From: Deltaproteobacteria bacterium
GTDB lineage: Bacteria > Myxococcota_A > Polyangia > Polyangiales > Polyangiaceae
Assembly: GCA_016875405.1 (NCBI GenBank)
Contig: VGRJ01000013.1
Coordinates: 1-64,000 of the forward strand
Reading direction: 5' to 3'
DNA length: 64,000 nucleotides
The position numbers were made by a program, and so were the translations under genes. The notes below the pieces were generated by a model. That model saw nothing but the letters and a program-made list of their open reading frames with translations, was not told the DNA's origin and made no database searches. The stretch's first letter is position 1, and each line of letters begins with the position of its first letter. Shown piece by piece: positions 1 to 64,000 of this stretch.

Positions 1-1
1 C

Positions 2-175
2 ATCGCGTTCGTCGCGACCGGGCTTGTGGTTGGTACGCTCGCGACGAGCGGCACGCTCCTCTGGTACTACGTCGGTGGCAAAGAGCCGAGCGATGCTCCG
101 AAGAGCGGCTTCGTCACGCTCGCACCGATGCTGTCGCCGACCGAGCGTGGCCTGGCGATCATGGGTTCGTTCTGA
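2..175 (+). CDS. C-terminal fragment of a protein truncated by the window edge (TM-like segment then ...GFVTLAPMLSPTERGLAIMGSF*)
   Basis: Open frame from base 2 to TGA at 173-175: IAFVATGLVVGTLATSGTLLWYYVGGKEPSD... Confidence 0.6.
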   Translation: MAFVATGLVVGTLATSGTLLWYYVGGKEPSDAPKSGFVTLAPMLSPTERGLAIMGSF

Positions 176-213
176 CGCGACGACGCGCCGACCGACGGAG
201 CACTCGGCCGCGG

Positions 214-666
214 ATGTGCCTCTCCACCGCGCGACATGCGATCGCCACCGCCCTCGCCCTCGGCGTCGCGGCCGGGTGTGCGCACTCGAGTGGCCACGTC
301 CTCAACGCTCCGCAACCTGCCACGCTCGGCGCCTACGCGCCGTATCAGATTGGGCTCGCGAGCTATTATCATGACAGCCTCGCCGGCAACCTCACGGCGA
401 ACGGCGAACGCTACGATCCCACGGCTGCCACGGCCGCGCACCGCACCTTGCCGCTCGGGACGGTGCTCGATGTCGTGCGACGTGACGGCCGCGCGGTGCG
501 CGTTCGCGTCAATGATCGAGGCCCGTATGTCGACGGACGCATCCTCGACCTATCGCGCGGCGCCGCGACCGCCCTCGACATGCTGCGCGCGGGTGTCGTC
601 GAGGTCGCGCTCTATCTCGTGTACGTCCCACCGGCGCGCGAGCGTCGAAGAGTGCCTCGTCGCTGA
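214..666 (+). CDS. rlpA: RlpA-like double-psi beta-barrel lipoprotein (septal ring lytic transglycosylase family)
   Basis: GLASYYHDSLAGNLTANGERYDPTAATAAHRTLPLGT..VRVNDRGPYVDGRILDLSRGAA motif set; AAGC lipobox. Confidence 0.85.
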   Translation: MCLSTARHAIATALALGVAAGCAHSSGHVLNAPQPATLGAYAPYQIGLASYYHDSLAGNLTANGERYDPTAATAAHRTLPLGTVLDVVRRDGRAVRVRVNDRGPYVDGRILDLSRGAATALDMLRAGVVEVALYLVYVPPARERRRVPRR

Positions 667-697
667 TGCCCGAGCGCCGGGACGATGAATCGACGCC

Positions 698-1480
698 TCA
701 ACGCCCGGCATCGATCGAGAGGCGGGTCCCAGAAGCCTTCGGGTCGAAGGTAACGCGAACCCCAAAGACACCGTCGGCGTAGACGGCTCCGTCGAACAGC
801 CGGACTCCGACGTCGACGCCGACGAAGGGTCCGAAACCGAGCCACGGAACCGGCGCGTGATCGAAGCCCAGGCCGAGCCGCGCGAAGTCAATGGCGTGAA
901 CCGGCGCGTCGGATACCGCTCCGGGAACATCGTCCACCGAGAGGACGGTGCCGCGATAGCCGGCCCCGAGCGAGATCCACGGATCGACCGCGAAGCCTTG
1001 GGTGAGGTGCGCAGAGACGCCTCCGGCTGCGACGACGCTACTCGCCGAGCACGTCGAGCACGATGTTCCTCCACGAGCGTGCGCAAAGCCGCCCTCCGCA
1101 AAGACGACGAGGTGACCGTTCACCCCCAACCCGAGCCGTGCCCGAACCTCACCACCAACCTCCGGGGCGTCGAGACCGGTTCCCTCAGGCACGAGGCTCG
1201 CGCTCGGGACCCAAACGCCCCCGAACACCGAGGCGTAGAGATGACCAAAGCGCAGGTCGCGTGTGCGCTCGGGGTCAGGCACCTTCGAGGCCTTCGTCGC
1301 GGCGGCGTCCGGGCTCGTCGGCTTCGTCGGCGCCGAAACAGGGACCCCGTCTTCTGCGCGAGCCGGCAGCGCGACGAGAGCGACAAGGACGAAGCCTGAG
1401 ACGGAGAGCGCTCGCACCGGCCGTGGTCCTACAACGAATGGTGCCTGGGCGGGCTCAAAATTGCGGTCGCCTCTCGACAA
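698..1480 (-). CDS. Hypothetical exported protein, probable outer-membrane beta-barrel
   Basis: Signal-like segment (VSGFVLVALVALPARAEDG) followed by alternating Gly/aromatic barrel-like sequence; start uncertain. Confidence 0.55.
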   Translation of the reverse strand: MSRGDRNFEPAQAPFVVGPRPVRALSVSGFVLVALVALPARAEDGVPVSAPTKPTSPDAAATKASKVPDPERTRDLRFGHLYASVFGGVWVPSASLVPEGTGLDAPEVGGEVRARLGLGVNGHLVVFAEGGFAHARGGTSCSTCSASSVVAAGGVSAHLTQGFAVDPWISLGAGYRGTVLSVDDVPGAVSDAPVHAIDFARLGLGFDHAPVPWLGFGPFVGVDVGVRLFDGAVYADGVFGVRVTFDPKASGTRLSIDAGR

Positions 1481-1546
1481 TCGACTGCGTACCCACGCTC
1501 GCGGCGAAACGAGTCACCGACCCGTGACGATGACCCCGTAGAGCCC

Positions 1547-2533
1547 ATGCATCACCGGACCCACACAATCCAAAACCGCTCACCCTCTCCCCTTCACGAC
1601 GCCGCCCGCCGAGCCAACGAGCGGGCGGATGCCCTCGATGCCCTGCCCTCGATGATCGGGCGCTCCGCCGCAATGCGTGACCTCGGGCGGTTCGTGAGGC
1701 GCGTGGCGCGGACCTCCCTTCCCGTCCTCATCCGCGGCGAAACCGGGAGCGGAAAGGAGCTCGTCGCGCGCGCGCTGCATGAACTCGGCCCGAGGCGAGG
1801 CAAGCCGCTCGTGGTCATCAACGCGGCCATGATCGTCGGCGACCTCGGCGCGAGCCAGCTCTTCGGCCACGCCACAGGCGCGTTCACCGGAGCGACGACA
1901 CCTCGCCGCGGCGCCTTCCGCGAGGCCCATCAAGGAGCCCTCTTCCTGGACGAGCTAGGCGCGCTACCCATCGAGTCACAGGCCAAGCTGCTGCGTGTCC
2001 TCGAAGACGGCGTGGTCTCCCCAATCGGGAGCGACATGCCAATCAAGGTAGACGTCCGCGTCCTCGCGGCGACCTGTGAGCCGCTCGAGCGACGCGTCGC
2101 CGAAGGGACGTTCCGCCGCGACCTCTTCGAGCGCCTCTCGGTCTGCACCGTCGCCGTCCCCTCCCTCGAGGAGCGGCGCGAGGACATCCCTGAGCTGGCT
2201 CGCTGGATGCTCGCGTGCAGCGAATTTTCGGGACTCTCGCTGTCTCCGCGTGCCCTCAGCGTCTTGCAGATGTGCGAGCTTCCGGGAAACGTACGGGGCC
2301 TTCGCAACATCCTCATTCAGTCCGCGCTGTCCTGCGCCGGCGAGACCATTGAAGCGGAGGACGTGCTGCGAGCGCTTGGCCATCGCTCGGTTCCACAGCC
2401 GCCGCGGCCACCTCTCGACTCGCTGAGCGCGCATGCCCTCCTCCACGAGTGCAGCGGCAACCAGAGCGACGCGGCCCGCCGCGCGCAGCTGCCACGCTCG
2501 ACGTTCCGCGATCTCCTAAGGAAGACAGGTTGA
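1547..2533 (+). CDS. Sigma-54-dependent transcriptional activator (AAA+ plus Fis-type HTH, no obvious N-terminal sensor domain)
   Basis: GETGSGKE Walker A, GAFTGA loop, FLDELGALP Walker B, C-terminal HTH DAARRAQLPRSTFRDLLRK. Confidence 0.9.
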   Translation: MHHRTHTIQNRSPSPLHDAARRANERADALDALPSMIGRSAAMRDLGRFVRRVARTSLPVLIRGETGSGKELVARALHELGPRRGKPLVVINAAMIVGDLGASQLFGHATGAFTGATTPRRGAFREAHQGALFLDELGALPIESQAKLLRVLEDGVVSPIGSDMPIKVDVRVLAATCEPLERRVAEGTFRRDLFERLSVCTVAVPSLEERREDIPELARWMLACSEFSGLSLSPRALSVLQMCELPGNVRGLRNILIQSALSCAGETIEAEDVLRALGHRSVPQPPRPPLDSLSAHALLHECSGNQSDAARRAQLPRSTFRDLLRKTG

Positions 2534-2541
2534 GCCGGGCG

Positions 2542-5500
2542 CTACTCGGTCTTGATGTTGAGCCCGAGCGTCTTGCGGAGGCGCGCGTAATCCTCGCTCG
2601 CCGCGAACAGCATGAGCTCCTTCAGGCGCTCCTGAGGCGTGAGATCGCCCGGGATTTGCTGCTCGCTCACGATCACCGTCCGAGCGATGGCGAGGTCGCC
2701 GGACAGCAGGAGACCCGCACGCGCCGCGGTCGTCTCGACGGCCTGCGCCCAACGCTTGATGTTGGCGCGCGCCCCCGCCTTCATGAAGTCGCTCACCGCA
2801 ACCTTGAGAGCCTCGCGCTGCATCGGTTCGATGTGCTGCCCGAGGCCTTGCGTCGTCGCTTGCACCTGATTGGCGTACTCGGGCGGAGCGGGGAGCTGCG
2901 CCACGAGCCGCACCGCCCCGAAGAGCAGCACGGTGAGCTCGGTGACCGTTGGGAAGAGCGTCTTGATGAGGTGCTCCGACCGGTACATCGCGAGGTGCTT
3001 GCCGCAGACGAAGGCCCGCTCGAGCGGAGCCACGCCCTGCAGCGCCACCTGTCCCGCCACCGTCGAGAGAGGCATGTTGGGCACGGCTGTGAGGAGGCCC
3101 GGCTGGTCGGTCCGCGCGTAAAGCTGCGGCGCCTGCAACCCGAGCGCCTTCGCGGCCCAGAAGAAGGTCTTCGCGAGCGGGAGCTGTGAGGTCGCAGGGT
3201 CCTGCCGCAGCTGGTCCGGCAACGCAGGACGCTGATTGCGCGCGGTGAGGTCTGCGAGCTTCGCCTTGAGCGCCGCGGGCGCGACCGCCTCGAAGATCCT
3301 CCCGATGTGAGGGTCCTCATCCTTGTGGAAGAGGTGCTCGGCCCAGAGCGTGCCGTCGAGCATCCCCTGGAGCGGCGCGATGTCCTGCGGCCTCCAGTCT
3401 TCGTAAAAACGCTGCTCCTCTTCGTTCGCGCGCCCCATGAAGGCAAGCACGCCAGCGACGCACCAGGCCGCGTCGTACGACTGCTGCTGCAGGTGGAGCG
3501 TGTAGATCGACCGATAGGCGTCGACGTTGAGCGCGTCCTTCTCGAGCAAGGACTGGTACTGCTCGAGCGCCTTCGAGGCATCACCCGTGTGAACCGCAAG
3601 CTCGGCAAGCATGATCCGGTCCTCAACCGCATCCGGCTTTACATCGAGCGCACCCCGGAACGCCTCCGACGCCTTGTGATAGTCCTGAAGGCGGTCGCGG
3701 TAGATGAGGCCAAGGGCGTGGAAGAGTCCGTACTCGAACTCGGCGTCGCCCTTGCCGCGAACGCGGTGAATCATCTTTCGATACGCACGCTCGAGCTTCG
3801 CCCAGTCGCCGAGCCCTGAGAGGACCTTGTCGATGCGCTGGAACGCGTCGACCAGCTCGGGGTGAAGGTCCAGCGCCTTGTCGAAATGCTCGACCGCGAG
3901 GTACGGCTCCTCGAGCTTGTCACGGAAGACCTGGGCCATCGTGAACATGTACCGCGCACGCCGCTGCGAGTTCGGATCCCCCTCGGCGATGCGCTGCAGC
4001 GTCTGCACCACGTCGTGCCAGCGCTTCGTCTTCTGATACAGGGTCAGAAGCCGATGCTGCAGCTGATGGTCCTCGGGCCTGATCGCGACCGCCTGCTCCA
4101 TCGCGGCGAGCGCCTGCACGGCATCTCCAACGCGGCCATCCCATAGGTCGGAGAGCTCGAGGTAAAGGTTGAAGCGCTCCTCACCGTCGAAGACGTTGTC
4201 GATGATGAGCTGTCGATACGCACACGACTGAGCCCAATCGTCCTCGGCGGCGTGAATCGAGGCCAGCGCCTCGAGGGTTGCGCGGTGGCTCGGCTCGAGC
4301 TGGAGCGCCTTCTCGAAGTTGTTGATCGCTTGCCGCGCCTGGCCTTGCTCTCGCTTGACGCAACCGAGCTTGTAGAGGACCTCGGCGCGCAGCGTCATCT
4401 CGTCGTCCGAGAGCGCCGTGAGGACCTTCTGGTAGTTCGTCAGCGCCCCCGCCCAATCGCGGACGAGGTAGTTGGCATCACCGAGGCCGCGAATGGCGTC
4501 CCGATTCGTGATGTCCCCACGCTGAGCGGCCGCGAACGCGCGCAACGCCTCGGCTCCCTTTCCGAGCTCAAGCTCGACGCGCCCGTGCAAGAGGAAGAGC
4601 TCGACCTGAAGCTCACGCTCCTTCGAAGGCGCCTTCTTCTCGAGCAAGTCCGTGAGCGGCTCCGCCTCGGCAAACGCCTTCCGTTCGACGTAAGCACGCG
4701 CGAGCGGCAACGCTGCGTCTTCGTTGTCGGGATCGATCTGATTCGCAAGCTGGTAGGACTGCAGGCCCGCCTCGGGCTGCTCCATCATCTCGCCGCGAAT
4801 GCGTCCCAACTCGACGAGCAGCTTCGCCCGCAGTCGCGGGGACTCGGTGTATTGCTGCTCGGTCTCGAGGTAACGCGTCGCGTGGTACCAGTCTGCCTCG
4901 CTCACCGCGATGGCGCGCATCGCAGCAAGCGTGGGCAAGTGGTACGGGTTCAGGTCGAGGGCCTGCTCGAAGCGAGCGCGGGCCTGGGTTCGATCACCGA
5001 GCTTCTCTTCGAGCTGCCGACCAATCCGGTAGAAGGCCTCGACTCGCTGGGAACCGTCTGTCGTGAGCTCCGCGACGCGAACCATGCAATCGATTGCATT
5101 CGCCGGATCGTCCATGCGCTCGTAGAGCTTGGCGAGGGACTCGAGCGCACCAATCTGGTGCGGGTCCATGTCGATGATCGCGATGTACGCGTCCATGGCG
5201 CGGACATGATCCTGCAAGTGATCCGCGTGCACCTGCCCTTGCCAGGTGAGGAGCTGGATCTTCTTCTGCCGGTCGGCCACCATCTGTACGAAGCGATCAA
5301 GGCAAGCGATGAGCTCGTGCCACTGCTGCTGCTTCTGGTAGCAACGCGCGAGAGCCTCGAACGCGGGGATGTTCGTCGGATCGATGTCAACGACCTGCTC
5401 GAGTCGCACGGCCGCGAGATCGGGCTTGCGGAACTCCTCCTCCTGAAGGGAGGCGATCTGCATGAGCACGTCGGCTCGCTCGCGCTCCGTGCTCGGAACG

Positions 5501-8500
5501 TCGAGGTGCATCTCGAGCACCTCGAGCATGTCCGCCCACCGACGAGTGGCGGTGAACACGCGCTCGAGTCCGCGAATGGCCTGCGCGTTGGCCGCGTCGT
5601 GCTCGAGGACGCTTCGATAAAGCGCAACCGCCTTCTCTGGACTGCCGAGCGTCCCCTCGAAGAGCGCACCGACGCGCATGCGCGTGTCGCTCACCTTCTC
5701 GGGGTCCTTGAGCGCCTTCAGCTTCTTCTCGAGGACCGCCACGAGATCGTGGGTCTGGCCCCTCGACTCGTAGACGCGCTCGAGCGCGTCGAGCGCCGGG
5801 AGGTAGGTTGGGTCAGCCTCGACCGCGCGCTCGAACCGAGCCACGCCCTGCTCCGGCTGTCCCGCGAATTTCTCTAGGAGGTCGCCGACGTCCGTCAGGA
5901 TCGCGGCACGATCGGTGTCGCGCGTCGCGAAGGCGAGCGCCTCCTCGAGCCGCTGCCCAGCCCCACGCCAATCACCCTGCTTCCGCAGGTAGCTCGCGGC
6001 CTGCCGACGCACCTGGACGTTGTTCGGCTCGAGCTCCTGCACGCGGGCGTAGAACGGCTGCGCGTAGTCCTGCCGATCGAGGTTCTCGCCGTACCACTTC
6101 GCGAGCCGCAGACAGAGCGACACCTGAAGTCGCCGATCGGTCGCCTGATCGAGCAGACCGGTCGCCGTCTGAATGAGGTTCGGCCAGCGCTTCGTCGTCG
6201 CCGTCAGCGCCTCGAGCCGCGCAACGGTCTCGTCATCCATCACGTCGAGCGCGAACGCCGTCTCGAGCGAATCATAGGCCTGACCGAGATCGCTCAGTCG
6301 GTCCTCGGAGACGCGCGCGACCTTCCGAAGAAGCGATGTCTGCTCGCTCACATCCTCACGCGTCTCGACGCGGGCCACGTAGAGCTCGACGAGCGACTCC
6401 CATCGCTCCGCCGTCTTGTGTAGGCGTTCGAGCGCGGCGTAGGCGACGTCATTGGCGGGGTCGAGCTGGAGGACGGCCTCGTAGGCGGTCGTCGCCCCAT
6501 CGGCATCGCCGACCCGGTCTGACCAGATCTCCGCGACGCCGAGGTACTCGCCGAGCTGCTCTTGCACCGAGCCAAGAGCACGCGCACGACTCGACTTCAG
6601 CTCGGCCACATCGCGCCAAGCGCCGTCCGCCCGAAGCAATGACTCGAGCTGCGCCATCGCGTCGAAGTCCCGAGGATCCACCTCGAGGAACCTTCGCCAC
6701 GCGTCGATCGCCTCGCGACGCTGCGACACATCGAGCTGGTGGAGCGTCGCGAGCTCCCGGTAGAGCGCGAGGAGGTGCTCCGCGGGAAGCACCTGTGCGG
6801 CACGGTCCGCGATCTGATGCAGCGACGCGAGAAGCTCCGTCGAATTTCCGCGCGACTCGTGAGGGACCTCGCCGTGATAGCGACGACGCGTGATCTCCGA
6901 GATCGCGAAGAGGGCGTCGAGGTTCGCAAAGTCGAACTCGAGCACGCGCGCGTAGTCATCGAGCGCCAAATCGTCTCGACGAAGCTGTGACGAATAGAGG
7001 CGCGCACGACGCAGCAGCACGGCAACGTGCTCACGCTCGTCGAAGACGTTCGCGAGGTGGCGCTCGAGTACGTCGGCGAGCTCCGCCCACTGGCTCGTCT
7101 GCTCGTAGAGCTCGCTCAGCGCGCCCAGCGCCTCGCCGTCCTCACCCTTGAGCTCGAGGACGCGACGCCAGAGCTCGATCGCCTTGCGCAGATCGCCGAG
7201 TCCGCCGCCGACGATGCGAGCCATTTTTGCCGTGAGCTCGCCCTTCTCGAAGTCACCGCCAGCGTTCGCAAGCTGACACTCGTATACCCCGTAGAGCTCG
7301 GGCCATCGCTGCGCCTGCCCATAGATGCGCTCGAGCGCCGTCTGACCATTCTCGTTCTGGGGGTCGAGCTCCTCGACAATGACACGATAGACGCGGATCG
7401 CGTCCTCGTAGTGGCGCGGGTCGTGCGGCGCGAGGTGAACCTCGTAGAGCTCACCGAGCCTGCCGAGGAACTCGATCTTCGCGAACGCATCCTCGACGGT
7501 CTCCACGCGCTGCTCGAGGACCGCCGCGAGCGGCGCGGCGTGACCATGAGCGGTGTACAGACGATCGAGGTTCTCGAGGCAGTCGAGCTCGAGCGGCACC
7601 ACGGAGAGCACGTAGGCGTACGTCTCGACCGCCCGCTGCAGGTCGGCGAGCTCCTCTTCGAACACACGGGCGAGCCGCTTGCCGAGCACCTGTTGCAGCG
7701 CTGGCTCCGTGCGCTGCGCGAGCACGTCGGCGTAGGCGTTCGCGAGGTGCTCCCAGCCCCCCTCGACCATTCCAGCAAGGCGCTCGAGCTCCGCGAGGAC
7801 GCGCTCGTCCGAGGGTGCCTCTGCGAGCGCTCGGATGTAGACCGCGAGCGCAGCCCCGGGGACTCCCACGCGCTGCTCGTGAAGCTCGGCAAGGCGGTGG
7901 AACTGCAGGAGGCGCTCGGCCGGGTCGGAGGTGTGCGCGAGGACCGCCTCGAAGACGCTGGCGAGGTAATCGAACTGACCCGTCGCGTCGTAGTGGGGCT
8001 CGAGGATCGCCGCAATTCGCAGCTGCTCGTACCCCGCGTTGAAGAGGCCCTCGAGCGCCCCGAGAGCAGCCTCGTGATTCGGATCGTCGGAGAGGATCTC
8101 ACCGAAGGTATCTACGGCCAAACCGACGTCGCCGAGCCGGGACTGCTGGACGTGAGCTAGTCGAAGCTTGAACGTGAGCGCGTCCGCGGTACCGGCGGCC
8201 GCCTCTCGCGCGAGGATGGCTGCCAGGGCCGGCCAACGCTCCGTGAGCTCGTAGAGCCTGTCGAGCGCTGCGGTCGCCTGCGCGTTGTCTTGATCCCGCT
8301 CGAGCACCGCTTCGTAGCGATTGATCGCGTGATCCCAGCTCTCGAGCTGCTCCTCGTAGATGCGAGCAAGCCGTAGCGCGAGCTCGACAAAGCGAGCCGG
8401 CTCCTCGGCCGGTAGAGCCGCGAGCTGACGACCGTAAAGTGCAGCGAGCTCCGCCCAGCGACTCGCGACCGAGGCCAAGCGCTCGTAGTGCGCAAGGAGG

Positions 8501-11500
8501 TCGTCGCTCCCTGCATCGATGGCGATCGCACGAGAGTACGTATCGAACGCTGCGCCGTGATCGCCAATGGCGTCTTCATGGATCTGCGCCACCCGCGTGA
8601 GTAGCTCGATCCGCGCGTATGCGTCGTCGGCGCGCGCTATCTGAACCTCGAGCACCGCAACGAGGCGCGGCCAATCGCCCATCGACTGGTAGAGCGGCTC
8701 GAGGATCTGAGCCGCGACCACGGGCTCCTGGGCACCTCGGGAAAGCGCGTCGAGCGCACTCAGCGTCGGACCGTGGCTCGGATCGCGACCGACGAGGTCG
8801 CGGTAGAGGTCGAGGGCGCGGACCACGTCGTCGAGCCGCTTCTCGTAGATCTCGGCGATTCGGAACTGGTACGCGCTCGCCTCTCGGGGATCCGCCGCGA
8901 GCTCGGCCTGCCGCTGCAAGACGTTGAGGAGCTCCGGCCAATCCTGCGCCTCTTGATACAGCGCGTCGAGACGACCGAGCGCATCGAGATCGTCTGGGTC
9001 GAGCTCGAGGATTCGCTGGTAGGTGTCGATGGCGTTTCGAACGTCCCCCAGCTCACGCTCGTAGACGGCGGCGGACTGGTAAAGAACACGCTTCCGCTCT
9101 ACCGGCTCGAAGAGGAGCTCGGCCCGCTTCGCGAGGACGGCGAGGAGGTCCTGCCAGCGCTCGAGACCCAAAAAGAGCCTGGTCAGGACGTCGAGGGAGC
9201 GGAGATCGTCGGCGTCGAGCTCGAGGACCCTGCGGTAAACCGCGATCGCAGCGTCGATGCGTCCGAGCACCTCCTCCTCGAGCGCGGCGGCCTCGTAGAG
9301 TGCCGCCTTCTGGAGCTCGAGGTTCGTGAGGAGCGCGGCGCGCTGTTGCAGGGCAACGGAGAGCTCCTCGTTTCGATCGCTTTGCTGGAAGATGAACTCC
9401 AGTGCCTCGACCGCTGAGATCTGGGTGGGGTCGAGCTCGAGGATTCGGCGATAGGTCGCGACGGCACGGTCCGTCGCACCAAGCTGGTGCTGCAAGATCG
9501 AGGCGCTGGTCGCGAGCAACGCGATTGCGAGGTCCTTGTCCGCTTGCTTCGCAGCCTGTCCTTCGTAGACCGCCGTGAGATCCGCGAAGCGTCGCGTTGC
9601 CCCAGCGAGACGCTGCAGGCCCTCTTGAATGAGGGGTGCCCCCGGCTCGAACTCGAGGGCTCGAACCAACACGTCGAACGCCGCGCTCGGATCCGACGCA
9701 GCGTCCTCGTAGAGCTGTGCCATCTCGAGTAGAAGCTCGACCGCCCGCGCCGGATCCTCCGCGCGACGAACCTGGATCTCGTAGACCCCGACGAGCTTCG
9801 CGTAGTTGCCTGCGGCGCGGTACAGAGGCCCGAGCGTCTCGGCGACCTCGATCTCGAGCTCCGGACGGGCTCCGAGCCCTTCGAGAGCGGCGAGGGCGCC
9901 CTCGTGGTTTGGGCGACGTTCGAGGATCTGCCGGTAGGTCTCGACCGCCGCAGGGACAAGGCCCAGCTTCATCTCTTGCAGCTTGCCGAGCCGCAACATC
10001 AACGAGATCTCGAAATCCTCGGTCTCGGCAGCTTTGATCTGCTGCTCGATGTTGCCCGCGAGCTCGGCGTTCCGCTCCTGGCGCTCATAGAGCCGGTCGA
10101 GCGCCCGCAGCGCAACCTGGCTACGATCGTCGAAGGCAAGTATCTCCAGGTAGGCGCCGATCGCGTTGTCGGGCTGTCCGAGCTGCGCGTCGTAGATCGT
10201 CGCGACCTGCGTCAGGAGGGTCTCGCGGTCACCGTCCTTTTGCGCCAACTCGAGTCGGCGGCGTAGCACCCCGATGACATCGTTGCCCCGCTCGTGATTC
10301 GTGAAGAGGAGCTCGAGCGCGTCGAGGGCCTCGGAGTCCGTAGGGTCGAGGTCCAGCGTCTTCTCGAAGCTCTTCGCCGCGTCGTCGACCGCACCGAGCT
10401 GCTCCTGAATCCCCGCGAGTCGGAACCAGTAGGTGCGTGCGAGCGCGGCCTCGGTGACCGCAGACGCGACCTCGCTGTAGATCTGAGCGAGAGCCGTCCA
10501 TCGATCGCCGCTCTGCGCGAAACGCCGCACCTCCGCGTGAATGTCTTCGCCGTCCGGCTGCTCGACAAGCGCACGAGCGGCGGCTGCGAAGGCAGCCGCG
10601 TCGTCCCTCAGATGATCCCCGGCGACGGCAGCGATGCGTCGCAGCATGCCGACTCGCCGTGACGCGTCCGTCTCGCCATGAACGAGCTTCTGTAGGACCG
10701 ACACGAGCTTGGCGTGGTCGGCTCGCGCCTCGTAGACATCCGCGAGGACCTTGGCGACCTCGTGCCCGAGGTCCGCGTGGTCGACGAGACGCTCGAGCGC
10801 CTCGCGCGCGCGCACCTCGTCCGGCTCGATGACCAGCACCTCACGGTACGATTCAACAGCCCCGCCGGGATCTTCGAGGTGCTTCTCCAGCGCTTCACCA
10901 AGCCGCACCTTGAGATCGACGACCTGACCTTCGTCAAGGTCGCCCTCGAGTCGCCGACGCACGACGCCGACGTATTCGGACCACTCGCCACGTGCGAAGT
11001 ACAGGCGGTCAAGGGCCTCGAGAGCATCGCGGTCGGAGCCATTCAGCTCGAGAATCTGCAACAAGCTCTCAATCGCAGACTCTGGCTGCCCGAGCTCCGT
11101 CTCCTGCATCGTCGCGATGCCGCGAAGGACGCGCGCCTGGGCCTCCGGGGTACCTGCGAACTGCCGCTGCTTCTCGTAGACCTCGAGCAGCTCGGCGTGT
11201 CGCTTCGTCTCGCGATACAGGCGCTCCAACGCCTCGAGCGCTTGGAGGTTGTTGGGATCCAGCTCATAGACGGCTCGGTACTGAATGAGAGCATCGTCGA
11301 TCGAGCCGACCTCCTCGAGCAGGACCCGCCCGAGGCGCAGACGCAAGGCGACAGCATCCTCTTGCGACAGTAGCCCCTCGAGCGCGTCGCGATAGGCTGC
11401 AACGAGCGGCGCCCAATCCTTCGTCGCGCGCGCAACTCGCTCGGCGCTGTCGCCCGACTCGAGACGCCGCGACAACGCGAAGGCGCGCAGGTACCGCGCG

Positions 11501-14091
11501 AGCGCGGCGTCCGACGTCTTCAGCTTGGTCTCGTAGATCTCGCCCAGCTCATCGAGGAGCGCGACCTGCTCTGACGCGTCCTCCGCGTGAGCAAGCTTGA
11601 CCTCGAGGACCTGCGCGAGACCCTTTGGGTTGTTCGTCTCGCGATAAATCGGCACGAGCGCCACGGCTGCCGCCAGATGATTCTCATCGAGCGTAAGGAC
11701 CTTCTCGTAGGCCTTCGCTGCGCGGTCGGACTTTTCCTTCTTGCGGAGCCAGAGATCCGCGATCTTGAGGAGGAGGCCGACCTTCGCCCCGTCATCCTTC
11801 TCCTTCTGCTCCTGAGCCTCGATCGCTCGAATGAGCTCGTCCCACTTCCCGCTCTCCTCGAAGAGAACTTCGAGGTCGTCCCAGCGCTGGAGTGTGAGGA
11901 GACGCTTCTTGAGGTTCTCCTGAGCACGCCGGTCATCGGGCGTCAGCTCGAGCACGCGACGCCATGCCTCGGCGGCCCCGGCGTCGTCGTTGAGCTTCTC
12001 ACCCTGGATCTGGGCCAGCTTCTGCAGCTGATTGAGCTTCTCCTTCGCGTCCGTAAGAGAGTCCACGAGGTCGAGGAGGACAGCCGCGAGCTCCTGGAAC
12101 TCACGGGAGCGCTCGTAGAACGTCGCGAGGGAATCGAGGGCCTCGAGGTTCCCCGGCTCGAGTGCGCGAACCTGATTCCACAGGTCGATGCATAGCTGCG
12201 GCTTCTTGACCTTATCGGTCGCGAGCTTCGCCATTTCGGCGTAGCGCTTCGCGCGCTGAGCGACAGGCAACAGGTCTGCCTCTCCGCGCATCAGCTCGAT
12301 GAGCTTCTCCCAGTCGCGCCGCTTCTCGTAATACTCGCGGAGGTGGCTCCGCGCCGGGTTGTGGGTCGGGTCCGCGGCGAGGATTTGTTCGAAGCACTTC
12401 GCCGCCTCGGACGCGTTCGAGAACTTGAGGAAGATATCCGCCGCTTCCGCGTAGGCCCCGACCTTCTTCGTGACGTCGACGTAGGCCTCCGCGAGCTTGA
12501 CGAGCGTCTTGACGTGGTCGTGACTGCGCTTCGCTTTTTGCTGCTTGTCGGCCTCATCGAGGAGCTTCGCGATCAGCGCCGCGTCCTCGTCGGCGGGTGC
12601 GCTCTTCCCGGGCGACTCGACGGTCGCGGCCTTCGCGGGCTCCTCGGCCTTCGCGGGCTCCTCGGCCTTCGCGGGCTCCTCGGCCTTCGCGGGCTCCTCG
12701 GCCAACGCGGGCTCCTCGGCCTTCGCGGGCTCCTCGGCCTTCGCGGGCTCCTCGACCTTCGCGGGCTCCTCGGCCTTCGCGGGCTCCTCGGCGGCAACCC
12801 CCTCGCTCGAATCGAGCCCGCGCGTTGCCTCCAACCCGTCTAAGACGCTCTCGTCCTCGGCAACCGTCTCGAGGTCGACGTCGCCATCGAGCGTCATCAC
12901 CTCCTCAAGGTCCACCTCGGTCTCGTCGACCTTCGACGCTCTCGCCCCCTCATTCTCTTCCGAGACGCTCTTGCCAAGCTGGCGCTCGAAAGCCGCGAGC
13001 TCGGGATGGTCCGGCTGCGACGAAGCCAGCCGCGTAAACCACCTCCGCGCCGTCATCACGTCACCAAGCTGACGCCACGCGGTCTTTCCTGCCTCCGCGA
13101 GCACAAAGTCCGGACACGACGCCTTGGCCTCATCCCCCGCGGCGGCGAGAAGCGCCAACACGGCGCTCCAGTCGCCTCCCTGCTCGCCGACCTGATCGCG
13201 CAAGTAGACGTAGGAGACCGCGTCGCTGGGATTTGCGCGGAAGGCGTCCCCTAGCAGCGCCACGCCACGCTCGGAGTCCTGGTGCTGGGCCCAGCGCGCG
13301 CCGAACACGAACGCGAGGCGTCCGCGCTCGTCGTCACCCGTGCCGCTCAGGATCTCGCGCTGCTTCGAGGCGAGCTTCGCCGCCCTGACAGAGGCGTCGG
13401 GGTCATCCTCCGCCGCGCTGATGAACAACCCCTCGTAGAGCGCAGCGGCGCTCAAGTTGGCCGGGTCGGCCTGGTACGCGTCGAGCAGCAGCTCCTCGGT
13501 CTGGTCCGCGCTCCCGTAGCGACGCGCGAGCCGGGCCGCGCGCAGCAGGAGGCGCACGCGAGACGAGAGGTCCGACTGGTCGAACGACTCCGCGAGCAGC
13601 TCGTCGACGCGGTCTTGGAACGCGCCCTCGTCGACCGTTAGGTCCTCGAGGGCCACCATTGCCTCGTAGGCAAAATCATCGCTCTCCGACGCCTGCTGGT
13701 AAGCCTCGAGCGCGGCATCGTACTGACCGAGATCCTGAAGCGCATCGCCGAGGTCGAGGAGGATGCGGCCCCGCAGCGCGTCCGAAGCCGTCTCGAGGCT
13801 CCGGCGCAAGACGGTCTCGACCATCTTGATCCGACCGAGGCCGAGATAGATGTCGCGAGCCTCGAGCAGAGGCTCAACCGCCTCCGGCTTCGATTTCCAA
13901 GCGGCCTGGAAGTAGCGAAGCGCTCGCGCCCCCTGAAGCAGCTGACCGTTGAGAACCCGCCCGAGTCGCAACAAATAATCCGACCTCGCAGCGACGTCTT
14001 GCTCGGCATCCGCCGCAGCTTCGAGCGCCTCCGCGAGCGCGGCCCAATCCAGCGTGTTCTCGAGTTGTTCCAGTCGTTGCTTCAGGTCCAT
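2542..14091 (-). CDS. gltI: Giant 3849-aa TPR-repeat protein without signal peptide; candidate GltI/AgmK-like gliding motility protein
   Basis: Single ORF of 11.55 kb with dozens of TPR-like modules (...[21 protein letters not shown]..); size, cytoplasmic prediction and position in a glt-like cluster. Confidence 0.75.
12629..12790 (-). repeat. 18-bp in-frame minisatellite, about 9 copies, encoding (EEPAKA)n linker within the giant TPR protein
   Basis: Repeated unit gccttcgcgggctcctcg (plus strand); protein [36 protein letters not shown]... Confidence 0.95.
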
Positions 14092-14177
14092 GGTCTCTCG
14101 GCAGCGTCTCGTGTCGACGCTGGTTTTCTATCAGGTCTTACGGTCACGCTGGCCCCGCGCCACCGCGCGGCGGCGCC

Positions 14178-15134
14178 TCAGTTTCCTGGCCCGTTGAGCT
14201 TCTGGATCACTGTGTTTGCTTGCTCACATTCCTTGCGGTACTTCGCCGCATCCTTCGTGCAAGCGCGAGCCGTGAACCCCTTCAACCTTGCGAGCGCCTC
14301 CGCCTTCTTCGGCGGATTGACCTTCCCGTACGCCATACCGAGGTTGAAGAGCAGCGAGGGGTCGCCCTCGTCGAGCTCACGAGCCTTCTCGAGCGACTTG
14401 ACCGCCTTGTCGGTCTCGTTGCGCTCTCCGTAGACCTGCGACAGCAGGGTGTAGACCTGAACGAGGCGCTTGTCCTTCGGGTCACCCATTTCCACCGCTG
14501 CGATGAGGAGCTGTTCCGCCTCTTTCAGGTAATCGAGCAGAATGTAACGATTCGCCAGCTCTGTGTAGTGGTTGAGCGCGCACTCGATGGCGGGATCGTC
14601 CACACACTTCTTCGCCATATCGCCCAAGTCGGCAGGGCGCTTCTCGATGGCTTCGTGTCCACGCTGCAGAGCCTTCTGCTCGTCGTCCGCGTAGTAATGA
14701 GCATCGGCAAGATGAGCGAGGCAGCGGTCATCGTTGGGGTCTTGCTCGACGCACTTGGTGTAAGGGTCGATGGCATCGCTCCACTTCGCGGTCCCCTTCT
14801 CGGGCTTCTTTGCTTGCATCTCGATGGCCAAGCCGAGCTCGAACCAGTAGTTGGCGAACTTGGGTGCCTTCGCTGCGGCCCGCTGTAGCGTCGACTGAGC
14901 TTTCTCCCAGTCCTCCTTCTTGCGGTATGCCTTGGCGAGTTTGTAGAGGATGAGGTGATTATCGTCCAGCTTCACTGCCTCTTCGTACTTCTGGATCGCG
15001 TCGCTCGGGTTGGCATCGACCATCACGTCGCCCTTGTTCGCGAGGATGACGGCCTCCTGCTTGTTGCGGTTGCAGCCGATCGACATCACGCTGGCGACCA
15101 GCGCAAACCCAGTGACGATTGAACGAAGTTTCAT
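14178..15134 (-). CDS. TPR-repeat lipoprotein (319 aa)
   Basis: MKLRSIVTGFALVASVMSIGCNRNKQEA lipobox; TPR motifs (AKAYRKKEDWEKAQSTLQRAAAKAPKFANYWFELG). Confidence 0.8.
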   Translation of the reverse strand: MKLRSIVTGFALVASVMSIGCNRNKQEAVILANKGDVMVDANPSDAIQKYEEAVKLDDNHLILYKLAKAYRKKEDWEKAQSTLQRAAAKAPKFANYWFELGLAIEMQAKKPEKGTAKWSDAIDPYTKCVEQDPNDDRCLAHLADAHYYADDEQKALQRGHEAIEKRPADLGDMAKKCVDDPAIECALNHYTELANRYILLDYLKEAEQLLIAAVEMGDPKDKRLVQVYTLLSQVYGERNETDKAVKSLEKARELDEGDPSLLFNLGMAYGKVNPPKKAEALARLKGFTARACTKDAAKYRKECEQANTVIQKLNGPGN

Positions 15135-15180
15135 CGAGCCCTTCACCTCTCCTACGCCCAAGAAAATGCGGCGAGGAACC

Positions 15181-15199
15181 GCGAGGATAGTGTCCTCGC
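15181..15199. promoter_or_regulatory. Perfect inverted repeat GCGAGGA-N5-TCCTCGC upstream of the TPR lipoprotein
   Basis: gcgaggatagtgtcctcgc, 7-bp perfect arms, 46 bp upstream of the ATG. Confidence 0.4.
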
Positions 15200-15307
15200 T
15201 CCGCTGAAGTCCAGCGCTTCTCGTGCGTCTCGAGCGCTCGCAACGGGGCCTTGATCGCGTCCACGTCCGACACGAGTCCAAGCACGACCGACGCCACCAA
15301 AGACAAC

Positions 15308-15337
15308 GCCCCCGGACCTCTTCGAGGCCCGAGGGCG
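15308..15337 (-). terminator. Candidate hairpin terminator downstream of the FHA/AgmX-PglI gene
   Basis: gcccccggacctc-ttc-gaggcccgagggc, 13-bp stem with two imperfect positions, followed on the minus strand by GCGTTGTCTTT. Confidence 0.45.
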
Positions 15338-15352
15338 CTTCGGCGTCGCGTG

Positions 15353-15447
15353 CTCAGCCTGGGCTGGACGACTCAGCTTGGACTGAACGACTCAGCTTGG
15401 ACTGAACGACTCAGCTTGGACTGAACGACTCAGCTTGGGCTGAACGA
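15353..15447. repeat. 19-bp tandem repeat (cgactcagcttggactgaa, about 4-5 copies) overlapping the stop codon of the FHA/AgmX-PglI gene
   Basis: Repeated ...gactcagcttggactgaac... read directly; last copy contains the codons and TGA of ...SFSPS*. Confidence 0.9.
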
Positions 15448-17430
15448 GATCGGGTACGTCACTCGAACGACGCCGCCTTCCGGCGTCGGGAAGGCGAGCC
15501 CGTAGAAGGCGCGCGTGACGCAGCTCACGACGCCCGAGTCAGGGAGCCCGCCACCGCCGCCGACGTTCGACACGCTGCCGTCGCGACCAATCACGAACGT
15601 GACGGCCACCGTACCCTGAAGGTTGGGGTTGTTGCGAAGGCCGTTCTCGTAGCAGAGACGGAAGCGACCAAAGTTTTGGCGAACAATGCGCTGGATGACT
15701 TCGGGCGGCAGGCGACCGCTCACGCTCGTCGCGCCCATTCGCACCTGCGGAGGCTTCGCCCGGTGCGACCCGGAGAGCCGACCGTGGCCTGAGCCGAATC
15801 CCTGCCCAGTGCCCGTGCCGGCACCATGCCCGATCGTGCCGATGCTCCCGAGGCCGATACCTTCACCTCGACCACCGCCACCTTCACCGATGCCGGTAAG
15901 GCCAAGGCCGCCGGCGCCGAAGGACTCGCCAATCGCATCGCCCCACATGTTGCCGCGAGCGCTCAGCGGGTCATTGCCGAGAGAGTCATCGCGTCCCCAC
16001 GGCGCAGTCGGCGCGTCCGGATCGCCGCCCGCACCCGAATTGAGGAGGCCGATCATACCGAACTCGGCAGCGTCACGAAGCGCCGCCTGCCGGGCGATAT
16101 GGGGGTCGGTGTTGCTCTCGGGTCCAGCGACACCGTACCGGTTGCCGCTCTGCTTCGAGTTGGGGTTGCCCATCGACCCCTCCTCGCCCTTCGCGCGAGT
16201 TCCCGTGCCGCCCTCCTTGTTGTCGGCGTTCGACTCCGCCACTTCCTCGGCGGGCTTCTCCTCGAGCTCCTTCTCCGCGGCCGACTCGAGGTAGTGCGAG
16301 ATGAGGAAGCGCTGCTCGTCGTTGACCTCATCCGCCGAGGTCGAGTTGAGATCGGGAGTGAACATCGCGGTCGCGGCGAGGAAGCCGCCGATGCCGACGC
16401 CAGCCCCGAGGACGTAGAGGATCGCAGATCCCGTGATGAACGCCGCAAGCGACGCCGCCGCGACGACCTTCTTGCCGCTCGCGACACCGCTGATCTCGAA
16501 CACGAGATCCCGCACCTCGAGGTGCACGACGGTCCCGTTGCCGATCGAGATCCGTGCGTTCGCAGAGACAGGCGCCTTCGGAAGGTTTGCACCCGCCTCT
16601 ACCCAGCCCGTCGCCGTCGGCGGAACGACCACCGAACCGGACTCGATGAGGGTGAGGCGCGACGAGCCGAGCTTCTCGGCGGGGAGCGGGAAATCGACGG
16701 TGCCGCCCTTCCCCTCGGCTTCGCCCACGGTGAACGAACGGTTGGTCGAAATGTGTGAGACGTGCAGGAGATTTCGGCCCCAGAGCACGCGGATCTCGAA
16801 CGCAGAAGCCGCAGACTCCACTTCGTCGGAGCGAACCGGTGCCCCGCCCTTCAGCAGCTGGTACTCGTACGAGCCCTCCGCCGCATTCGCAAAGCGGTCG
16901 CCACCGTGTCCATATCCGTGTGCGCCGTGCGCGCTACGCGCAGGCGACGACGCGAATGGATTCGGTACCGTCGCCGCAGGAGTAGCGGCGAAGGGGTTGC
17001 TCATCGCGGGCGGCGGGGCCGCGGCAAACGGATTGCTCGCGACTGGCGGAGCCGCTGCGGCGAACGGGTTCGAAGCTTGGCTCGCAGGAGCCGCGGGGGC
17101 TGCCTCGACCTGCGAGGCAACCGGCTGCACGCTCTCGAGAACGAGCAGGGTCGCGCCGACTTGCACCTGGTCCCCCTGCTGGAGCTTGCACTTGTTCACT
17201 CGAGTGCCGTTCACCAGCGTGCCCGAGTCGCTGCCGAGGTCGATGAGGGTCACCTCGTCCTGGACCTCGATCACCGCATGGACCCGCCCAGCCTGCTCGT
17301 CATCAACCCGCAGGTGGTTCTTCGGATCCTTGCCGACCTTCATCACGCTCTCCGCCACCGTCTCGCGGCGGATAAGCTGCTCACCCTGATAAAACGCGAA
17401 CGTGAGCGCGAACTTCTGCTTGCCTTCCAT
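15430..17430 (-). CDS. gltG: FHA domain protein with TM segment and AgmX/PglI C-terminal (TonB-like) domain; candidate GltG/PglI
   Basis: N-terminal FHA (GKDPKNHLRVDDEQAGRVHAVIE..DLGSDSGTLVNGTRV), NPFA-repeat linker, central TM, C-terminal RIVRQNFGRFRLCYENGLRNNPNLQGTVAVTFVIGRDGSV. Confidence 0.85.
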   Translation of the reverse strand: MEGKQKFALTFAFYQGEQLIRRETVAESVMKVGKDPKNHLRVDDEQAGRVHAVIEVQDEVTLIDLGSDSGTLVNGTRVNKCKLQQGDQVQVGATLLVLESVQPVASQVEAAPAAPASQASNPFAAAAPPVASNPFAAAPPPAMSNPFAATPAATVPNPFASSPARSAHGAHGYGHGGDRFANAAEGSYEYQLLKGGAPVRSDEVESAASAFEIRVLWGRNLLHVSHISTNRSFTVGEAEGKGGTVDFPLPAEKLGSSRLTLIESGSVVVPPTATGWVEAGANLPKAPVSANARISIGNGTVVHLEVRDLVFEISGVASGKKVVAAASLAAFITGSAILYVLGAGVGIGGFLAATAMFTPDLNSTSADEVNDEQRFLISHYLESAAEKELEEKPAEEVAESNADNKEGGTGTRAKGEEGSMGNPNSKQSGNRYGVAGPESNTDPHIARQAALRDAAEFGMIGLLNSGAGGDPDAPTAPWGRDDSLGNDPLSARGNMWGDAIGESFGAGGLGLTGIGEGGGGRGEGIGLGSIGTIGHGAGTGTGQGFGSGHGRLSGSHRAKPPQVRMGATSVSGRLPPEVIQRIVRQNFGRFRLCYENGLRNNPNLQGTVAVTFVIGRDGSVSNVGGGGGLPDSGVVSCVTRAFYGLAFPTPEGGVVRVTYPISFSPS

Positions 17431-17451
17431 GGCGATACTCCAGCCGATTCG

Positions 17452-17724
17452 TCAGAGTTGTTCGACGGACTTCAGCATCTCGGGGACGAACGACGTGCGC
17501 GGGCGGATGAGCGTCCGTCGCACCGGCCCGGGACGCACCCGGATCGTCGCATCGGTCGGGCCAAAGCCGCCCGCCGAGAGCGGATCGTCCGCGAACTCGT
17601 AGCCGTACCCTTCGCCGTCCCCGGCGTCAGAGGACTTCACGCCCTGCGCGCTGGCCGCCGACGAGACGAGGAAGGCGCCACCCGCGAGGGTCAACGCAAG
17701 CGCGAAACGTGCAACTGAATTCAT
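17452..17724 (-). CDS. Small exported protein of unknown function (90 aa) within the glt-like cluster
   Basis: Signal peptide MNSVARFALALTLAGGAFLVSSAASAQG; start 40 nt downstream of a strong promoter-like element. Confidence 0.75.
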   Translation of the reverse strand: MNSVARFALALTLAGGAFLVSSAASAQGVKSSDAGDGEGYGYEFADDPLSAGGFGPTDATIRVRPGPVRRTLIRPRTSFVPEMLKSVEQL

Positions 17725-17725
17725 G

Positions 17726-17772
17726 GTACAGCCCTCTTGTAAAATTCCGACGAGATTACAGTCCCATTGTAA
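17726..17772 (-). promoter_or_regulatory. Two 17-bp dyads KTACA-N7-TGTAA (17726-17742 and 17756-17772), the second overlapping a -10 box
   Basis: gtaca-gccctct-tgtaa and ttaca-gtcccat-tgtaa, 30 bp apart start to start, 13/17 identical. Confidence 0.5.
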
Positions 17773-17794
17773 CTGGAGCCATCCGTCCGGTCAA
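17766..17794 (-). promoter_or_regulatory. Sigma70-like promoter TTGACC-N17-TACAAT for the small protein and downstream genes
   Basis: Minus strand ttgacc at 17794-17789, tacaat at 17771-17766. Confidence 0.65.
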
Positions 17795-17883
17795 TCCTTC
17801 GCTTCCCACGCTGACGTGACGTGGGCAGCGACGCGATACGCGGAGTAGGACATCGGCGACCAGCTCCTGGTTCCCAAAATGTT

Positions 17884-19404
17884 TTAGTTCGGAGCTGGGG
17901 CCGGGGCCGCCGGGTCAGCGGGCGTGGCGGCCGAACCTCCCGCCGGGGCTGCGGAACTTTCCGCAGGGGCCGCTGCCGCATCCGGAGCGGGCGCAGGCGG
18001 CGGGTTCTTCGACGCGGCCGCGTTCTCCTTGATGACCGCGACGATGTCGTCGATGTCCTTCATGCGCTCCTGAGCGCGCTTGATGGCACTGGCGTATTCG
18101 TCCTTTCCAGTCGCCTTCTCGATGAACTGCTTCAGCAGGTTCTTCGACTCCTGGTAGACCGGCTCAGCCTTCGCACCTTCGAGGGTCTTGGTCTTGAACT
18201 CCTCGGTCAGGATCGCTTCGTTGTAGTAGGTCTCGGGTCGAGCACCGTCGAGCCTGCGCGCCTCGGCGAGCTCCTTCTGTGCCTTGGCGAGCATCGCGTC
18301 GAAGTTCACGTCCGTGATGAGACCACGGTACGCAAGCGCCAAGCCGAGGTGCGCCTCGTAGTCGCTCGGGCGAAGGCCAATGGCCGCAATGTACGCCTTC
18401 GCCGCCTCCTCGAACCCGCGGAACTGAAGGTTGACGGCCGCGTAGTTCATGTGCGCCTCGAAAAACTTCGAGTCCAGCTGGCGAGCCTTCCCGAAGGACT
18501 GCGCGGCCTGCGAGAGATCCCCAAGCTCGGACGAGATCAGACCCATCGTGTTGTAGACGGGCGCGTAATTCGGGTTCTTGCGGATGGCCTGCGAACACAC
18601 GAGCTGAGCGAGCTCGAGGGCCTGTGAGTCCGCCTTGCGCTCGTCCTCACCAGCCGTCTTGACGGCCGCACGGCGCGCCCACTTCGGGAGCTTCGCAGCC
18701 TGCTGCGCTTTTTTCTTCGCGCTCTCGAGGTAGTACACCGCGAGCTGATTGAAGGCAGGCATGAAGCCATCGTTGATGGCGAGCGAGCGCTGCAGGTTCA
18801 ACTTCGCGCGAGCGAAATCGTCATCGCCGTCATCATCCTTCACTGCGTTGTCGCGCATCATCTGCAGCATCGCGAGGTGAACGAGTGCTTCCTCGTTCTT
18901 AAAGTCGGCGTCCCCAATCGCCTGCTGCATCTGGTTGATCGCGTCGTCGACCTCCTTCTGGTTCGACATGACGAACTTGTAGAGCGCCACCTGAACGCGC
19001 GCGCGGTGAAACTTAGGATTTTTCGAGAGGATCTCCTCGAACACCTCCTTTGCCTTCGCGTCGTTCTTGCAGCGCTGATACGAGACGCCGGCATTGTAGC
19101 GAGCCTCGAAGAATTCCCCGCCTGAGAGTTGGCGGGAGGCGTCCTCGAAGCGCTTCGCGGCCGACTCGCACGTCGCATCCGTCCAGTCGCCCGCAGCGTC
19201 ATGAGACGCGAGGTCGATGACCGCCTTCTTGAAGTCCTCAGCGGCTTCCTTGTTGATGACCTTGCCGTCCTGCGTCTTCACGACGGACCCCGTGACAGGA
19301 TCCTTGACGACGTCCTGCTGCCCGGCGCCGGCGCCACCGCACGCGACGAGCAGGGAGGACGCGAGCAGGGCGACGAGAGATGACTTGATGTTTTTCATGG
19401 CCAT
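17884..19404 (-). CDS. gltE: TPR-repeat lipoprotein (506 aa); candidate GltE/AglT
   Basis: MAMKNIKSSLVALLASSLLVACGG lipobox, TPR repeats, Ala/Pro-rich tail; position between GltD-like and GltG-like genes. Confidence 0.75.
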   Translation of the reverse strand: MAMKNIKSSLVALLASSLLVACGGAGAGQQDVVKDPVTGSVVKTQDGKVINKEAAEDFKKAVIDLASHDAAGDWTDATCESAAKRFEDASRQLSGGEFFEARYNAGVSYQRCKNDAKAKEVFEEILSKNPKFHRARVQVALYKFVMSNQKEVDDAINQMQQAIGDADFKNEEALVHLAMLQMMRDNAVKDDDGDDDFARAKLNLQRSLAINDGFMPAFNQLAVYYLESAKKKAQQAAKLPKWARRAAVKTAGEDERKADSQALELAQLVCSQAIRKNPNYAPVYNTMGLISSELGDLSQAAQSFGKARQLDSKFFEAHMNYAAVNLQFRGFEEAAKAYIAAIGLRPSDYEAHLGLALAYRGLITDVNFDAMLAKAQKELAEARRLDGARPETYYNEAILTEEFKTKTLEGAKAEPVYQESKNLLKQFIEKATGKDEYASAIKRAQERMKDIDDIVAVIKENAAASKNPPPAPAPDAAAAPAESSAAPAGGSAATPADPAAPAPAPN

Positions 19405-19422
19405 GGATTCCTCGATGCCGCC

Positions 19423-22400
19423 TCAGTTCTGGCCCTTCGGCTCCGCGTCCGCCTTGGGCTCCGCGGCCTTCTTGTCTCCCGAGTCGCTCTCCTCGCGCTC
19501 GCGCGAGTCGAGCACGATCGGCTGTCCGTCGTAGTTGAGAGCCTGCGGGCGCTCGTCGAGCGGCGAGTTCACGCGCGTCGGCGCTCCTCGGAATTCATCG
19601 ATGAGGTGGAACTCCCGACCGTAGTTCTTCGAGAGCCACTTCTCGCAGGAGCGCGAGGACGAGTCGAAATACTGGTACTTGACGGAGTAGTCGAGGCAGG
19701 TGGAATACGCCTGCTTCGCCTGGGCCTTGTACCCCTTGCTCGCGTCCTCGAGGCCCGCCTGGTACTGCGCGCGCAAATCCTGCCAGAAGGTCGGCGGATC
19801 GAGCCCAGGGATTTCGCCGGGCTGGTCCCACTTCTTCGGGTACGGAGCCTTGAGGAAGTCCGAGACGAAGCCACCCCACATGGCACCCACCGCGGCGCCG
19901 GACTTGATGACCCACACCGGCGGGGGCGCGGGCTTCAAGTTGACGATCTTGAAATACTCGCTCTGGGCGGCCTTCACCGCTTCGTCCTTCTTCTTGTACC
20001 AATCGGAGACCTTGTTCTTGATGAAGTCGTCGATCTCCTTGCGGTCTTCGCCGGCGCCCTTGTACTCGGGGAACTTGATCTTGTCGGCTTCGACCTTCTT
20101 CCGCTCCGCGAAGTAGAAGAGGGCCTCCCCCACCGCCGTCAAGGTCTTACCCACGCGGCGATCGCGCTGCGACTGCGACCCACCGATCGCGTCGAGTTGC
20201 TTCATCGCGGCCGCAGGGTCGTTCCAGTTGTCGCGAACGAGCGCGAAGTTCTGGTCGGCCTTCCCCTCCTGCCGCATCGCCTGGTAGACGCGCCCGAGCA
20301 GCGCGTGCGCCTGGAGCTTGACGTCGAACGTCGCCTGCTGATCGATCTTTCCGATCTGCCCGGACAACGCCTTCTCGGCGTTCTTCCAGTCCTGACGTTC
20401 GGCGTAGTAGGCGCCGATGGCAAACGCGATCTGCGCGGCCTTGCCCGGATTTTTGCCACCGAACGACGTCGCGAACTTGCCGGCGTCTTCAATGGCCTTC
20501 TCCTGCTGGCCAAGCCCGAGTCGTAGGACGACCGCGTCGCTGAGCGCGTTGGCGGCCTTCTCCTGGAGCTCCTTGTCGCTCGACGTTGCCTGCTCGGCCG
20601 CGAAGCGCTCGTACCACTCGGACGCATCCTGGTAGACCGCGATCGCCTGATAATTGCCGCCGATTTCGTAGACCGCGAGCTTTGCTGCCTGACTCGACTT
20701 GAGAGCGGGCGTACCGATGAGGATCGTGCGGAGCTTGATGGCCTTGGCGATTAGGCGCGCGGCCTGAAACGCTCGGGCGCCATTGTAGAGGATGAGGTCG
20801 TTCTTCTCGCAGGCGGGCTTGCCTTCCTTGCAAGCGTCCTCACCGTACTTCTTCCAGAGGTCGTAGTAGAGGTTGGCCGCCTCTTCGTAGAGCTTGATGC
20901 TTTCGGCGGTGCCCGAATCGGCCTTCTTCACGAGCGCCTCGGCGCGCTTCGCTTGGATGTCGCGCTGGATGCGGAAGAGGACCGAGCACTGCTCGTCATT
21001 GTCCTTCTTCTGCTTCTCATCGGAGCAGAAGAACTCGATGTACTTCGGGACGTCCTTCGCCATGTCGAGCAGGCAGTCCGGATTCGACTCAGCGCCCGCC
21101 ATGGTCCCAAGCACGTTGAGGGCATCGAGCGAGAGCTGCGCGGCGTAGAGACCAGCCTCGAGCCTCGGGTGGTTCATCGCGATGTCGCGGAAGGCCTCGG
21201 CGGCCTCCTCCCAGTGCTGCGCCTCGTAATAGGTGCGGGCCCGCGCGTACTTCACCTCGACGTACTGCTCGAGGGCTTCCGCGTCGTTCTCGGGCGGCTT
21301 GATGTAGCAGATGTAACGGTCGAAGGCGGTGACCATGCCCCGCTGCGAAGCCGTCAGCTCCTTCGGCTTCATCTTCGCGTTGTCGTCGTCCTTGGCCTTG
21401 CCCTTGCCCTTGCCCTTGGCCTTTGAATCGTCGAGGTGTCCCCCGGTCTGGCGGTGCGAGCCGTCGGCGTGGGTCTTCGCGTAGATGTTCTGGTAGCAAA
21501 GCACCGAGGCGAACGCAGCCTCGGCAGCGTTGGGGCCGTTCGGGTCGTCCGCCACGACGGCGTCGAATGCGGGGCCGCATTCCTCCCACTTCTTCTGAAA
21601 GTAGAGGAGGTCCGCCATCGCGTAACGAATCTTGGAAATCGAAGGCCAGTCTTCCTTGACGATGCGCGGGAACGTGAAGGCCCTGAACTGGTCGCCCGTG
21701 AAGTTCTCGACGACCATCTTGTAGAGCTTGGAGCTCAGGTCCATCGTCTTGGCGTCGCCCGTTCCACGGACGCCGCCGGAGCCGACCGCCTCGAGGTGCC
21801 AAGCCATCGCGGTCTCTGACAGCAGCGAGGCCGTGGTGTTCGCGCACTCGAGCTTGGTCTGGTTGCCGTGACTCGCCTTCTGGAAGTCGAGGTAGGTGGT
21901 GAGCTGCTTGTTCAGCTCCTCGATGATCGCGGGCTTGTTGGCGCTCTTCGCCGCCATGACCGCCTGGCTGATCTGAGCTTGGTAGAAGCAGTGCATCTCG
22001 CCGCGGTTGCGCTTCTTAAGGTCGTTGTAGAGGACGACGGCCTCGTCGTAGTGACCGGTGTCGATCAGGTTCAGGCCGAGGTCCTCCATCATCTTGAAGG
22101 TCGTCTCGCTGTTGACGCCCGAGTCTCCAGACAGCGGCCGGAAAAAGTCGTACGCCTTGCCAGGGTCACCCTTCAACGCATAGACCGGGATGACGTCACG
22201 ACGAGCGCTGGTCGCGAGTCCCTTGGCGTTGGGCAGCTGCGGGTACTTGTCCGCGAACTCGATGACGCTCTTGAATTGCTGGATCGCGGTGCCGTAGTCG
22301 CCCTGGTTCCAGAACACGTAACCGAGCTTGTAGGCGGCGTAGCCCCAGAGCTTGTTCTCCGGCGGGTCGTACTTCAAAACCTCCTTGTAGAAGTTTTGAG

Positions 22401-23232
22401 CGAACGGCCACTTGCTGGGGTCGCCCTGTGCCTCCTGGAAGTAGAGCTCGCCGAACGCGAGGAAAGCGTTTGGCACGAAGCGCGACTGCTTCCAGTTCTC
22501 GGTGAGCTCGAGGTAGGCGGTGCGGGCGTTGTCGAGGTCACCCGCCTGTTCGTACTCGTAGGCGAGGTAGTAGAGGACCTCGTCGATGCAACCCTTCTGC
22601 CCCTTCGGCGCCTGAGGATCCTGGCACCACTTCGGGTACTGGTCCTTGAGGCGCTTGTAGTAGTCGATCGCGTTCTTCCGCGCGGCCTTGATGACCTGCA
22701 TCGCCTTCTGCGCGGTCTCTTTCGCCTCGGAGGCCTGCTTCGCATCCTTCGAGCGGAGGTCTTGGGCCTTGACCTCGGACTCGACCTTGTCGCGGAACGC
22801 CGAGGCCTCGAGCTCGACGTAGCCCTCCGCGAGCCGGCGCATCAGCGTCGGGCGGTCCTTATCGTTCTTGGGGGTCGACTTGAAGAGCCGCTCGACGTTC
22901 GCGATCTCGGTCAGGAGCAACTTGCGAACCTTCGGCTTCAATCGAGCCGAGCGCTCGTCACGCTGCGCGGTCTTCGTGATGTCGCTCGGATTGACGGGCT
23001 TCAGCTCCGAGACGCGGTCCTTCTTCTTGATCGACTCGGGCGCCGTCGAGAAGCTCACTTGAGGCTTCTTGGCAACGTTCGTCTGGAACTTGCCGCCGGG
23101 GCATGTCGCCAGCGTGTCCTTGGCCTTCTGCGATACGCACTGTTCTCCGGCCTCGGAGGCGTCGGCGAGAAGCAGCGAAGCCGTGAGCGCGGCGAAGGTG
23201 GCGACGAAGCCAAATCGATTGGGTCGGTTCAT
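19423..23232 (-). CDS. gltD: Large exported TPR-repeat protein (1269 aa); candidate GltD/AgmU
   Basis: Signal peptide (FVATFAALTASLLLADASEAGEQ), many TPR-like repeats, 18 bp upstream of the GltE-like lipoprotein. Confidence 0.75.
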   Translation of the reverse strand: MNRPNRFGFVATFAALTASLLLADASEAGEQCVSQKAKDTLATCPGGKFQTNVAKKPQVSFSTAPESIKKKDRVSELKPVNPSDITKTAQRDERSARLKPKVRKLLLTEIANVERLFKSTPKNDKDRPTLMRRLAEGYVELEASAFRDKVESEVKAQDLRSKDAKQASEAKETAQKAMQVIKAARKNAIDYYKRLKDQYPKWCQDPQAPKGQKGCIDEVLYYLAYEYEQAGDLDNARTAYLELTENWKQSRFVPNAFLAFGELYFQEAQGDPSKWPFAQNFYKEVLKYDPPENKLWGYAAYKLGYVFWNQGDYGTAIQQFKSVIEFADKYPQLPNAKGLATSARRDVIPVYALKGDPGKAYDFFRPLSGDSGVNSETTFKMMEDLGLNLIDTGHYDEAVVLYNDLKKRNRGEMHCFYQAQISQAVMAAKSANKPAIIEELNKQLTTYLDFQKASHGNQTKLECANTTASLLSETAMAWHLEAVGSGGVRGTGDAKTMDLSSKLYKMVVENFTGDQFRAFTFPRIVKEDWPSISKIRYAMADLLYFQKKWEECGPAFDAVVADDPNGPNAAEAAFASVLCYQNIYAKTHADGSHRQTGGHLDDSKAKGKGKGKAKDDDNAKMKPKELTASQRGMVTAFDRYICYIKPPENDAEALEQYVEVKYARARTYYEAQHWEEAAEAFRDIAMNHPRLEAGLYAAQLSLDALNVLGTMAGAESNPDCLLDMAKDVPKYIEFFCSDEKQKKDNDEQCSVLFRIQRDIQAKRAEALVKKADSGTAESIKLYEEAANLYYDLWKKYGEDACKEGKPACEKNDLILYNGARAFQAARLIAKAIKLRTILIGTPALKSSQAAKLAVYEIGGNYQAIAVYQDASEWYERFAAEQATSSDKELQEKAANALSDAVVLRLGLGQQEKAIEDAGKFATSFGGKNPGKAAQIAFAIGAYYAERQDWKNAEKALSGQIGKIDQQATFDVKLQAHALLGRVYQAMRQEGKADQNFALVRDNWNDPAAAMKQLDAIGGSQSQRDRRVGKTLTAVGEALFYFAERKKVEADKIKFPEYKGAGEDRKEIDDFIKNKVSDWYKKKDEAVKAAQSEYFKIVNLKPAPPPVWVIKSGAAVGAMWGGFVSDFLKAPYPKKWDQPGEIPGLDPPTFWQDLRAQYQAGLEDASKGYKAQAKQAYSTCLDYSVKYQYFDSSSRSCEKWLSKNYGREFHLIDEFRGAPTRVNSPLDERPQALNYDGQPIVLDSREREESDSGDKKAAEPKADAEPKGQN

Positions 23233-23353
23233 GGTTACCCTTAAAGAGTGCAGCAGAAACGTGGGCCGGTCAGAGTCGAAGCGGAGCGGACGCCGTCATC
23301 GGTGAGGCTAGGCGGCGCGTGTCGCGAAGGAGCGAAAAGTGAACGCGGCCTGC

Positions 23354-25162
23354 TCAGTTGCCCGAGGCGCCAGCGCCCTTCCCGCTTCCGCACGCAGAGT
23401 TCACGACCTGTCGGTAGAAGCCGAGTTCGTCACGCCAGTACTCGCCATTGAAGGGCCAGATGACGTGCTCCTCATCGGGCGTCACCTGCCCGAACTGGAA
23501 CGCGTCTTCGGCGGACCACTTGCCCGCCTCGATCTCCTCGTCGATCTTCTTCCGCTGGGCGTTCGTGATGTCGACGATGATCTTCTGCGCGCTTCGGAGG
23601 TGATCCTCGAGCTCGGCGATGTTTCGCTTGTAGCGACGACGCGCGAGCTCGCCGGTCTTCCGCATCGCGTTTTGCTTGGCGATGTCGATGTTGTCCTCGA
23701 CCTCGCCGCCGAGGGGGCTGTTGCGGAAGCTCGTCGGCGCGCCCTTGAAGCGCTCGAGCTCGGTGTCCAGGACCTTCACGTACTCGATGTTGCGGAGGAG
23801 CTCGCGGTCACCGAGGGCGTTCTCGACGATCGGAGTGATCGCGGGCGAGAGCTCCCCTTGACCGTCGCGGATCTTCAGGACGAAGTCGTAGAACTTTTGC
23901 TCGCTGCCCTCGCCTTCGAAGCGCTTGAGGACCTGCTTCAGCTCCTTCTCGACCGGCTCGTATCGCTTTTGCAAGCGCGCGACGAGCGAGGTGGCGTCGT
24001 CGTACTGGCAGGTCGTGAAGTAGATGACCGCGCGCACGATGTCCGCCTCGGGATAGAACGAGCGCGGGAAGTACGGCGACTGAATCGTGTGGATGTTGCC
24101 GAGCGCTCGAGGATAGTCGCCCGCCATGAAGTACGCCCACGACTGCTCGAACAGCGTATCGAGCCAATACTCGCTCCCAACGTCGACGAGGTTCCAGTAG
24201 CGAACGGCCGCGTTGAGCTTCTTGTCGTCGATCTTCGGGATGTTGTTCTCGTCGAGGCGAATCGACGCCGAGTAAAACGTCCGCGCGATCGAGAGGTTGG
24301 CGAGGTCCCGCATGCGCTCCTCATCCTCGACGCCCTCGATGCCCCTGTCGAGCGAGGTCAAGATGCGCTGGAACGCACGAACCGCTGGCACCGACTTGCG
24401 CAACTGGACGTAGGATATCCCCATGAAGAACTGGGACTTCACGAAGTACGGGCTCGAGTCCTTGACGTTCGAGAAGAGGTCAATCGCCTCCTGCCACTCG
24501 CGCTTGCGGTACATCGAACGGCCCAGCAGGTAGTTCAACTGAAAGTACAGGTCCCGCTGCTGATCGTTGTCGAAGCGCCCCACCTGCTCCTTCGAGTACT
24601 TGCTGACGGCACCGATGATGTCGGCGGGCTCGGGCAGCTGGGTCGCGAGTTTCGCGAGCCAGAGGAGCGTCTCCTTGAACTTCAGGTGGCTCGGCTTCTC
24701 GGCGATTTTGCGGAAGATGTCGTAGCTCGCCTGGAAGAAGTTGAGGCGGTAGAGCGCGATCGCCAGGTGGTACTCGGCGATCTGCTTGTTGCCGGGGTCA
24801 TCCCCCGTCTCGCCGGAGACGACCTGTCGAAGCAGCAGCGCGGACTCGCCCCAGCGCTCGGCATCGAACAGTTTCTTCGCCTGGGCCGCAGCCTCGGTCA
24901 TGTCGCCCGCCGTCACCGGCTCTTCATCGTTGCCGGACGAGCCGCCCTCGTCATCGAGGTTGATCGGCCTGCTCGACTTCTTGCCCTTCGAGTCCTTACC
25001 GACTTTCGAGTCCCTGCTCGGCTTCTCCGAAGCCTTCCCGCCCTTCTTCGACTGGGCGTAGGCGACGCCGACGTCTCCCAGGTCCGTCGGGGCGACGATA
25101 CCGACGCCGACGGTCAGAGCGATGAGCCAACGGGCGATCGGAGAAACGAGTTTGTTGGGCAT
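23354..25162 (-). CDS. Exported TPR-repeat protein (about 603 aa); possible GltC-like component
   Basis: MPNKLVSPIARWLIALTVGVGIVAPTDLGDVGVAYAQS signal peptide; TPR repeats; GAAGGA Shine-Dalgarno upstream; first gene of the minus-strand run. Confidence 0.7.
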   Translation of the reverse strand: MPNKLVSPIARWLIALTVGVGIVAPTDLGDVGVAYAQSKKGGKASEKPSRDSKVGKDSKGKKSSRPINLDDEGGSSGNDEEPVTAGDMTEAAAQAKKLFDAERWGESALLLRQVVSGETGDDPGNKQIAEYHLAIALYRLNFFQASYDIFRKIAEKPSHLKFKETLLWLAKLATQLPEPADIIGAVSKYSKEQVGRFDNDQQRDLYFQLNYLLGRSMYRKREWQEAIDLFSNVKDSSPYFVKSQFFMGISYVQLRKSVPAVRAFQRILTSLDRGIEGVEDEERMRDLANLSIARTFYSASIRLDENNIPKIDDKKLNAAVRYWNLVDVGSEYWLDTLFEQSWAYFMAGDYPRALGNIHTIQSPYFPRSFYPEADIVRAVIYFTTCQYDDATSLVARLQKRYEPVEKELKQVLKRFEGEGSEQKFYDFVLKIRDGQGELSPAITPIVENALGDRELLRNIEYVKVLDTELERFKGAPTSFRNSPLGGEVEDNIDIAKQNAMRKTGELARRRYKRNIAELEDHLRSAQKIIVDITNAQRKKIDEEIEAGKWSAEDAFQFGQVTPDEEHVIWPFNGEYWRDELGFYRQVVNSACGSGKGAGASGN

Positions 25163-25219
25163 GCCTCGGGTCCTTCGAGATGAGCAGCGGTGGCGCGAAA
25201 AAAGCGCCAAGGCGGGGGA

Positions 25220-25249
25220 ATGCTAGTGAGCGCCGCGTGGGTCTGTCAA
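25220..25249 (-). promoter_or_regulatory. Sigma70-like promoter TTGACA-N18-TAGCAT driving the glt-like cluster
   Basis: Minus strand ttgaca (plus tgtcaa 25244-25249) and tagcat (plus atgcta 25220-25225); predicted TSS about 50 nt before ATG 25162. Confidence 0.65.
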
Positions 25250-25377
25250 CGAGCGATTGCGTCGGTCGAGCCGTACCGCCGAAGAGGTCGGTCATGCGAG
25301 CCGCGGAGCGTTCGGGTGAATCGCGGGGCGCCTTGTCCCGCGAGGTCGCCTCGCGATGCAGGAAGACGTCGGAGTCG

Positions 25378-25407
25378 TTGACGGTGCTGGTGCGGTTCGA
25401 CTAGCGT
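25378..25407 (+). promoter_or_regulatory. Sigma70-like promoter TTGACG-N18-TAGCGT, divergent to the glt-like promoter
   Basis: ttgacg 25378-25383, tagcgt 25402-25407, upstream of the Cys-rich lipoprotein start at 25432. Confidence 0.5.
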
Positions 25408-25431
25408 GTCGGCCGGAGCGAACGAGTGTCC

Positions 25432-26355
25432 ATGTCGCAAACGCAAGCCTTCTGGCGTCAAGCTCTAAAAGCGAGCAGTGCTCTCACGGTGGCCTCGACC
25501 CTGGCCGCTATCACGCTTGTGGGATGCCCGAGTGGCGGCGTCGGTGACCCCTGCACGCCCGAGGACGAGTACGTCGGGCAATTCCCCGGCTTCACGCTCC
25601 AGTCGGCGTTCATCGAGTCCCGCTCATTCCAATGTCAGACGCGCGTCTGCCTAGTGAATCACTTCCAGGGCCGCGTGAGCTGCCCCAACGGCCAACAAAA
25701 GCCCAAGGATTGCATCGCGGACAGCGAGTGCGGGGGCGAGCCGGGCGCACAGACCTGCAAGGTGGCGGGAACCGCCATTCGTGAGTGCAACCCGCGCCCG
25801 TGCAGCGAGCTCCCAGAAGAGCTTCGAAAGGACTGCAACGACGGCGACAAGAACCCGACGTGCAAGACCGCCGGCGGCGAGCGTCGCTGCAACCCTGAGG
25901 GTCGCTTCTGCGAATGTGAAGGACCGCTCGACTGCCCTTCGGGCTTCCGCTGCGACAACTCTACGAAGAGGTGCATCACGTCCGTGTGCGCGCCGGAGCC
26001 GAACACCTCCGAGGGTCAGAAGCGCTGCTACGTCCCCGGAACCGGTATTCCGATCAGCGTCCCGGTGTGCGGCCAGTGCGACGACAACTCGAAGCGTGAC
26101 GCCGATCAGGCGGTCTACTGCACCTGCCGCTGCGCGCCGCCAAAGGACAATCCGAGCGAGGCCGACGACAACTTCAATTTCTGCGAGTGCCCCGAGGGCT
26201 TCGTCTGCTCAGAGATCAACCCGAACGTGGGGCTCGGCGATGCCCAGCTCGCGGGTAGCTATTGCATCAAGCAGGGTACGCAATTCAACTCCGACGACGC
26301 CGAGTGCGGGAAGATTGCGACGAATCCGGCCGAGGCGAACTGCGAAGGCAACTAG
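25432..26355 (+). CDS. Cysteine-rich secreted lipoprotein of unknown function
   Basis: Lipobox AITLVGC; EGF-like Cys spacing (CNPEGRFCECEGPLDCPSGFRCDNSTKRCITSVC). Confidence 0.75.
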   Translation: MSQTQAFWRQALKASSALTVASTLAAITLVGCPSGGVGDPCTPEDEYVGQFPGFTLQSAFIESRSFQCQTRVCLVNHFQGRVSCPNGQQKPKDCIADSECGGEPGAQTCKVAGTAIRECNPRPCSELPEELRKDCNDGDKNPTCKTAGGERRCNPEGRFCECEGPLDCPSGFRCDNSTKRCITSVCAPEPNTSEGQKRCYVPGTGIPISVPVCGQCDDNSKRDADQAVYCTCRCAPPKDNPSEADDNFNFCECPEGFVCSEINPNVGLGDAQLAGSYCIKQGTQFNSDDAECGKIATNPAEANCEGN

Positions 26356-26360
26356 GCGCG

Positions 26361-26741
26361 GTGCCTCCGGGCACCGCCGCTCGGCATGAGCGCGGTCGAC
26401 GTGCCGAAGAGCTCGTCGCGCAGGCCCTCGCCGGCCGGGGTTACGAGATCGTCGGGCGGAACATCCGGGTCGGCTCGCTCGAGATCGATATCCTGGCGAG
26501 AATTGGCGCGGTGTTGGCGGTCGTCGAGGTCCGTACGCGCGGACGCGGGTCCTGGACGAGCGCGACGGCGAGCGTGACCGCCACCAAACAGCGCCGGGTG
26601 CGAGACGCTGCCAGCGTCCTCTGGGCCTCTCGATTCTCGAAGGACCCGACGCTCGAGCGGGTGCGCTTCGACGTCGCGTCCGTCAATCTCGACGCGACCG
26701 GTGAACCCGAAATCTCGTACCTCGAAGCGGCGTACGTATGA
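26361..26741 (+). CDS. yraN: YraN/UPF0102 family putative endonuclease
   Basis: AEELVAQALAGRGYEIVGRNIRVGSLEIDILARIGAVLAVVEVRTR: GEIDLI/VEVK-type nuclease signature. Confidence 0.8.
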   Translation: MPPGTAARHERGRRAEELVAQALAGRGYEIVGRNIRVGSLEIDILARIGAVLAVVEVRTRGRGSWTSATASVTATKQRRVRDAASVLWASRFSKDPTLERVRFDVASVNLDATGEPEISYLEAAYV

Positions 26742-26793
26742 GAGTCGGGCTGGAAGGCCTGCGCCCGCCTTCCCAGCAGTGTAGGTTGAGGAG

Positions 26794-28476
26794 GTGATCT
26801 CGCGTCGCTTCCGCCTCGCGGCCCGCGTCGCTGCGGTCGTATCGCTGTCGTCCGGCTTCGCTCAAGACGCGGTCGCCCGCGGCGTTCGAGTGCGAGGCGA
26901 TGCGAGGCTCGAGGCAAGGCTTGGCTCGCTGAGCGCGTCCGGGAGCCGAGAAGTCGAGGTCTCCCTCACCGACGAGACAGGTGCCCCGCTGCCCGCGATG
27001 TGGCTCGACCTCCAGCCACGGGGCTTTTCGCTGCGCGGCTCGGCCCGCTGCGCTGGGACCGGTGGTGATTCGCTGGTGCCACGTGCGAACGCGGTTCGGG
27101 TGAAGACGACGGAGCTCGGCCGCGCGTGCCTCACGCTGCCCAAGAGCGCGACGAGCGGTCGGCTCGAGCTTCGTTTCGGAGGCGACGCCCTGCACGGAGC
27201 TGCGGACGCGTCTCTGGCCATCGATGAGGGGGCTCAGCAGCGAGTCGGCGTGACGCTTCGATTCACCGAGCGCTCGGTAACGCTTCGATCGGAGAGCAAG
27301 GTGCTCGCGCTCACGGCCGAGCTTCGGGAGCACGGGGAGAGCTCGGGTGTGATCGAACGGGCATCGGTGGAGCTCGTGGATTCCGAACAGCATCGCCTCG
27401 CACGGGAGACCACCGACGCTGAGGGGACCGTGCGGTTTGAAGTGGACTCCCACGCACTCGCAGCTGGCGGGGCGAGCGACCTCGAGGCGCGCTTCGGCGG
27501 AGACGACAACCACGACAAAGCCGCTGCGACGATCACCGTCGTTCGACAACTGCGCGTCTCCCTGGCGCTCGACTCGGCACCGATGAGCGTGAGCCCTGGA
27601 GACGACGTCGAGGCGACGATCCGCGCGGTCGCCGCTCACACGACCATCGAACACGGCGTCGTCGAAGTGCGGAGGAATGGGCTCACCCTCGTCTCTGCAC
27701 CGCTGCGCGCAGGCGAGGCCAAGCTCAGCATTCCCACGCCATCGGAGGCCCGAGGCGAGGTCACGTTCGAGGCGCACTTCGTCCCGAGCGCGCCGCACCT
27801 CATCCCAGGCCAGCCGCTCGTTTGGTCCGTGCGAGCCGAGACGCCTGGCTGGCGAAGTCGGCTGTCGGTCGCGTCGCTCGTGATCGCTGCGGCGGCCGTC
27901 GTCTTCTCGAGCTGGCGTCGCAGCCGACTGGCCGCGGCGCCCCTCGAGCGTCCCAGCATCCTCGAGCCCGGGATTCACGTCGCGGCGGAAGCGCGGCGGG
28001 CGGGCCGCTTTCTCGGTCGCGTCCTCGATGCACACGACAACCGCCCAATCGCGGGTGCGATCGTTCGAGTCCGACGCCCCGCGCTCGACGGCGACGGGCT
28101 CCTGCAGGAAATCCTCACGGACTCCCTCGGAACGTTCGAGTTCACGACCGACGTCGCGACGACGCGCGAGCTCGTCCTCGATGTACGCGCAGAGGACTAC
28201 GTCCCCGAGAGCAAGTCGCTACCGAGCGGCGGTCGCTTGACGGTCGCGCTCATCACCCGTCGACGGGCGTTGCTGCAGCGCTTCGTCGCTTGGGCAAAGC
28301 GGACCGGCGCCACCCGGGAGCGACGCGGCGAACCAACCCCGGCGGAGGTGCGGGCAACCTTGCGCGACATCCCTGGCGCCGTGACCTGGGCCTCGGAGGT
28401 GGAGCAGGCGGCCTTCGGGCCTGACCGCCTCGACGTCGCAACCGACGAGCGACTCCACGCCGAAGAACCCCGATGA
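26794..28476 (+). CDS. Exported protein with Ig-like repeats, one TM and a carboxypeptidase-regulatory-like domain
   Basis: GRVLDAHDNRPIAGAIVRVRRPALDGDGLLQEILTDSLGTFEF; signal peptide; TM VASLVIAAAAVVFSSW. Confidence 0.65.
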   Translation: MISRRFRLAARVAAVVSLSSGFAQDAVARGVRVRGDARLEARLGSLSASGSREVEVSLTDETGAPLPAMWLDLQPRGFSLRGSARCAGTGGDSLVPRANAVRVKTTELGRACLTLPKSATSGRLELRFGGDALHGAADASLAIDEGAQQRVGVTLRFTERSVTLRSESKVLALTAELREHGESSGVIERASVELVDSEQHRLARETTDAEGTVRFEVDSHALAAGGASDLEARFGGDDNHDKAAATITVVRQLRVSLALDSAPMSVSPGDDVEATIRAVAAHTTIEHGVVEVRRNGLTLVSAPLRAGEAKLSIPTPSEARGEVTFEAHFVPSAPHLIPGQPLVWSVRAETPGWRSRLSVASLVIAAAAVVFSSWRRSRLAAAPLERPSILEPGIHVAAEARRAGRFLGRVLDAHDNRPIAGAIVRVRRPALDGDGLLQEILTDSLGTFEFTTDVATTRELVLDVRAEDYVPESKSLPSGGRLTVALITRRRALLQRFVAWAKRTGATRERRGEPTPAEVRATLRDIPGAVTWASEVEQAAFGPDRLDVATDERLHAEEPR

Positions 28477-28542
28477 TGCGCGGCCCCTTCCCTCTTTCCG
28501 ACGACGTCGGTTCACAGTAGGTCTCCGACGGGAAGGTCGCTC

Positions 28543-29781
28543 GTGGAACCGATTTACCTCGTCGTCATCATCGCCCTAGCGCTCGTCGCATTCTTCGTCG
28601 TACGTCGACGACCTGCCCTCCCCGCACCTCTCGAGGACGAGGACGACGAAGGAGAATCGACGACCGAGAAGACGGCGCCTCGGATGTCGGTTGCGCGAAA
28701 AAGCCTCACCGACCGGACGGGAGACCTGGGCCGAACCGCCGCCGAGACACCGAGTGCGAAGGAGCGCCCGCGCTCGACGCCACCCCGCGATTCAAGTCCG
28801 ACCGACGAGGGCGGCGCCGACAAGGACAGAGCCGTCTCAACCGCCGGAGGTCGCGCGCGGGACATCGCGGGTCTGCGACAAGGCATCACCAAGATGCGAG
28901 AGCGCAGCGGGCTCTTCGGAAGGCTCCGCGAGCTTTTCGCTGGCTCGCACGAGATCGATCCGCGCCTCGTGGAAGACATCGAGGAGGTCCTGCTCACGAG
29001 CGACGTCGGCGCGAAGACCACGCAACACCTGCTCGGTTCGGTGCGCGACGGGCTCGCGAAGCGCGAGCTCGCCGACACCGACAAGGTGTGGAGCGCCATT
29101 CGTGACCGCGCCGCGGAGATCCTCGACCTACCAGGCGGCGGCGCGATCCGCGACGCCGCGACCCCTACCGTCGTGCTCATGATCGGCGTCAATGGCGCGG
29201 GGAAGACGACCACCATCGGCAAGCTCGCGACCAAGTTCGGTGAGCAGGGCAAGCGAGTCCTGCTCGTGGCAGGGGACACCTTCCGCGCCGCTGCGGTTCA
29301 GCAGATCCAGGCTTGGGGCAAGCGCATCGGCTGTGACGTCTACGCGGGCAAGGAGGGGGCCGACCCTGCGAGCGTGATCTTCGACGCCATCGGACACGCG
29401 GTCACCGAGAGGCACGACGTCGTTCTCTGCGATACGGCGGGGAGACTCCACACGAAATCGAACCTGATGGACGAGCTGAAGAAAGTTCATCGCTCCGCTC
29501 AGAAGGTGCTCGCCGGGGCCCCGCATGAGGTCCTGCTGGTCGTCGATGGGACGACGGGACAGAACGCACTTCAGCAGGCGCACGAGTTCGGTCAGGCGCT
29601 GCCGCTCTCAGGAATCGTGTTGACCAAGCTCGACGGGACCGCGAAGGGGGGCGTGGTCCTCGCGATCGCTCACGAGAACAAGCTGCCGGTCCGGTACGTC
29701 GGCGTGGGCGAACGCGCCCAGGACTTGCGGGACTTCGAAGCCCACGAGTTTGTCGAGGCACTCCTCGGAACCAACGACTGA
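28543..29781 (+). CDS. ftsY: Signal recognition particle receptor FtsY with N-terminal TM and acidic A domain
   Basis: GVNGAGKTTTIGKLA, DTFRAAAVQQ, DTAGRLHTKSNLMDELKK, TKLDGTAKGG. Confidence 0.97.
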   Translation: MEPIYLVVIIALALVAFFVVRRRPALPAPLEDEDDEGESTTEKTAPRMSVARKSLTDRTGDLGRTAAETPSAKERPRSTPPRDSSPTDEGGADKDRAVSTAGGRARDIAGLRQGITKMRERSGLFGRLRELFAGSHEIDPRLVEDIEEVLLTSDVGAKTTQHLLGSVRDGLAKRELADTDKVWSAIRDRAAEILDLPGGGAIRDAATPTVVLMIGVNGAGKTTTIGKLATKFGEQGKRVLLVAGDTFRAAAVQQIQAWGKRIGCDVYAGKEGADPASVIFDAIGHAVTERHDVVLCDTAGRLHTKSNLMDELKKVHRSAQKVLAGAPHEVLLVVDGTTGQNALQQAHEFGQALPLSGIVLTKLDGTAKGGVVLAIAHENKLPVRYVGVGERAQDLRDFEAHEFVEALLGTND

Positions 29782-29846
29782 CGGTGCGGCCTGGGGTGTC
29801 TCGGCGCACACCGTCGAACGAATCTCACGACAGCGCGCCTTCGTGG

Positions 29847-29876
29847 TTGCAGCCGCAAAAATGTGCGTGGTATAGT
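29847..29876 (+). promoter_or_regulatory. Sigma70-like promoter TTGCAG-N18-TATAGT upstream of the outer-membrane barrel pair
   Basis: ttgcag 29847-29852, tatagt 29871-29876. Confidence 0.5.
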
Positions 29877-29949
29877 CCGGCCCGCTTTCGCGCTAGTCAA
29901 AAAAGACAAGCGATTACCGCTAGTTGGCGGCCGGTTGGAGCAAAGTAGG

Positions 29950-30915
29950 ATGCGAAAAAACCAGGCGGGTGTTGGGCTCTCGGTCGCGCTGGCGTTGTTG
30001 CTGGCGCCCCTGGATTCGTTTGCGCAGGAGAAGAAGGGCGCTGCGAAGGCCGAAGAGGCCGCCGAGGAGAGCGCAGAATCCGCAGCCGACTCGAGCGAAG
30101 GCGGCGAGGCCGGCGGAGAAGCTGGCGGCGAGGAAAGCGGGTCGGGCAGCCTCGAGGAGCTCTGCAAAATCGACCCGGAGAACTGCGTCAAGGTCGACAT
30201 GGACGCAGCGTCGAAGCGCGACATCGACGCAGACATGTACGCGGTCCAGCAAATTTGGGCCCTCCGTGCGAAGCGCTTCGAGATCAACCCGTACGTCGGC
30301 GTCACGATGAACGACCAGTTCGTCGCGCATCCCGGCCCGGGCATTGGACTCAATTACTACTTCCTGCACTGGCTCGCCGGGGGCGTGAACGCGAACGTCT
30401 ACGCGGGGATGAACTCGGAGTCGAACTTCAACTTCGAGACGAGCCGTGCCGCTCGCGTCGGTCAGCCGATCACCGAGTATCAGTGGAACGCAAACGCGAA
30501 CGTGACGTTCGTGCCGGCCTACGGAAAGTTCGCGGCATTTTCGAACTTCATCTTCCACTACGACTTCTACTTCACGCTCGGCGCGGGCGCGGTCAGCACG
30601 CGCCCAATCGCGGTCGTCGACCCCGACAACCGGACCTTCGCCTTCAGCGTGAAGCCGACCTTCGGCGGTGCGATGGGCATCCGCATCTTCTTCACGCGCT
30701 ACCTCGCCGCGATGCTCGAGGTGCGCGACTACATCTTCTGGGAGGACCTCGAGAATCCGTCGATCGCGACAGGGTTCAACAGTGCCGGTAGGCCGCTCGC
30801 GCAGGACCCGTCGACGTGGCTAGCGGGCGACTCGAGCTTCACCAACAACGTGCAGGCGCAGCTCGGCCTCTCGGTGTTTTTGCCCTTCTCTTGGAGCTAC
30901 GTGCAGGCGAAATGA
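29950..30915 (+). CDS. Outer-membrane beta-barrel protein (myxobacterial OMP family); possible GltA/GltB-like
   Basis: Signal peptide; acidic linker; DADMYAVQQIWALRAKRFEINPYVGVTMNDQFVAHPGPGIGLNYYFLHWLAGGVN. Confidence 0.7.
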   Translation: MRKNQAGVGLSVALALLLAPLDSFAQEKKGAAKAEEAAEESAESAADSSEGGEAGGEAGGEESGSGSLEELCKIDPENCVKVDMDAASKRDIDADMYAVQQIWALRAKRFEINPYVGVTMNDQFVAHPGPGIGLNYYFLHWLAGGVNANVYAGMNSESNFNFETSRAARVGQPITEYQWNANANVTFVPAYGKFAAFSNFIFHYDFYFTLGAGAVSTRPIAVVDPDNRTFAFSVKPTFGGAMGIRIFFTRYLAAMLEVRDYIFWEDLENPSIATGFNSAGRPLAQDPSTWLAGDSSFTNNVQAQLGLSVFLPFSWSYVQAK

Positions 30916-31799
30916 GGACGGCGACCATGACCATCAAGCACTCCATCCTCGCAGGGCTCGCCGGTCTCGTTGCCGGTCTCGCCGTCGTGGGTTCCGCCTC
31001 GGAAGCCTCGGCGCAGGAGATTCAGATCACTGGTCCGCTCGCGGGCGCCAAAGCGGTGCGCCGCCTGCGGCTGCACCGGGACCGACGCTTCGACATCGCG
31101 CCGCACGCGACCTTCACGCTGCTCGACGAGTTTCGTCGCCATGCGCTCTTCGGCGCGCGCGTCAACTATCACTTCACCGATTGGTTCGGCGCAGGGCTGT
31201 GGGGTGCCGGCGGGATTAGCTACAACACCGGACTCGCGGACGAGCTTCAGACCAAAGCGGTCGACAACCGAAACTGCGCCGCCAACCCCGATACGCTCGC
31301 CTGCAAGCGCACCGCCGTGAGCCTCTGCCGCGGCTCTGAGTGCCTCGGCAATTCGCAGCTCGGGAGCATCGTCTGGATGGTTGCGCCACAGGCCACGTTC
31401 GTTCCGTTCCGCGGGAAGTTCTCGCTCTTCGGGCAGGCATTCATGGATGCGGACATCAGCCTGTTCGTCGGCCCCGCGATTCTCGGCATCAACGAGCGAG
31501 CCGAATGCGCGAAGGGAACCTGCGCCAACCCGGCGGCGTTCGCGCTCGAGTCTCGCGTGACCGCAACGGCGACCTTCGGCCTCGGCTTCAACTTCTACCC
31601 GACCGACTACATCTCGTTCGGCGCGGAGTTCCGCGGCACCCCGACGACGTGGAACACCTCGGGCTTCGACATCGCGGGCGAGGCTGGCAACACGCCCGAC
31701 GACGCGATCGACTCGAACGACCGCAGCTTCCACTTCAACCCGATGGTGAGCATCTTCGCGAGCTTCCAGCTCCCGACGGAGATCGAAGTCTCGGATTGA
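30912..31799 (+). CDS. Second outer-membrane beta-barrel protein, paralogue of the preceding gene; possible GltB/GltA-like
   Basis: RRLRLHRDRRFDIAPHATFTLLDEFRRHALFGARVNYHFTDWFGAGLWGAGG; ATGA overlap with preceding stop. Confidence 0.7.
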   Translation: MRTATMTIKHSILAGLAGLVAGLAVVGSASEASAQEIQITGPLAGAKAVRRLRLHRDRRFDIAPHATFTLLDEFRRHALFGARVNYHFTDWFGAGLWGAGGISYNTGLADELQTKAVDNRNCAANPDTLACKRTAVSLCRGSECLGNSQLGSIVWMVAPQATFVPFRGKFSLFGQAFMDADISLFVGPAILGINERAECAKGTCANPAAFALESRVTATATFGLGFNFYPTDYISFGAEFRGTPTTWNTSGFDIAGEAGNTPDDAIDSNDRSFHFNPMVSIFASFQLPTEIEVSD

Positions 31800-31926
31800 C
31801 GGGCGCTGGGCTCGCGTCGCGGTCCCAAACCGTGGGCTCGAGCCATCAGCATCACCACGGTGTCGCACCGAGCGGGCCCTCTGGTGCGGTTGCCTCCTCT
31901 ACTCGAGTGGTTAGGGTACGCTCGTC

Positions 31927-32733
31927 GTGGGACTCTTCGACTTCCTCAAGGGTGGCGCGAAGCCAAAGCAGGACGGACCGCAGAGCCGGGCCGAGCGTAA
32001 GCTCGACGGCCTGATTCGGACGGCCTCCGACAAGCGCGCGCAACAGTACGACCGCGATGAAGCGTTGCGAAAGCTGATCGAGGTCGGAACGCCCGAAGCC
32101 GCCGAGGGCCTCCTCAAGCGCTTTTCGGTGAAAGTCGACCCGTCGATCACGGACGAGGATGAGAAGCAGCTCGCGTTCGACGGGATTGTCGCGATCGGGA
32201 CTGGCCGGAGGACTCCGAGCGACGGTTCGACGGTCGACGACCCTCGACTGGCGGTCGTCGAGCACGTGCGCATGTACTGCCGGAGCGCTGAGAACCTGAC
32301 GTGGGCCCTCAAGGTCCTTCGAGCCCTCGAAGGCGATGACGAGTACGAGGGAGAGCTGCTCGCGCTCCTGGGCGAACACGACACCGAGTACACCCGAAAC
32401 GTCGAGCCCAAGGTGAATCTCCTCGCAGCGCTCGAGTCGGTGAAGACGCCGACCGCTCGCTCGGCGGTCGAAGGCTACCTGCGGGACGTGAACGAGACCG
32501 TTCGGTACCATGCCGTGCAGACCCTGTTCGAGCAGGGCGACGAAGGTGCGCTCAGCTCACTTGTAGCGCTGCTCGCTGAGGAGGAGTCGATGCGCATCAC
32601 GAACAAGGTCGCAGAGGGGCTCGCCCAACACGGATGGTCTGTCCCCGAGGCGCTGCAGGGCGCGCTCCGAACAGCGCTGCGGGGTTCCTACGACTACGCG
32701 GTGGACGACGAAGGCGGCGTGCGCCGCACGTGA
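31927..32733 (+). CDS. HEAT-repeat-containing protein
   Basis: Helical repeats (LLAALESVKTPTARSAVEGYLRDVNETVRYHAVQTLFEQGDEGALSSLVALL). Confidence 0.65.
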   Translation: MGLFDFLKGGAKPKQDGPQSRAERKLDGLIRTASDKRAQQYDRDEALRKLIEVGTPEAAEGLLKRFSVKVDPSITDEDEKQLAFDGIVAIGTGRRTPSDGSTVDDPRLAVVEHVRMYCRSAENLTWALKVLRALEGDDEYEGELLALLGEHDTEYTRNVEPKVNLLAALESVKTPTARSAVEGYLRDVNETVRYHAVQTLFEQGDEGALSSLVALLAEEESMRITNKVAEGLAQHGWSVPEALQGALRTALRGSYDYAVDDEGGVRRT

Positions 32734-32755
32734 GCGGTTCAAGCCGACATCACGA

Positions 32756-32785
32756 CTGACATCGCCGACGCGCTGCGTCTATATT
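32756..32785 (+). promoter_or_regulatory. Sigma70-like promoter CTGACA-N18-TATATT, 10 nt before the ATG (near-leaderless)
   Basis: ctgaca 32756-32761, tatatt 32780-32785, ATG 32796. Confidence 0.45.
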
Positions 32786-32795
32786 CTGCAGCGAC

Positions 32796-34454
32796 ATGCG
32801 GTCGAGCGTAGCGGCAAGCTTGGCGGGAGCGAGTGTGCTCCTGATCCAGGCCCCTGCCCTCGCCATCGACTGGGAGGTCACTGGCGACGTCGCCGCTCAA
32901 GGCTACGAGGTGGTGAGCCCGTGGGGTGACGTCGTGCTTGGGCGCCGACGCCTCATGAGTACCCTCGGCGTCGCGGCGTACAATCTCCAAGGCGACGCTT
33001 CCCGACCGTTCGGGCCTAGCTACTCCGTGCAAGTTCGCATGCGCGTCGACGCCGACTTTGGGATCCGCGACGGCGAGACGGGCTACGTGCCCGCCGATCG
33101 CGCGCGCTTCGTCCCAGGCCTTCAAATCGCGCCGGTCGACGTGATGATGGGCTACGTCGAAGGCCGCAATCTGCTGGGGGGCGCGCTCGATTTTCGTTTG
33201 GGGCGTCAGTACCAGACGAATGTGCTCGGCTGGTGGTCCTTCGACGGTGGGCTCGTTCGCGTGAACACGCCGTACTACTTCGCGCTCGAGAGCTATGGCG
33301 GGTTCGAGCAGCGTGGAGGCCTGCCGCTGTCGACGTCACGCTATGAAGCGCAGGGCGTCTGGCGCGGAGCCGGCGATGACGCCCTCCGGCAAGACGCGCA
33401 CCTTTACCCGTCGTTTCAGTTCGGCGCCGTCGCGCCAGCATTCGGCGTCGCCCTCGAGACCAGCGGACTCAACTGGATCAAGAGCCGTTTCGACTACCGC
33501 CGCGTTTACAACACCGGCGAGGCCTTCACGGGACAATTCGCGTTCCCGGATTCAATCGGGCCGGGGAGCGGTGGCTACGAGAAGGTCGACGGACTTCGAA
33601 TTTCGTCCGACCGGATCGGCTACTCGCTGAGCGCGTTCCTCGACGACGTGGGCGCGCTCCGTGGCGGATTCGTCTACGACCTGTACTTCGGCAACATCAC
33701 ACGCGCGTTCGTCAGTGCGGATTACTTCGCTTCGAGCAAGACCACGCTGGGAATCGACGCCGAGTACTTTCTGCCCTCCTTCGACGCGGACTCGATCTTC
33801 AACTGGTTCACGCACAACCCCTCGGCCTCCGCGATGGCGCGCATCGCGTCGCAGCCGTCGCGCAGCTTCCAGTTCGCAGCACAGGCTGGCACCAAGCTTT
33901 GGCTCACCGAGGGCGACCCCGCGAGCTGGGCGGCGGCGCAGTGCGCAGCAGGGGGTTACGCTACGGCCGAGCAAGTGTCGCAGTGCCTCCGCTTTGGCGT
34001 CGATTCGACGAACGCCTTTACGGACCCGAACAACGCGCTCTACGCGTTCGCGCGCTCGGAGGAAAGCCGTAAGAGCGACCTCTCCGCCGACCTCGTCGCC
34101 AACGGCAACGCGTCGTACGCGTGGTACTCGGGCAAAGCCGACCTGAGAGCGATGGTGCAGACCGGATTCGGCGACGCTGCCACGAACCGAGGGCGGCGAG
34201 CCGGCGGGACCATCAGCGCTCAGCAGGCCATCGTGCCCGGACTCTTCTGGCTCGGCGGCCGCGTGTCGACCTACGACTGGCACGATCCGCTGCGCCCCGA
34301 TCGCGACGCGACGTCGTTCGGGTACGTGATCGCCCCCGAGCTTCAGCCGACTCAGTTTGGCAAGGTGCGCGTCGAGTGGGAGCACGAGATGAATCGGCTC
34401 GTCGGTCATCGCTTCCGAATCCTCGGCCTGCTGACGATGAGGGTCGCGCCATGA
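32796..34454 (+). CDS. Probable outer-membrane beta-barrel (porin-like) protein paired with a multiheme cytochrome
   Basis: Signal peptide ...QAPALAIDWEVTGDVAAQGYE; alternating aromatic strands; ATGA overlap with the cytochrome gene. Confidence 0.65.
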   Translation: MRSSVAASLAGASVLLIQAPALAIDWEVTGDVAAQGYEVVSPWGDVVLGRRRLMSTLGVAAYNLQGDASRPFGPSYSVQVRMRVDADFGIRDGETGYVPADRARFVPGLQIAPVDVMMGYVEGRNLLGGALDFRLGRQYQTNVLGWWSFDGGLVRVNTPYYFALESYGGFEQRGGLPLSTSRYEAQGVWRGAGDDALRQDAHLYPSFQFGAVAPAFGVALETSGLNWIKSRFDYRRVYNTGEAFTGQFAFPDSIGPGSGGYEKVDGLRISSDRIGYSLSAFLDDVGALRGGFVYDLYFGNITRAFVSADYFASSKTTLGIDAEYFLPSFDADSIFNWFTHNPSASAMARIASQPSRSFQFAAQAGTKLWLTEGDPASWAAAQCAAGGYATAEQVSQCLRFGVDSTNAFTDPNNALYAFARSEESRKSDLSADLVANGNASYAWYSGKADLRAMVQTGFGDAATNRGRRAGGTISAQQAIVPGLFWLGGRVSTYDWHDPLRPDRDATSFGYVIAPELQPTQFGKVRVEWEHEMNRLVGHRFRILGLLTMRVAP

Positions 34455-35920
34455 AGGCCATGCTCGGCACCAAGCGGTTTCGCAGGGGCGAGCGCTTCGG
34501 CACCATGTTCCTGGCGCTCGCGTGTGTCCTGTCCCTCCTGCTCGCGCTGAGCGGGAGTGGGCCCGCGGTCGCGCAGACGGCGACCCCAGCGACGACGGCC
34601 GTTCCGTCCGCTGTCGCATCGGGCGCGGTTCCGAGCCCGGAGGCCCTAGCGACCGCGACCGCGGCCGCCCCCCCTGCGCCGAGCGGCAACGCCCATACGA
34701 ACGAGGAGGACCGAAGCCACGGTCTGCAGGCGATGCACGGCGGCGCCATGGTTCCGCTCGCCTTGATGCCTCCCGGAACGAACGCGAGCCCGCTGCCGAG
34801 CGATCGCATCTTCCCGCCGCAGCAGCTCACCATCCGCTTCAATCACACGAAGCACGTGAAGGAGCTTCAGCAGAGCTGCAAATCATGTCACCCCGGGGCG
34901 TACGACTCGACCCGCGCGAGCGACTACCTGCTGCCGTCGCCGAGCAAGACCTGCGACAACTGCCACGACAACGACCATTCGAACCTGGCCAATGTCACGA
35001 CCGGCGGCGAGCCGAGCGGAGAGTGCAGCTACTGCCACCTCGGCGAGAACGCTGGCAAGGGGGGGAAGGTCGCGAAGCTCGTCATCCCGCGACCGAACCT
35101 GCGCATGAACCACGCGGTGCACGCGAAGCGCAACATCGACTGCGCGCACTGCCACGGCGAAATCGCGGAGCTCGAGCTCGCGACGCGCGAGCAACTCCCG
35201 CGAATGGCCGGTTGCTTCCAGTGCCATGCCAAGAGCGGGCCCGCGCAAGGTGAAGCGCGCGGAGCCTGCATCGCTTGTCACCTCGCCGAACCGAGCGGGC
35301 GACTGCTCGTCACCTTCTCGACCGGGCAGCTCCAGCCGCCCAACTGGATGCATGGCGCCGCGCACACGGCCGATTGGATCGAACGGCACCGCGGCGTCGC
35401 AGGGGCCAACAGCGAGCTGTGCGGGAGCTGTCACGCCGCGAAGTTCTGCAGCGACTGCCATGACGGGCGGGTTAGGCCGCGGGACGTGCATCCGAGCGAC
35501 TGGCTGTCGATGCACGCCCAGGGAGCACGCCAGGACAACCCGCGGTGCTCGAGCTGCCATCAGCTGACCGCGTTCTGCGGAGATTGCCATCGCCGAGTCG
35601 GAGTGGCGCGGGACTCTGCGAGCGATGCGCGGCTCGCTGGCCGCCGGTTCCATCCCTCGCCGGACGTATGGACCCAGGCTCCGCGGAGCGCCATGCACCA
35701 TTCATGGGAGGCGGAGCGAAACATCGCTGCGTGCGTGTCGTGCCACAGCGAGCGAGACTGCGCGGCATGCCACGCAACGAAGGGGATCCGCAGTGGCGGC
35801 GGGGTTAACCCCCACCCGCCAGCGTTCGTCTCCGACTGCCGCACGCCCTTCCAACGCAACCCGCGCCCATGCCTCGTGTGTCATACCAGCGGCGATTACC
35901 TGCTCGGAGCGTGCCGATGA
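34451..35920 (+). CDS. Exported multiheme c-type cytochrome, 13 CXXCH motifs
   Basis: CKSCH, CDNCH, CSYCH, CAHCH, CFQCH, CIACH, CGSCH, CSDCH, CSSCH, CGDCH, CVSCH, CAACH, CLVCH; signal peptide. Confidence 0.95.
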   Translation: MKAMLGTKRFRRGERFGTMFLALACVLSLLLALSGSGPAVAQTATPATTAVPSAVASGAVPSPEALATATAAAPPAPSGNAHTNEEDRSHGLQAMHGGAMVPLALMPPGTNASPLPSDRIFPPQQLTIRFNHTKHVKELQQSCKSCHPGAYDSTRASDYLLPSPSKTCDNCHDNDHSNLANVTTGGEPSGECSYCHLGENAGKGGKVAKLVIPRPNLRMNHAVHAKRNIDCAHCHGEIAELELATREQLPRMAGCFQCHAKSGPAQGEARGACIACHLAEPSGRLLVTFSTGQLQPPNWMHGAAHTADWIERHRGVAGANSELCGSCHAAKFCSDCHDGRVRPRDVHPSDWLSMHAQGARQDNPRCSSCHQLTAFCGDCHRRVGVARDSASDARLAGRRFHPSPDVWTQAPRSAMHHSWEAERNIAACVSCHSERDCAACHATKGIRSGGGVNPHPPAFVSDCRTPFQRNPRPCLVCHTSGDYLLGACR

Positions 35921-36015
35921 CCAGCGGAAGTCGAATGCCCGCGGTCGCCCTCGCCGAAGAGCCTCAGGCTGCCTCGGAGAAAAGGGCTGCGTGCGCCGGA
36001 ATCGTGGAAATATGC

Positions 36016-36045
36016 TTGCCCAGAGCGGACGGCGGGGACTATAGC
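36016..36045 (+). promoter_or_regulatory. Possible sigma70-like promoter TTGCCC-N18-TATAGC
   Basis: ttgccc 36016-36021, tatagc 36040-36045, upstream of GTG 36083. Confidence 0.4.
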
Positions 36046-36082
36046 CTTCCTTCCGACACCGCAGCCTGGAGGGCCCCTCAGC

Positions 36083-36337
36083 GTGAAAGAGCTCATCCGT
36101 TATCTCCTCGAGAACATGCAGCTGGATTTTCAGGGCGACGTGAACCTGGAGACCGTTCGCGGGTTCCTTCGGGAGGACGACAGCCGAGAGTCCCGCAAGC
36201 TCCTTGCGAAGCTGATCGAGGACGAAGGCGTCGACTCGATGCTGATCACCCTGGCGGATTGTCTCCGCGAGTACCTTCGCGAGGGGATCAACGAGGATAC
36301 GGTCAGCGAGCAGCTGCACATCTACGCCGACTCCTGA
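36083..36337 (+). CDS. Small (84 aa) acidic helical protein of unknown function
   Basis: MKELIRYLLENMQLDFQGDVNLETVRGFLREDDSRESRKLLAKLIEDEGVDS...: protein-like composition unlike out-of-frame GC-rich ORFs. Confidence 0.65.
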   Translation: MKELIRYLLENMQLDFQGDVNLETVRGFLREDDSRESRKLLAKLIEDEGVDSMLITLADCLREYLREGINEDTVSEQLHIYADS

Positions 36338-37629
36338 GCCGGCTCGCCGGTTCGGTCGGCGGCCTCGCCTGCGCCTCCTTCGCGCTCGTCGCCTGCGACG
36401 TCGGTTCGCCCGGTCCAGAGGACGCCTCACGCTCGTTCGACCGACCGCCGCTCGGCGTGACGTCGATTCGAGTCTCGACTTCGTACGATGGGGCTTCACC
36501 GGTACGCTCCGCCCTGACGGAGACGTCGTCGTTGTCGAACGTGGAGCTCTCCTCTTCGTTCGAGCTTCAGTTCGATCGGTTCCTCTGGCCCAAGACGGTG
36601 ACGCGGCAGGCCATCTGCCTTGCGCCCAGCACGGTCGAGATCACAAAGTTCGAGGACTGCGCCGAGCCAGGGCAGCCGTTCACGCAGCCCGAGTACGACC
36701 CGGCGACACGGCGGGTGACGTACCGGCTCGCGCGGGGCGAGCGTCTGGCCCCCGCCACTCAGTACCGCCTGACCGTGTTCGCGAACGCGACGACGGAGAG
36801 CGCCGGCTTTCTCGCCTTCGACGGGGCTCCGCTCGGTCGGAGCTACACCTTCGACTTTGTGACCAACGCGGACGCCACGTCGAGCGTCGATGAGCCCTCG
36901 CCTTCGGCGGAACGCTACTGCGCTGCGCAAGCCTGCGCGAAGAGCTGCTCCGCGACGCGAAAACAGTGCCGAGCGGCGTGCACTTCGACGTGTGCGGGCG
37001 AGCCTACCGAGGAGGCACGTGCCGCATGCGAGAGTGCCTGTCGCACGAGCTGCGACGAGGCGGCGCGAACCTGCAAGGCGCCATGCGAGTGCCTCGACGG
37101 TCCCGAGTGCGCCGAGGACGGCGACCTCATCGGTGAGAAGCCCTACCTCTTTCGAGGGTGCGGTTTCTCGCCGTGTCACGCGACGAGCACGAACCCTGAG
37201 CCTCGCTTCGCGGCGCCCGCTCCGATGGGGCTTGACCTGTCGTCGCCGGGTGCCGTGGCCGCTACGGCGATCGGGGTGACCGCGCGCCTCTCCCAGCATG
37301 GCGAAGCGGCAGCCCTCCCCGATCGAAGCGGCAATCGCTTCGGGCGTGCGATGCCGCTCATCGATCCATCGAACCCGGGCAACAGCTTCCTTCTCTACAA
37401 GCTGATCATCAACGCGCGGAACTACGAAGCGCCGAGTTTGGGGGGCGGCGACGATGAGTTCATGCGGCTTCGCAGCGGCGCGATCGCGGGGATGCCGATG
37501 CCCGCGGCTCTTGGCCCCGACACGAACCAGCTTGGCCCCGATGCACGCGAGTCGGAGCGAGAGCTGCGGATCATCAGCGCGTGGATCGCGGCCGGAGCGG
37601 TCCTCGAGTGTCCGCCGGGCCCGAACTGA
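36328..37629 (+). CDS. Secreted lipoprotein with Cys-rich insert and a cytochrome-c-like domain carrying CX4CH
   Basis: Lipobox FALVACD; CGFSPCH...MGLDLSSPG...NPGNSFLLYKLI...MPMPAALGP...IISAWIAAGA; start codon uncertain (no ATG/GTG near the leader). Confidence 0.6.
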   Translation, partial: RLLSRLAGSVGGLACASFALVACDVGSPGPEDASRSFDRPPLGVTSIRVSTSYDGASPVRSALTETSSLSNVELSSSFELQFDRFLWPKTVTRQAICLAPSTVEITKFEDCAEPGQPFTQPEYDPATRRVTYRLARGERLAPATQYRLTVFANATTESAGFLAFDGAPLGRSYTFDFVTNADATSSVDEPSPSAERYCAAQACAKSCSATRKQCRAACTSTCAGEPTEEARAACESACRTSCDEAARTCKAPCECLDGPECAEDGDLIGEKPYLFRGCGFSPCHATSTNPEPRFAAPAPMGLDLSSPGAVAATAIGVTARLSQHGEAAALPDRSGNRFGRAMPLIDPSNPGNSFLLYKLIINARNYEAPSLGGGDDEFMRLRSGAIAGMPMPAALGPDTNQLGPDARESERELRIISAWIAAGAVLECPPGPN

Positions 37630-37648
37630 TGCCCGGGCGTGGGACGAC

Positions 37649-40057
37649 ATGGTGACGCGCCGGCACGATGCGCGGGGCCTTCGAGGGAGCGGAGCGAGCC
37701 CTTCGTCGTGCACGCGATGGGTCCCCCTCGCCGCAGCCATGCTCGGCGCGGCCTGCCAACCCACGCGCACTCCGCTCGACCTCGCGGTGAAGATGCCGAA
37801 CGCGCCGCTCTCGGTCGAAGAGCGCAAGACGGGGCCTCGACTCGCGACGGTGAGTCGAGAAGGTGACCCCTCGGGTGCCGTGGCGATGGCCATCGTGTCA
37901 CCGCGCGCCGGGCTCGACGGGGGGGCCGCCTCGCGCACCATAGCGGCGCTCGTCGATGCGAGGCTGAGGGCGAGGAGCGTCGAGCCGGCGACGAGCTGGG
38001 ACGGCGCGGGCGTGCGTGTCGCGCTGTCACTCAGCGATTCGCTGGACGTCCAGCGCGCCGTGGAGCTGTTGAGAGACGCCCTGCATCGCCCCGTCGCGCT
38101 CGACGATGTCAACGCAGTCCGCAGAAGCCTCGAGTCGAGCGCGGGCCCCATGCTCGCAGCACCCTACGCGCCGCTCGCCCGTTGCACGGGTGAACCGGCG
38201 TCCGTCCCTGGGGAGGGCTTCGCGCTCGAGACGCAGAGCCTCGACGAGTTGCTCGCGAAGGCGCGCCGTCGAGGGGGGGTCGCCCTGGGAGCCGTCGGTA
38301 CGAGCGAGCGGACGGGCTCGCTCGCGCGTGCCGTCGATGACGGCGAAACCTGGTCCCTCGAGGAGCAGCCGCAGGCAAGGCGACCGCTCGTCGCGACGCA
38401 CTCGGTCACGGTGGCCGGACGCCCGAGCAACGAACCGCAGCTCGACGTGGCCGTCCCGCTCCGCGATCCGCGACGCGCGCTGCAGCTTGCGCTCCAAGAG
38501 GAGGTCGGACGATCGCCGCTCAGCGTGCGCCTCGTCCTCTCCGAGTCACCGTTTCGGCTTGCGCGCGTGGTGGCCTCGGCGCAAGGCGACGGCGGTTGCG
38601 TTCGACTCACCCTCGAAGCGAAGGGTGTCACGCGCTCGCGGTTGCCTCGCGCCGCAGCGGAGGCCCTCGCCGTCGCATCCGAGACGCTGAAGACCGACCT
38701 TGAGACGCCGCTCGAGCCGACCGTGGTCGCTCGCCAAATTCTCCGCTCGACGGACGCCGCGGCGACGGCGGAGCTCGCCGCGTGGTGGGCCCTCGCGGGC
38801 GCCGCCGCCGAAGAGGTCGAGCTCGAGACGAGCAGTGTCCTTGCCGTACCGGCCGAGCGCGGGGACATCGCAGGAACGTACGAGGAGCTTGAGGGGGCCT
38901 ATCGCTCCGAAATCGCGCTGGCAACGCAGCGGAGCCCGAGTCGCGATGCGGCCTCGCCGAAGCCTGACGAGCGGGTCGCGGTCGAGCGTGGCCAGGGAGA
39001 GAGCTGGCTCCTCATCGCCAACGAATGCGCCCTCGCGCGAGAAGGTGACTGGGATGCAGGGAGGAGCGCTCTCGTCGCAAGAATCGCCGCGAGCCCGGGC
39101 ACATTGGCTGGCGTCGTCCTCGAGCCGTGGGTCGAGCCGGCCGGCGTTGGGCTCCTCGCACGCACGCAGCAACTGCCTGGCGAGACGAGCGCCGCAACCG
39201 GGCGCCGCCTCGGCATGGTGGTCGGTGTTGCCCTGACGAGCCTCGCGACGCCTGAGGAGCGATTCGCTCGCACGAAGCTCGAAGCGCTACGCCTCCTCTC
39301 GACACCAAGCGCGAGACGCCTCGAAGGACTGCTGACAAGGCTCGAGGGCGCGGCGCCCTCATGGCTCCGACCGGATGGTCTACTCGAGCGACAGCTCGCG
39401 ACGACCGCAGAAGATGCCGAGGAGCGCTGGCGCGCCATGCTTCGCGAACCGTGGCGAGTGGCGATGATCGCGGCTCACGACGTAGACGAGTCTCCCGCAG
39501 CGTTCGGCGAGCTGAGGCGTTGGGTCGGACCTCCAGACGATGCCGGTTGCCAAGCCGCGCATTCGAACCGCACGACCGCACCGGCAGCCGCGCGGTGGGC
39601 CGCGCCGAGCCTCTCCCCTCATGCGTTTCTCGCGTTTCAGGCCGAGGGGCCGAGCGAGAGCGCGGTCGCCGAGGTGGTGGTCGCCCACCTCGCGAGCGTC
39701 TCTCAACGCGTGGCGGCCGAGAGTCGGGCGGTGCTCGTCGGGGCGCCTCGTCGGCCGACGGTCGTCGTGGAGATCGTAGCCTCGGGGGCTGAACGAGACG
39801 CGGCGCTGGGAGCGTGGCACCGCGAGCTCGAGTCGCTCAGGACCGGCGCGCTCTCCGAAGACGAACTCAGGAAGGCGCAGCTCCTCGTGAATCGCGAACA
39901 CGTGCGCGCGCTCGAGAGTCCACGCGGTCGCATCTCTGCGCTCTGGCGAGGGGATCGCGTGACCCCGGTGTCGCACTCGGAGGTTCGTGAGTGGCTCGGG
40001 CGTCACCTCACGAAAGACCGCATTCAAGTCCTCACCGGAGACCCCGAGCTTCCGTGA
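37649..40057 (+). CDS. Lipoprotein with M16 peptidase-like fold, apparently lacking the HXXEH zinc motif
   Basis: Lipobox MLGAAC; C-terminal ELESLRTGALSEDELRKAQLLVNREHVRALESPRGRISALW..YLxxxLTKDRIQVLTG-type M16 pattern. Confidence 0.5.
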   Translation: MVTRRHDARGLRGSGASPSSCTRWVPLAAAMLGAACQPTRTPLDLAVKMPNAPLSVEERKTGPRLATVSREGDPSGAVAMAIVSPRAGLDGGAASRTIAALVDARLRARSVEPATSWDGAGVRVALSLSDSLDVQRAVELLRDALHRPVALDDVNAVRRSLESSAGPMLAAPYAPLARCTGEPASVPGEGFALETQSLDELLAKARRRGGVALGAVGTSERTGSLARAVDDGETWSLEEQPQARRPLVATHSVTVAGRPSNEPQLDVAVPLRDPRRALQLALQEEVGRSPLSVRLVLSESPFRLARVVASAQGDGGCVRLTLEAKGVTRSRLPRAAAEALAVASETLKTDLETPLEPTVVARQILRSTDAAATAELAAWWALAGAAAEEVELETSSVLAVPAERGDIAGTYEELEGAYRSEIALATQRSPSRDAASPKPDERVAVERGQGESWLLIANECALAREGDWDAGRSALVARIAASPGTLAGVVLEPWVEPAGVGLLARTQQLPGETSAATGRRLGMVVGVALTSLATPEERFARTKLEALRLLSTPSARRLEGLLTRLEGAAPSWLRPDGLLERQLATTAEDAEERWRAMLREPWRVAMIAAHDVDESPAAFGELRRWVGPPDDAGCQAAHSNRTTAPAAARWAAPSLSPHAFLAFQAEGPSESAVAEVVVAHLASVSQRVAAESRAVLVGAPRRPTVVVEIVASGAERDAALGAWHRELESLRTGALSEDELRKAQLLVNREHVRALESPRGRISALWRGDRVTPVSHSEVREWLGRHLTKDRIQVLTGDPELP

Positions 40058-40069
40058 ACGTGCGCATCG

Positions 40070-40546
40070 TCACTGAGGCACCGGGAAGCGCTGACCAAAC
40101 AGGTTGAGCTCGACGGGCTCCGTATCGTCCAAGAGCGGCGCGATCGAGAGCTGCGCGCTTCGCGAGAAGCGGGCCTCATAGCGGCGTTCCTTGACGCTCA
40201 CGCAGAGCACGCCGTCGACTTCGACGTGAAGCGTCTCGGCGTCTAGCCGCTCGCGCCCTCCGTCACTGAGCTCGACCTCTCCAGAAGCGGGGTCGAACCT
40301 GACGACGAAGAATGGCGTCGACTCGACGGTCAGGTAGCACCAGTCGTACCCGTTCACGAGCACGTAACGACCGTCGTCCGGATGCCGGGCGACCCAGCTC
40401 GCGAAGGCCGCCGCAAGACCCGCGTGCTCGACCGGCGCGCCCTCGTGAAAGAAGCGACCATGCCGATCGAGGACGATGCTGCTCTCGCGCGAGCGCCCCT
40501 CCGGGGGCGGAAGGCGAAAGAACTCGGGATGATCGCCGGGCTTCAT
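40070..40546 (-). CDS. DUF1285-like protein
   Basis: IVLDRHGRFFHEGAPVEHAGLAAAFASWVARHPDDGRYVLVNGYDWCYLTVESTPFFV. Confidence 0.6.
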   Translation of the reverse strand: MKPGDHPEFFRLPPPEGRSRESSIVLDRHGRFFHEGAPVEHAGLAAAFASWVARHPDDGRYVLVNGYDWCYLTVESTPFFVVRFDPASGEVELSDGGRERLDAETLHVEVDGVLCVSVKERRYEARFSRSAQLSIAPLLDDTEPVELNLFGQRFPVPQ

Positions 40547-40579
40547 CGGGCAATGCTAGCCTCGAGGGGCTTGAGTGAA

Positions 40580-41317
40580 ATGAAGCACCCCGAGGACCTC
40601 GCGGCAACGCGCCGCTACTACGACGAGTTCTCGCGGCGGTATGACGCCGAGCGCGGCGGTCGCGTGGCGGACGGCTACCATGACCTCATCGATGATCTCG
40701 AAATCGACTTCCTGCGGCGCTTCGCCACCGGAGGCGACGTGCTCGAGGTCGGATGCGGGACGGGGCTCTTGCTCGAGCGCATCGGGACCTTTGCGGCGCA
40801 CGCGAGCGGGATCGACCTCTCGCCGGGGATGCTCGCGAGCGCACGGGCGCGGGGGCTCGATGTCTCGGAAGCGAGCGCGACGGCCCTCCCCTTCCCGGAC
40901 GAGACCTTCGACGTCACCTGCTCGTTCAAGGTCCTCGCTCACATCGCCGAGATCCGCGTGGCCCTCGCCGAAATGACGCGGGTCACCCGCCGAGGAGGCA
41001 CCGTCGTCGCGGAGTTCTACAACCCCCGCAGCCTGCGCGCGCTGGCGAAGCGGCTCGCTCCCCCTGGAAAGATCGGGGCTCGAACGACCGAAGCCGAGGT
41101 CTACACGCGGTTCGACACGCCACTCGAAGCGGGCCGACACATGCCTCGCAACACGCGGCTCGTCGCGCGTCGCGGCGTGCGTATCGTAACGCCAGCCGCG
41201 AAGGCGCTTAGGCTCCCGATCGTCGGGCGTGCCTTGCGTCGCGCCGAGTGGTCTCTCTGCGATTCCCCGCTCGCCGAGTTCGCCGGGTTCTGGATCGGCG
41301 CGTTCCGAAAAGACTGA
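40580..41317 (+). CDS. Class I SAM-dependent methyltransferase
   Basis: GGDVLEVGCGTGLLLERIG...GIDLSPGMLASARARG...ALPFPDETFDVTCSFKVLAHI. Confidence 0.9.
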   Translation: MKHPEDLAATRRYYDEFSRRYDAERGGRVADGYHDLIDDLEIDFLRRFATGGDVLEVGCGTGLLLERIGTFAAHASGIDLSPGMLASARARGLDVSEASATALPFPDETFDVTCSFKVLAHIAEIRVALAEMTRVTRRGGTVVAEFYNPRSLRALAKRLAPPGKIGARTTEAEVYTRFDTPLEAGRHMPRNTRLVARRGVRIVTPAAKALRLPIVGRALRRAEWSLCDSPLAEFAGFWIGAFRKD

Positions 41318-41324
41318 GGCGCCG

Positions 41325-42245
41325 CTAGAACGAGGCGCCCGCGCCGACGAGGACGCCCGAGTCGAGCGGCATGACGATCGGGCGGATCGACGCCGCGGGC
41401 TTCTCCCTGCGCCGGGTCACCCGCTCCTCCGGGACAAACGCGACGTTCGCCTCGACGATGCCAGCAATGACGAGCGCCGAGGTGAGGCCAACCGAGACCC
41501 AATTCGTCGTCCGCGCGATCTCGAATCCGGTCCGCGCGGCGTCGCAATCATCGACCGCGCAGTTTGCCGCGGCGTAGTGCTGAGCGGCGAGGTGCGTCGC
41601 GACCGAAGCCGCGACCCCCGCAAGCTCGGCTGCCGCGAAGAACGCGCCGAGCCCGACGCTGCCATTCTGAAATTGCCCGACCCCGAAGGGCGCAAAGGCG
41701 ACGAGCCTCGAGCGGCGCGTGAGGGTCGTCTCCTCCACGATACGCGCGGTGGATGTGGACTTGCGCTGGCGTTCGAGTTCGAGCTCTCGCTCGCGCTGCT
41801 CGCGATCGACGAGCTCTTGCCGCTCGCGGAGGACCTGCTGTCGGAGCGCGTCGAGCTCGGCCGCGTTCGCCCGAGCGACCGTCGCGAACCGCTGTACGAC
41901 GGGCTCGGGGAACTGGCCGACCGGCAGCTCGTAGAATGGGTCCGCGCGAAACTGCGAGAGGATGGCGGCGTCTGCCTCGCCCCCACGCCCGAGGGCGAGC
42001 AGGCTCGCAGCATAGAGCGGTCGCGCCGACTGCTGGAGCTCACGGCGCCGAGCCGAATCGGGCGCCTTGGGGTCGCTCGGCTCGGCGAGCACTCGAGCGA
42101 GAACCTCGACGGCTCTCTCGTATTGGCCCCCGCCGAAGAGATTCCGTCCGACCTCGAGGTCCGAACGCGTGTCGGCGTTGGCGTGGACCGAGTAGCTCCA
42201 CCCCACGAAGAGCACGACGATGGCGAGGACGCGCGGGCGCAACAA
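41325..42245 (-). CDS. Exported TPR-containing hypothetical protein
   Basis: Signal peptide; LEVGRNLFGGGQYERAVEVLARVLAE; coiled REQRERELELERQRK and C-terminal membrane-like segments. Confidence 0.6.
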   Translation of the reverse strand: MLRPRVLAIVVLFVGWSYSVHANADTRSDLEVGRNLFGGGQYERAVEVLARVLAEPSDPKAPDSARRRELQQSARPLYAASLLALGRGGEADAAILSQFRADPFYELPVGQFPEPVVQRFATVARANAAELDALRQQVLRERQELVDREQRERELELERQRKSTSTARIVEETTLTRRSRLVAFAPFGVGQFQNGSVGLGAFFAAAELAGVAASVATHLAAQHYAAANCAVDDCDAARTGFEIARTTNWVSVGLTSALVIAGIVEANVAFVPEERVTRRREKPAASIRPIVMPLDSGVLVGAGASF

Positions 42246-42295
42246 TCGAGCCGTAACGCAAATTCGACGCCGCCACCATCACAGGCGAAGCGCCA

Positions 42296-43282
42296 TCAGC
42301 GCCGGAGGAGCGCGACCGCGCCGATCTCGCGACGATGGGCCATCAGGTGGCGCATGCGGAGCGGGGCGAGACCCAGCTCCTCGAGTCGCTTCCCGAGGCT
42401 CGGCAATTCGGACACGAATGACCAGTCGTTCAACTTGAGCGTCAGCACGGCACCACGAAGGCCGCGCCGGATCGCAGGGAGCAGCCGGGAGAGCTCGTGA
42501 ATCACGACCTGTGGCGCCAGGTTCATGTCGGAGACGAGCCAGTCCACGTGCGCCGGCAAGGACTCCCAGCGCAGCGCGCTCACCTTCGTCGCGAGGTGAT
42601 GGACGCGCGCGCCGGAGGGCCCGACGTACGCGAGGACACCGGGGTCCATGGCCGCGGGATCGACGCCGTACACGGTCACGCCGCGTATCGCCAATGCGAG
42701 GGCAGCGCCGCCGGGAGCGCTCCCGAGCTCGACCGCGACATCGCCGACGCGGATCGGGAGGTCGGCCCACCGAATCATCTCCTCGATCTTCGCGAACGCG
42801 CGCGACGGAGACTCGCTTGGCATCGCGACCTCGAAGTCTCCACCGGGCACGGCGAGGTGATTCGCTCCTGCTCGATGGAGCCCGCCCCACGCAGGCTCTC
42901 CGTCTGCGACGACCACGTCAGCCACGAGGTCGCCGTGCGACGCAGCTCCGAGCGGAGCCACCGACGCGAGTTCATGACGCCAGGGAACGAGGTCGGGGCG
43001 CTCCTCTTGGTCGCGTCCGAACACGTGGATTCGTTGCACTCCGAGGGGTGCGAGGGTCCGAACGGCGTCGGCAGGGGTGCGAAACGCACCGAGGGATTTC
43101 CCCCAGACGCGCGCGAAAGCAGAGCCCGGCTCGTCCTCGGGCGTCACCGAGCGGGTCGACTTGAAGGTAACGAGCCCAGGCCGCGAGTACGAGAACCGAA
43201 GCTCCGGCCGACGATGGGCGACGTCGAGCTTGAGGGCACGCTCGATCCCCGGGAGACACGTCGCGAAGACGAAGTCTGGCAT
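42296..43282 (-). CDS. RlmM-like 2'-O-ribose rRNA methyltransferase family protein
   Basis: VAVELGSAPGGAALALAIRGVTVYGVDPAAM...VDWLVSDMNLAP...LRGAVLTLKLND. Confidence 0.7.
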   Translation of the reverse strand: MPDFVFATCLPGIERALKLDVAHRRPELRFSYSRPGLVTFKSTRSVTPEDEPGSAFARVWGKSLGAFRTPADAVRTLAPLGVQRIHVFGRDQEERPDLVPWRHELASVAPLGAASHGDLVADVVVADGEPAWGGLHRAGANHLAVPGGDFEVAMPSESPSRAFAKIEEMIRWADLPIRVGDVAVELGSAPGGAALALAIRGVTVYGVDPAAMDPGVLAYVGPSGARVHHLATKVSALRWESLPAHVDWLVSDMNLAPQVVIHELSRLLPAIRRGLRGAVLTLKLNDWSFVSELPSLGKRLEELGLAPLRMRHLMAHRREIGAVALLRR

Positions 43283-43284
43283 GA

Positions 43285-45168
43285 CTAGCCGGGCCACGGG
43301 ACCGCAACGGACGTCCCCGCGTTCAAGGTGATCGATTGCCGCCTGTTTCCCGGCGCAAAGGTGCAAGTCGTCGAGCGCTGCACATCGCTCATCTTCGCTA
43401 TCACGCTCGCGCCCGCGCCGAAGACGAGCCCGTTGTCACAGGTGACGCGCGCCGCAGCCGGCCCACCTGAGAGCGTCACGCGAGCGTCGTTGTACCCGAG
43501 CGCGACCGTGAAGGTCTGCACCTGCGAGGGGTCGTTTCGAGGAGGCTCGACGACCGCGACGGATACCGACGTGGAGGAGCAGCACGCGTTCCCATCCGGC
43601 ATGAACCCAACGAGCTCGTGCGTCCCCGGTGCGAGCTCGAACGTACGACCGAACCAACTCGTCTCGACGCCATCGAGGCGAAGCTTTGCCCCTGCAGGGA
43701 TGACCGCGACGCGAACTTTTCGAAGGGCCGACGAGCGCTTGGCGTCGCCTGAGGCACGCGGACTAGCAGTCCCGTGCGGCGCTGGGCCGGAAGCGGCATC
43801 GACCGCGACGCGCGACGCACCCTCGCCTTTCGGATCGGAGGGCAGCCCGGCGCTGGGCTCGAGGACGGAGGCGACGTCCCTGGGCGCAGCTCCGCGGTCG
43901 GCCGCATCGCTTGAACGAGGCGCCTCCGCAACCGCGGCGACCACGCGTCCCGCGCGGACGGCGCGGGCGATCGCGAAGGACACCGATCCGAGGACGATGG
44001 CCCCGGCGGCGAGGACGGCGACTCGGGTGGCCCCTCGCTCGATCGTCTGCCTACGCCCGAGCGCGCTCACGCGCTTCAGGATCGCGAGGTCGCCGGGGGC
44101 GAGCGCGAGCGCCCGGTTGAAATCCGCCGCGGCCCCGTGAACATCGCCCTCCTTCCGCGCAGCCTCTCCGCGCTCGAGCAGGCGCGGCAAGAGCGAGTCG
44201 AGGTGACGCGCGCGAAAGTCGTCTGGCTCGTCGAAGAACTCGTCGAGACACCGAGAGAAATCGACCGCACCGAGCGCAGCCAGCTCGGCGCCGATCGCCG
44301 CACCGAACTCGGCCGCAGACGCGTAGCGCTGCCCGGGTTCGAGCATCAACGCCTTGGCCACGATCCCAGCCCAACGGCCTCCGACTTCGGGACGCTCGGA
44401 GTCCGCAGGCTCGTAGTCGCCGCCGAGCACGCGGCGTAGGACCTGAGCCGGGTTCGAGCCTTGAAAGGGCAGATGCCCGACGAGGCACTCGTAGAAAAGG
44501 ACACCAAGCGCGAACACGTCGGTCATCGGCGCGATGACGCCGCCCTCGATCTGCTCGGGCGCCATGTGCGCCGGTGACCCGAGGATCTGCCCCGTCGAGG
44601 TGACGCCCTGCGCATCGAGCACCTTCGCGATGCCGAAGTCCGTGAGTTTGATGCGCACACGAGCGGAGGCTCCGCCGAGCCCTTCACGAGGAGCCGACGG
44701 GCGCTCGGAGCCGAGCGCGAGATCGACGAGCACGTTCTCCGGCTTGATGTCGCGATGGATCACCCCGGCGGCGTGCGCGTGGTCGACGGCTTCGCAGAGC
44801 TGAGCCGCGACAACCGCCGCGACCTCGGGTGGCAGGGCACCGTGCTCGTCGAGCACCTTGCGCAGCGTCGTCCCGCGGATGAGCTCGACGACGAGATACC
44901 GCTCCTCATCGGCCTCGTCGGAGACATCGTAGACATCAACGATCCCCGGGTGGCGGAGCTTCGCGACGGCGCGCGCCTCAGCGACGAAGCGCTCCCGCAC
45001 CTCGGCGTTGTCGCGCAGGTGATGGTGGATGAGCTTGACCGCCACCTCGCGCCCCAGGCGAGCGTCGCGCGCGCGGTAGACGGTGGCCATGCCGCCGTGG
45101 CCGAGCTCTTCGAGAATCTCGTATTTCTCGAGCGTAGGGAGACGATGCGCCGGAGCGCGAACGCTCAC
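43285..45168 (-). CDS. Serine/threonine protein kinase with TM segment and PEGA-like extracytoplasmic region
   Basis: GHGGMATVYRARD, VAVKLI, HRDIKPENVLVD, DFGIAKVLD, HMAPEQIEGG; GTG start. Confidence 0.93.
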   Translation of the reverse strand: MSVRAPAHRLPTLEKYEILEELGHGGMATVYRARDARLGREVAVKLIHHHLRDNAEVRERFVAEARAVAKLRHPGIVDVYDVSDEADEERYLVVELIRGTTLRKVLDEHGALPPEVAAVVAAQLCEAVDHAHAAGVIHRDIKPENVLVDLALGSERPSAPREGLGGASARVRIKLTDFGIAKVLDAQGVTSTGQILGSPAHMAPEQIEGGVIAPMTDVFALGVLFYECLVGHLPFQGSNPAQVLRRVLGGDYEPADSERPEVGGRWAGIVAKALMLEPGQRYASAAEFGAAIGAELAALGAVDFSRCLDEFFDEPDDFRARHLDSLLPRLLERGEAARKEGDVHGAAADFNRALALAPGDLAILKRVSALGRRQTIERGATRVAVLAAGAIVLGSVSFAIARAVRAGRVVAAVAEAPRSSDAADRGAAPRDVASVLEPSAGLPSDPKGEGASRVAVDAASGPAPHGTASPRASGDAKRSSALRKVRVAVIPAGAKLRLDGVETSWFGRTFELAPGTHELVGFMPDGNACCSSTSVSVAVVEPPRNDPSQVQTFTVALGYNDARVTLSGGPAAARVTCDNGLVFGAGASVIAKMSDVQRSTTCTFAPGNRRQSITLNAGTSVAVPWPG

Positions 45169-46595
45169 TCGACCACCTTCACCTGGATGGCGTTGGTCGT
45201 ACCGGACACGCCGACGGGCGCGCCGAACACGGCGACGAAGGAGTCCCCCGGCGTGACCATCCCGTTCGCGAGCAAGAGGGCGTGGGCGCGCTTGATCATC
45301 TCGTCCGAGTCACGAAGGTGCTCGATATAAATCGGGACCACGCCCCAGAGCAGGCAGAGCTGGCGGAGCGTCTTCGAGTTCGGCGACAGACCGATGATCG
45401 GCGCCGACGGACGCGCCCCCGAGGCAAAGCGCGCGGTGAGTCCGCTCTCGGTAAAGGCGACGAGGACCTTCGCCCCAACGGAGTTGGTGATGTCGCAGGC
45501 ACCGCGCGCCACGGACTCGGCGATGCGCGTGCGGTCAGAGAGCGGCCGCACGACTGCGGCAGGTCGATAAAACGCGCTCTGCTCGGCCTCGAGGACGATC
45601 CGATGCATCATGCGAACGACCAGCGCGGGGTGCTTTCCCATCGCGGTCTCGCCCGAGAGCATCACTGCGTCGGCACCATCGAACACTGCGGTCGCGACAT
45701 CGCTCGCCTCGGCCCGCGTCGGGCGCTGGGAGGTCACCATGGACTGCATCATCTCCGTCGCGACGATCGCGGGGCGTTGATGCTGTCGCGCGAGGCCGAG
45801 GATCTTTCGCTGGATGACCGGCACGTGCTCGGGGCTGAACTCGACGCCTAGATCGCCGCGCGCGACCATCACTGCGTCCGAGGCGAGCACGATCGCCTCG
45901 AGGTGCTCGATCGCCTGCGGGGTCTCGAGCTTCGCGACGACCGGCGTCGGACGTCCCCACGCTTCGCAGATGTCGCGGACGAGACGCACCTCGGCCGCCG
46001 TCCGAACGAACGAGAGCGCGACGTAGTCGACCCCCTGCGAGAGCCCAAACGAGAGGTCCTGTTTGTCCTTCTCCGTCAGCGACTCGATGCGCACGCGGTC
46101 GGCGGGGATGTGGACGCCAACCTTGTCGCGTAGCGTCCCCGCCTGCGTACAGCGCGCACGGACCTTCCCGCCGCCGACCTCGATGACCTCGACGTTGACG
46201 CGACCGTCATCGAGCAAGAGCACGTCGCCGACCCGGAGATCCTCGGCGAGGCCGCGATAATGGATGAGGACGGTCCCCTCCGGTGCGAGCGTGTTGGCCG
46301 AATCGGTCTCGGCGAGCCATACCTCGGCATCGAGCGCGATCTCGAGCGTACCGCCATCGAAGCGGCCCGTTCGGATCTTGGGTCCGCAGAGGTCTTGGAG
46401 GATCGCGACCTCGCGACCGCAGCGCTCCGCCGCGGCGCGGACCCGGCGGATCCGCTCGGCGTGCTCTTCGTGGCTGCCGTGCGAGAAATTGAGTCGAGCG
46501 ACGTTCATGCCGGCCTCGATCAACTCGACGAGCGCCTCGGGCGAGTCCGAAGCAGGTCCGAGGGTGCAGATGATCTTCGCTAGCCGCGTCGCCAC
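45165..46595 (-). CDS. pyk: Pyruvate kinase
   Basis: RLAKIICTLGPASDSPEALVELIEAGMNVARLNFSHGSHEEH; MVARGDLGVEFSPEHVPVIQRKI; DAVMLSGETAMGKHP. Confidence 0.95.
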   Translation of the reverse strand: MATRLAKIICTLGPASDSPEALVELIEAGMNVARLNFSHGSHEEHAERIRRVRAAAERCGREVAILQDLCGPKIRTGRFDGGTLEIALDAEVWLAETDSANTLAPEGTVLIHYRGLAEDLRVGDVLLLDDGRVNVEVIEVGGGKVRARCTQAGTLRDKVGVHIPADRVRIESLTEKDKQDLSFGLSQGVDYVALSFVRTAAEVRLVRDICEAWGRPTPVVAKLETPQAIEHLEAIVLASDAVMVARGDLGVEFSPEHVPVIQRKILGLARQHQRPAIVATEMMQSMVTSQRPTRAEASDVATAVFDGADAVMLSGETAMGKHPALVVRMMHRIVLEAEQSAFYRPAAVVRPLSDRTRIAESVARGACDITNSVGAKVLVAFTESGLTARFASGARPSAPIIGLSPNSKTLRQLCLLWGVVPIYIEHLRDSDEMIKRAHALLLANGMVTPGDSFVAVFGAPVGVSGTTNAIQVKVVE

Positions 46596-46710
46596 GGGCC
46601 GAGGATGGCATAGCGCGGCGGGGGTCGGAAGGGATGTTGCGCTTGACCCGGGCCGCGCCGTCCTCCAAAAGCGGTCCATGTTCTCCCGCGACCAGGAGGG
46701 GCGAGCGGTC

Positions 46711-47931
46711 ATGGCCGGTCGCTCGATCGGCGAGCTGCTCGATTCGGTCGGGGTTCCGACGCCCGCCTACGTGTACGACCTCGGGGCGATGGCTGACGAG
46801 GCGCGCGAGCTATCCGATGGCTTCGGGGGTCAGCGCTTCCTCATCGCCTACGCGGTGAAGGCAAACACCGCGGGCTCCGTCCTGCGCACCCTCGTGGACG
46901 AGGGCTGCGGCGCAGAGGTTGGCTCCGCTGGCGAGCTCGCGGTCGCGCAAGGAGCCGGCGTCGCACCGGACCGCGTGCTCCTGTCCGGAATGGCCAAGAG
47001 CATCGACGCCCTCGACCGCGCCATCGGCGCCGGGAGCGAAGGGATCCTCGCCATCCAGGTCGACGCGGTGGGCGAGCTCGCCACGATCGCCGCTCGCGCC
47101 CGGGCCATCGGACGGGTGGGACGGGTCGCGCTTCGGCTCAACCCGGGCGTCCTCGCCGATACGCATGAAGCGATCGCCACCGGACACGACGACGCCAAGT
47201 TCGGGATCGCGCTCGACGACGTCGGGGCCGCGCTCGGGGCGCTCGAGGCGACGGCAGGCGCGCTCAAGCTCGTGGGCGTCGGTGGGCACGTCGGCTCACA
47301 GCTGACGCGCCTCGACGATTACCTCGATGGAGCGAGACCTCTGCTCGACGTCGCGGCGTCGCTGCGAGGCCTCGAGTTCGTCGACCTCGGCGGGGGATTC
47401 GGCATCGATTACGGCGCCGGGTGCCCGGTCCGGCCTCGAGATTTCGCGAACGCGGCGACGAGGCTTGTGCGTGAGCGGCTCGGGAGCGCGCTCACCTTGG
47501 TGGTCGAGCCAGGACGCTCGCTCGTCGGACCACACGGAGCGCTCGTGGCCTCGGCGGTCGCGCGCAAGGTGAGCGGCGCGCGACGGTGGCTCGTGCTCGA
47601 CGCCGGCATGACGGACCTATTAAGGCCCGCTCTTTACGGCGCACGTCATCGCATCGAGCCGCTCGACGCACTCCCGGTCGAGGAGACGCAGGGTTGGCGC
47701 GTCGTAGGTCCGGTGTGCGAGTCGACCGATGACTTCGGGGAGTACCCGCTTGGCGACGCCCCACCTGAGCGCGTGGTCATCCGCGACGCGGGCGCGTATG
47801 GCTTCACCATGGCGAGCCAGTACAATGGGCGCTCGTTGCCGACCGAGGTGTTCCTTCACCCGTCGGGGACGGTCACCGTCAGTCGCGCCGGGGCCGAGGG
47901 CGAGTGGGTCCGCGAGCGCCTCGGGGCCTGA
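46711..47931 (+). CDS. lysA: Diaminopimelate decarboxylase
   Basis: FLIAYAVKANTAGSVLRTLVDEGCGAEVGSAGEL; HVGSQLT; CESTDDFGEY. Confidence 0.93.
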   Translation: MAGRSIGELLDSVGVPTPAYVYDLGAMADEARELSDGFGGQRFLIAYAVKANTAGSVLRTLVDEGCGAEVGSAGELAVAQGAGVAPDRVLLSGMAKSIDALDRAIGAGSEGILAIQVDAVGELATIAARARAIGRVGRVALRLNPGVLADTHEAIATGHDDAKFGIALDDVGAALGALEATAGALKLVGVGGHVGSQLTRLDDYLDGARPLLDVAASLRGLEFVDLGGGFGIDYGAGCPVRPRDFANAATRLVRERLGSALTLVVEPGRSLVGPHGALVASAVARKVSGARRWLVLDAGMTDLLRPALYGARHRIEPLDALPVEETQGWRVVGPVCESTDDFGEYPLGDAPPERVVIRDAGAYGFTMASQYNGRSLPTEVFLHPSGTVTVSRAGAEGEWVRERLGA

Positions 47932-47940
47932 CTCGGCCCC
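47923..47940. terminator. Candidate bidirectional hairpin between convergent lysA and helicase-associated genes
   Basis: GGGGCC-tgactc-GGCCCC; lysA stop TGA lies in the loop. Confidence 0.4.
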
Positions 47941-50223
47941 TCAGTCTTCGGACGTTCGCCCTTGAGGCGCGGGCAAGGGAGGCGGACGCCAAGAGGTCGA
48001 GCGGCGTCCTGGCTCGCTGCCGCGAGGCGGGGGGATGGTCGAACGCCGGGCACGAAGGACTGGCTCCTCGAGCTCGAGCTCCACTCCGAGGGCCCGACAA
48101 CGGCGCGCGAGGCGCTCACCGTCGACTCCAGGGACGACGAGGAGCCCCCCCGGCGGCGACGGATCGAGGAACAGGTCCGCGACTCCGGCGCGCGTGCGGA
48201 GCATCTCACGAACCTCGACATCCTCGATCCAGACGAACCCCGCGGACGGCGTGAACGTCCCCTGCCCGACGACGGTCCCTGCCTCTTCGAGCATGCGGCG
48301 AACCGGCTCGGACAGGGGCGCGAGGCCCTCGAGCCGGCGTCGCATCTCGGCAGCCCCGAGACCGAGCGCGAGCCCCCGACTCACCGACGCGGCGGAGAGC
48401 TCGAGGTCAAGCCCAGGGTCGATGCCACGGAGCTCGACGAACGTCGCAAGCTCGAGCAGCTCCGAGAGCCGCACTCCGCCGCCCACCTTGACTCTCCGCT
48501 CATCGTCGAAGGACGTCGTTTCGTCCGCGCGGCTCAACGTCGCACCCGCGACGGCCTCGCGTCCGAAGGCGCTAAGGCGCAGGGCGGAGTCATCGCCGTG
48601 CCCGGTCGCCGCGTCGGTCGCGCCAACGTCGACCGCCCCGAGCGCTGGCAAGGAATCGAGCAGGATGCGCCGAACGAGCGCTCCCTCTTCAGGCACCTCG
48701 ACGCTGGCCCGGCGTGCCCATCGCTCGAAGAGGCGTCGCAAGCCTCCCATGCGCGGATCGTCACCGACATAGGCGACCAACTCGGGCACGGCTGCCCACT
48801 GGCCTTCTCCGAGGTCGACGAGAGCGTCGAGGATCACCTCACGAAGGACGCCGACAGGGCTCACGTCGCGCGCGTCGGCGGCGAGTCGGAGGAGCTCGGC
48901 CTCGGGCCTCGCCTCGTCCCAAGCACCGCCGCGCCGCCAGGCATCGAAGAGAGCCCGCGAGAGCTCGCGGAGACGGAGCGTGCCAGGGGGCGCGACCGGA
49001 GACAGAGCGCCCGACTCCCAGAGCCCGAGAGCGCGCGAGAGCGCCACCAGCATCGCCGTCTCCTCGAAGGAGCGCCCGAAACGTTGAGCGAGCTTCGACA
49101 CGAGCGAGCGCGGCGTTCCGACGCCGGGCTTCACATCGCCCGCGAGCGAGGCCTCACGCACGGCGAGCGCGAGCGCGAGCAAGAACGGCCCGGGGTCGCG
49201 CGAGAACCGGGCGCGGCGCGGCAGGAGGTCGTCCTCGCCGACCTTGCCGCGAACCGCGTCCCGACGACGCTCTCTCTCGCGTCGTCGCTCGGCCCCGACG
49301 AGCGCCGTGATTTCGCTCGGAAGGACGTATCGATTCGGGTGAATCGGAAACAAAAACCCACGCTTTTCGAGCGCAAACGCCGCGCCGCGGCGTCCTGCTG
49401 CGACGCCGTAAGAGCCGCGCAGACGCATCGGCTCACGCTCGAGGTCCATCAGCTCTTCCGTGTCGACCTCACCGCCGACCTCCTCGAGGTGTTCGAGGAG
49501 GCGCCGCTCCTGATGCGAGACTCGCTCGAGCTCCGCCGCGATGGACTTCGAATCACCCAAGACCTCCCACGCCTGCTCGAGAGACAGCGCGATGGGCGGC
49601 GTGCTGGGCCGACCGAGGTAGTGGGTCGCGATCGCGCTCGCCGTCTCGAACGGTGCTTCCGCGAGCAGCGCGCGGAGCGAACGCGGATCTTCCCCGTCGC
49701 TCGCCTTCATTTGAACGAGGAAGGCCGTCGGCAGCACGAGCTCGAAGACGTGCCCTCCCTGCGGTGCGCCATGCCGCTCTCGGTACTCGTCCGCGAGCTC
49801 TTCGTCCGCCACCCGCGCAAAGACGACGCCGCGCCGCACGAGCACGTCGAGCCCCACGGGCACCGCGCCCACGACGAGCGTCCCGCCGGACTCGGCAATG
49901 CGTCGCAGGAGCGCGGCGCTCGGAGCAGGGAGCCGCGCCGGGTCTCTCACATCGGGGAGCTTCACGAGGCCGCGGGCGATCTGCGCGACCTCATCGAGCC
50001 GCTTCTTCGGATCGACCTCGATCGCCATGCGTTCGGCGAGCGCGAGGAGCTCTTTCCGCGGCAAGGCCCTCAGGATCGACTCGAGCCTCCGCTCGGAAGT
50101 CGCAGCCTCGGCGGCAGGCACGGCGGCGTCGACGCTGTCGGCCTCCGAGGGCGGTGGCGGGAGCGTCGTTCGCCTAGGTGACTCCTGGGCGGCGCGGGGG
50201 CGCTTGTTGCCTCGTTCGGGCAT
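47941..50223 (-). CDS. Helicase-associated (XPB/Ssl2-like) domain protein
   Basis: ALPRKELLALAERMAIEVDPKKRLDEVAQIARGL..., terminal FVWIEDVEVREMLRTRAGVADLFLDPSPPGGLLVVPGVDGERLARRCRALGVELE. Confidence 0.6.
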   Translation of the reverse strand: MPERGNKRPRAAQESPRRTTLPPPPSEADSVDAAVPAAEAATSERRLESILRALPRKELLALAERMAIEVDPKKRLDEVAQIARGLVKLPDVRDPARLPAPSAALLRRIAESGGTLVVGAVPVGLDVLVRRGVVFARVADEELADEYRERHGAPQGGHVFELVLPTAFLVQMKASDGEDPRSLRALLAEAPFETASAIATHYLGRPSTPPIALSLEQAWEVLGDSKSIAAELERVSHQERRLLEHLEEVGGEVDTEELMDLEREPMRLRGSYGVAAGRRGAAFALEKRGFLFPIHPNRYVLPSEITALVGAERRRERERRRDAVRGKVGEDDLLPRRARFSRDPGPFLLALALAVREASLAGDVKPGVGTPRSLVSKLAQRFGRSFEETAMLVALSRALGLWESGALSPVAPPGTLRLRELSRALFDAWRRGGAWDEARPEAELLRLAADARDVSPVGVLREVILDALVDLGEGQWAAVPELVAYVGDDPRMGGLRRLFERWARRASVEVPEEGALVRRILLDSLPALGAVDVGATDAATGHGDDSALRLSAFGREAVAGATLSRADETTSFDDERRVKVGGGVRLSELLELATFVELRGIDPGLDLELSAASVSRGLALGLGAAEMRRRLEGLAPLSEPVRRMLEEAGTVVGQGTFTPSAGFVWIEDVEVREMLRTRAGVADLFLDPSPPGGLLVVPGVDGERLARRCRALGVELELEEPVLRARRSTIPPPRGSEPGRRSTSWRPPPLPAPQGRTSED

Positions 50224-50343
50224 CGTGGTGTGGTCCTGGGGGCGCGGTCGGCGGAGGTCCTCGCGAACCGAGCCCTCCAGCATAGACCGAGCGGGGCCCG
50301 TCACCAACCCGGTGCGTGAAGAGTTCATCGCCGCGCTCGCCTC

Positions 50344-50436
50344 TCGGCGTGCTGCCGGCGTTCGACGTGCTGCCGGCGTTCGGCGTGCTGCCGGCGTTCG
50401 ACGTGCTGCCGGCGTTCGACGTGCTGCCGGCGATCG
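50344..50436. repeat. 18-bp minisatellite (tcgacgtgctgccggcgt), 5 copies, in the divergent intergenic region
   Basis: Read directly; between the helicase-associated and HD-domain genes. Confidence 0.95.
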
Positions 50437-50482
50437 GCTTCCTACCCGCGCACGCCTACCTACTCGCGCTAAGCTACCTTCC

Positions 50483-51787
50483 GTGCTCCTTCGCGATCCC
50501 GTCCACGGTCTCATCTCGTTCGAACTCGAGGAGGAGCTCATCGTCCCTCGACTCCTCGAGGCTCCCGAGGTGCAGCGCCTTCGGCGCATTCGGCAGCTCG
50601 GCCTCACGAGCCTCGCGTTCCCGGGAGCGGAGCACACCCGCCTCTCACACGCCCTCGGCGCGGCTCACGTGATGCAGCTCTTCGTCGCGCGCCTCCGCAA
50701 GGTCCACGACGAGCTGCCCTTCTGGCAACGCCTGACGAGCGAGCGCGCGCGCGACGCGCTCGCCGCCGCGCTCCTTCATGACATCGGTCATGGGCCGCTC
50801 TCGCACCTCTTCGAGGACGCGGTCGAGCACGCGACCGGGCGCTGCCGCGCGCACGAGGAGTGGACCGAGCAGATCCTGCTCGACGAGGGGACCGAGGTGC
50901 ATCGAATCCTGTCCCGCGACGACCCGGAGCTGCCGCGGCGCGTCGCTGGGCTCGTCCGCGGCGAACACCAGCTCCCCTACCTCGCCCGGGCCGTGAGCGG
51001 CACGTTCGACGTCGATCGTTGCGACTATCTCCTTCGCGACGCGCATGCGACCGGCGTCGGATACGGGGACTATGACCTACCGTGGCTCCTCCGAAGCCTC
51101 CGTTTCGGCGAGAGTCACGGCGGCGCGCCCCCCGGCCTCGCGATCGACGGCCCCAAGGGCATGAACGCCATCGAGTCTTTCATCCTCGCGCGGCTCTTCA
51201 TGTTTCAGCAGGTGTATTTCCACAAAGCGACGCGCGCAGCCGAGTGGATGATCCGCGCGATCCTGCGCCGCGCGATGCACCTCATCCAGGACGGGGAGCA
51301 CCTCGTGAACGTCCCGGCAGCGATGGTCGCGTTCGCCGCCGGGGACACGCCGTCGCTCGGCGACTACCTCGCCCTTGACGATCAGGCGTTGCTCGAGACG
51401 ATCAACGGCTGGCGAGACACGCGCGACCCGGTCCTCGCCGATCTCTGTCAGCGCTTGCGGGCACGCGTGCTCTTCAAGACCGAGGAGCTCTACGGAGAGG
51501 CCCAGCTCTCGCCGCGCCGTGAGGCCGCGTACGCCATCGTCCGAGCGATCGCCGAAGAGGAGGGATTCAACCCCGACTACTACACCGGTCTCGACGTGGC
51601 GACCGACACGCCTTACGCCGAAGACAGCTCCCTCACGGTGCTCTTCGGCACGGGCGGCCCCCGACGACCCACCGAGGTGTCCTTCGTCCTCGATCGGCTG
51701 AAGGACGAGACCTTGTCTCGCGTGCGGGTGGTGTTCCCGCGCGAGATCCGACCGCGCGTCCGCGAAGCGCTCGCGAACCTCACCTGA
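50483..51787 (+). CDS. HD-domain phosphohydrolase (dNTPase/SAMHD1-like)
   Basis: RDPVHGLISF...RRIRQLGLTSLAFPGAEHTRLSHALGAAHV...ALLHDIGHGPLSHLFE; FDVDRCDYLLRDAHATG. Confidence 0.9.
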   Translation: MLLRDPVHGLISFELEEELIVPRLLEAPEVQRLRRIRQLGLTSLAFPGAEHTRLSHALGAAHVMQLFVARLRKVHDELPFWQRLTSERARDALAAALLHDIGHGPLSHLFEDAVEHATGRCRAHEEWTEQILLDEGTEVHRILSRDDPELPRRVAGLVRGEHQLPYLARAVSGTFDVDRCDYLLRDAHATGVGYGDYDLPWLLRSLRFGESHGGAPPGLAIDGPKGMNAIESFILARLFMFQQVYFHKATRAAEWMIRAILRRAMHLIQDGEHLVNVPAAMVAFAAGDTPSLGDYLALDDQALLETINGWRDTRDPVLADLCQRLRARVLFKTEELYGEAQLSPRREAAYAIVRAIAEEEGFNPDYYTGLDVATDTPYAEDSSLTVLFGTGGPRRPTEVSFVLDRLKDETLSRVRVVFPREIRPRVREALANLT

Positions 51788-51788
51788 C

Positions 51789-52436
51789 ATGCACCGACCA
51801 CGTCGCCTTCTGGCTCGCCTCGCGTCCCTCGCTGCGGTCGCCGCCCTTCTGCTCGTCGCCTTTCGCGCCTCCGCCGAAGCCTCGCCCCACTCCGCCGACG
51901 GTGCGTACGGGAGGCTCGACGGAGATCTCCTCCTTGGAGCGGACGCGACGGTCACCCTCGGTGAGGACGGTGGTGCCGTAGGCGCACGCGTCGTCGCGAC
52001 GTACCTGACGATGGTCGGCCTCTACGCAGCCTACGACGAGGGCGTCGGCGCCGCGGAGCAGCCGCTGGTTCGGCGCTTCGCTGGGGGCATCGGCGTCCGC
52101 CCCCTGTTCCTCGGGCGCTTCGTCAGCGATCTCGAGCGCGGTCCGGCGCTGCTCGATTTGTGGCTCGACTCGTTCGGGCTCGAGCTCGGAGCGTTTGTCG
52201 GGTGGCGCGAGCACGAGGGCTGCCACGGAGCCTGCCGCGTCGACGGTCTCGAGGTCGCCGGCACCATGACGCTCCCGCTCCTCTCGCGCGTGAGCGGACC
52301 TTCGCTTGGCCTTCGCGCTGGAGCCCGCGCTCCGCTCGGCGGCGAGGCGACCGACCTTGGCCCCGAAGGCTTCCTAACGCTCTCGCTCGGTTATCAGGCC
52401 CTCGTGGCCACCGGGCTCGTCGACTCGGCGCGTTGA
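51789..52436 (+). CDS. Exported hypothetical protein
   Basis: Signal peptide LLARLASLAAVAALLLVAFRASAEA; 1 nt after preceding stop. Confidence 0.6.
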   Translation: MHRPRRLLARLASLAAVAALLLVAFRASAEASPHSADGAYGRLDGDLLLGADATVTLGEDGGAVGARVVATYLTMVGLYAAYDEGVGAAEQPLVRRFAGGIGVRPLFLGRFVSDLERGPALLDLWLDSFGLELGAFVGWREHEGCHGACRVDGLEVAGTMTLPLLSRVSGPSLGLRAGARAPLGGEATDLGPEGFLTLSLGYQALVATGLVDSAR

Positions 52437-52473
52437 ATGGCGCACGCGCCCTCGATCTGGTTATGATGTTAAC

Positions 52474-53970
52474 GTGAGGTCGCTCGCTCGAGTGCTCGCT
52501 ACGATGCTCGCCGTCGCATCGGGGACTACCACGTTCGACGCGACCGCGAAGGACCTCGTGATCGGGAAGGAGCAGATCGCCTCTCTCGGCGGTCGACATC
52601 AGTTCGACGAGGTCACGATCGCCGGAACGCTCCGCGTGACCAAGTACGCGCCCGCGTCTCTGCCCGGGGCCACCGGTTGGCTGCGCCTCGACGCCAAGCG
52701 CGTGACCATCGCCGCTGGCGGCCGCATCGACGCCACGGGATCAGGTTACCAAGGCAGCGCGCAGGGCACGGGGTCGGGCGCCGCGCTCGGCGCGGGAGGC
52801 ACTCCGGCGGTCTCGGACATGAACCTCCTCACGCCTTTCCCCGGCGGCGGAGGCGGGCATGTCGGCGGCGGCGGAGCTGGCATGAGGGTCCCGAACTGCA
52901 AGACGGTGACGGGAGCCGACGGCGGAGAGCCCTACGACAGCGCCGCCGCGCTTACGGCGCTGTTTCTCGCGTCGCGGACCGACCCGTCGATGGCGGACGT
53001 CGGCCCCTACCCAGGGATGGGGAGCTCTGGGGGTACAGCCCACGTCGGCCAGCCCAATGAAAAGCAGAAGGTCGCGGGGGGCGCGGGCGGCGGAGTGATC
53101 GTGGTGCTGGCCCCCGAGCTCGTCCTCGATGGCGCGATCGTCGCGAACGGCGAAGAGCCTAAGAGCGCTTACGCGGGCGCGGCGGGCGGCGGCGCGGGTG
53201 GAACCGTGTATCTCCGCGCGAACACCATCACGAGCGGCGCGAGCGCGCGGCTCGAAGCGACCGGCGGGCGCGGCCTGAAGGGAGCCAGCACTCAAGGGTT
53301 GACGGTCGGCGGAAGCGGCAGCGGAGGGCTCATCCTGGTCGAGTCGAAGGACTCGCCGCCGCTCTCGAGCATCGACTTCCGAGGCGGCGACTCTGCCGCG
53401 AACTGCGTGTCCGCGGGCGCGCTCGGGCTCTTCAATCAGATCGCCCCAGCCGATTGCGCGGACGTCGACGGCGACGGTTTTGCAAGCACGAGCTGCGGCG
53501 GCGACGACTGCGACGACGCGAACGCCGAGATTCACCCGGGCACCCCCGAGCGCTGCGACGGGGTCGATCAGGACTGCAGCGGGAAGGCTGACGACGTCGA
53601 CGGCACGACCGCGTCGAGCGCGACCGCAACGGGCGCGGGCGGACAGGGTGGCGTCGGCGGACAGGGCGGCGTCGGCGGACAGGGCGGCGTCGGCGGACAG
53701 GGCGGCGTCGGTGGGCAGGTTGTCAGCTCGTCTTCGAGCACGGGAGGCGGGACGTCGCTCTGCAAGCTCGGCGAGGCGTGCGTCGACGGCGCGTGCACAC
53801 CGATCGCCCCGACGCCACAACCGATTCCGACGACCGACGGCCCGCGCGTCCGGTTGACGGGCGGCCTCTGCGCGTTCATCGCCTCGTCGCATCCTGCGCG
53901 GCAGCCCTCGGTGCTCGCAGCCCTTGGACTCCTCGCCGTGCTCCAAGCGCGTCGACGACGCTCGACCTGA
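52474..53970 (+). CDS. Gly-rich secreted protein with MopE-like metal-binding motif and MYXO-CTERM-like C-terminus
   Basis: DVDGDGFASTSCGGDDCDDANAEIHPGTPERCDGVDQDCSGKADD; C-terminal PSVLAALGLLAVLQARRRRST. Confidence 0.8.
   Translation: MRSLARVLATMLAVASGTTTFDATAKDLVIGKEQIASLGGRHQFDEVTIAGTLRVTKYAPASLPGATGWLRLDAKRVTIAAGGRIDATGSGYQGSAQGTGSGAALGAGGTPAVSDMNLLTPFPGGGGGHVGGGGAGMRVPNCKTVTGADGGEPYDSAAALTALFLASRTDPSMADVGPYPGMGSSGGTAHVGQPNEKQKVAGGAGGGVIVVLAPELVLDGAIVANGEEPKSAYAGAAGGGAGGTVYLRANTITSGASARLEATGGRGLKGASTQGLTVGGSGSGGLILVESKDSPPLSSIDFRGGDSAANCVSAGALGLFNQIAPADCADVDGDGFASTSCGGDDCDDANAEIHPGTPERCDGVDQDCSGKADDVDGTTASSATATGAGGQGGVGGQGGVGGQGGVGGQGGVGGQVVSSSSSTGGGTSLCKLGEACVDGACTPIAPTPQPIPTTDGPRVRLTGGLCAFIASSHPARQPSVLAALGLLAVLQARRRRST
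53638..53718 (+). repeat. 18-bp in-frame minisatellite encoding (GGQGGV)n
   Basis: ggcggacagggcggcgtc x about 4.5. Confidence 0.95.
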
Positions 53971-54075
53971 CCTGCGTCGACGCGAACCACGAGCCGAGAA
54001 CCGGGCCGCAAGTCGTTCGTCGGCGCTCACACTTCGCTTGCCCTCGGTCGCCTTTCATTAAAGGATGCGCGCGGC

Positions 54076-55040
<965 letters not shown>

Positions 55041-55044
<4 letters not shown>

Positions 55045-56024
55045 AGAGCATGCGTTTCCGCGAGGCGGTCCGCGAGGCGATCGCTGAAGAGATGGAGCGG
55101 GACGACCGCGTCTTTCTCATGGGCGAGGAAGTCGGGCAGTACCAGGGCGCCTACAAGGTGAGCGAAGGGCTGCTCGAGCGCTTTGGCGAGAGGCGCGTCA
55201 TCGACACCCCGATCACGGAGGCAGGCTTCGCCGGCATCGGCATCGGCGCGGCGATGGTGGGCCTCCGGCCGATCATCGAGTTCATGACCTGGAACTTCTC
55301 GGCCGTGGCCTTCGACCAAATCCTGAACAACGCGGCGAAGCTGCGGCAAATGTCGGGTGGACAGCTCTCGGTGCCGGTGGTGTTCCGCGGCCCGAACGCC
55401 TCGGCGCGCCAGGTAGGCTCGCAACACTCGCACGCGATGGAACACTTCTACGTCAACGTGCCCGGGCTGAAGGTCATCGCGCCGGCAACTCCGGCCGACG
55501 CGAAGGGCATGCTGAAGACCGCGATCCGCGACGAGGACCCCGTCCTCTACCTGGAGAGCGAGACGCTCTACTCGGTGAAGGGCGACGTGCCCGAGGGCGA
55601 GCACCTCGTGCCGTTCGGGAAGGCCCGGATCGCGCGCGAGGGGACCGACTGCACGCTCATCTCGTACAGCCGCATGGTGCACGTGTGCCTGGACGCCGCC
55701 GAGGCGCTCGCGGCGAAGGGCATCGACTGCGAGGTGATCGACCTGCGGAGCCTTCGCCCGCTCGACGAGGAGACGATCGTCGCGAGCCTCACGAAGACCC
55801 ACCGCGCCGTGGTCGCCTACGAGGGCTGGCCGTATGGCGGCGTCGGCGCCGAGGTCGTCGATCGCTTGCAGCGGCTCGCCTTCGACGAGCTCGACGCGCC
55901 GATCCTGCGCGTCACGACGATGGACGTGCCAATGCCGTACAACGCCAAGCTCGAGCAACTCGTGATCCCGCAAGCGCATCGCATCATCGACGCCGTGGAG
56001 CGCGTCACCTACCGGAGGACCTGA
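55041..56024 (+). CDS. pdhB: Pyruvate dehydrogenase E1 component beta subunit
   Basis: REAIAEEMERDDRVFLMGEEVGQYQGAYKVSEGL; ITEAGFAGIGIGAAMVGLRPIIEFMTWNFSAVAFDQI; ATGA overlap with pdhA. Confidence 0.95.
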
Positions 56025-56028
56025 GCCG

Positions 56029-57297
56029 ATGGCACGCGTCGTCGACATGCCGAAGCTCTCCCCGACGATGGAGGAGGGCCAGATCGTCACCTGGCATCGG
56101 AAGGAAGGGGACGCCGTCGAGGTCGACGATCTCCTCGCCGAGGTCGAGACGGACAAGGCTACGATGGAGTTTCGCTCCTTCGACCGCGGGACACTCCTCA
56201 AGGTCCTCGCGCCAGCGGGCTCGATGGTGCGGCTCGGTGACCCCGTCGCCGTGATCGGCAAGCCGGGCGAGTCGACCGAGGGCCTCGTCTCGGGGACTCG
56301 CGCCGGCGCGGCTCCGGCGACTGCCCCCGCGGGCGTCGACGCACCAAGCGAGGCGATGACGCCCGCAACGACTGCGCCCGTCCTTGTGACCGGCGGCCGC
56401 GTGAAAGCCTCCCCTTACGTCCGAAAGCTCGCGCGGGAGCGCGGGCTCGACCTCCTCACGGTGCACGGCTCGGGCACGGGCGGTCGCATCGTGGCGCGCG
56501 ATCTCGACGGCGGCGCGGTGGCGACGCGTGTCACCGCTCCGTCGGCAGCGGCGCCGAAGCCGACCTCGGTCCCCTTCGCAGCCCCGGTATCGGCCACAGT
56601 CGCGCGAGAGGCTCGGGAGTCGGTCTCGAAGCCGCTCAGCATGATGCGGCGCACGATCGCGCGCCGCCTTACCGAATCAAAGCGCGACGTCCCCCACTTC
56701 TACCTCACGATCGACGTCGACGCGGGAGCGCTCTTCGAGCTCCGGGCACGCCTCAACGCAGACCTCGACAAGAAGATCTCGTTCAACGACCTCGTCGTGA
56801 AGGCAGTCTCGATCGCGCTCGTGCGCGCGCCCGAGGTAAACGCGCAGTTCACTCCGGAGGCGCTCGTCTACCACCGTCGGATCGATCTCTCGATCGCGAT
56901 CGCGGTCGACGAGGGCCTCGTCACACCAGTCCTGCGCGACGCCGATCGCAAGTCCGTGGTCGAGATCAGCGAGGAAATCCAGACGCTCTCCGCACGCGCG
57001 CGCGATAAGAAGCTCACGGTCGAAGAGATGACCGGAGGGACGTTCTCGATCTCCAACCTCGGCATGTTCGGGATCGACGAGTTCGCGGCGGTCATCAACC
57101 CGCCCGAAGGCGCCATCCTCGCGGTCGGGGCAATCCGCGCGGAGCCCGTCGTCCGGGGCGACGCGGTGGTCCCGGGAAAGCGCATGAAGCTCACTCTCTC
57201 GTGCGACCATCGGGTGGTCGACGGCGCCGTCGGAGCGAAGTTCCTCGCGGAGCTCCGGAAGGTCCTCGAGCGGCCGCTGCAAATCCTCGCACACTGA
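56029..57297 (+). CDS. pdhC: Dihydrolipoamide acetyltransferase (PDH E2)
   Basis: Lipoyl domain VETDKATMEF; peripheral subunit-binding domain; catalytic SCDHRVVDGAVGAKFL. Confidence 0.95.
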   Translation: MARVVDMPKLSPTMEEGQIVTWHRKEGDAVEVDDLLAEVETDKATMEFRSFDRGTLLKVLAPAGSMVRLGDPVAVIGKPGESTEGLVSGTRAGAAPATAPAGVDAPSEAMTPATTAPVLVTGGRVKASPYVRKLARERGLDLLTVHGSGTGGRIVARDLDGGAVATRVTAPSAAAPKPTSVPFAAPVSATVAREARESVSKPLSMMRRTIARRLTESKRDVPHFYLTIDVDAGALFELRARLNADLDKKISFNDLVVKAVSIALVRAPEVNAQFTPEALVYHRRIDLSIAIAVDEGLVTPVLRDADRKSVVEISEEIQTLSARARDKKLTVEEMTGGTFSISNLGMFGIDEFAAVINPPEGAILAVGAIRAEPVVRGDAVVPGKRMKLTLSCDHRVVDGAVGAKFLAELRKVLERPLQILAH

Positions 57298-57315
57298 CCA
57301 CGGTCGACGACGGTC

Positions 57316-58239
57316 TTGCGCTCGTCGCGACGCGCCGTGCTGCTCGGGGCGACCTTGTTCGGCGCCACCGCAGCGCCCTCGCGCGGGGTCGCGCACGCAA
57401 CGAGACCGGCCGGCCCCCAGGAGACGGAGATCGCCGTGTTGCGCGCGCCGAGTCGCGGCATGGTCCTCGTCAAGGGAGGGCTCGTGCGCGTTGGCAGCGA
57501 GCTCACGGAGGTCAGCGACGCGCAGCGGATGTGCCGCGAAGAGCTGTCGCGCGAGGCGTGTTCGACGAGCCTGTTCTCCGATGAAATGGTGGCGCACGAC
57601 GTCAGGCTCTCGGACTTCTGGCTCGATCGGACCGAGGTGACGAACGACGCGTATGAGCGCTGCGTCGAGGTCGGCGAGTGCCGAGGCCCGCGCCATGTTG
57701 GAGCACGTCGTTGGCGTGCAGTCCCAGCCCACCCCGTGACGCTGGTGACGTGGGACGACGCCGATCGCTATTGTCGATGGCGCGGCGCGCGCCTGCCGAC
57801 CGAGGCCGAGTGGGAGCGCGCGGCGCGAGGGTTCGCGCGACGCCTCTACCCCTGGGGTGAGGTCTACGCCCCGCTGCTCTCGAATCATGGACGGGCGGCG
57901 CTGCTCGAGGTGGAGCGGACCGACGATGTCGACGGCTTCCTCGAGCTCGCGCCCGTCGCCTCGTTTCCCTCGGCGCGAACCCCCGAGGGCGTGCTCGATC
58001 TCGCGGGCAACGTCTCGGAGTGGGTCGCGGACTGGTACGCCGAAGGCTACGCCGAGCCCGAGACGGTCGACCCGAGAGGTCCGGCATCCGGAAACTTCAA
58101 GGTGCACCGGGGCGGCAGCTTCATCGACGGTCGCGCGTGGCTACGAGGCGCGCGCCGCGGCCACGCCCTCCCTTCATCGAGCGCCAAGTGGTTGGGGTTT
58201 CGGTGCGCGACGAGCGGTCGGCCTTCCCGGAGTTGGTGA
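57316..58239 (+). CDS. Formylglycine-generating enzyme/SUMF1-fold protein with Tat-like signal
   Basis: DFWLDRTEVTNDAYERCV, HPVTLVTWDDADRYCRWRGARLPTEAEWERAARG, DLAGNVSEWVADWY, VHRGGSF; N-term SSRRAVLLGATLFGA; TTG start. Confidence 0.85.
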   Translation: MRSSRRAVLLGATLFGATAAPSRGVAHATRPAGPQETEIAVLRAPSRGMVLVKGGLVRVGSELTEVSDAQRMCREELSREACSTSLFSDEMVAHDVRLSDFWLDRTEVTNDAYERCVEVGECRGPRHVGARRWRAVPAHPVTLVTWDDADRYCRWRGARLPTEAEWERAARGFARRLYPWGEVYAPLLSNHGRAALLEVERTDDVDGFLELAPVASFPSARTPEGVLDLAGNVSEWVADWYAEGYAEPETVDPRGPASGNFKVHRGGSFIDGRAWLRGARRGHALPSSSAKWLGFRCATSGRPSRSW

Positions 58240-58268
58240 GCGATCCGCGCGGTGCTAGGACGGCTCGG

Positions 58269-59183
58269 GTGAAGATCGCGCACCTCTCGGACCTGCACGT
58301 CCCGGCGTGGCAAGGCGTCACCCTCGAGCGCTGCCTCAACAAGCGACTCACGGGGCTCGCGAACCTGCGGCTACGACGCGGCCACGAACATGAGGGCTAC
58401 GCGCTGTCGGCAGTGGCGCGCGCGGTGCGCGAGCGAGCCGACATCGATCACGTCGTCGTGACGGGCGACCTCACGAACTTGGCGCTCGAAGAGGAGTTCG
58501 AGGCGGCGCGACGGTTCCTCGCCGAGGAACTCGCCCTCGACCCCTCGCGGGTCACGGTGATCCCAGGCAACCACGACGCGTACACGCGCGGCGCCTACGA
58601 GTCTCGACGGTTCGAGCGTTACCTCTCGAGCTACGCGACGAACGATCTCCCCGGCGCGAGCGCGATGCACGAAGAGCGGGCGTTTCCGTTCGTCCGAATT
58701 CGCGGCCCCGTCGCGATAGTAGGCCTCTCCACCGCGGTGCCGCGTCCGCCGCTCGTCGCGTCCGGCGAAGTCGGTGCGCTCCAGCGAGCGGCGCTCCACG
58801 CGGTGCTCGCACACTCCGAGGTCTCCTCCCGGTTTCCGGTGATCCTGATTCATCACCCGTGGCATCGCCCACCCTCGCTGAAGAAGGCGATGCTGGACGC
58901 GCTCGACGACCGTGACGAGCTGAAGGAGGTGCTCGACGTGCTCCCGCGCGGCCTGCTCCTGCACGGTCACCTCCATCGGCGAATGCGCCGCACGCTGGGA
59001 ACGGCGCGAGGGAAGCTCGACGTGCTGGGAGCGACCAGCGCATCGTTGGTCTGCGACGACCCTGACCGCCGCGCGGGGTTCAACGTCTATGAGGTCGACG
59101 AGCGAGGGCTCGTCGGCGTCGAGAGCTTTCGCCTCGACGCGCAAGGCGCGCGGTTTGAGCCCGCCGCGATCGTGGCCACCTGA
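58269..59183 (+). CDS. Metallophosphoesterase
   Basis: KIAHLSDLHVPAW, VVVTGDLTNLAL, VIPGNHDAY, LIHHPWH, LLHGHLH. Confidence 0.92.
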   Translation: MKIAHLSDLHVPAWQGVTLERCLNKRLTGLANLRLRRGHEHEGYALSAVARAVRERADIDHVVVTGDLTNLALEEEFEAARRFLAEELALDPSRVTVIPGNHDAYTRGAYESRRFERYLSSYATNDLPGASAMHEERAFPFVRIRGPVAIVGLSTAVPRPPLVASGEVGALQRAALHAVLAHSEVSSRFPVILIHHPWHRPPSLKKAMLDALDDRDELKEVLDVLPRGLLLHGHLHRRMRRTLGTARGKLDVLGATSASLVCDDPDRRAGFNVYEVDERGLVGVESFRLDAQGARFEPAAIVAT

Positions 59184-59300
59184 CGCCGTGCCGCGAAGCG
59201 GACGCCGCAGCGAGCCGCGTAGCCCGCTACGCATGGACGCGTAGGTCCTTGAAATGAGTGACGCTTGGTCATGGGCGCGGAAGTTGCTGAACGGACGCGC

Positions 59301-59519
59301 ATGATGACGAACGCCGACCTCATGAACGACACGCTCCCGGAGTCCGCCCGAGGGATCTTCAGCGGAATGTCGACTTCGGGCGACCCTCGCGGCGTGCGCA
59401 TCCTCGCTCGTACGATCTACCGCGAGCTTCGCACCGCCGGCATGACCGAGCGGGAGGTGCTCGCCGTCGCGACCGAGCTGCTCGCCCAGACCGCGACGGA
59501 CCTGAAGTCGAGCCGCTGA
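59301..59519 (+). CDS. Small conserved-looking hypothetical protein
   Basis: MMTNADLMNDTLPESARGIFSGMSTSGDPRGVRILARTIYRELRTAGMTEREVLAVATELLAQTATDLKSSR. Confidence 0.6.
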   Translation: MMTNADLMNDTLPESARGIFSGMSTSGDPRGVRILARTIYRELRTAGMTEREVLAVATELLAQTATDLKSSR

Positions 59520-59598
59520 TCTGCTGCACCGCGGCCCGCGGTTTAGTGGTCGCCGCTGCCGGCATCTGGTAAGCCGCTCGCTGGTCCGGCAAGAAGCG

Positions 59599-61593
59599 AT
59601 GCTCTCCATCGTCATCAGCGAAAAAGGCGGCGCCGAGCGACGACAGGTCTTCGAGCGGGATGAGATCACGGTCGGCCGCGTGAAGGGCAACGACGTGCTC
59701 CTGCCGAAGGGCAACGTGTCGAAGCAGCACGCTCGCCTGATCGTGCGCGACGGTCGCTACATCGTCAGCGATCTCAAAAGCACGAACGGGACCTACGTCA
59801 ACCACCGTCGCATCACCCACGCGACGCTCGTACGCGAAGGCGACCGGATCTACATCGGCGATTTCATTCTTCGAATTGAGACGCCAGGCGCTGTCGCAGC
59901 GGACTCGGCGGGCGACGAGACGCAAGGCCACGAAGCCTCGCAGCACCCCATCGACGACGCCAGCGCGTGCTCGCACCTCGAGCCCTCGACGACCTCGAGC
60001 TTGCCGCACGCGTCGTCGTCTCCGGTCCCCGGCGGCGCGGAGCAGTCGTCGGCGCGGCGCTCGAGCACGAGGCCGCTCGACGACGTCGTCAGCCACTTTC
60101 CGCTCGAGCACGACCCAGACTCCGGGAGCCTCGTGCCGTCCGATGTCCCGGCGCCACCGAGACTCCCTCGGGGTGTCGCAGACACCGGCGAACATACGGC
60201 GCGAAGCCGAACGCCGTCGGGGCAGAGCGACGCTTACGGGATGCTGCAAGAGCCAGCGTCCGGGCCCTCCGCCAGCACGACGGGCTCCTACCCTGCCCTC
60301 TCGGGAGCCGGCAGCGAGGCGACCCCCTCGGGTCGTACGAGCCAGCTCGCGGTCGAAGAGATGCGGCGGGGGATGCAGCGCGAGTTCGTCGCGGAGCTCT
60401 GTGTCGCGGTCGAGCGCGAGCTCGGCACCGAGCCCCTCGAGCTCCTGCCCCGACCGACCTCGGACACGGTGAAGACCGTGGATGACATCCTCGAGCGGAT
60501 CGTCTCGGCCGATAGCCCCGCCCCCGAGCTCGACGTGAACCAGCTCTTGCCGATGGCGCTGCGCGAGCTCGTCGCGCTCGGGGCGCTCGACGTCCTGCTC
60601 GGTGACGAGGCAGTGAGCCGGATGCGCGTGACGCAGCGCGACGTCGTCCTCCAGCGGCGTGGGGTCTCCGAGCTCTACGAGGGCATCGGCTTCACGACCG
60701 AGGCTGGGCTCGTCCGCGCGATCCGCCGCCTGTGCGCCGATCTCGGCAGGCCCGTCGCCGACGACGAGTCCGTGATCGAGCGCGAGCTCTCGGACGGTCG
60801 CAAGCTCTCGGCGCTCCTCCCGCCTGCGGCGATCGGCGGCGCGGTTCTACAGATTCGACGAACGAAGAGCGAGCCCACGACCCTCAACGATCTGGTGCGG
60901 GGCGGCGCAATTTCACGGGGCATCGCGATGTTGCTGACGCACGCGATGGCGGCACGCGCGAACGTGTTGCTCGTCGGCCCCCCTGATCAAGGCGTCGACG
61001 AGGTCTTGAGCGCGCTCTGCCTCGCAGCGCCACGGGCGCATCAGATCCTGACGCTCGGAGACGATGACTTCGGAGGCCGCGCCGTGCGCCTCGGAGCGCG
61101 CGGCGAAGAGAGTCGACTCGTTGAGCTCGTTCGGGCAGCCGCCCGCATGTCGCCGGACAACCTCGTGTGCCGTCCCCTCGCGGGGGCGCCGCTCGTGGCG
61201 ACGCTCGACGCGGTGCGGGAGGGCATGACGGGGGTGCTGCTCGTCAACTCTGCGTCGACCGCGCGCGTCGCCATTGATCGGCTTGCCACAGACGTCGCGA
61301 CGACACGCGCCGTCGACGTGGCGACGGCTCGCGAGCTCGTCGCCAACACCTTCGACCTGGTGCTCGAGATCGGGCGACTCCGGGACGGCCGCGTGAGGGT
61401 CGTTCGCCTGGCCGAGCTCCGCGAGGGCGCGCCGCGCGACGTCTTCACGTTCGTGTTCCGCCGAACCGCAGCGGGCGGCGCGATCGAGGGCACGTTCTCG
61501 GCATCCGGCATCGTCCCGCGGCTGGTTGAAGATCTCGCCGCGCGTGGCATGCCGCTCGACACCGCCATCTTCCGACGACATCCTACCGCGTGA
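59599..61593 (+). CDS. FHA domain fused to a CpaF-like secretion ATPase domain with degenerate nucleotide-binding motifs
   Basis: FHA: VGRVKGNDVLLPKGNVSKQHARLIVRDGRYIVSDLKSTNGTYVN; CpaF-like LRELVALGALDVLLGDEAVSRMRVT..., ARANVLLVGPPDQGVDEVLSAL. Confidence 0.8.
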   Translation: MLSIVISEKGGAERRQVFERDEITVGRVKGNDVLLPKGNVSKQHARLIVRDGRYIVSDLKSTNGTYVNHRRITHATLVREGDRIYIGDFILRIETPGAVAADSAGDETQGHEASQHPIDDASACSHLEPSTTSSLPHASSSPVPGGAEQSSARRSSTRPLDDVVSHFPLEHDPDSGSLVPSDVPAPPRLPRGVADTGEHTARSRTPSGQSDAYGMLQEPASGPSASTTGSYPALSGAGSEATPSGRTSQLAVEEMRRGMQREFVAELCVAVERELGTEPLELLPRPTSDTVKTVDDILERIVSADSPAPELDVNQLLPMALRELVALGALDVLLGDEAVSRMRVTQRDVVLQRRGVSELYEGIGFTTEAGLVRAIRRLCADLGRPVADDESVIERELSDGRKLSALLPPAAIGGAVLQIRRTKSEPTTLNDLVRGGAISRGIAMLLTHAMAARANVLLVGPPDQGVDEVLSALCLAAPRAHQILTLGDDDFGGRAVRLGARGEESRLVELVRAAARMSPDNLVCRPLAGAPLVATLDAVREGMTGVLLVNSASTARVAIDRLATDVATTRAVDVATARELVANTFDLVLEIGRLRDGRVRVVRLAELREGAPRDVFTFVFRRTAAGGAIEGTFSASGIVPRLVEDLAARGMPLDTAIFRRHPTA

Positions 61594-61627
61594 CGCTCCG
61601 CGTCGCTTCGACCTCGCCCGACTCGCC

Positions 61628-62125
61628 ATGGCCATTCGCACCATCCTGCACTACCCCGACCCGCGCCTCCGCGAGCAGGGGCAGCCCATCACCGAGATCG
61701 ACGACCGCATTCGAGCGCTGATCGATGACGTGGCCGAGACCATGTACGCGGCTCCCGGGGTGGGCCTCGCGGCCACGCAGATCGGCGAAGCGGTGGCGCT
61801 GTTCGTGATCGACGTCGCCGACGAGGATGAGCCGAGCGACCTCAAGGTGTTCATCAACCCGGAGATCGTCGCGAAGTCCGGCAAGGCCTGCATCCGCGAG
61901 GGCTGCCTGTCGTTCCCCGGCGTCAGCGAGGAGGTCGACCGCGCCGCCGAGGTGACGGTGCGGGCGCAGGACCGGGACGGAAAGCCCTTCGAGCTCAAGG
62001 CCGACGGCCTGCTCGCGATCGCGATCCAGCACGAGCACGACCACTTGCAGGGCAAGCTGATGATCGATCACCTTGGCCTCATCAAGCGCCGCATCGTGCA
62101 CCGACAGATGACGAAGAACGGGTGA
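61628..62125 (+). CDS. def: Peptide deformylase
   Basis: GVGLAATQIG, EGCLSFPG, QHEHDHLQGKL. Confidence 0.96.
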   Translation: MAIRTILHYPDPRLREQGQPITEIDDRIRALIDDVAETMYAAPGVGLAATQIGEAVALFVIDVADEDEPSDLKVFINPEIVAKSGKACIREGCLSFPGVSEEVDRAAEVTVRAQDRDGKPFELKADGLLAIAIQHEHDHLQGKLMIDHLGLIKRRIVHRQMTKNG

Positions 62126-62233
62126 GCCGAAGGCCGGCGCGACGGCGCTCCGCGACTCCTCGAGTCGATGCCTGCGTGGCGCAGCGACGGTCGGGCTTCC
62201 GAAGGGAGCGACCGGCCCTGTCGACGCGAGGCG

Positions 62234-62249
62234 GGCCCCGGTAGGGGCC
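62234..62249. terminator. Candidate bidirectional hairpin between convergent def and ribD
   Basis: GGCCCC-ggta-GGGGCC followed by TT. Confidence 0.45.
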
Positions 62250-62253
62250 TTGG

Positions 62254-63387
62254 TCAGTCGTCCTTCTCGGGGAAGCGAATTCGGCCGTGGACGTAAGCGT
62301 CCTGCCCGCACACTTCCCACCGCGGATGCACGATCTGCGGCGCTTCGCTCGGAGTGTCGGGCCCTGCCCAATCGACCGCCCCGGGCCGACCACGCGGACC
62401 GAGCAGCTTGGGCGCGACGAACGCGTGAAGCTCGTCGGCAAGCCGCGCGGCGAGGAGACTTCCCGCGAGCTCGGCCCCGCCTTCGAAGAGGACCGAGACG
62501 ACCCCCATCGCGCCGAGCTGGACGAGCGCTGCCGCGACGTCGACGCGCCCCTCCGCCGTCATCGGGAGGCGCAGCACCTCACAGCCCGCGGCCGAGAGAG
62601 CACGCTCCTCGTCTTCGGGAGCCTCGTCGCCGCAGCAGATCCAGGTCGGCACGACGCGAGCGGTCTCGACGAGGCGCGAGGAGAGCGGCGTTCGGAGCCG
62701 CGTGTCGAATACGACCCGCGCCGGCGGCTTGGCGGACCCGAGGAGCTCGCCGTCGCGCACGGTGAGCCGAGGGTCGTCAAAGAGCGCGGTACCGATCCCG
62801 ACGGCCACCGCGTCATGCTGGGCGCGAAGCTGCTGGACCTTGGCGCGCGCCTCTGGTCCGGTCACCCACTTGCTCTGTCCGGTGCGCGTCGCGATGCGTC
62901 CGTCGAGCGACAGGGCGAGCTTCAGCGAAACGTGCGGAATGCCGGTCGTGATAAACTTGCTCCAAGGCGTGACGAGCGCACGAGCGTCGGCGCCGAGGAC
63001 GCCGACCTCGACCTCGAGGCCCGCCTCCTGCATTCGTGCGGCACCACCGCCGGCGACGTGCGGGTTGGGGTCGATGCAGCCGACGACGACGCGCTTCACC
63101 CCCGACTTCAGCACCGCGTCGACGCACGGCGGGGTCTTGCCCCAGTGGCTGCAAGGCTCAAGCGTGACGTACAACGTACCGCCACGCGCCGCCTCCCCAG
63201 CGGCTGCGAGCGCCGCGACCTCGGCGTGATCCGAGCCCGCCTGAACGTGGTACGACTCCGCGGCGATGGCGCCATCGCGATCGACGACGATCGCGCCCAC
63301 GGGCGGATTCGGAGAGGGACGCGCGCAACGAGCGAGCTCAATCGCGCGCCTCATGCGCTTGATGTCGACATCCTTGTCGCCGGCCAT
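62254..63387 (-). CDS. ribD: Bifunctional diaminohydroxyphosphoribosylaminopyrimidine deaminase / 5-amino-6-(5-phosphoribosylamino)uracil reductase
   Basis: PNPPVGAIVVD, GSDHAEVAAL, TLEPCSHWGKTPPCVDA; reductase SLDGRIATRTGQSKWVTG. Confidence 0.96.
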   Translation of the reverse strand: MAGDKDVDIKRMRRAIELARCARPSPNPPVGAIVVDRDGAIAAESYHVQAGSDHAEVAALAAAGEAARGGTLYVTLEPCSHWGKTPPCVDAVLKSGVKRVVVGCIDPNPHVAGGGAARMQEAGLEVEVGVLGADARALVTPWSKFITTGIPHVSLKLALSLDGRIATRTGQSKWVTGPEARAKVQQLRAQHDAVAVGIGTALFDDPRLTVRDGELLGSAKPPARVVFDTRLRTPLSSRLVETARVVPTWICCGDEAPEDEERALSAAGCEVLRLPMTAEGRVDVAAALVQLGAMGVVSVLFEGGAELAGSLLAARLADELHAFVAPKLLGPRGRPGAVDWAGPDTPSEAPQIVHPRWEVCGQDAYVHGRIRFPEKDD

Positions 63388-63434
63388 GCCTACCTCATGA
63401 CGCCTACGAATCGTGCCGTACCGTCGCGCTCAGG

Positions 63435-64000
63435 TCACCCGTCGAAACGAGAGAGGACGAGCGCGGCGTTGGTCCCGCCGAACCCGAAGGAGTTCGAGAG
63501 GGCGTGCCGAATGGAGCGCTCACGGGCGACCTTCGGGATGAAGTCAAGCGGACACTCGGGGTCGCGATCCTCGAGGTTCAAGGTCGGAGGGACGACGCCG
63601 CGATGCAGCGCGAGCGCCGAGACCGCCGCTTCGACCGCCCCGGCTCCGCCGAGGAGGTGCCCCATCGCGCTCTTCGTGGAGCTGACCCAGAGCTGGTCGC
63701 CGCGCGCCGAGCCGCCCGGGGCGTGCGCGTGTTCGCCGAAGACCTCGAGGATGGCCTTCGCCTCTTGGACATCCCCCTGAGGTGTCGACGTGCCATGCGC
63801 GTTCACGTAATCGATCGACGAAGGCTCGAGGTTCGCTGAGCGCAAGGCCTGGCGCATCGCGGCGATGGCGCCGCGACCGTCGGGGGCGGGCTGCGTGATG
63901 TGGTGCCCGTCGCACGACGCTCCATAGCCGGTGACCTCGGCGTAGATGCGAGCGCCGCGCGCGAGGGCGTGCTCGAGCGACTCGAGAACGAGCGTCGCCG
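63435..64000 (-). CDS. fabF: Beta-ketoacyl-ACP synthase II, C-terminal part (truncated at window edge)
   Basis: [45 protein letters not shown]. Confidence 0.93.

Follow-up and report, generated by a model that had tools for sequence, protein, structure and literature searches.

Nearly all that is known of the gliding machine comes from Myxococcus xanthus, in which GltJ is essential and AglR is 245 aa long. The M. xanthus Agl-Glt genes are grouped in clusters G1 (gltD-J), G2 (gltK-B-A-C) and M1 (aglRQS) (PMC3169522). GltA, GltB and GltC form a subcomplex of the machine (PMC4488436), and the motor is connected to MreB through GltI and GltG (PMC13104615). Related systems are the Nfs sporulation machine (nfsA-H), which is without GltI (PMC3858216), the core complex of GltC, D, E and G with AglRQS in Gamma- and Deltaproteobacteria, and the grouped G1 and G2 cluster of Anaeromyxobacter (both PMC3169522).

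The locus described here is a variant of this already known Agl-Glt/Nfs family. It lies in a window of 64,000 nucleotides (contig C13, positions 1-64000) from a 99% complete genome of 5.02 Mb in 218 contigs; the family group of this genome (f1) also includes several genomes of 11–16 Mb. As in M. xanthus, there are homologues of GltA/B, GltC, GltD, GltE, GltG and GltI and a putative GltF, the genes D-E-F-G-I keep their relative order, the FHA motif of GltG can be recognised, and an AglRQS-type motor and MglBA are encoded elsewhere in the genome. In contrast to M. xanthus, gltC heads the gltD-I run, the gltA/B-like genes lie close by and not in a separate G2 cluster, a TPR lipoprotein replaces GltH, a one-piece GltJ was not found, and the proteins fall in a separate clade. 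With Nfs the locus shares a contiguous C-D-E-F-G block and the same protein types, but it has GltI, its clade is again separate, and it is the Nfs-like GltG that has an eroded FHA motif. The core glt genes of the proteobacterial complex are all there; in addition the locus has GltI, a putative GltF, the TPR lipoprotein and GltA/B-like barrels close by, and its motor is unlinked. Anaeromyxobacter, compared by description only, likewise has G1 and G2 genes together. Archangium/Myxococcaceae MAG genomes (the Archangium group) stand in for M. xanthus throughout, a contig scan with a five-sequence GltD alignment having given no Myxococcus isolate.

The seven-gene run

Positions 2542-25162 are filled by seven minus-strand ORFs of 602, 1269, 506, 90, 666, 318 and 3849 aa, in the order and of the sizes given by an earlier sequence-only reading (which had 603 and 319 aa for the first and sixth). 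The codon-position G+C pattern of real genes was found in all seven (7/7). In transcription order they were assigned as gltC-gltD-gltE-gltF-gltG-TPR lipoprotein-gltI; the intergenic gaps calculated from the coordinates, 18–295 bp, are compatible with one or two transcription units.

The first gene (23354..25162, minus strand; ATG at 25162, ORF open to 25210) had been described generically as an exported TPR protein. It is a TPR protein, but more precisely a GltC-like periplasmic one of 602 aa: residues 106-607 of the open frame match NF033756 (gliding_GltC) with an E-value of 1.9e-74 and 251 bits. The GltG-like protein (15430..17430, minus strand, 666 aa), with an N-terminal FHA domain, a transmembrane segment and a C-terminal AgmX/PglI domain, matches NF033760 (gliding_GltG) over residues 9-665 (E 1.1e-76, 259 bits), NF033768 (E 3e-21) and Pfam FHA (E 7e-15), and is the best GltG match in its own genome. 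Both bit scores are below the equivalog cut-offs (450 for GltC, 650 for GltG). For GltC, NF033756 gave 925–948 bits in the Archangium group and 197–229 bits for the Nfs type; for GltG in Archangium-group genomes, NF033760 gave over 900 bits for Glt and about 259–285 bits for Nfs-like proteins.

The window scores are thus near the Nfs-like range and far from Glt, and the stretch from gltC to gltG is unbroken, like that of nfsA-H, as would be expected of an Nfs-like machine, that is, a motor-driven complex moving surface glycan in sporulation or coat assembly and not in gliding. The low scores, however, probably reflect models built on Myxococcus-type sequences. Only one of 237 genomes of the phylum passes the NCBIfam equivalog cut-off for GltC, and the cut-offs were dropped as a means of telling Glt from Nfs, since almost nothing in the phylum passes them. 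The presence of GltI, which Nfs does not have (PMC3858216), also speaks against an Nfs-like machine, as do the FHA motif and the tree described below.

The 1269-aa exported TPR protein (19423..23232, minus strand) matched no GltD profile. It was recognised as GltD-like from trees and from a full-length alignment with the proteins at the GltD position throughout the phylum; full-length GltD is present in a single copy in the window genome. The GltE-like TPR lipoprotein (17884..19404, minus strand, 506 aa) gave a weak, TPR-driven match to NF033758 (gliding_GltE; E 7.9e-11, below the cut-off), and was identified by its size, its position and an intermediate homologue (L067) that links it to Archangium-group GltE. 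The match of the small exported GltF/CglF-like protein (17452..17724, minus strand, 90 aa) to NF033764 (gliding_CglF) is also weak (E 0.006) but covers the whole protein, and size, position and homologues in relatives fit. Homologues of GltC, GltD, GltE and GltG are therefore encoded together in the window, GltE being the weakest of the four.

The last gene (2542..14091, minus strand) encodes a giant TPR protein without signal peptide. Because TPR similarity proves little for a protein of 3849 aa, the last 329 residues, which lie outside the TPRs, were tested. They match the GltI C-terminus in genomes G002 (E 3e-25) and G279 (E 5e-26) and in four MAG genomes of the Archangium/Myxococcaceae group, where the best match has an E-value of 1.7e-13 at 20% identity; 23 sequences of the domain align with conserved positions. 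By this sequence criterion the protein is truly GltI-like, in agreement with the counterpart proposed for it earlier. The domain of about 330 residues found no match in Pfam or PDB searches; conserved as it is, it offers a concrete target for further work.

Outer-membrane barrels

The seven genes stood as described, but the cluster had been closed at 25162, and a gltA/gltB-like pair at 29950-31799 was missed. The genome has no OMP_myx_plus barrels besides these two, and they adjoin ftsY. The first (29950..30915, plus strand, ORF open from 29863) matches TIGR04565 with an E-value of 1.1e-24 and the second, its paralogue (30912..31799, plus strand, ORF open from 30816), with 4e-12. In Archangium-group genomes two barrels stand directly in front of gltC, and both window barrels match them, the first with a best E-value of 6e-13 and the second with one of 1e-10. 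Judged by gene position, the Archangium-group barrels would be GltB and GltA, and we refer to the window pair as putative GltA/GltB-like proteins with no one-to-one assignment. FtsY (28543..29781, plus strand; TIGR00064, E 7e-100) is a conserved neighbour of the pair, to be seen as context and not as a component. An ftsY-barrel-HEAT block near gltC, usually with both barrels, is kept in families f1, f2 and f5.

Gene order and the lipoprotein in the place of GltH

A GltC match (E≤1e-5) was found in 188 of the 237 genomes of the phylum, covering 130 of 164 genera. Most of the loci in which a gltC-like match was followed downstream have the order C-D-E-F-G-lipoprotein-I. The families concerned are f1, f2, f4, f5, f7, f8, f19, f29, f38 and f47 (with one gene uncalled in a few), and Plesiocystis and Enhygromyxa are among the named loci; a few loci (f45, f21, f17, f23) are without GltI in reach. 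Since the order recurs across so many families, the seven-gene run is not due to chance. Archangium-group genomes have a G1-type order, D-E-F-G-GltH-Gly/Arg-rich protein-GltI-GltJ, with gltB-gltA-gltC elsewhere, which is the same split as between G1 and G2 of M. xanthus (PMC3169522).

TPR and FHA domains are common and profile matches to them unspecific, so that a run of TPR genes with an FHA gene might in principle have arisen by convergence, unrelated to glt. We regard this as negligibly probable: GltC and GltG match over nearly their full length, the C-terminal domain of GltI is not a TPR, the order is kept across many families, and both OMP_myx_plus barrels of the genome are in the window. 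Neither outcome that would have spoken against kinship was observed, namely best hits of the FHA and giant TPR proteins outside the Glt/Agl families, or common TPR/FHA runs unrelated to glt in non-gliding genomes. The sequence-only reading had proposed a Glt-like machine that spans the envelope, in another lineage of myxobacteria; as to kinship, this is borne out by the GltG and GltC profiles, the GltD alignment, the GltI domain and the gene order.

The reading had further equated the gene combination with M. xanthus gltD-I. This holds for D-E-F-G-I, but GltH is not at its usual place after gltG in the window; a conserved TPR lipoprotein of 318 aa (14178..15134, minus strand, ATG at 15134) is there instead. 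It has a lipobox, and the residues that follow the cysteine, which read NRNKQEAVILANKG in the window, are conserved, with an N-x-G motif about 12 residues from the cysteine. Many families have the lipoprotein at this place between the gltG and gltI genes, and so does a genome (G002) with a GltD of the Glt clade. The G002 lipoprotein matches the homologue of locus L070 with an E-value of 2e-39 and the window lipoprotein matches the same homologue with 6e-11; TPR repeats add to these scores, and the argument is made from the position and the conserved start. From its occurrence at the same place across families, G002 included, the lipoprotein probably predates GltH at that place, that is, it was probably present before GltH took its place in the Archangium/Myxococcus line. 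We found no name for it in the Glt and Nfs literature consulted. An identification with M. xanthus MXAN_4864/65 was dropped, the corresponding place in the Archangium group holding GltH and the Gly/Arg-rich protein.

Phylogeny and the FHA motif

A rooted tree was calculated from concatenated GltC, GltD, GltE and GltG (35 rows, 2566 columns). It separates a Glt clade (SH-aLRT support 99), an Nfs-like clade (100) and a clade with the window locus (100), for which we use the working label Polyangia-type. The term Nfs-like stands for loci of Archangium-group genomes with an A/B-C-D-E-F-G-H-type order without GltI; they are labelled by gene order, not by experiment or by comparison with M. xanthus nfs sequences. 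The three clades meet in a three-way fork, the window clade not being joined specifically to Glt. A 60-row GltD tree also parts the three groups, with weaker support on the Nfs-like and Polyangia-type sides. A clade test on a 31-row GltD tree was uninformative and was set aside; the tree had no outgroup, so that any pairing trivially makes up one side of some branch. The locus had been placed in the Glt family; it is kin of Glt, but belongs to a third clade, outside the Glt clade as well as the Nfs-like clade.

The FHA motif of GltG is intact in the Glt rows (GR...SRIH or ARIH...NG), eroded in the Nfs-like rows (SNLH, without NG), and near-intact in the genus of the window. It reads GK...GRVH or GRMH in the latter, and phosphothreonine binding may therefore be weakened. 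The presence of GltI together with a near-intact motif favours, as far as sequence features go, the Glt side over Nfs. That an intact FHA motif accompanies GltI is no more than a tendency: loci L078 and L160 have the motif intact without GltI nearby, and common ancestry confounds the comparison, since the Nfs-like rows make up a single clade. With GltI in place, the motif nearly intact and the two clades parted with a support of 100 each, we consider an Nfs-like machine unlikely, and continue with a Polyangia-type Glt complex as the preferred reading.

The Polyangia-type cluster could represent a third branch of the Agl-Glt/Nfs family that has diversified separately. The lipoprotein between gltG and gltI would then be an ancestral subunit, unassigned in the M. 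xanthus work, which the Archangium/Myxococcus line has lost or exchanged for GltH, and the coincidence of intact FHA with GltI would suggest that the FHA domain docks the giant scaffold. We offer this combined proposal tentatively and rate its chance as somewhat short of even.

Motor, MglBA and GltJ

The cluster had been called glt/agl-type; the glt genes are there, but the agl motor is on another contig. Two head-to-head R-Q-S motor triplets were found on contig C84. The R protein of one triplet is 41–46% identical to that of the Archangium-group triplet with an R of 245–248 aa, versus 33–35% to the other motor type, and the second triplet is closer to the second motor type. By its similarity to the Archangium-group triplet, whose R has about the length of M. 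xanthus AglR, the first is an AglRQS-type motor, unlinked to the glt cluster. An mglB-mglA pair is present on contig C20, where a Roadblock-domain protein precedes MglA; over 192 residues the latter shares 60% identity with its M. xanthus counterpart (E 2e-74). GltJ had no match at E≤1e-20 in the window genome. At E≤0.01 a one-piece GltJ was not found in the genome and part-matches were on different proteins, mainly a 714-aa protein on contig C11, which has a zinc ribbon and whose end is AgmX/PglI-like, and a 462-aa zinc ribbon and GYF protein on contig C6. Flagellar genes fill contig C68, and a divergent core-type cluster was found on contig C53.

Proposed function

The sequences establish homology, architecture, the order of the genes and the tree branch, and also that the genome has motor and mglBA genes. 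On this basis we propose, with moderate confidence, that the locus encodes a Polyangia-type Glt complex that works with the unlinked AglRQS-type motor, most likely for surface gliding. The GltI-like protein in the cytoplasm and the GltG-like protein in the inner membrane, its FHA domain inside and its TonB-like domain outside, would form a platform coupled to the proton-driven motor. Force would pass through the periplasm by way of the TPR proteins (GltC-, GltD- and GltE-like) and the additional TPR lipoprotein and so reach the GltA/GltB-like barrels of the outer membrane; polarity would be determined by MglBA, and surface gliding would be the most likely job of the complex. Assembly, force transmission, gliding and a link to focal adhesions in this organism are inferred by analogy with M. 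xanthus (PMC3169522, PMC4488436, PMC13104615).

The wide distribution of GltC (see above) suggests that it may serve something broader than gliding. Together with the missing one-piece GltJ, the lack of GltH in its place and the flagellar cluster, it leaves room for a broader transport role. The complex could then be an older, general Agl/Glt-type transport or envelope machine, for protein, lipid or polymer, with gliding as one derived use, and related core complexes do occur in bacteria not known to glide (PMC3169522). Against this, a putative GltF, GltI, GltA/GltB-like barrels and mglBA are present in addition to the core of seven genes, and bacteria with AglRQS and GltA-G have been suggested as potential gliders (PMC3169522). 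We take a general machine to be a doubtful explanation, albeit one of more weight than an Nfs-like machine, and retain a gliding complex of the Polyangia type as our proposal. With its platform and periplasmic parts, the lipoprotein at the GltH position and no one-piece GltJ, the Polyangia-type clade helps to sort ancestral parts from later additions, and it is a natural comparison for the question of what made a motility machine out of one for surface transport.

Genes beside gltI

A predicted barrel-like exported protein is encoded near the gltI end (698..1480, minus strand), a position conserved in family f1 only. It had no Pfam match and was rejected as GltH, with no detectable similarity to GltH at E≤0.01; a part as GltH stand-in is speculative. 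Between it and gltI lies a gene for a sigma-54 activator-type regulator (1547..2533, plus strand; PF00158, E 8e-58), which is possibly a regulator of the glt cluster. Its homologues are found beside gltI in f1 and near gltI in f7 and f29.

Additional Glt-type genes in the host genome

A divergent core-type cluster was found on contig C53 of the host genome (positions 19-10935), encoding a GltC-like protein of 829 aa, a GltD-like protein of 1498 aa, a GltE-like protein of 507 aa (gliding_GltE profile NF033758, E 1.5e-19), an ORF of 90 aa and a GltG-like protein of 549 aa. The genome that holds the window's cluster also carries, on contig C83, a second, partial GltG C-terminus (2-847, at the contig end; 62% identity to the window's GltG) and a GltI paralogue of 1473 aa (4615-9036; 63% identity to the window's GltI across the C-terminal 447 residues). 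The parts of GltJ are split over separate genes: two proteins, encoded on C11 (168-2309) and C6 (10969-12354), jointly carry the zinc ribbon, GYF, transmembrane segment and AgmX/PglI-like end.

Other genes of the window and the host genome

Adjoining gltI in the window is a sigma-54 activator-type gene (1547-2533), whose product of 328 aa is shorter than the homologues of 424-567 aa that other genomes encode next to gltI or in its vicinity. The organism may also be able to swim, since a long flagellar gene cluster with MotA/MotB and Flg/Fli/FlhB-type genes was identified by eye on contig C68. Elsewhere in the window lie a candidate multiheme cytochrome ORF with numerous CxxCH heme-binding motifs (34121-35920) and three ORFs that by eye resemble pyruvate dehydrogenase E1-alpha, E1-beta and E2 subunits (54076-57297).
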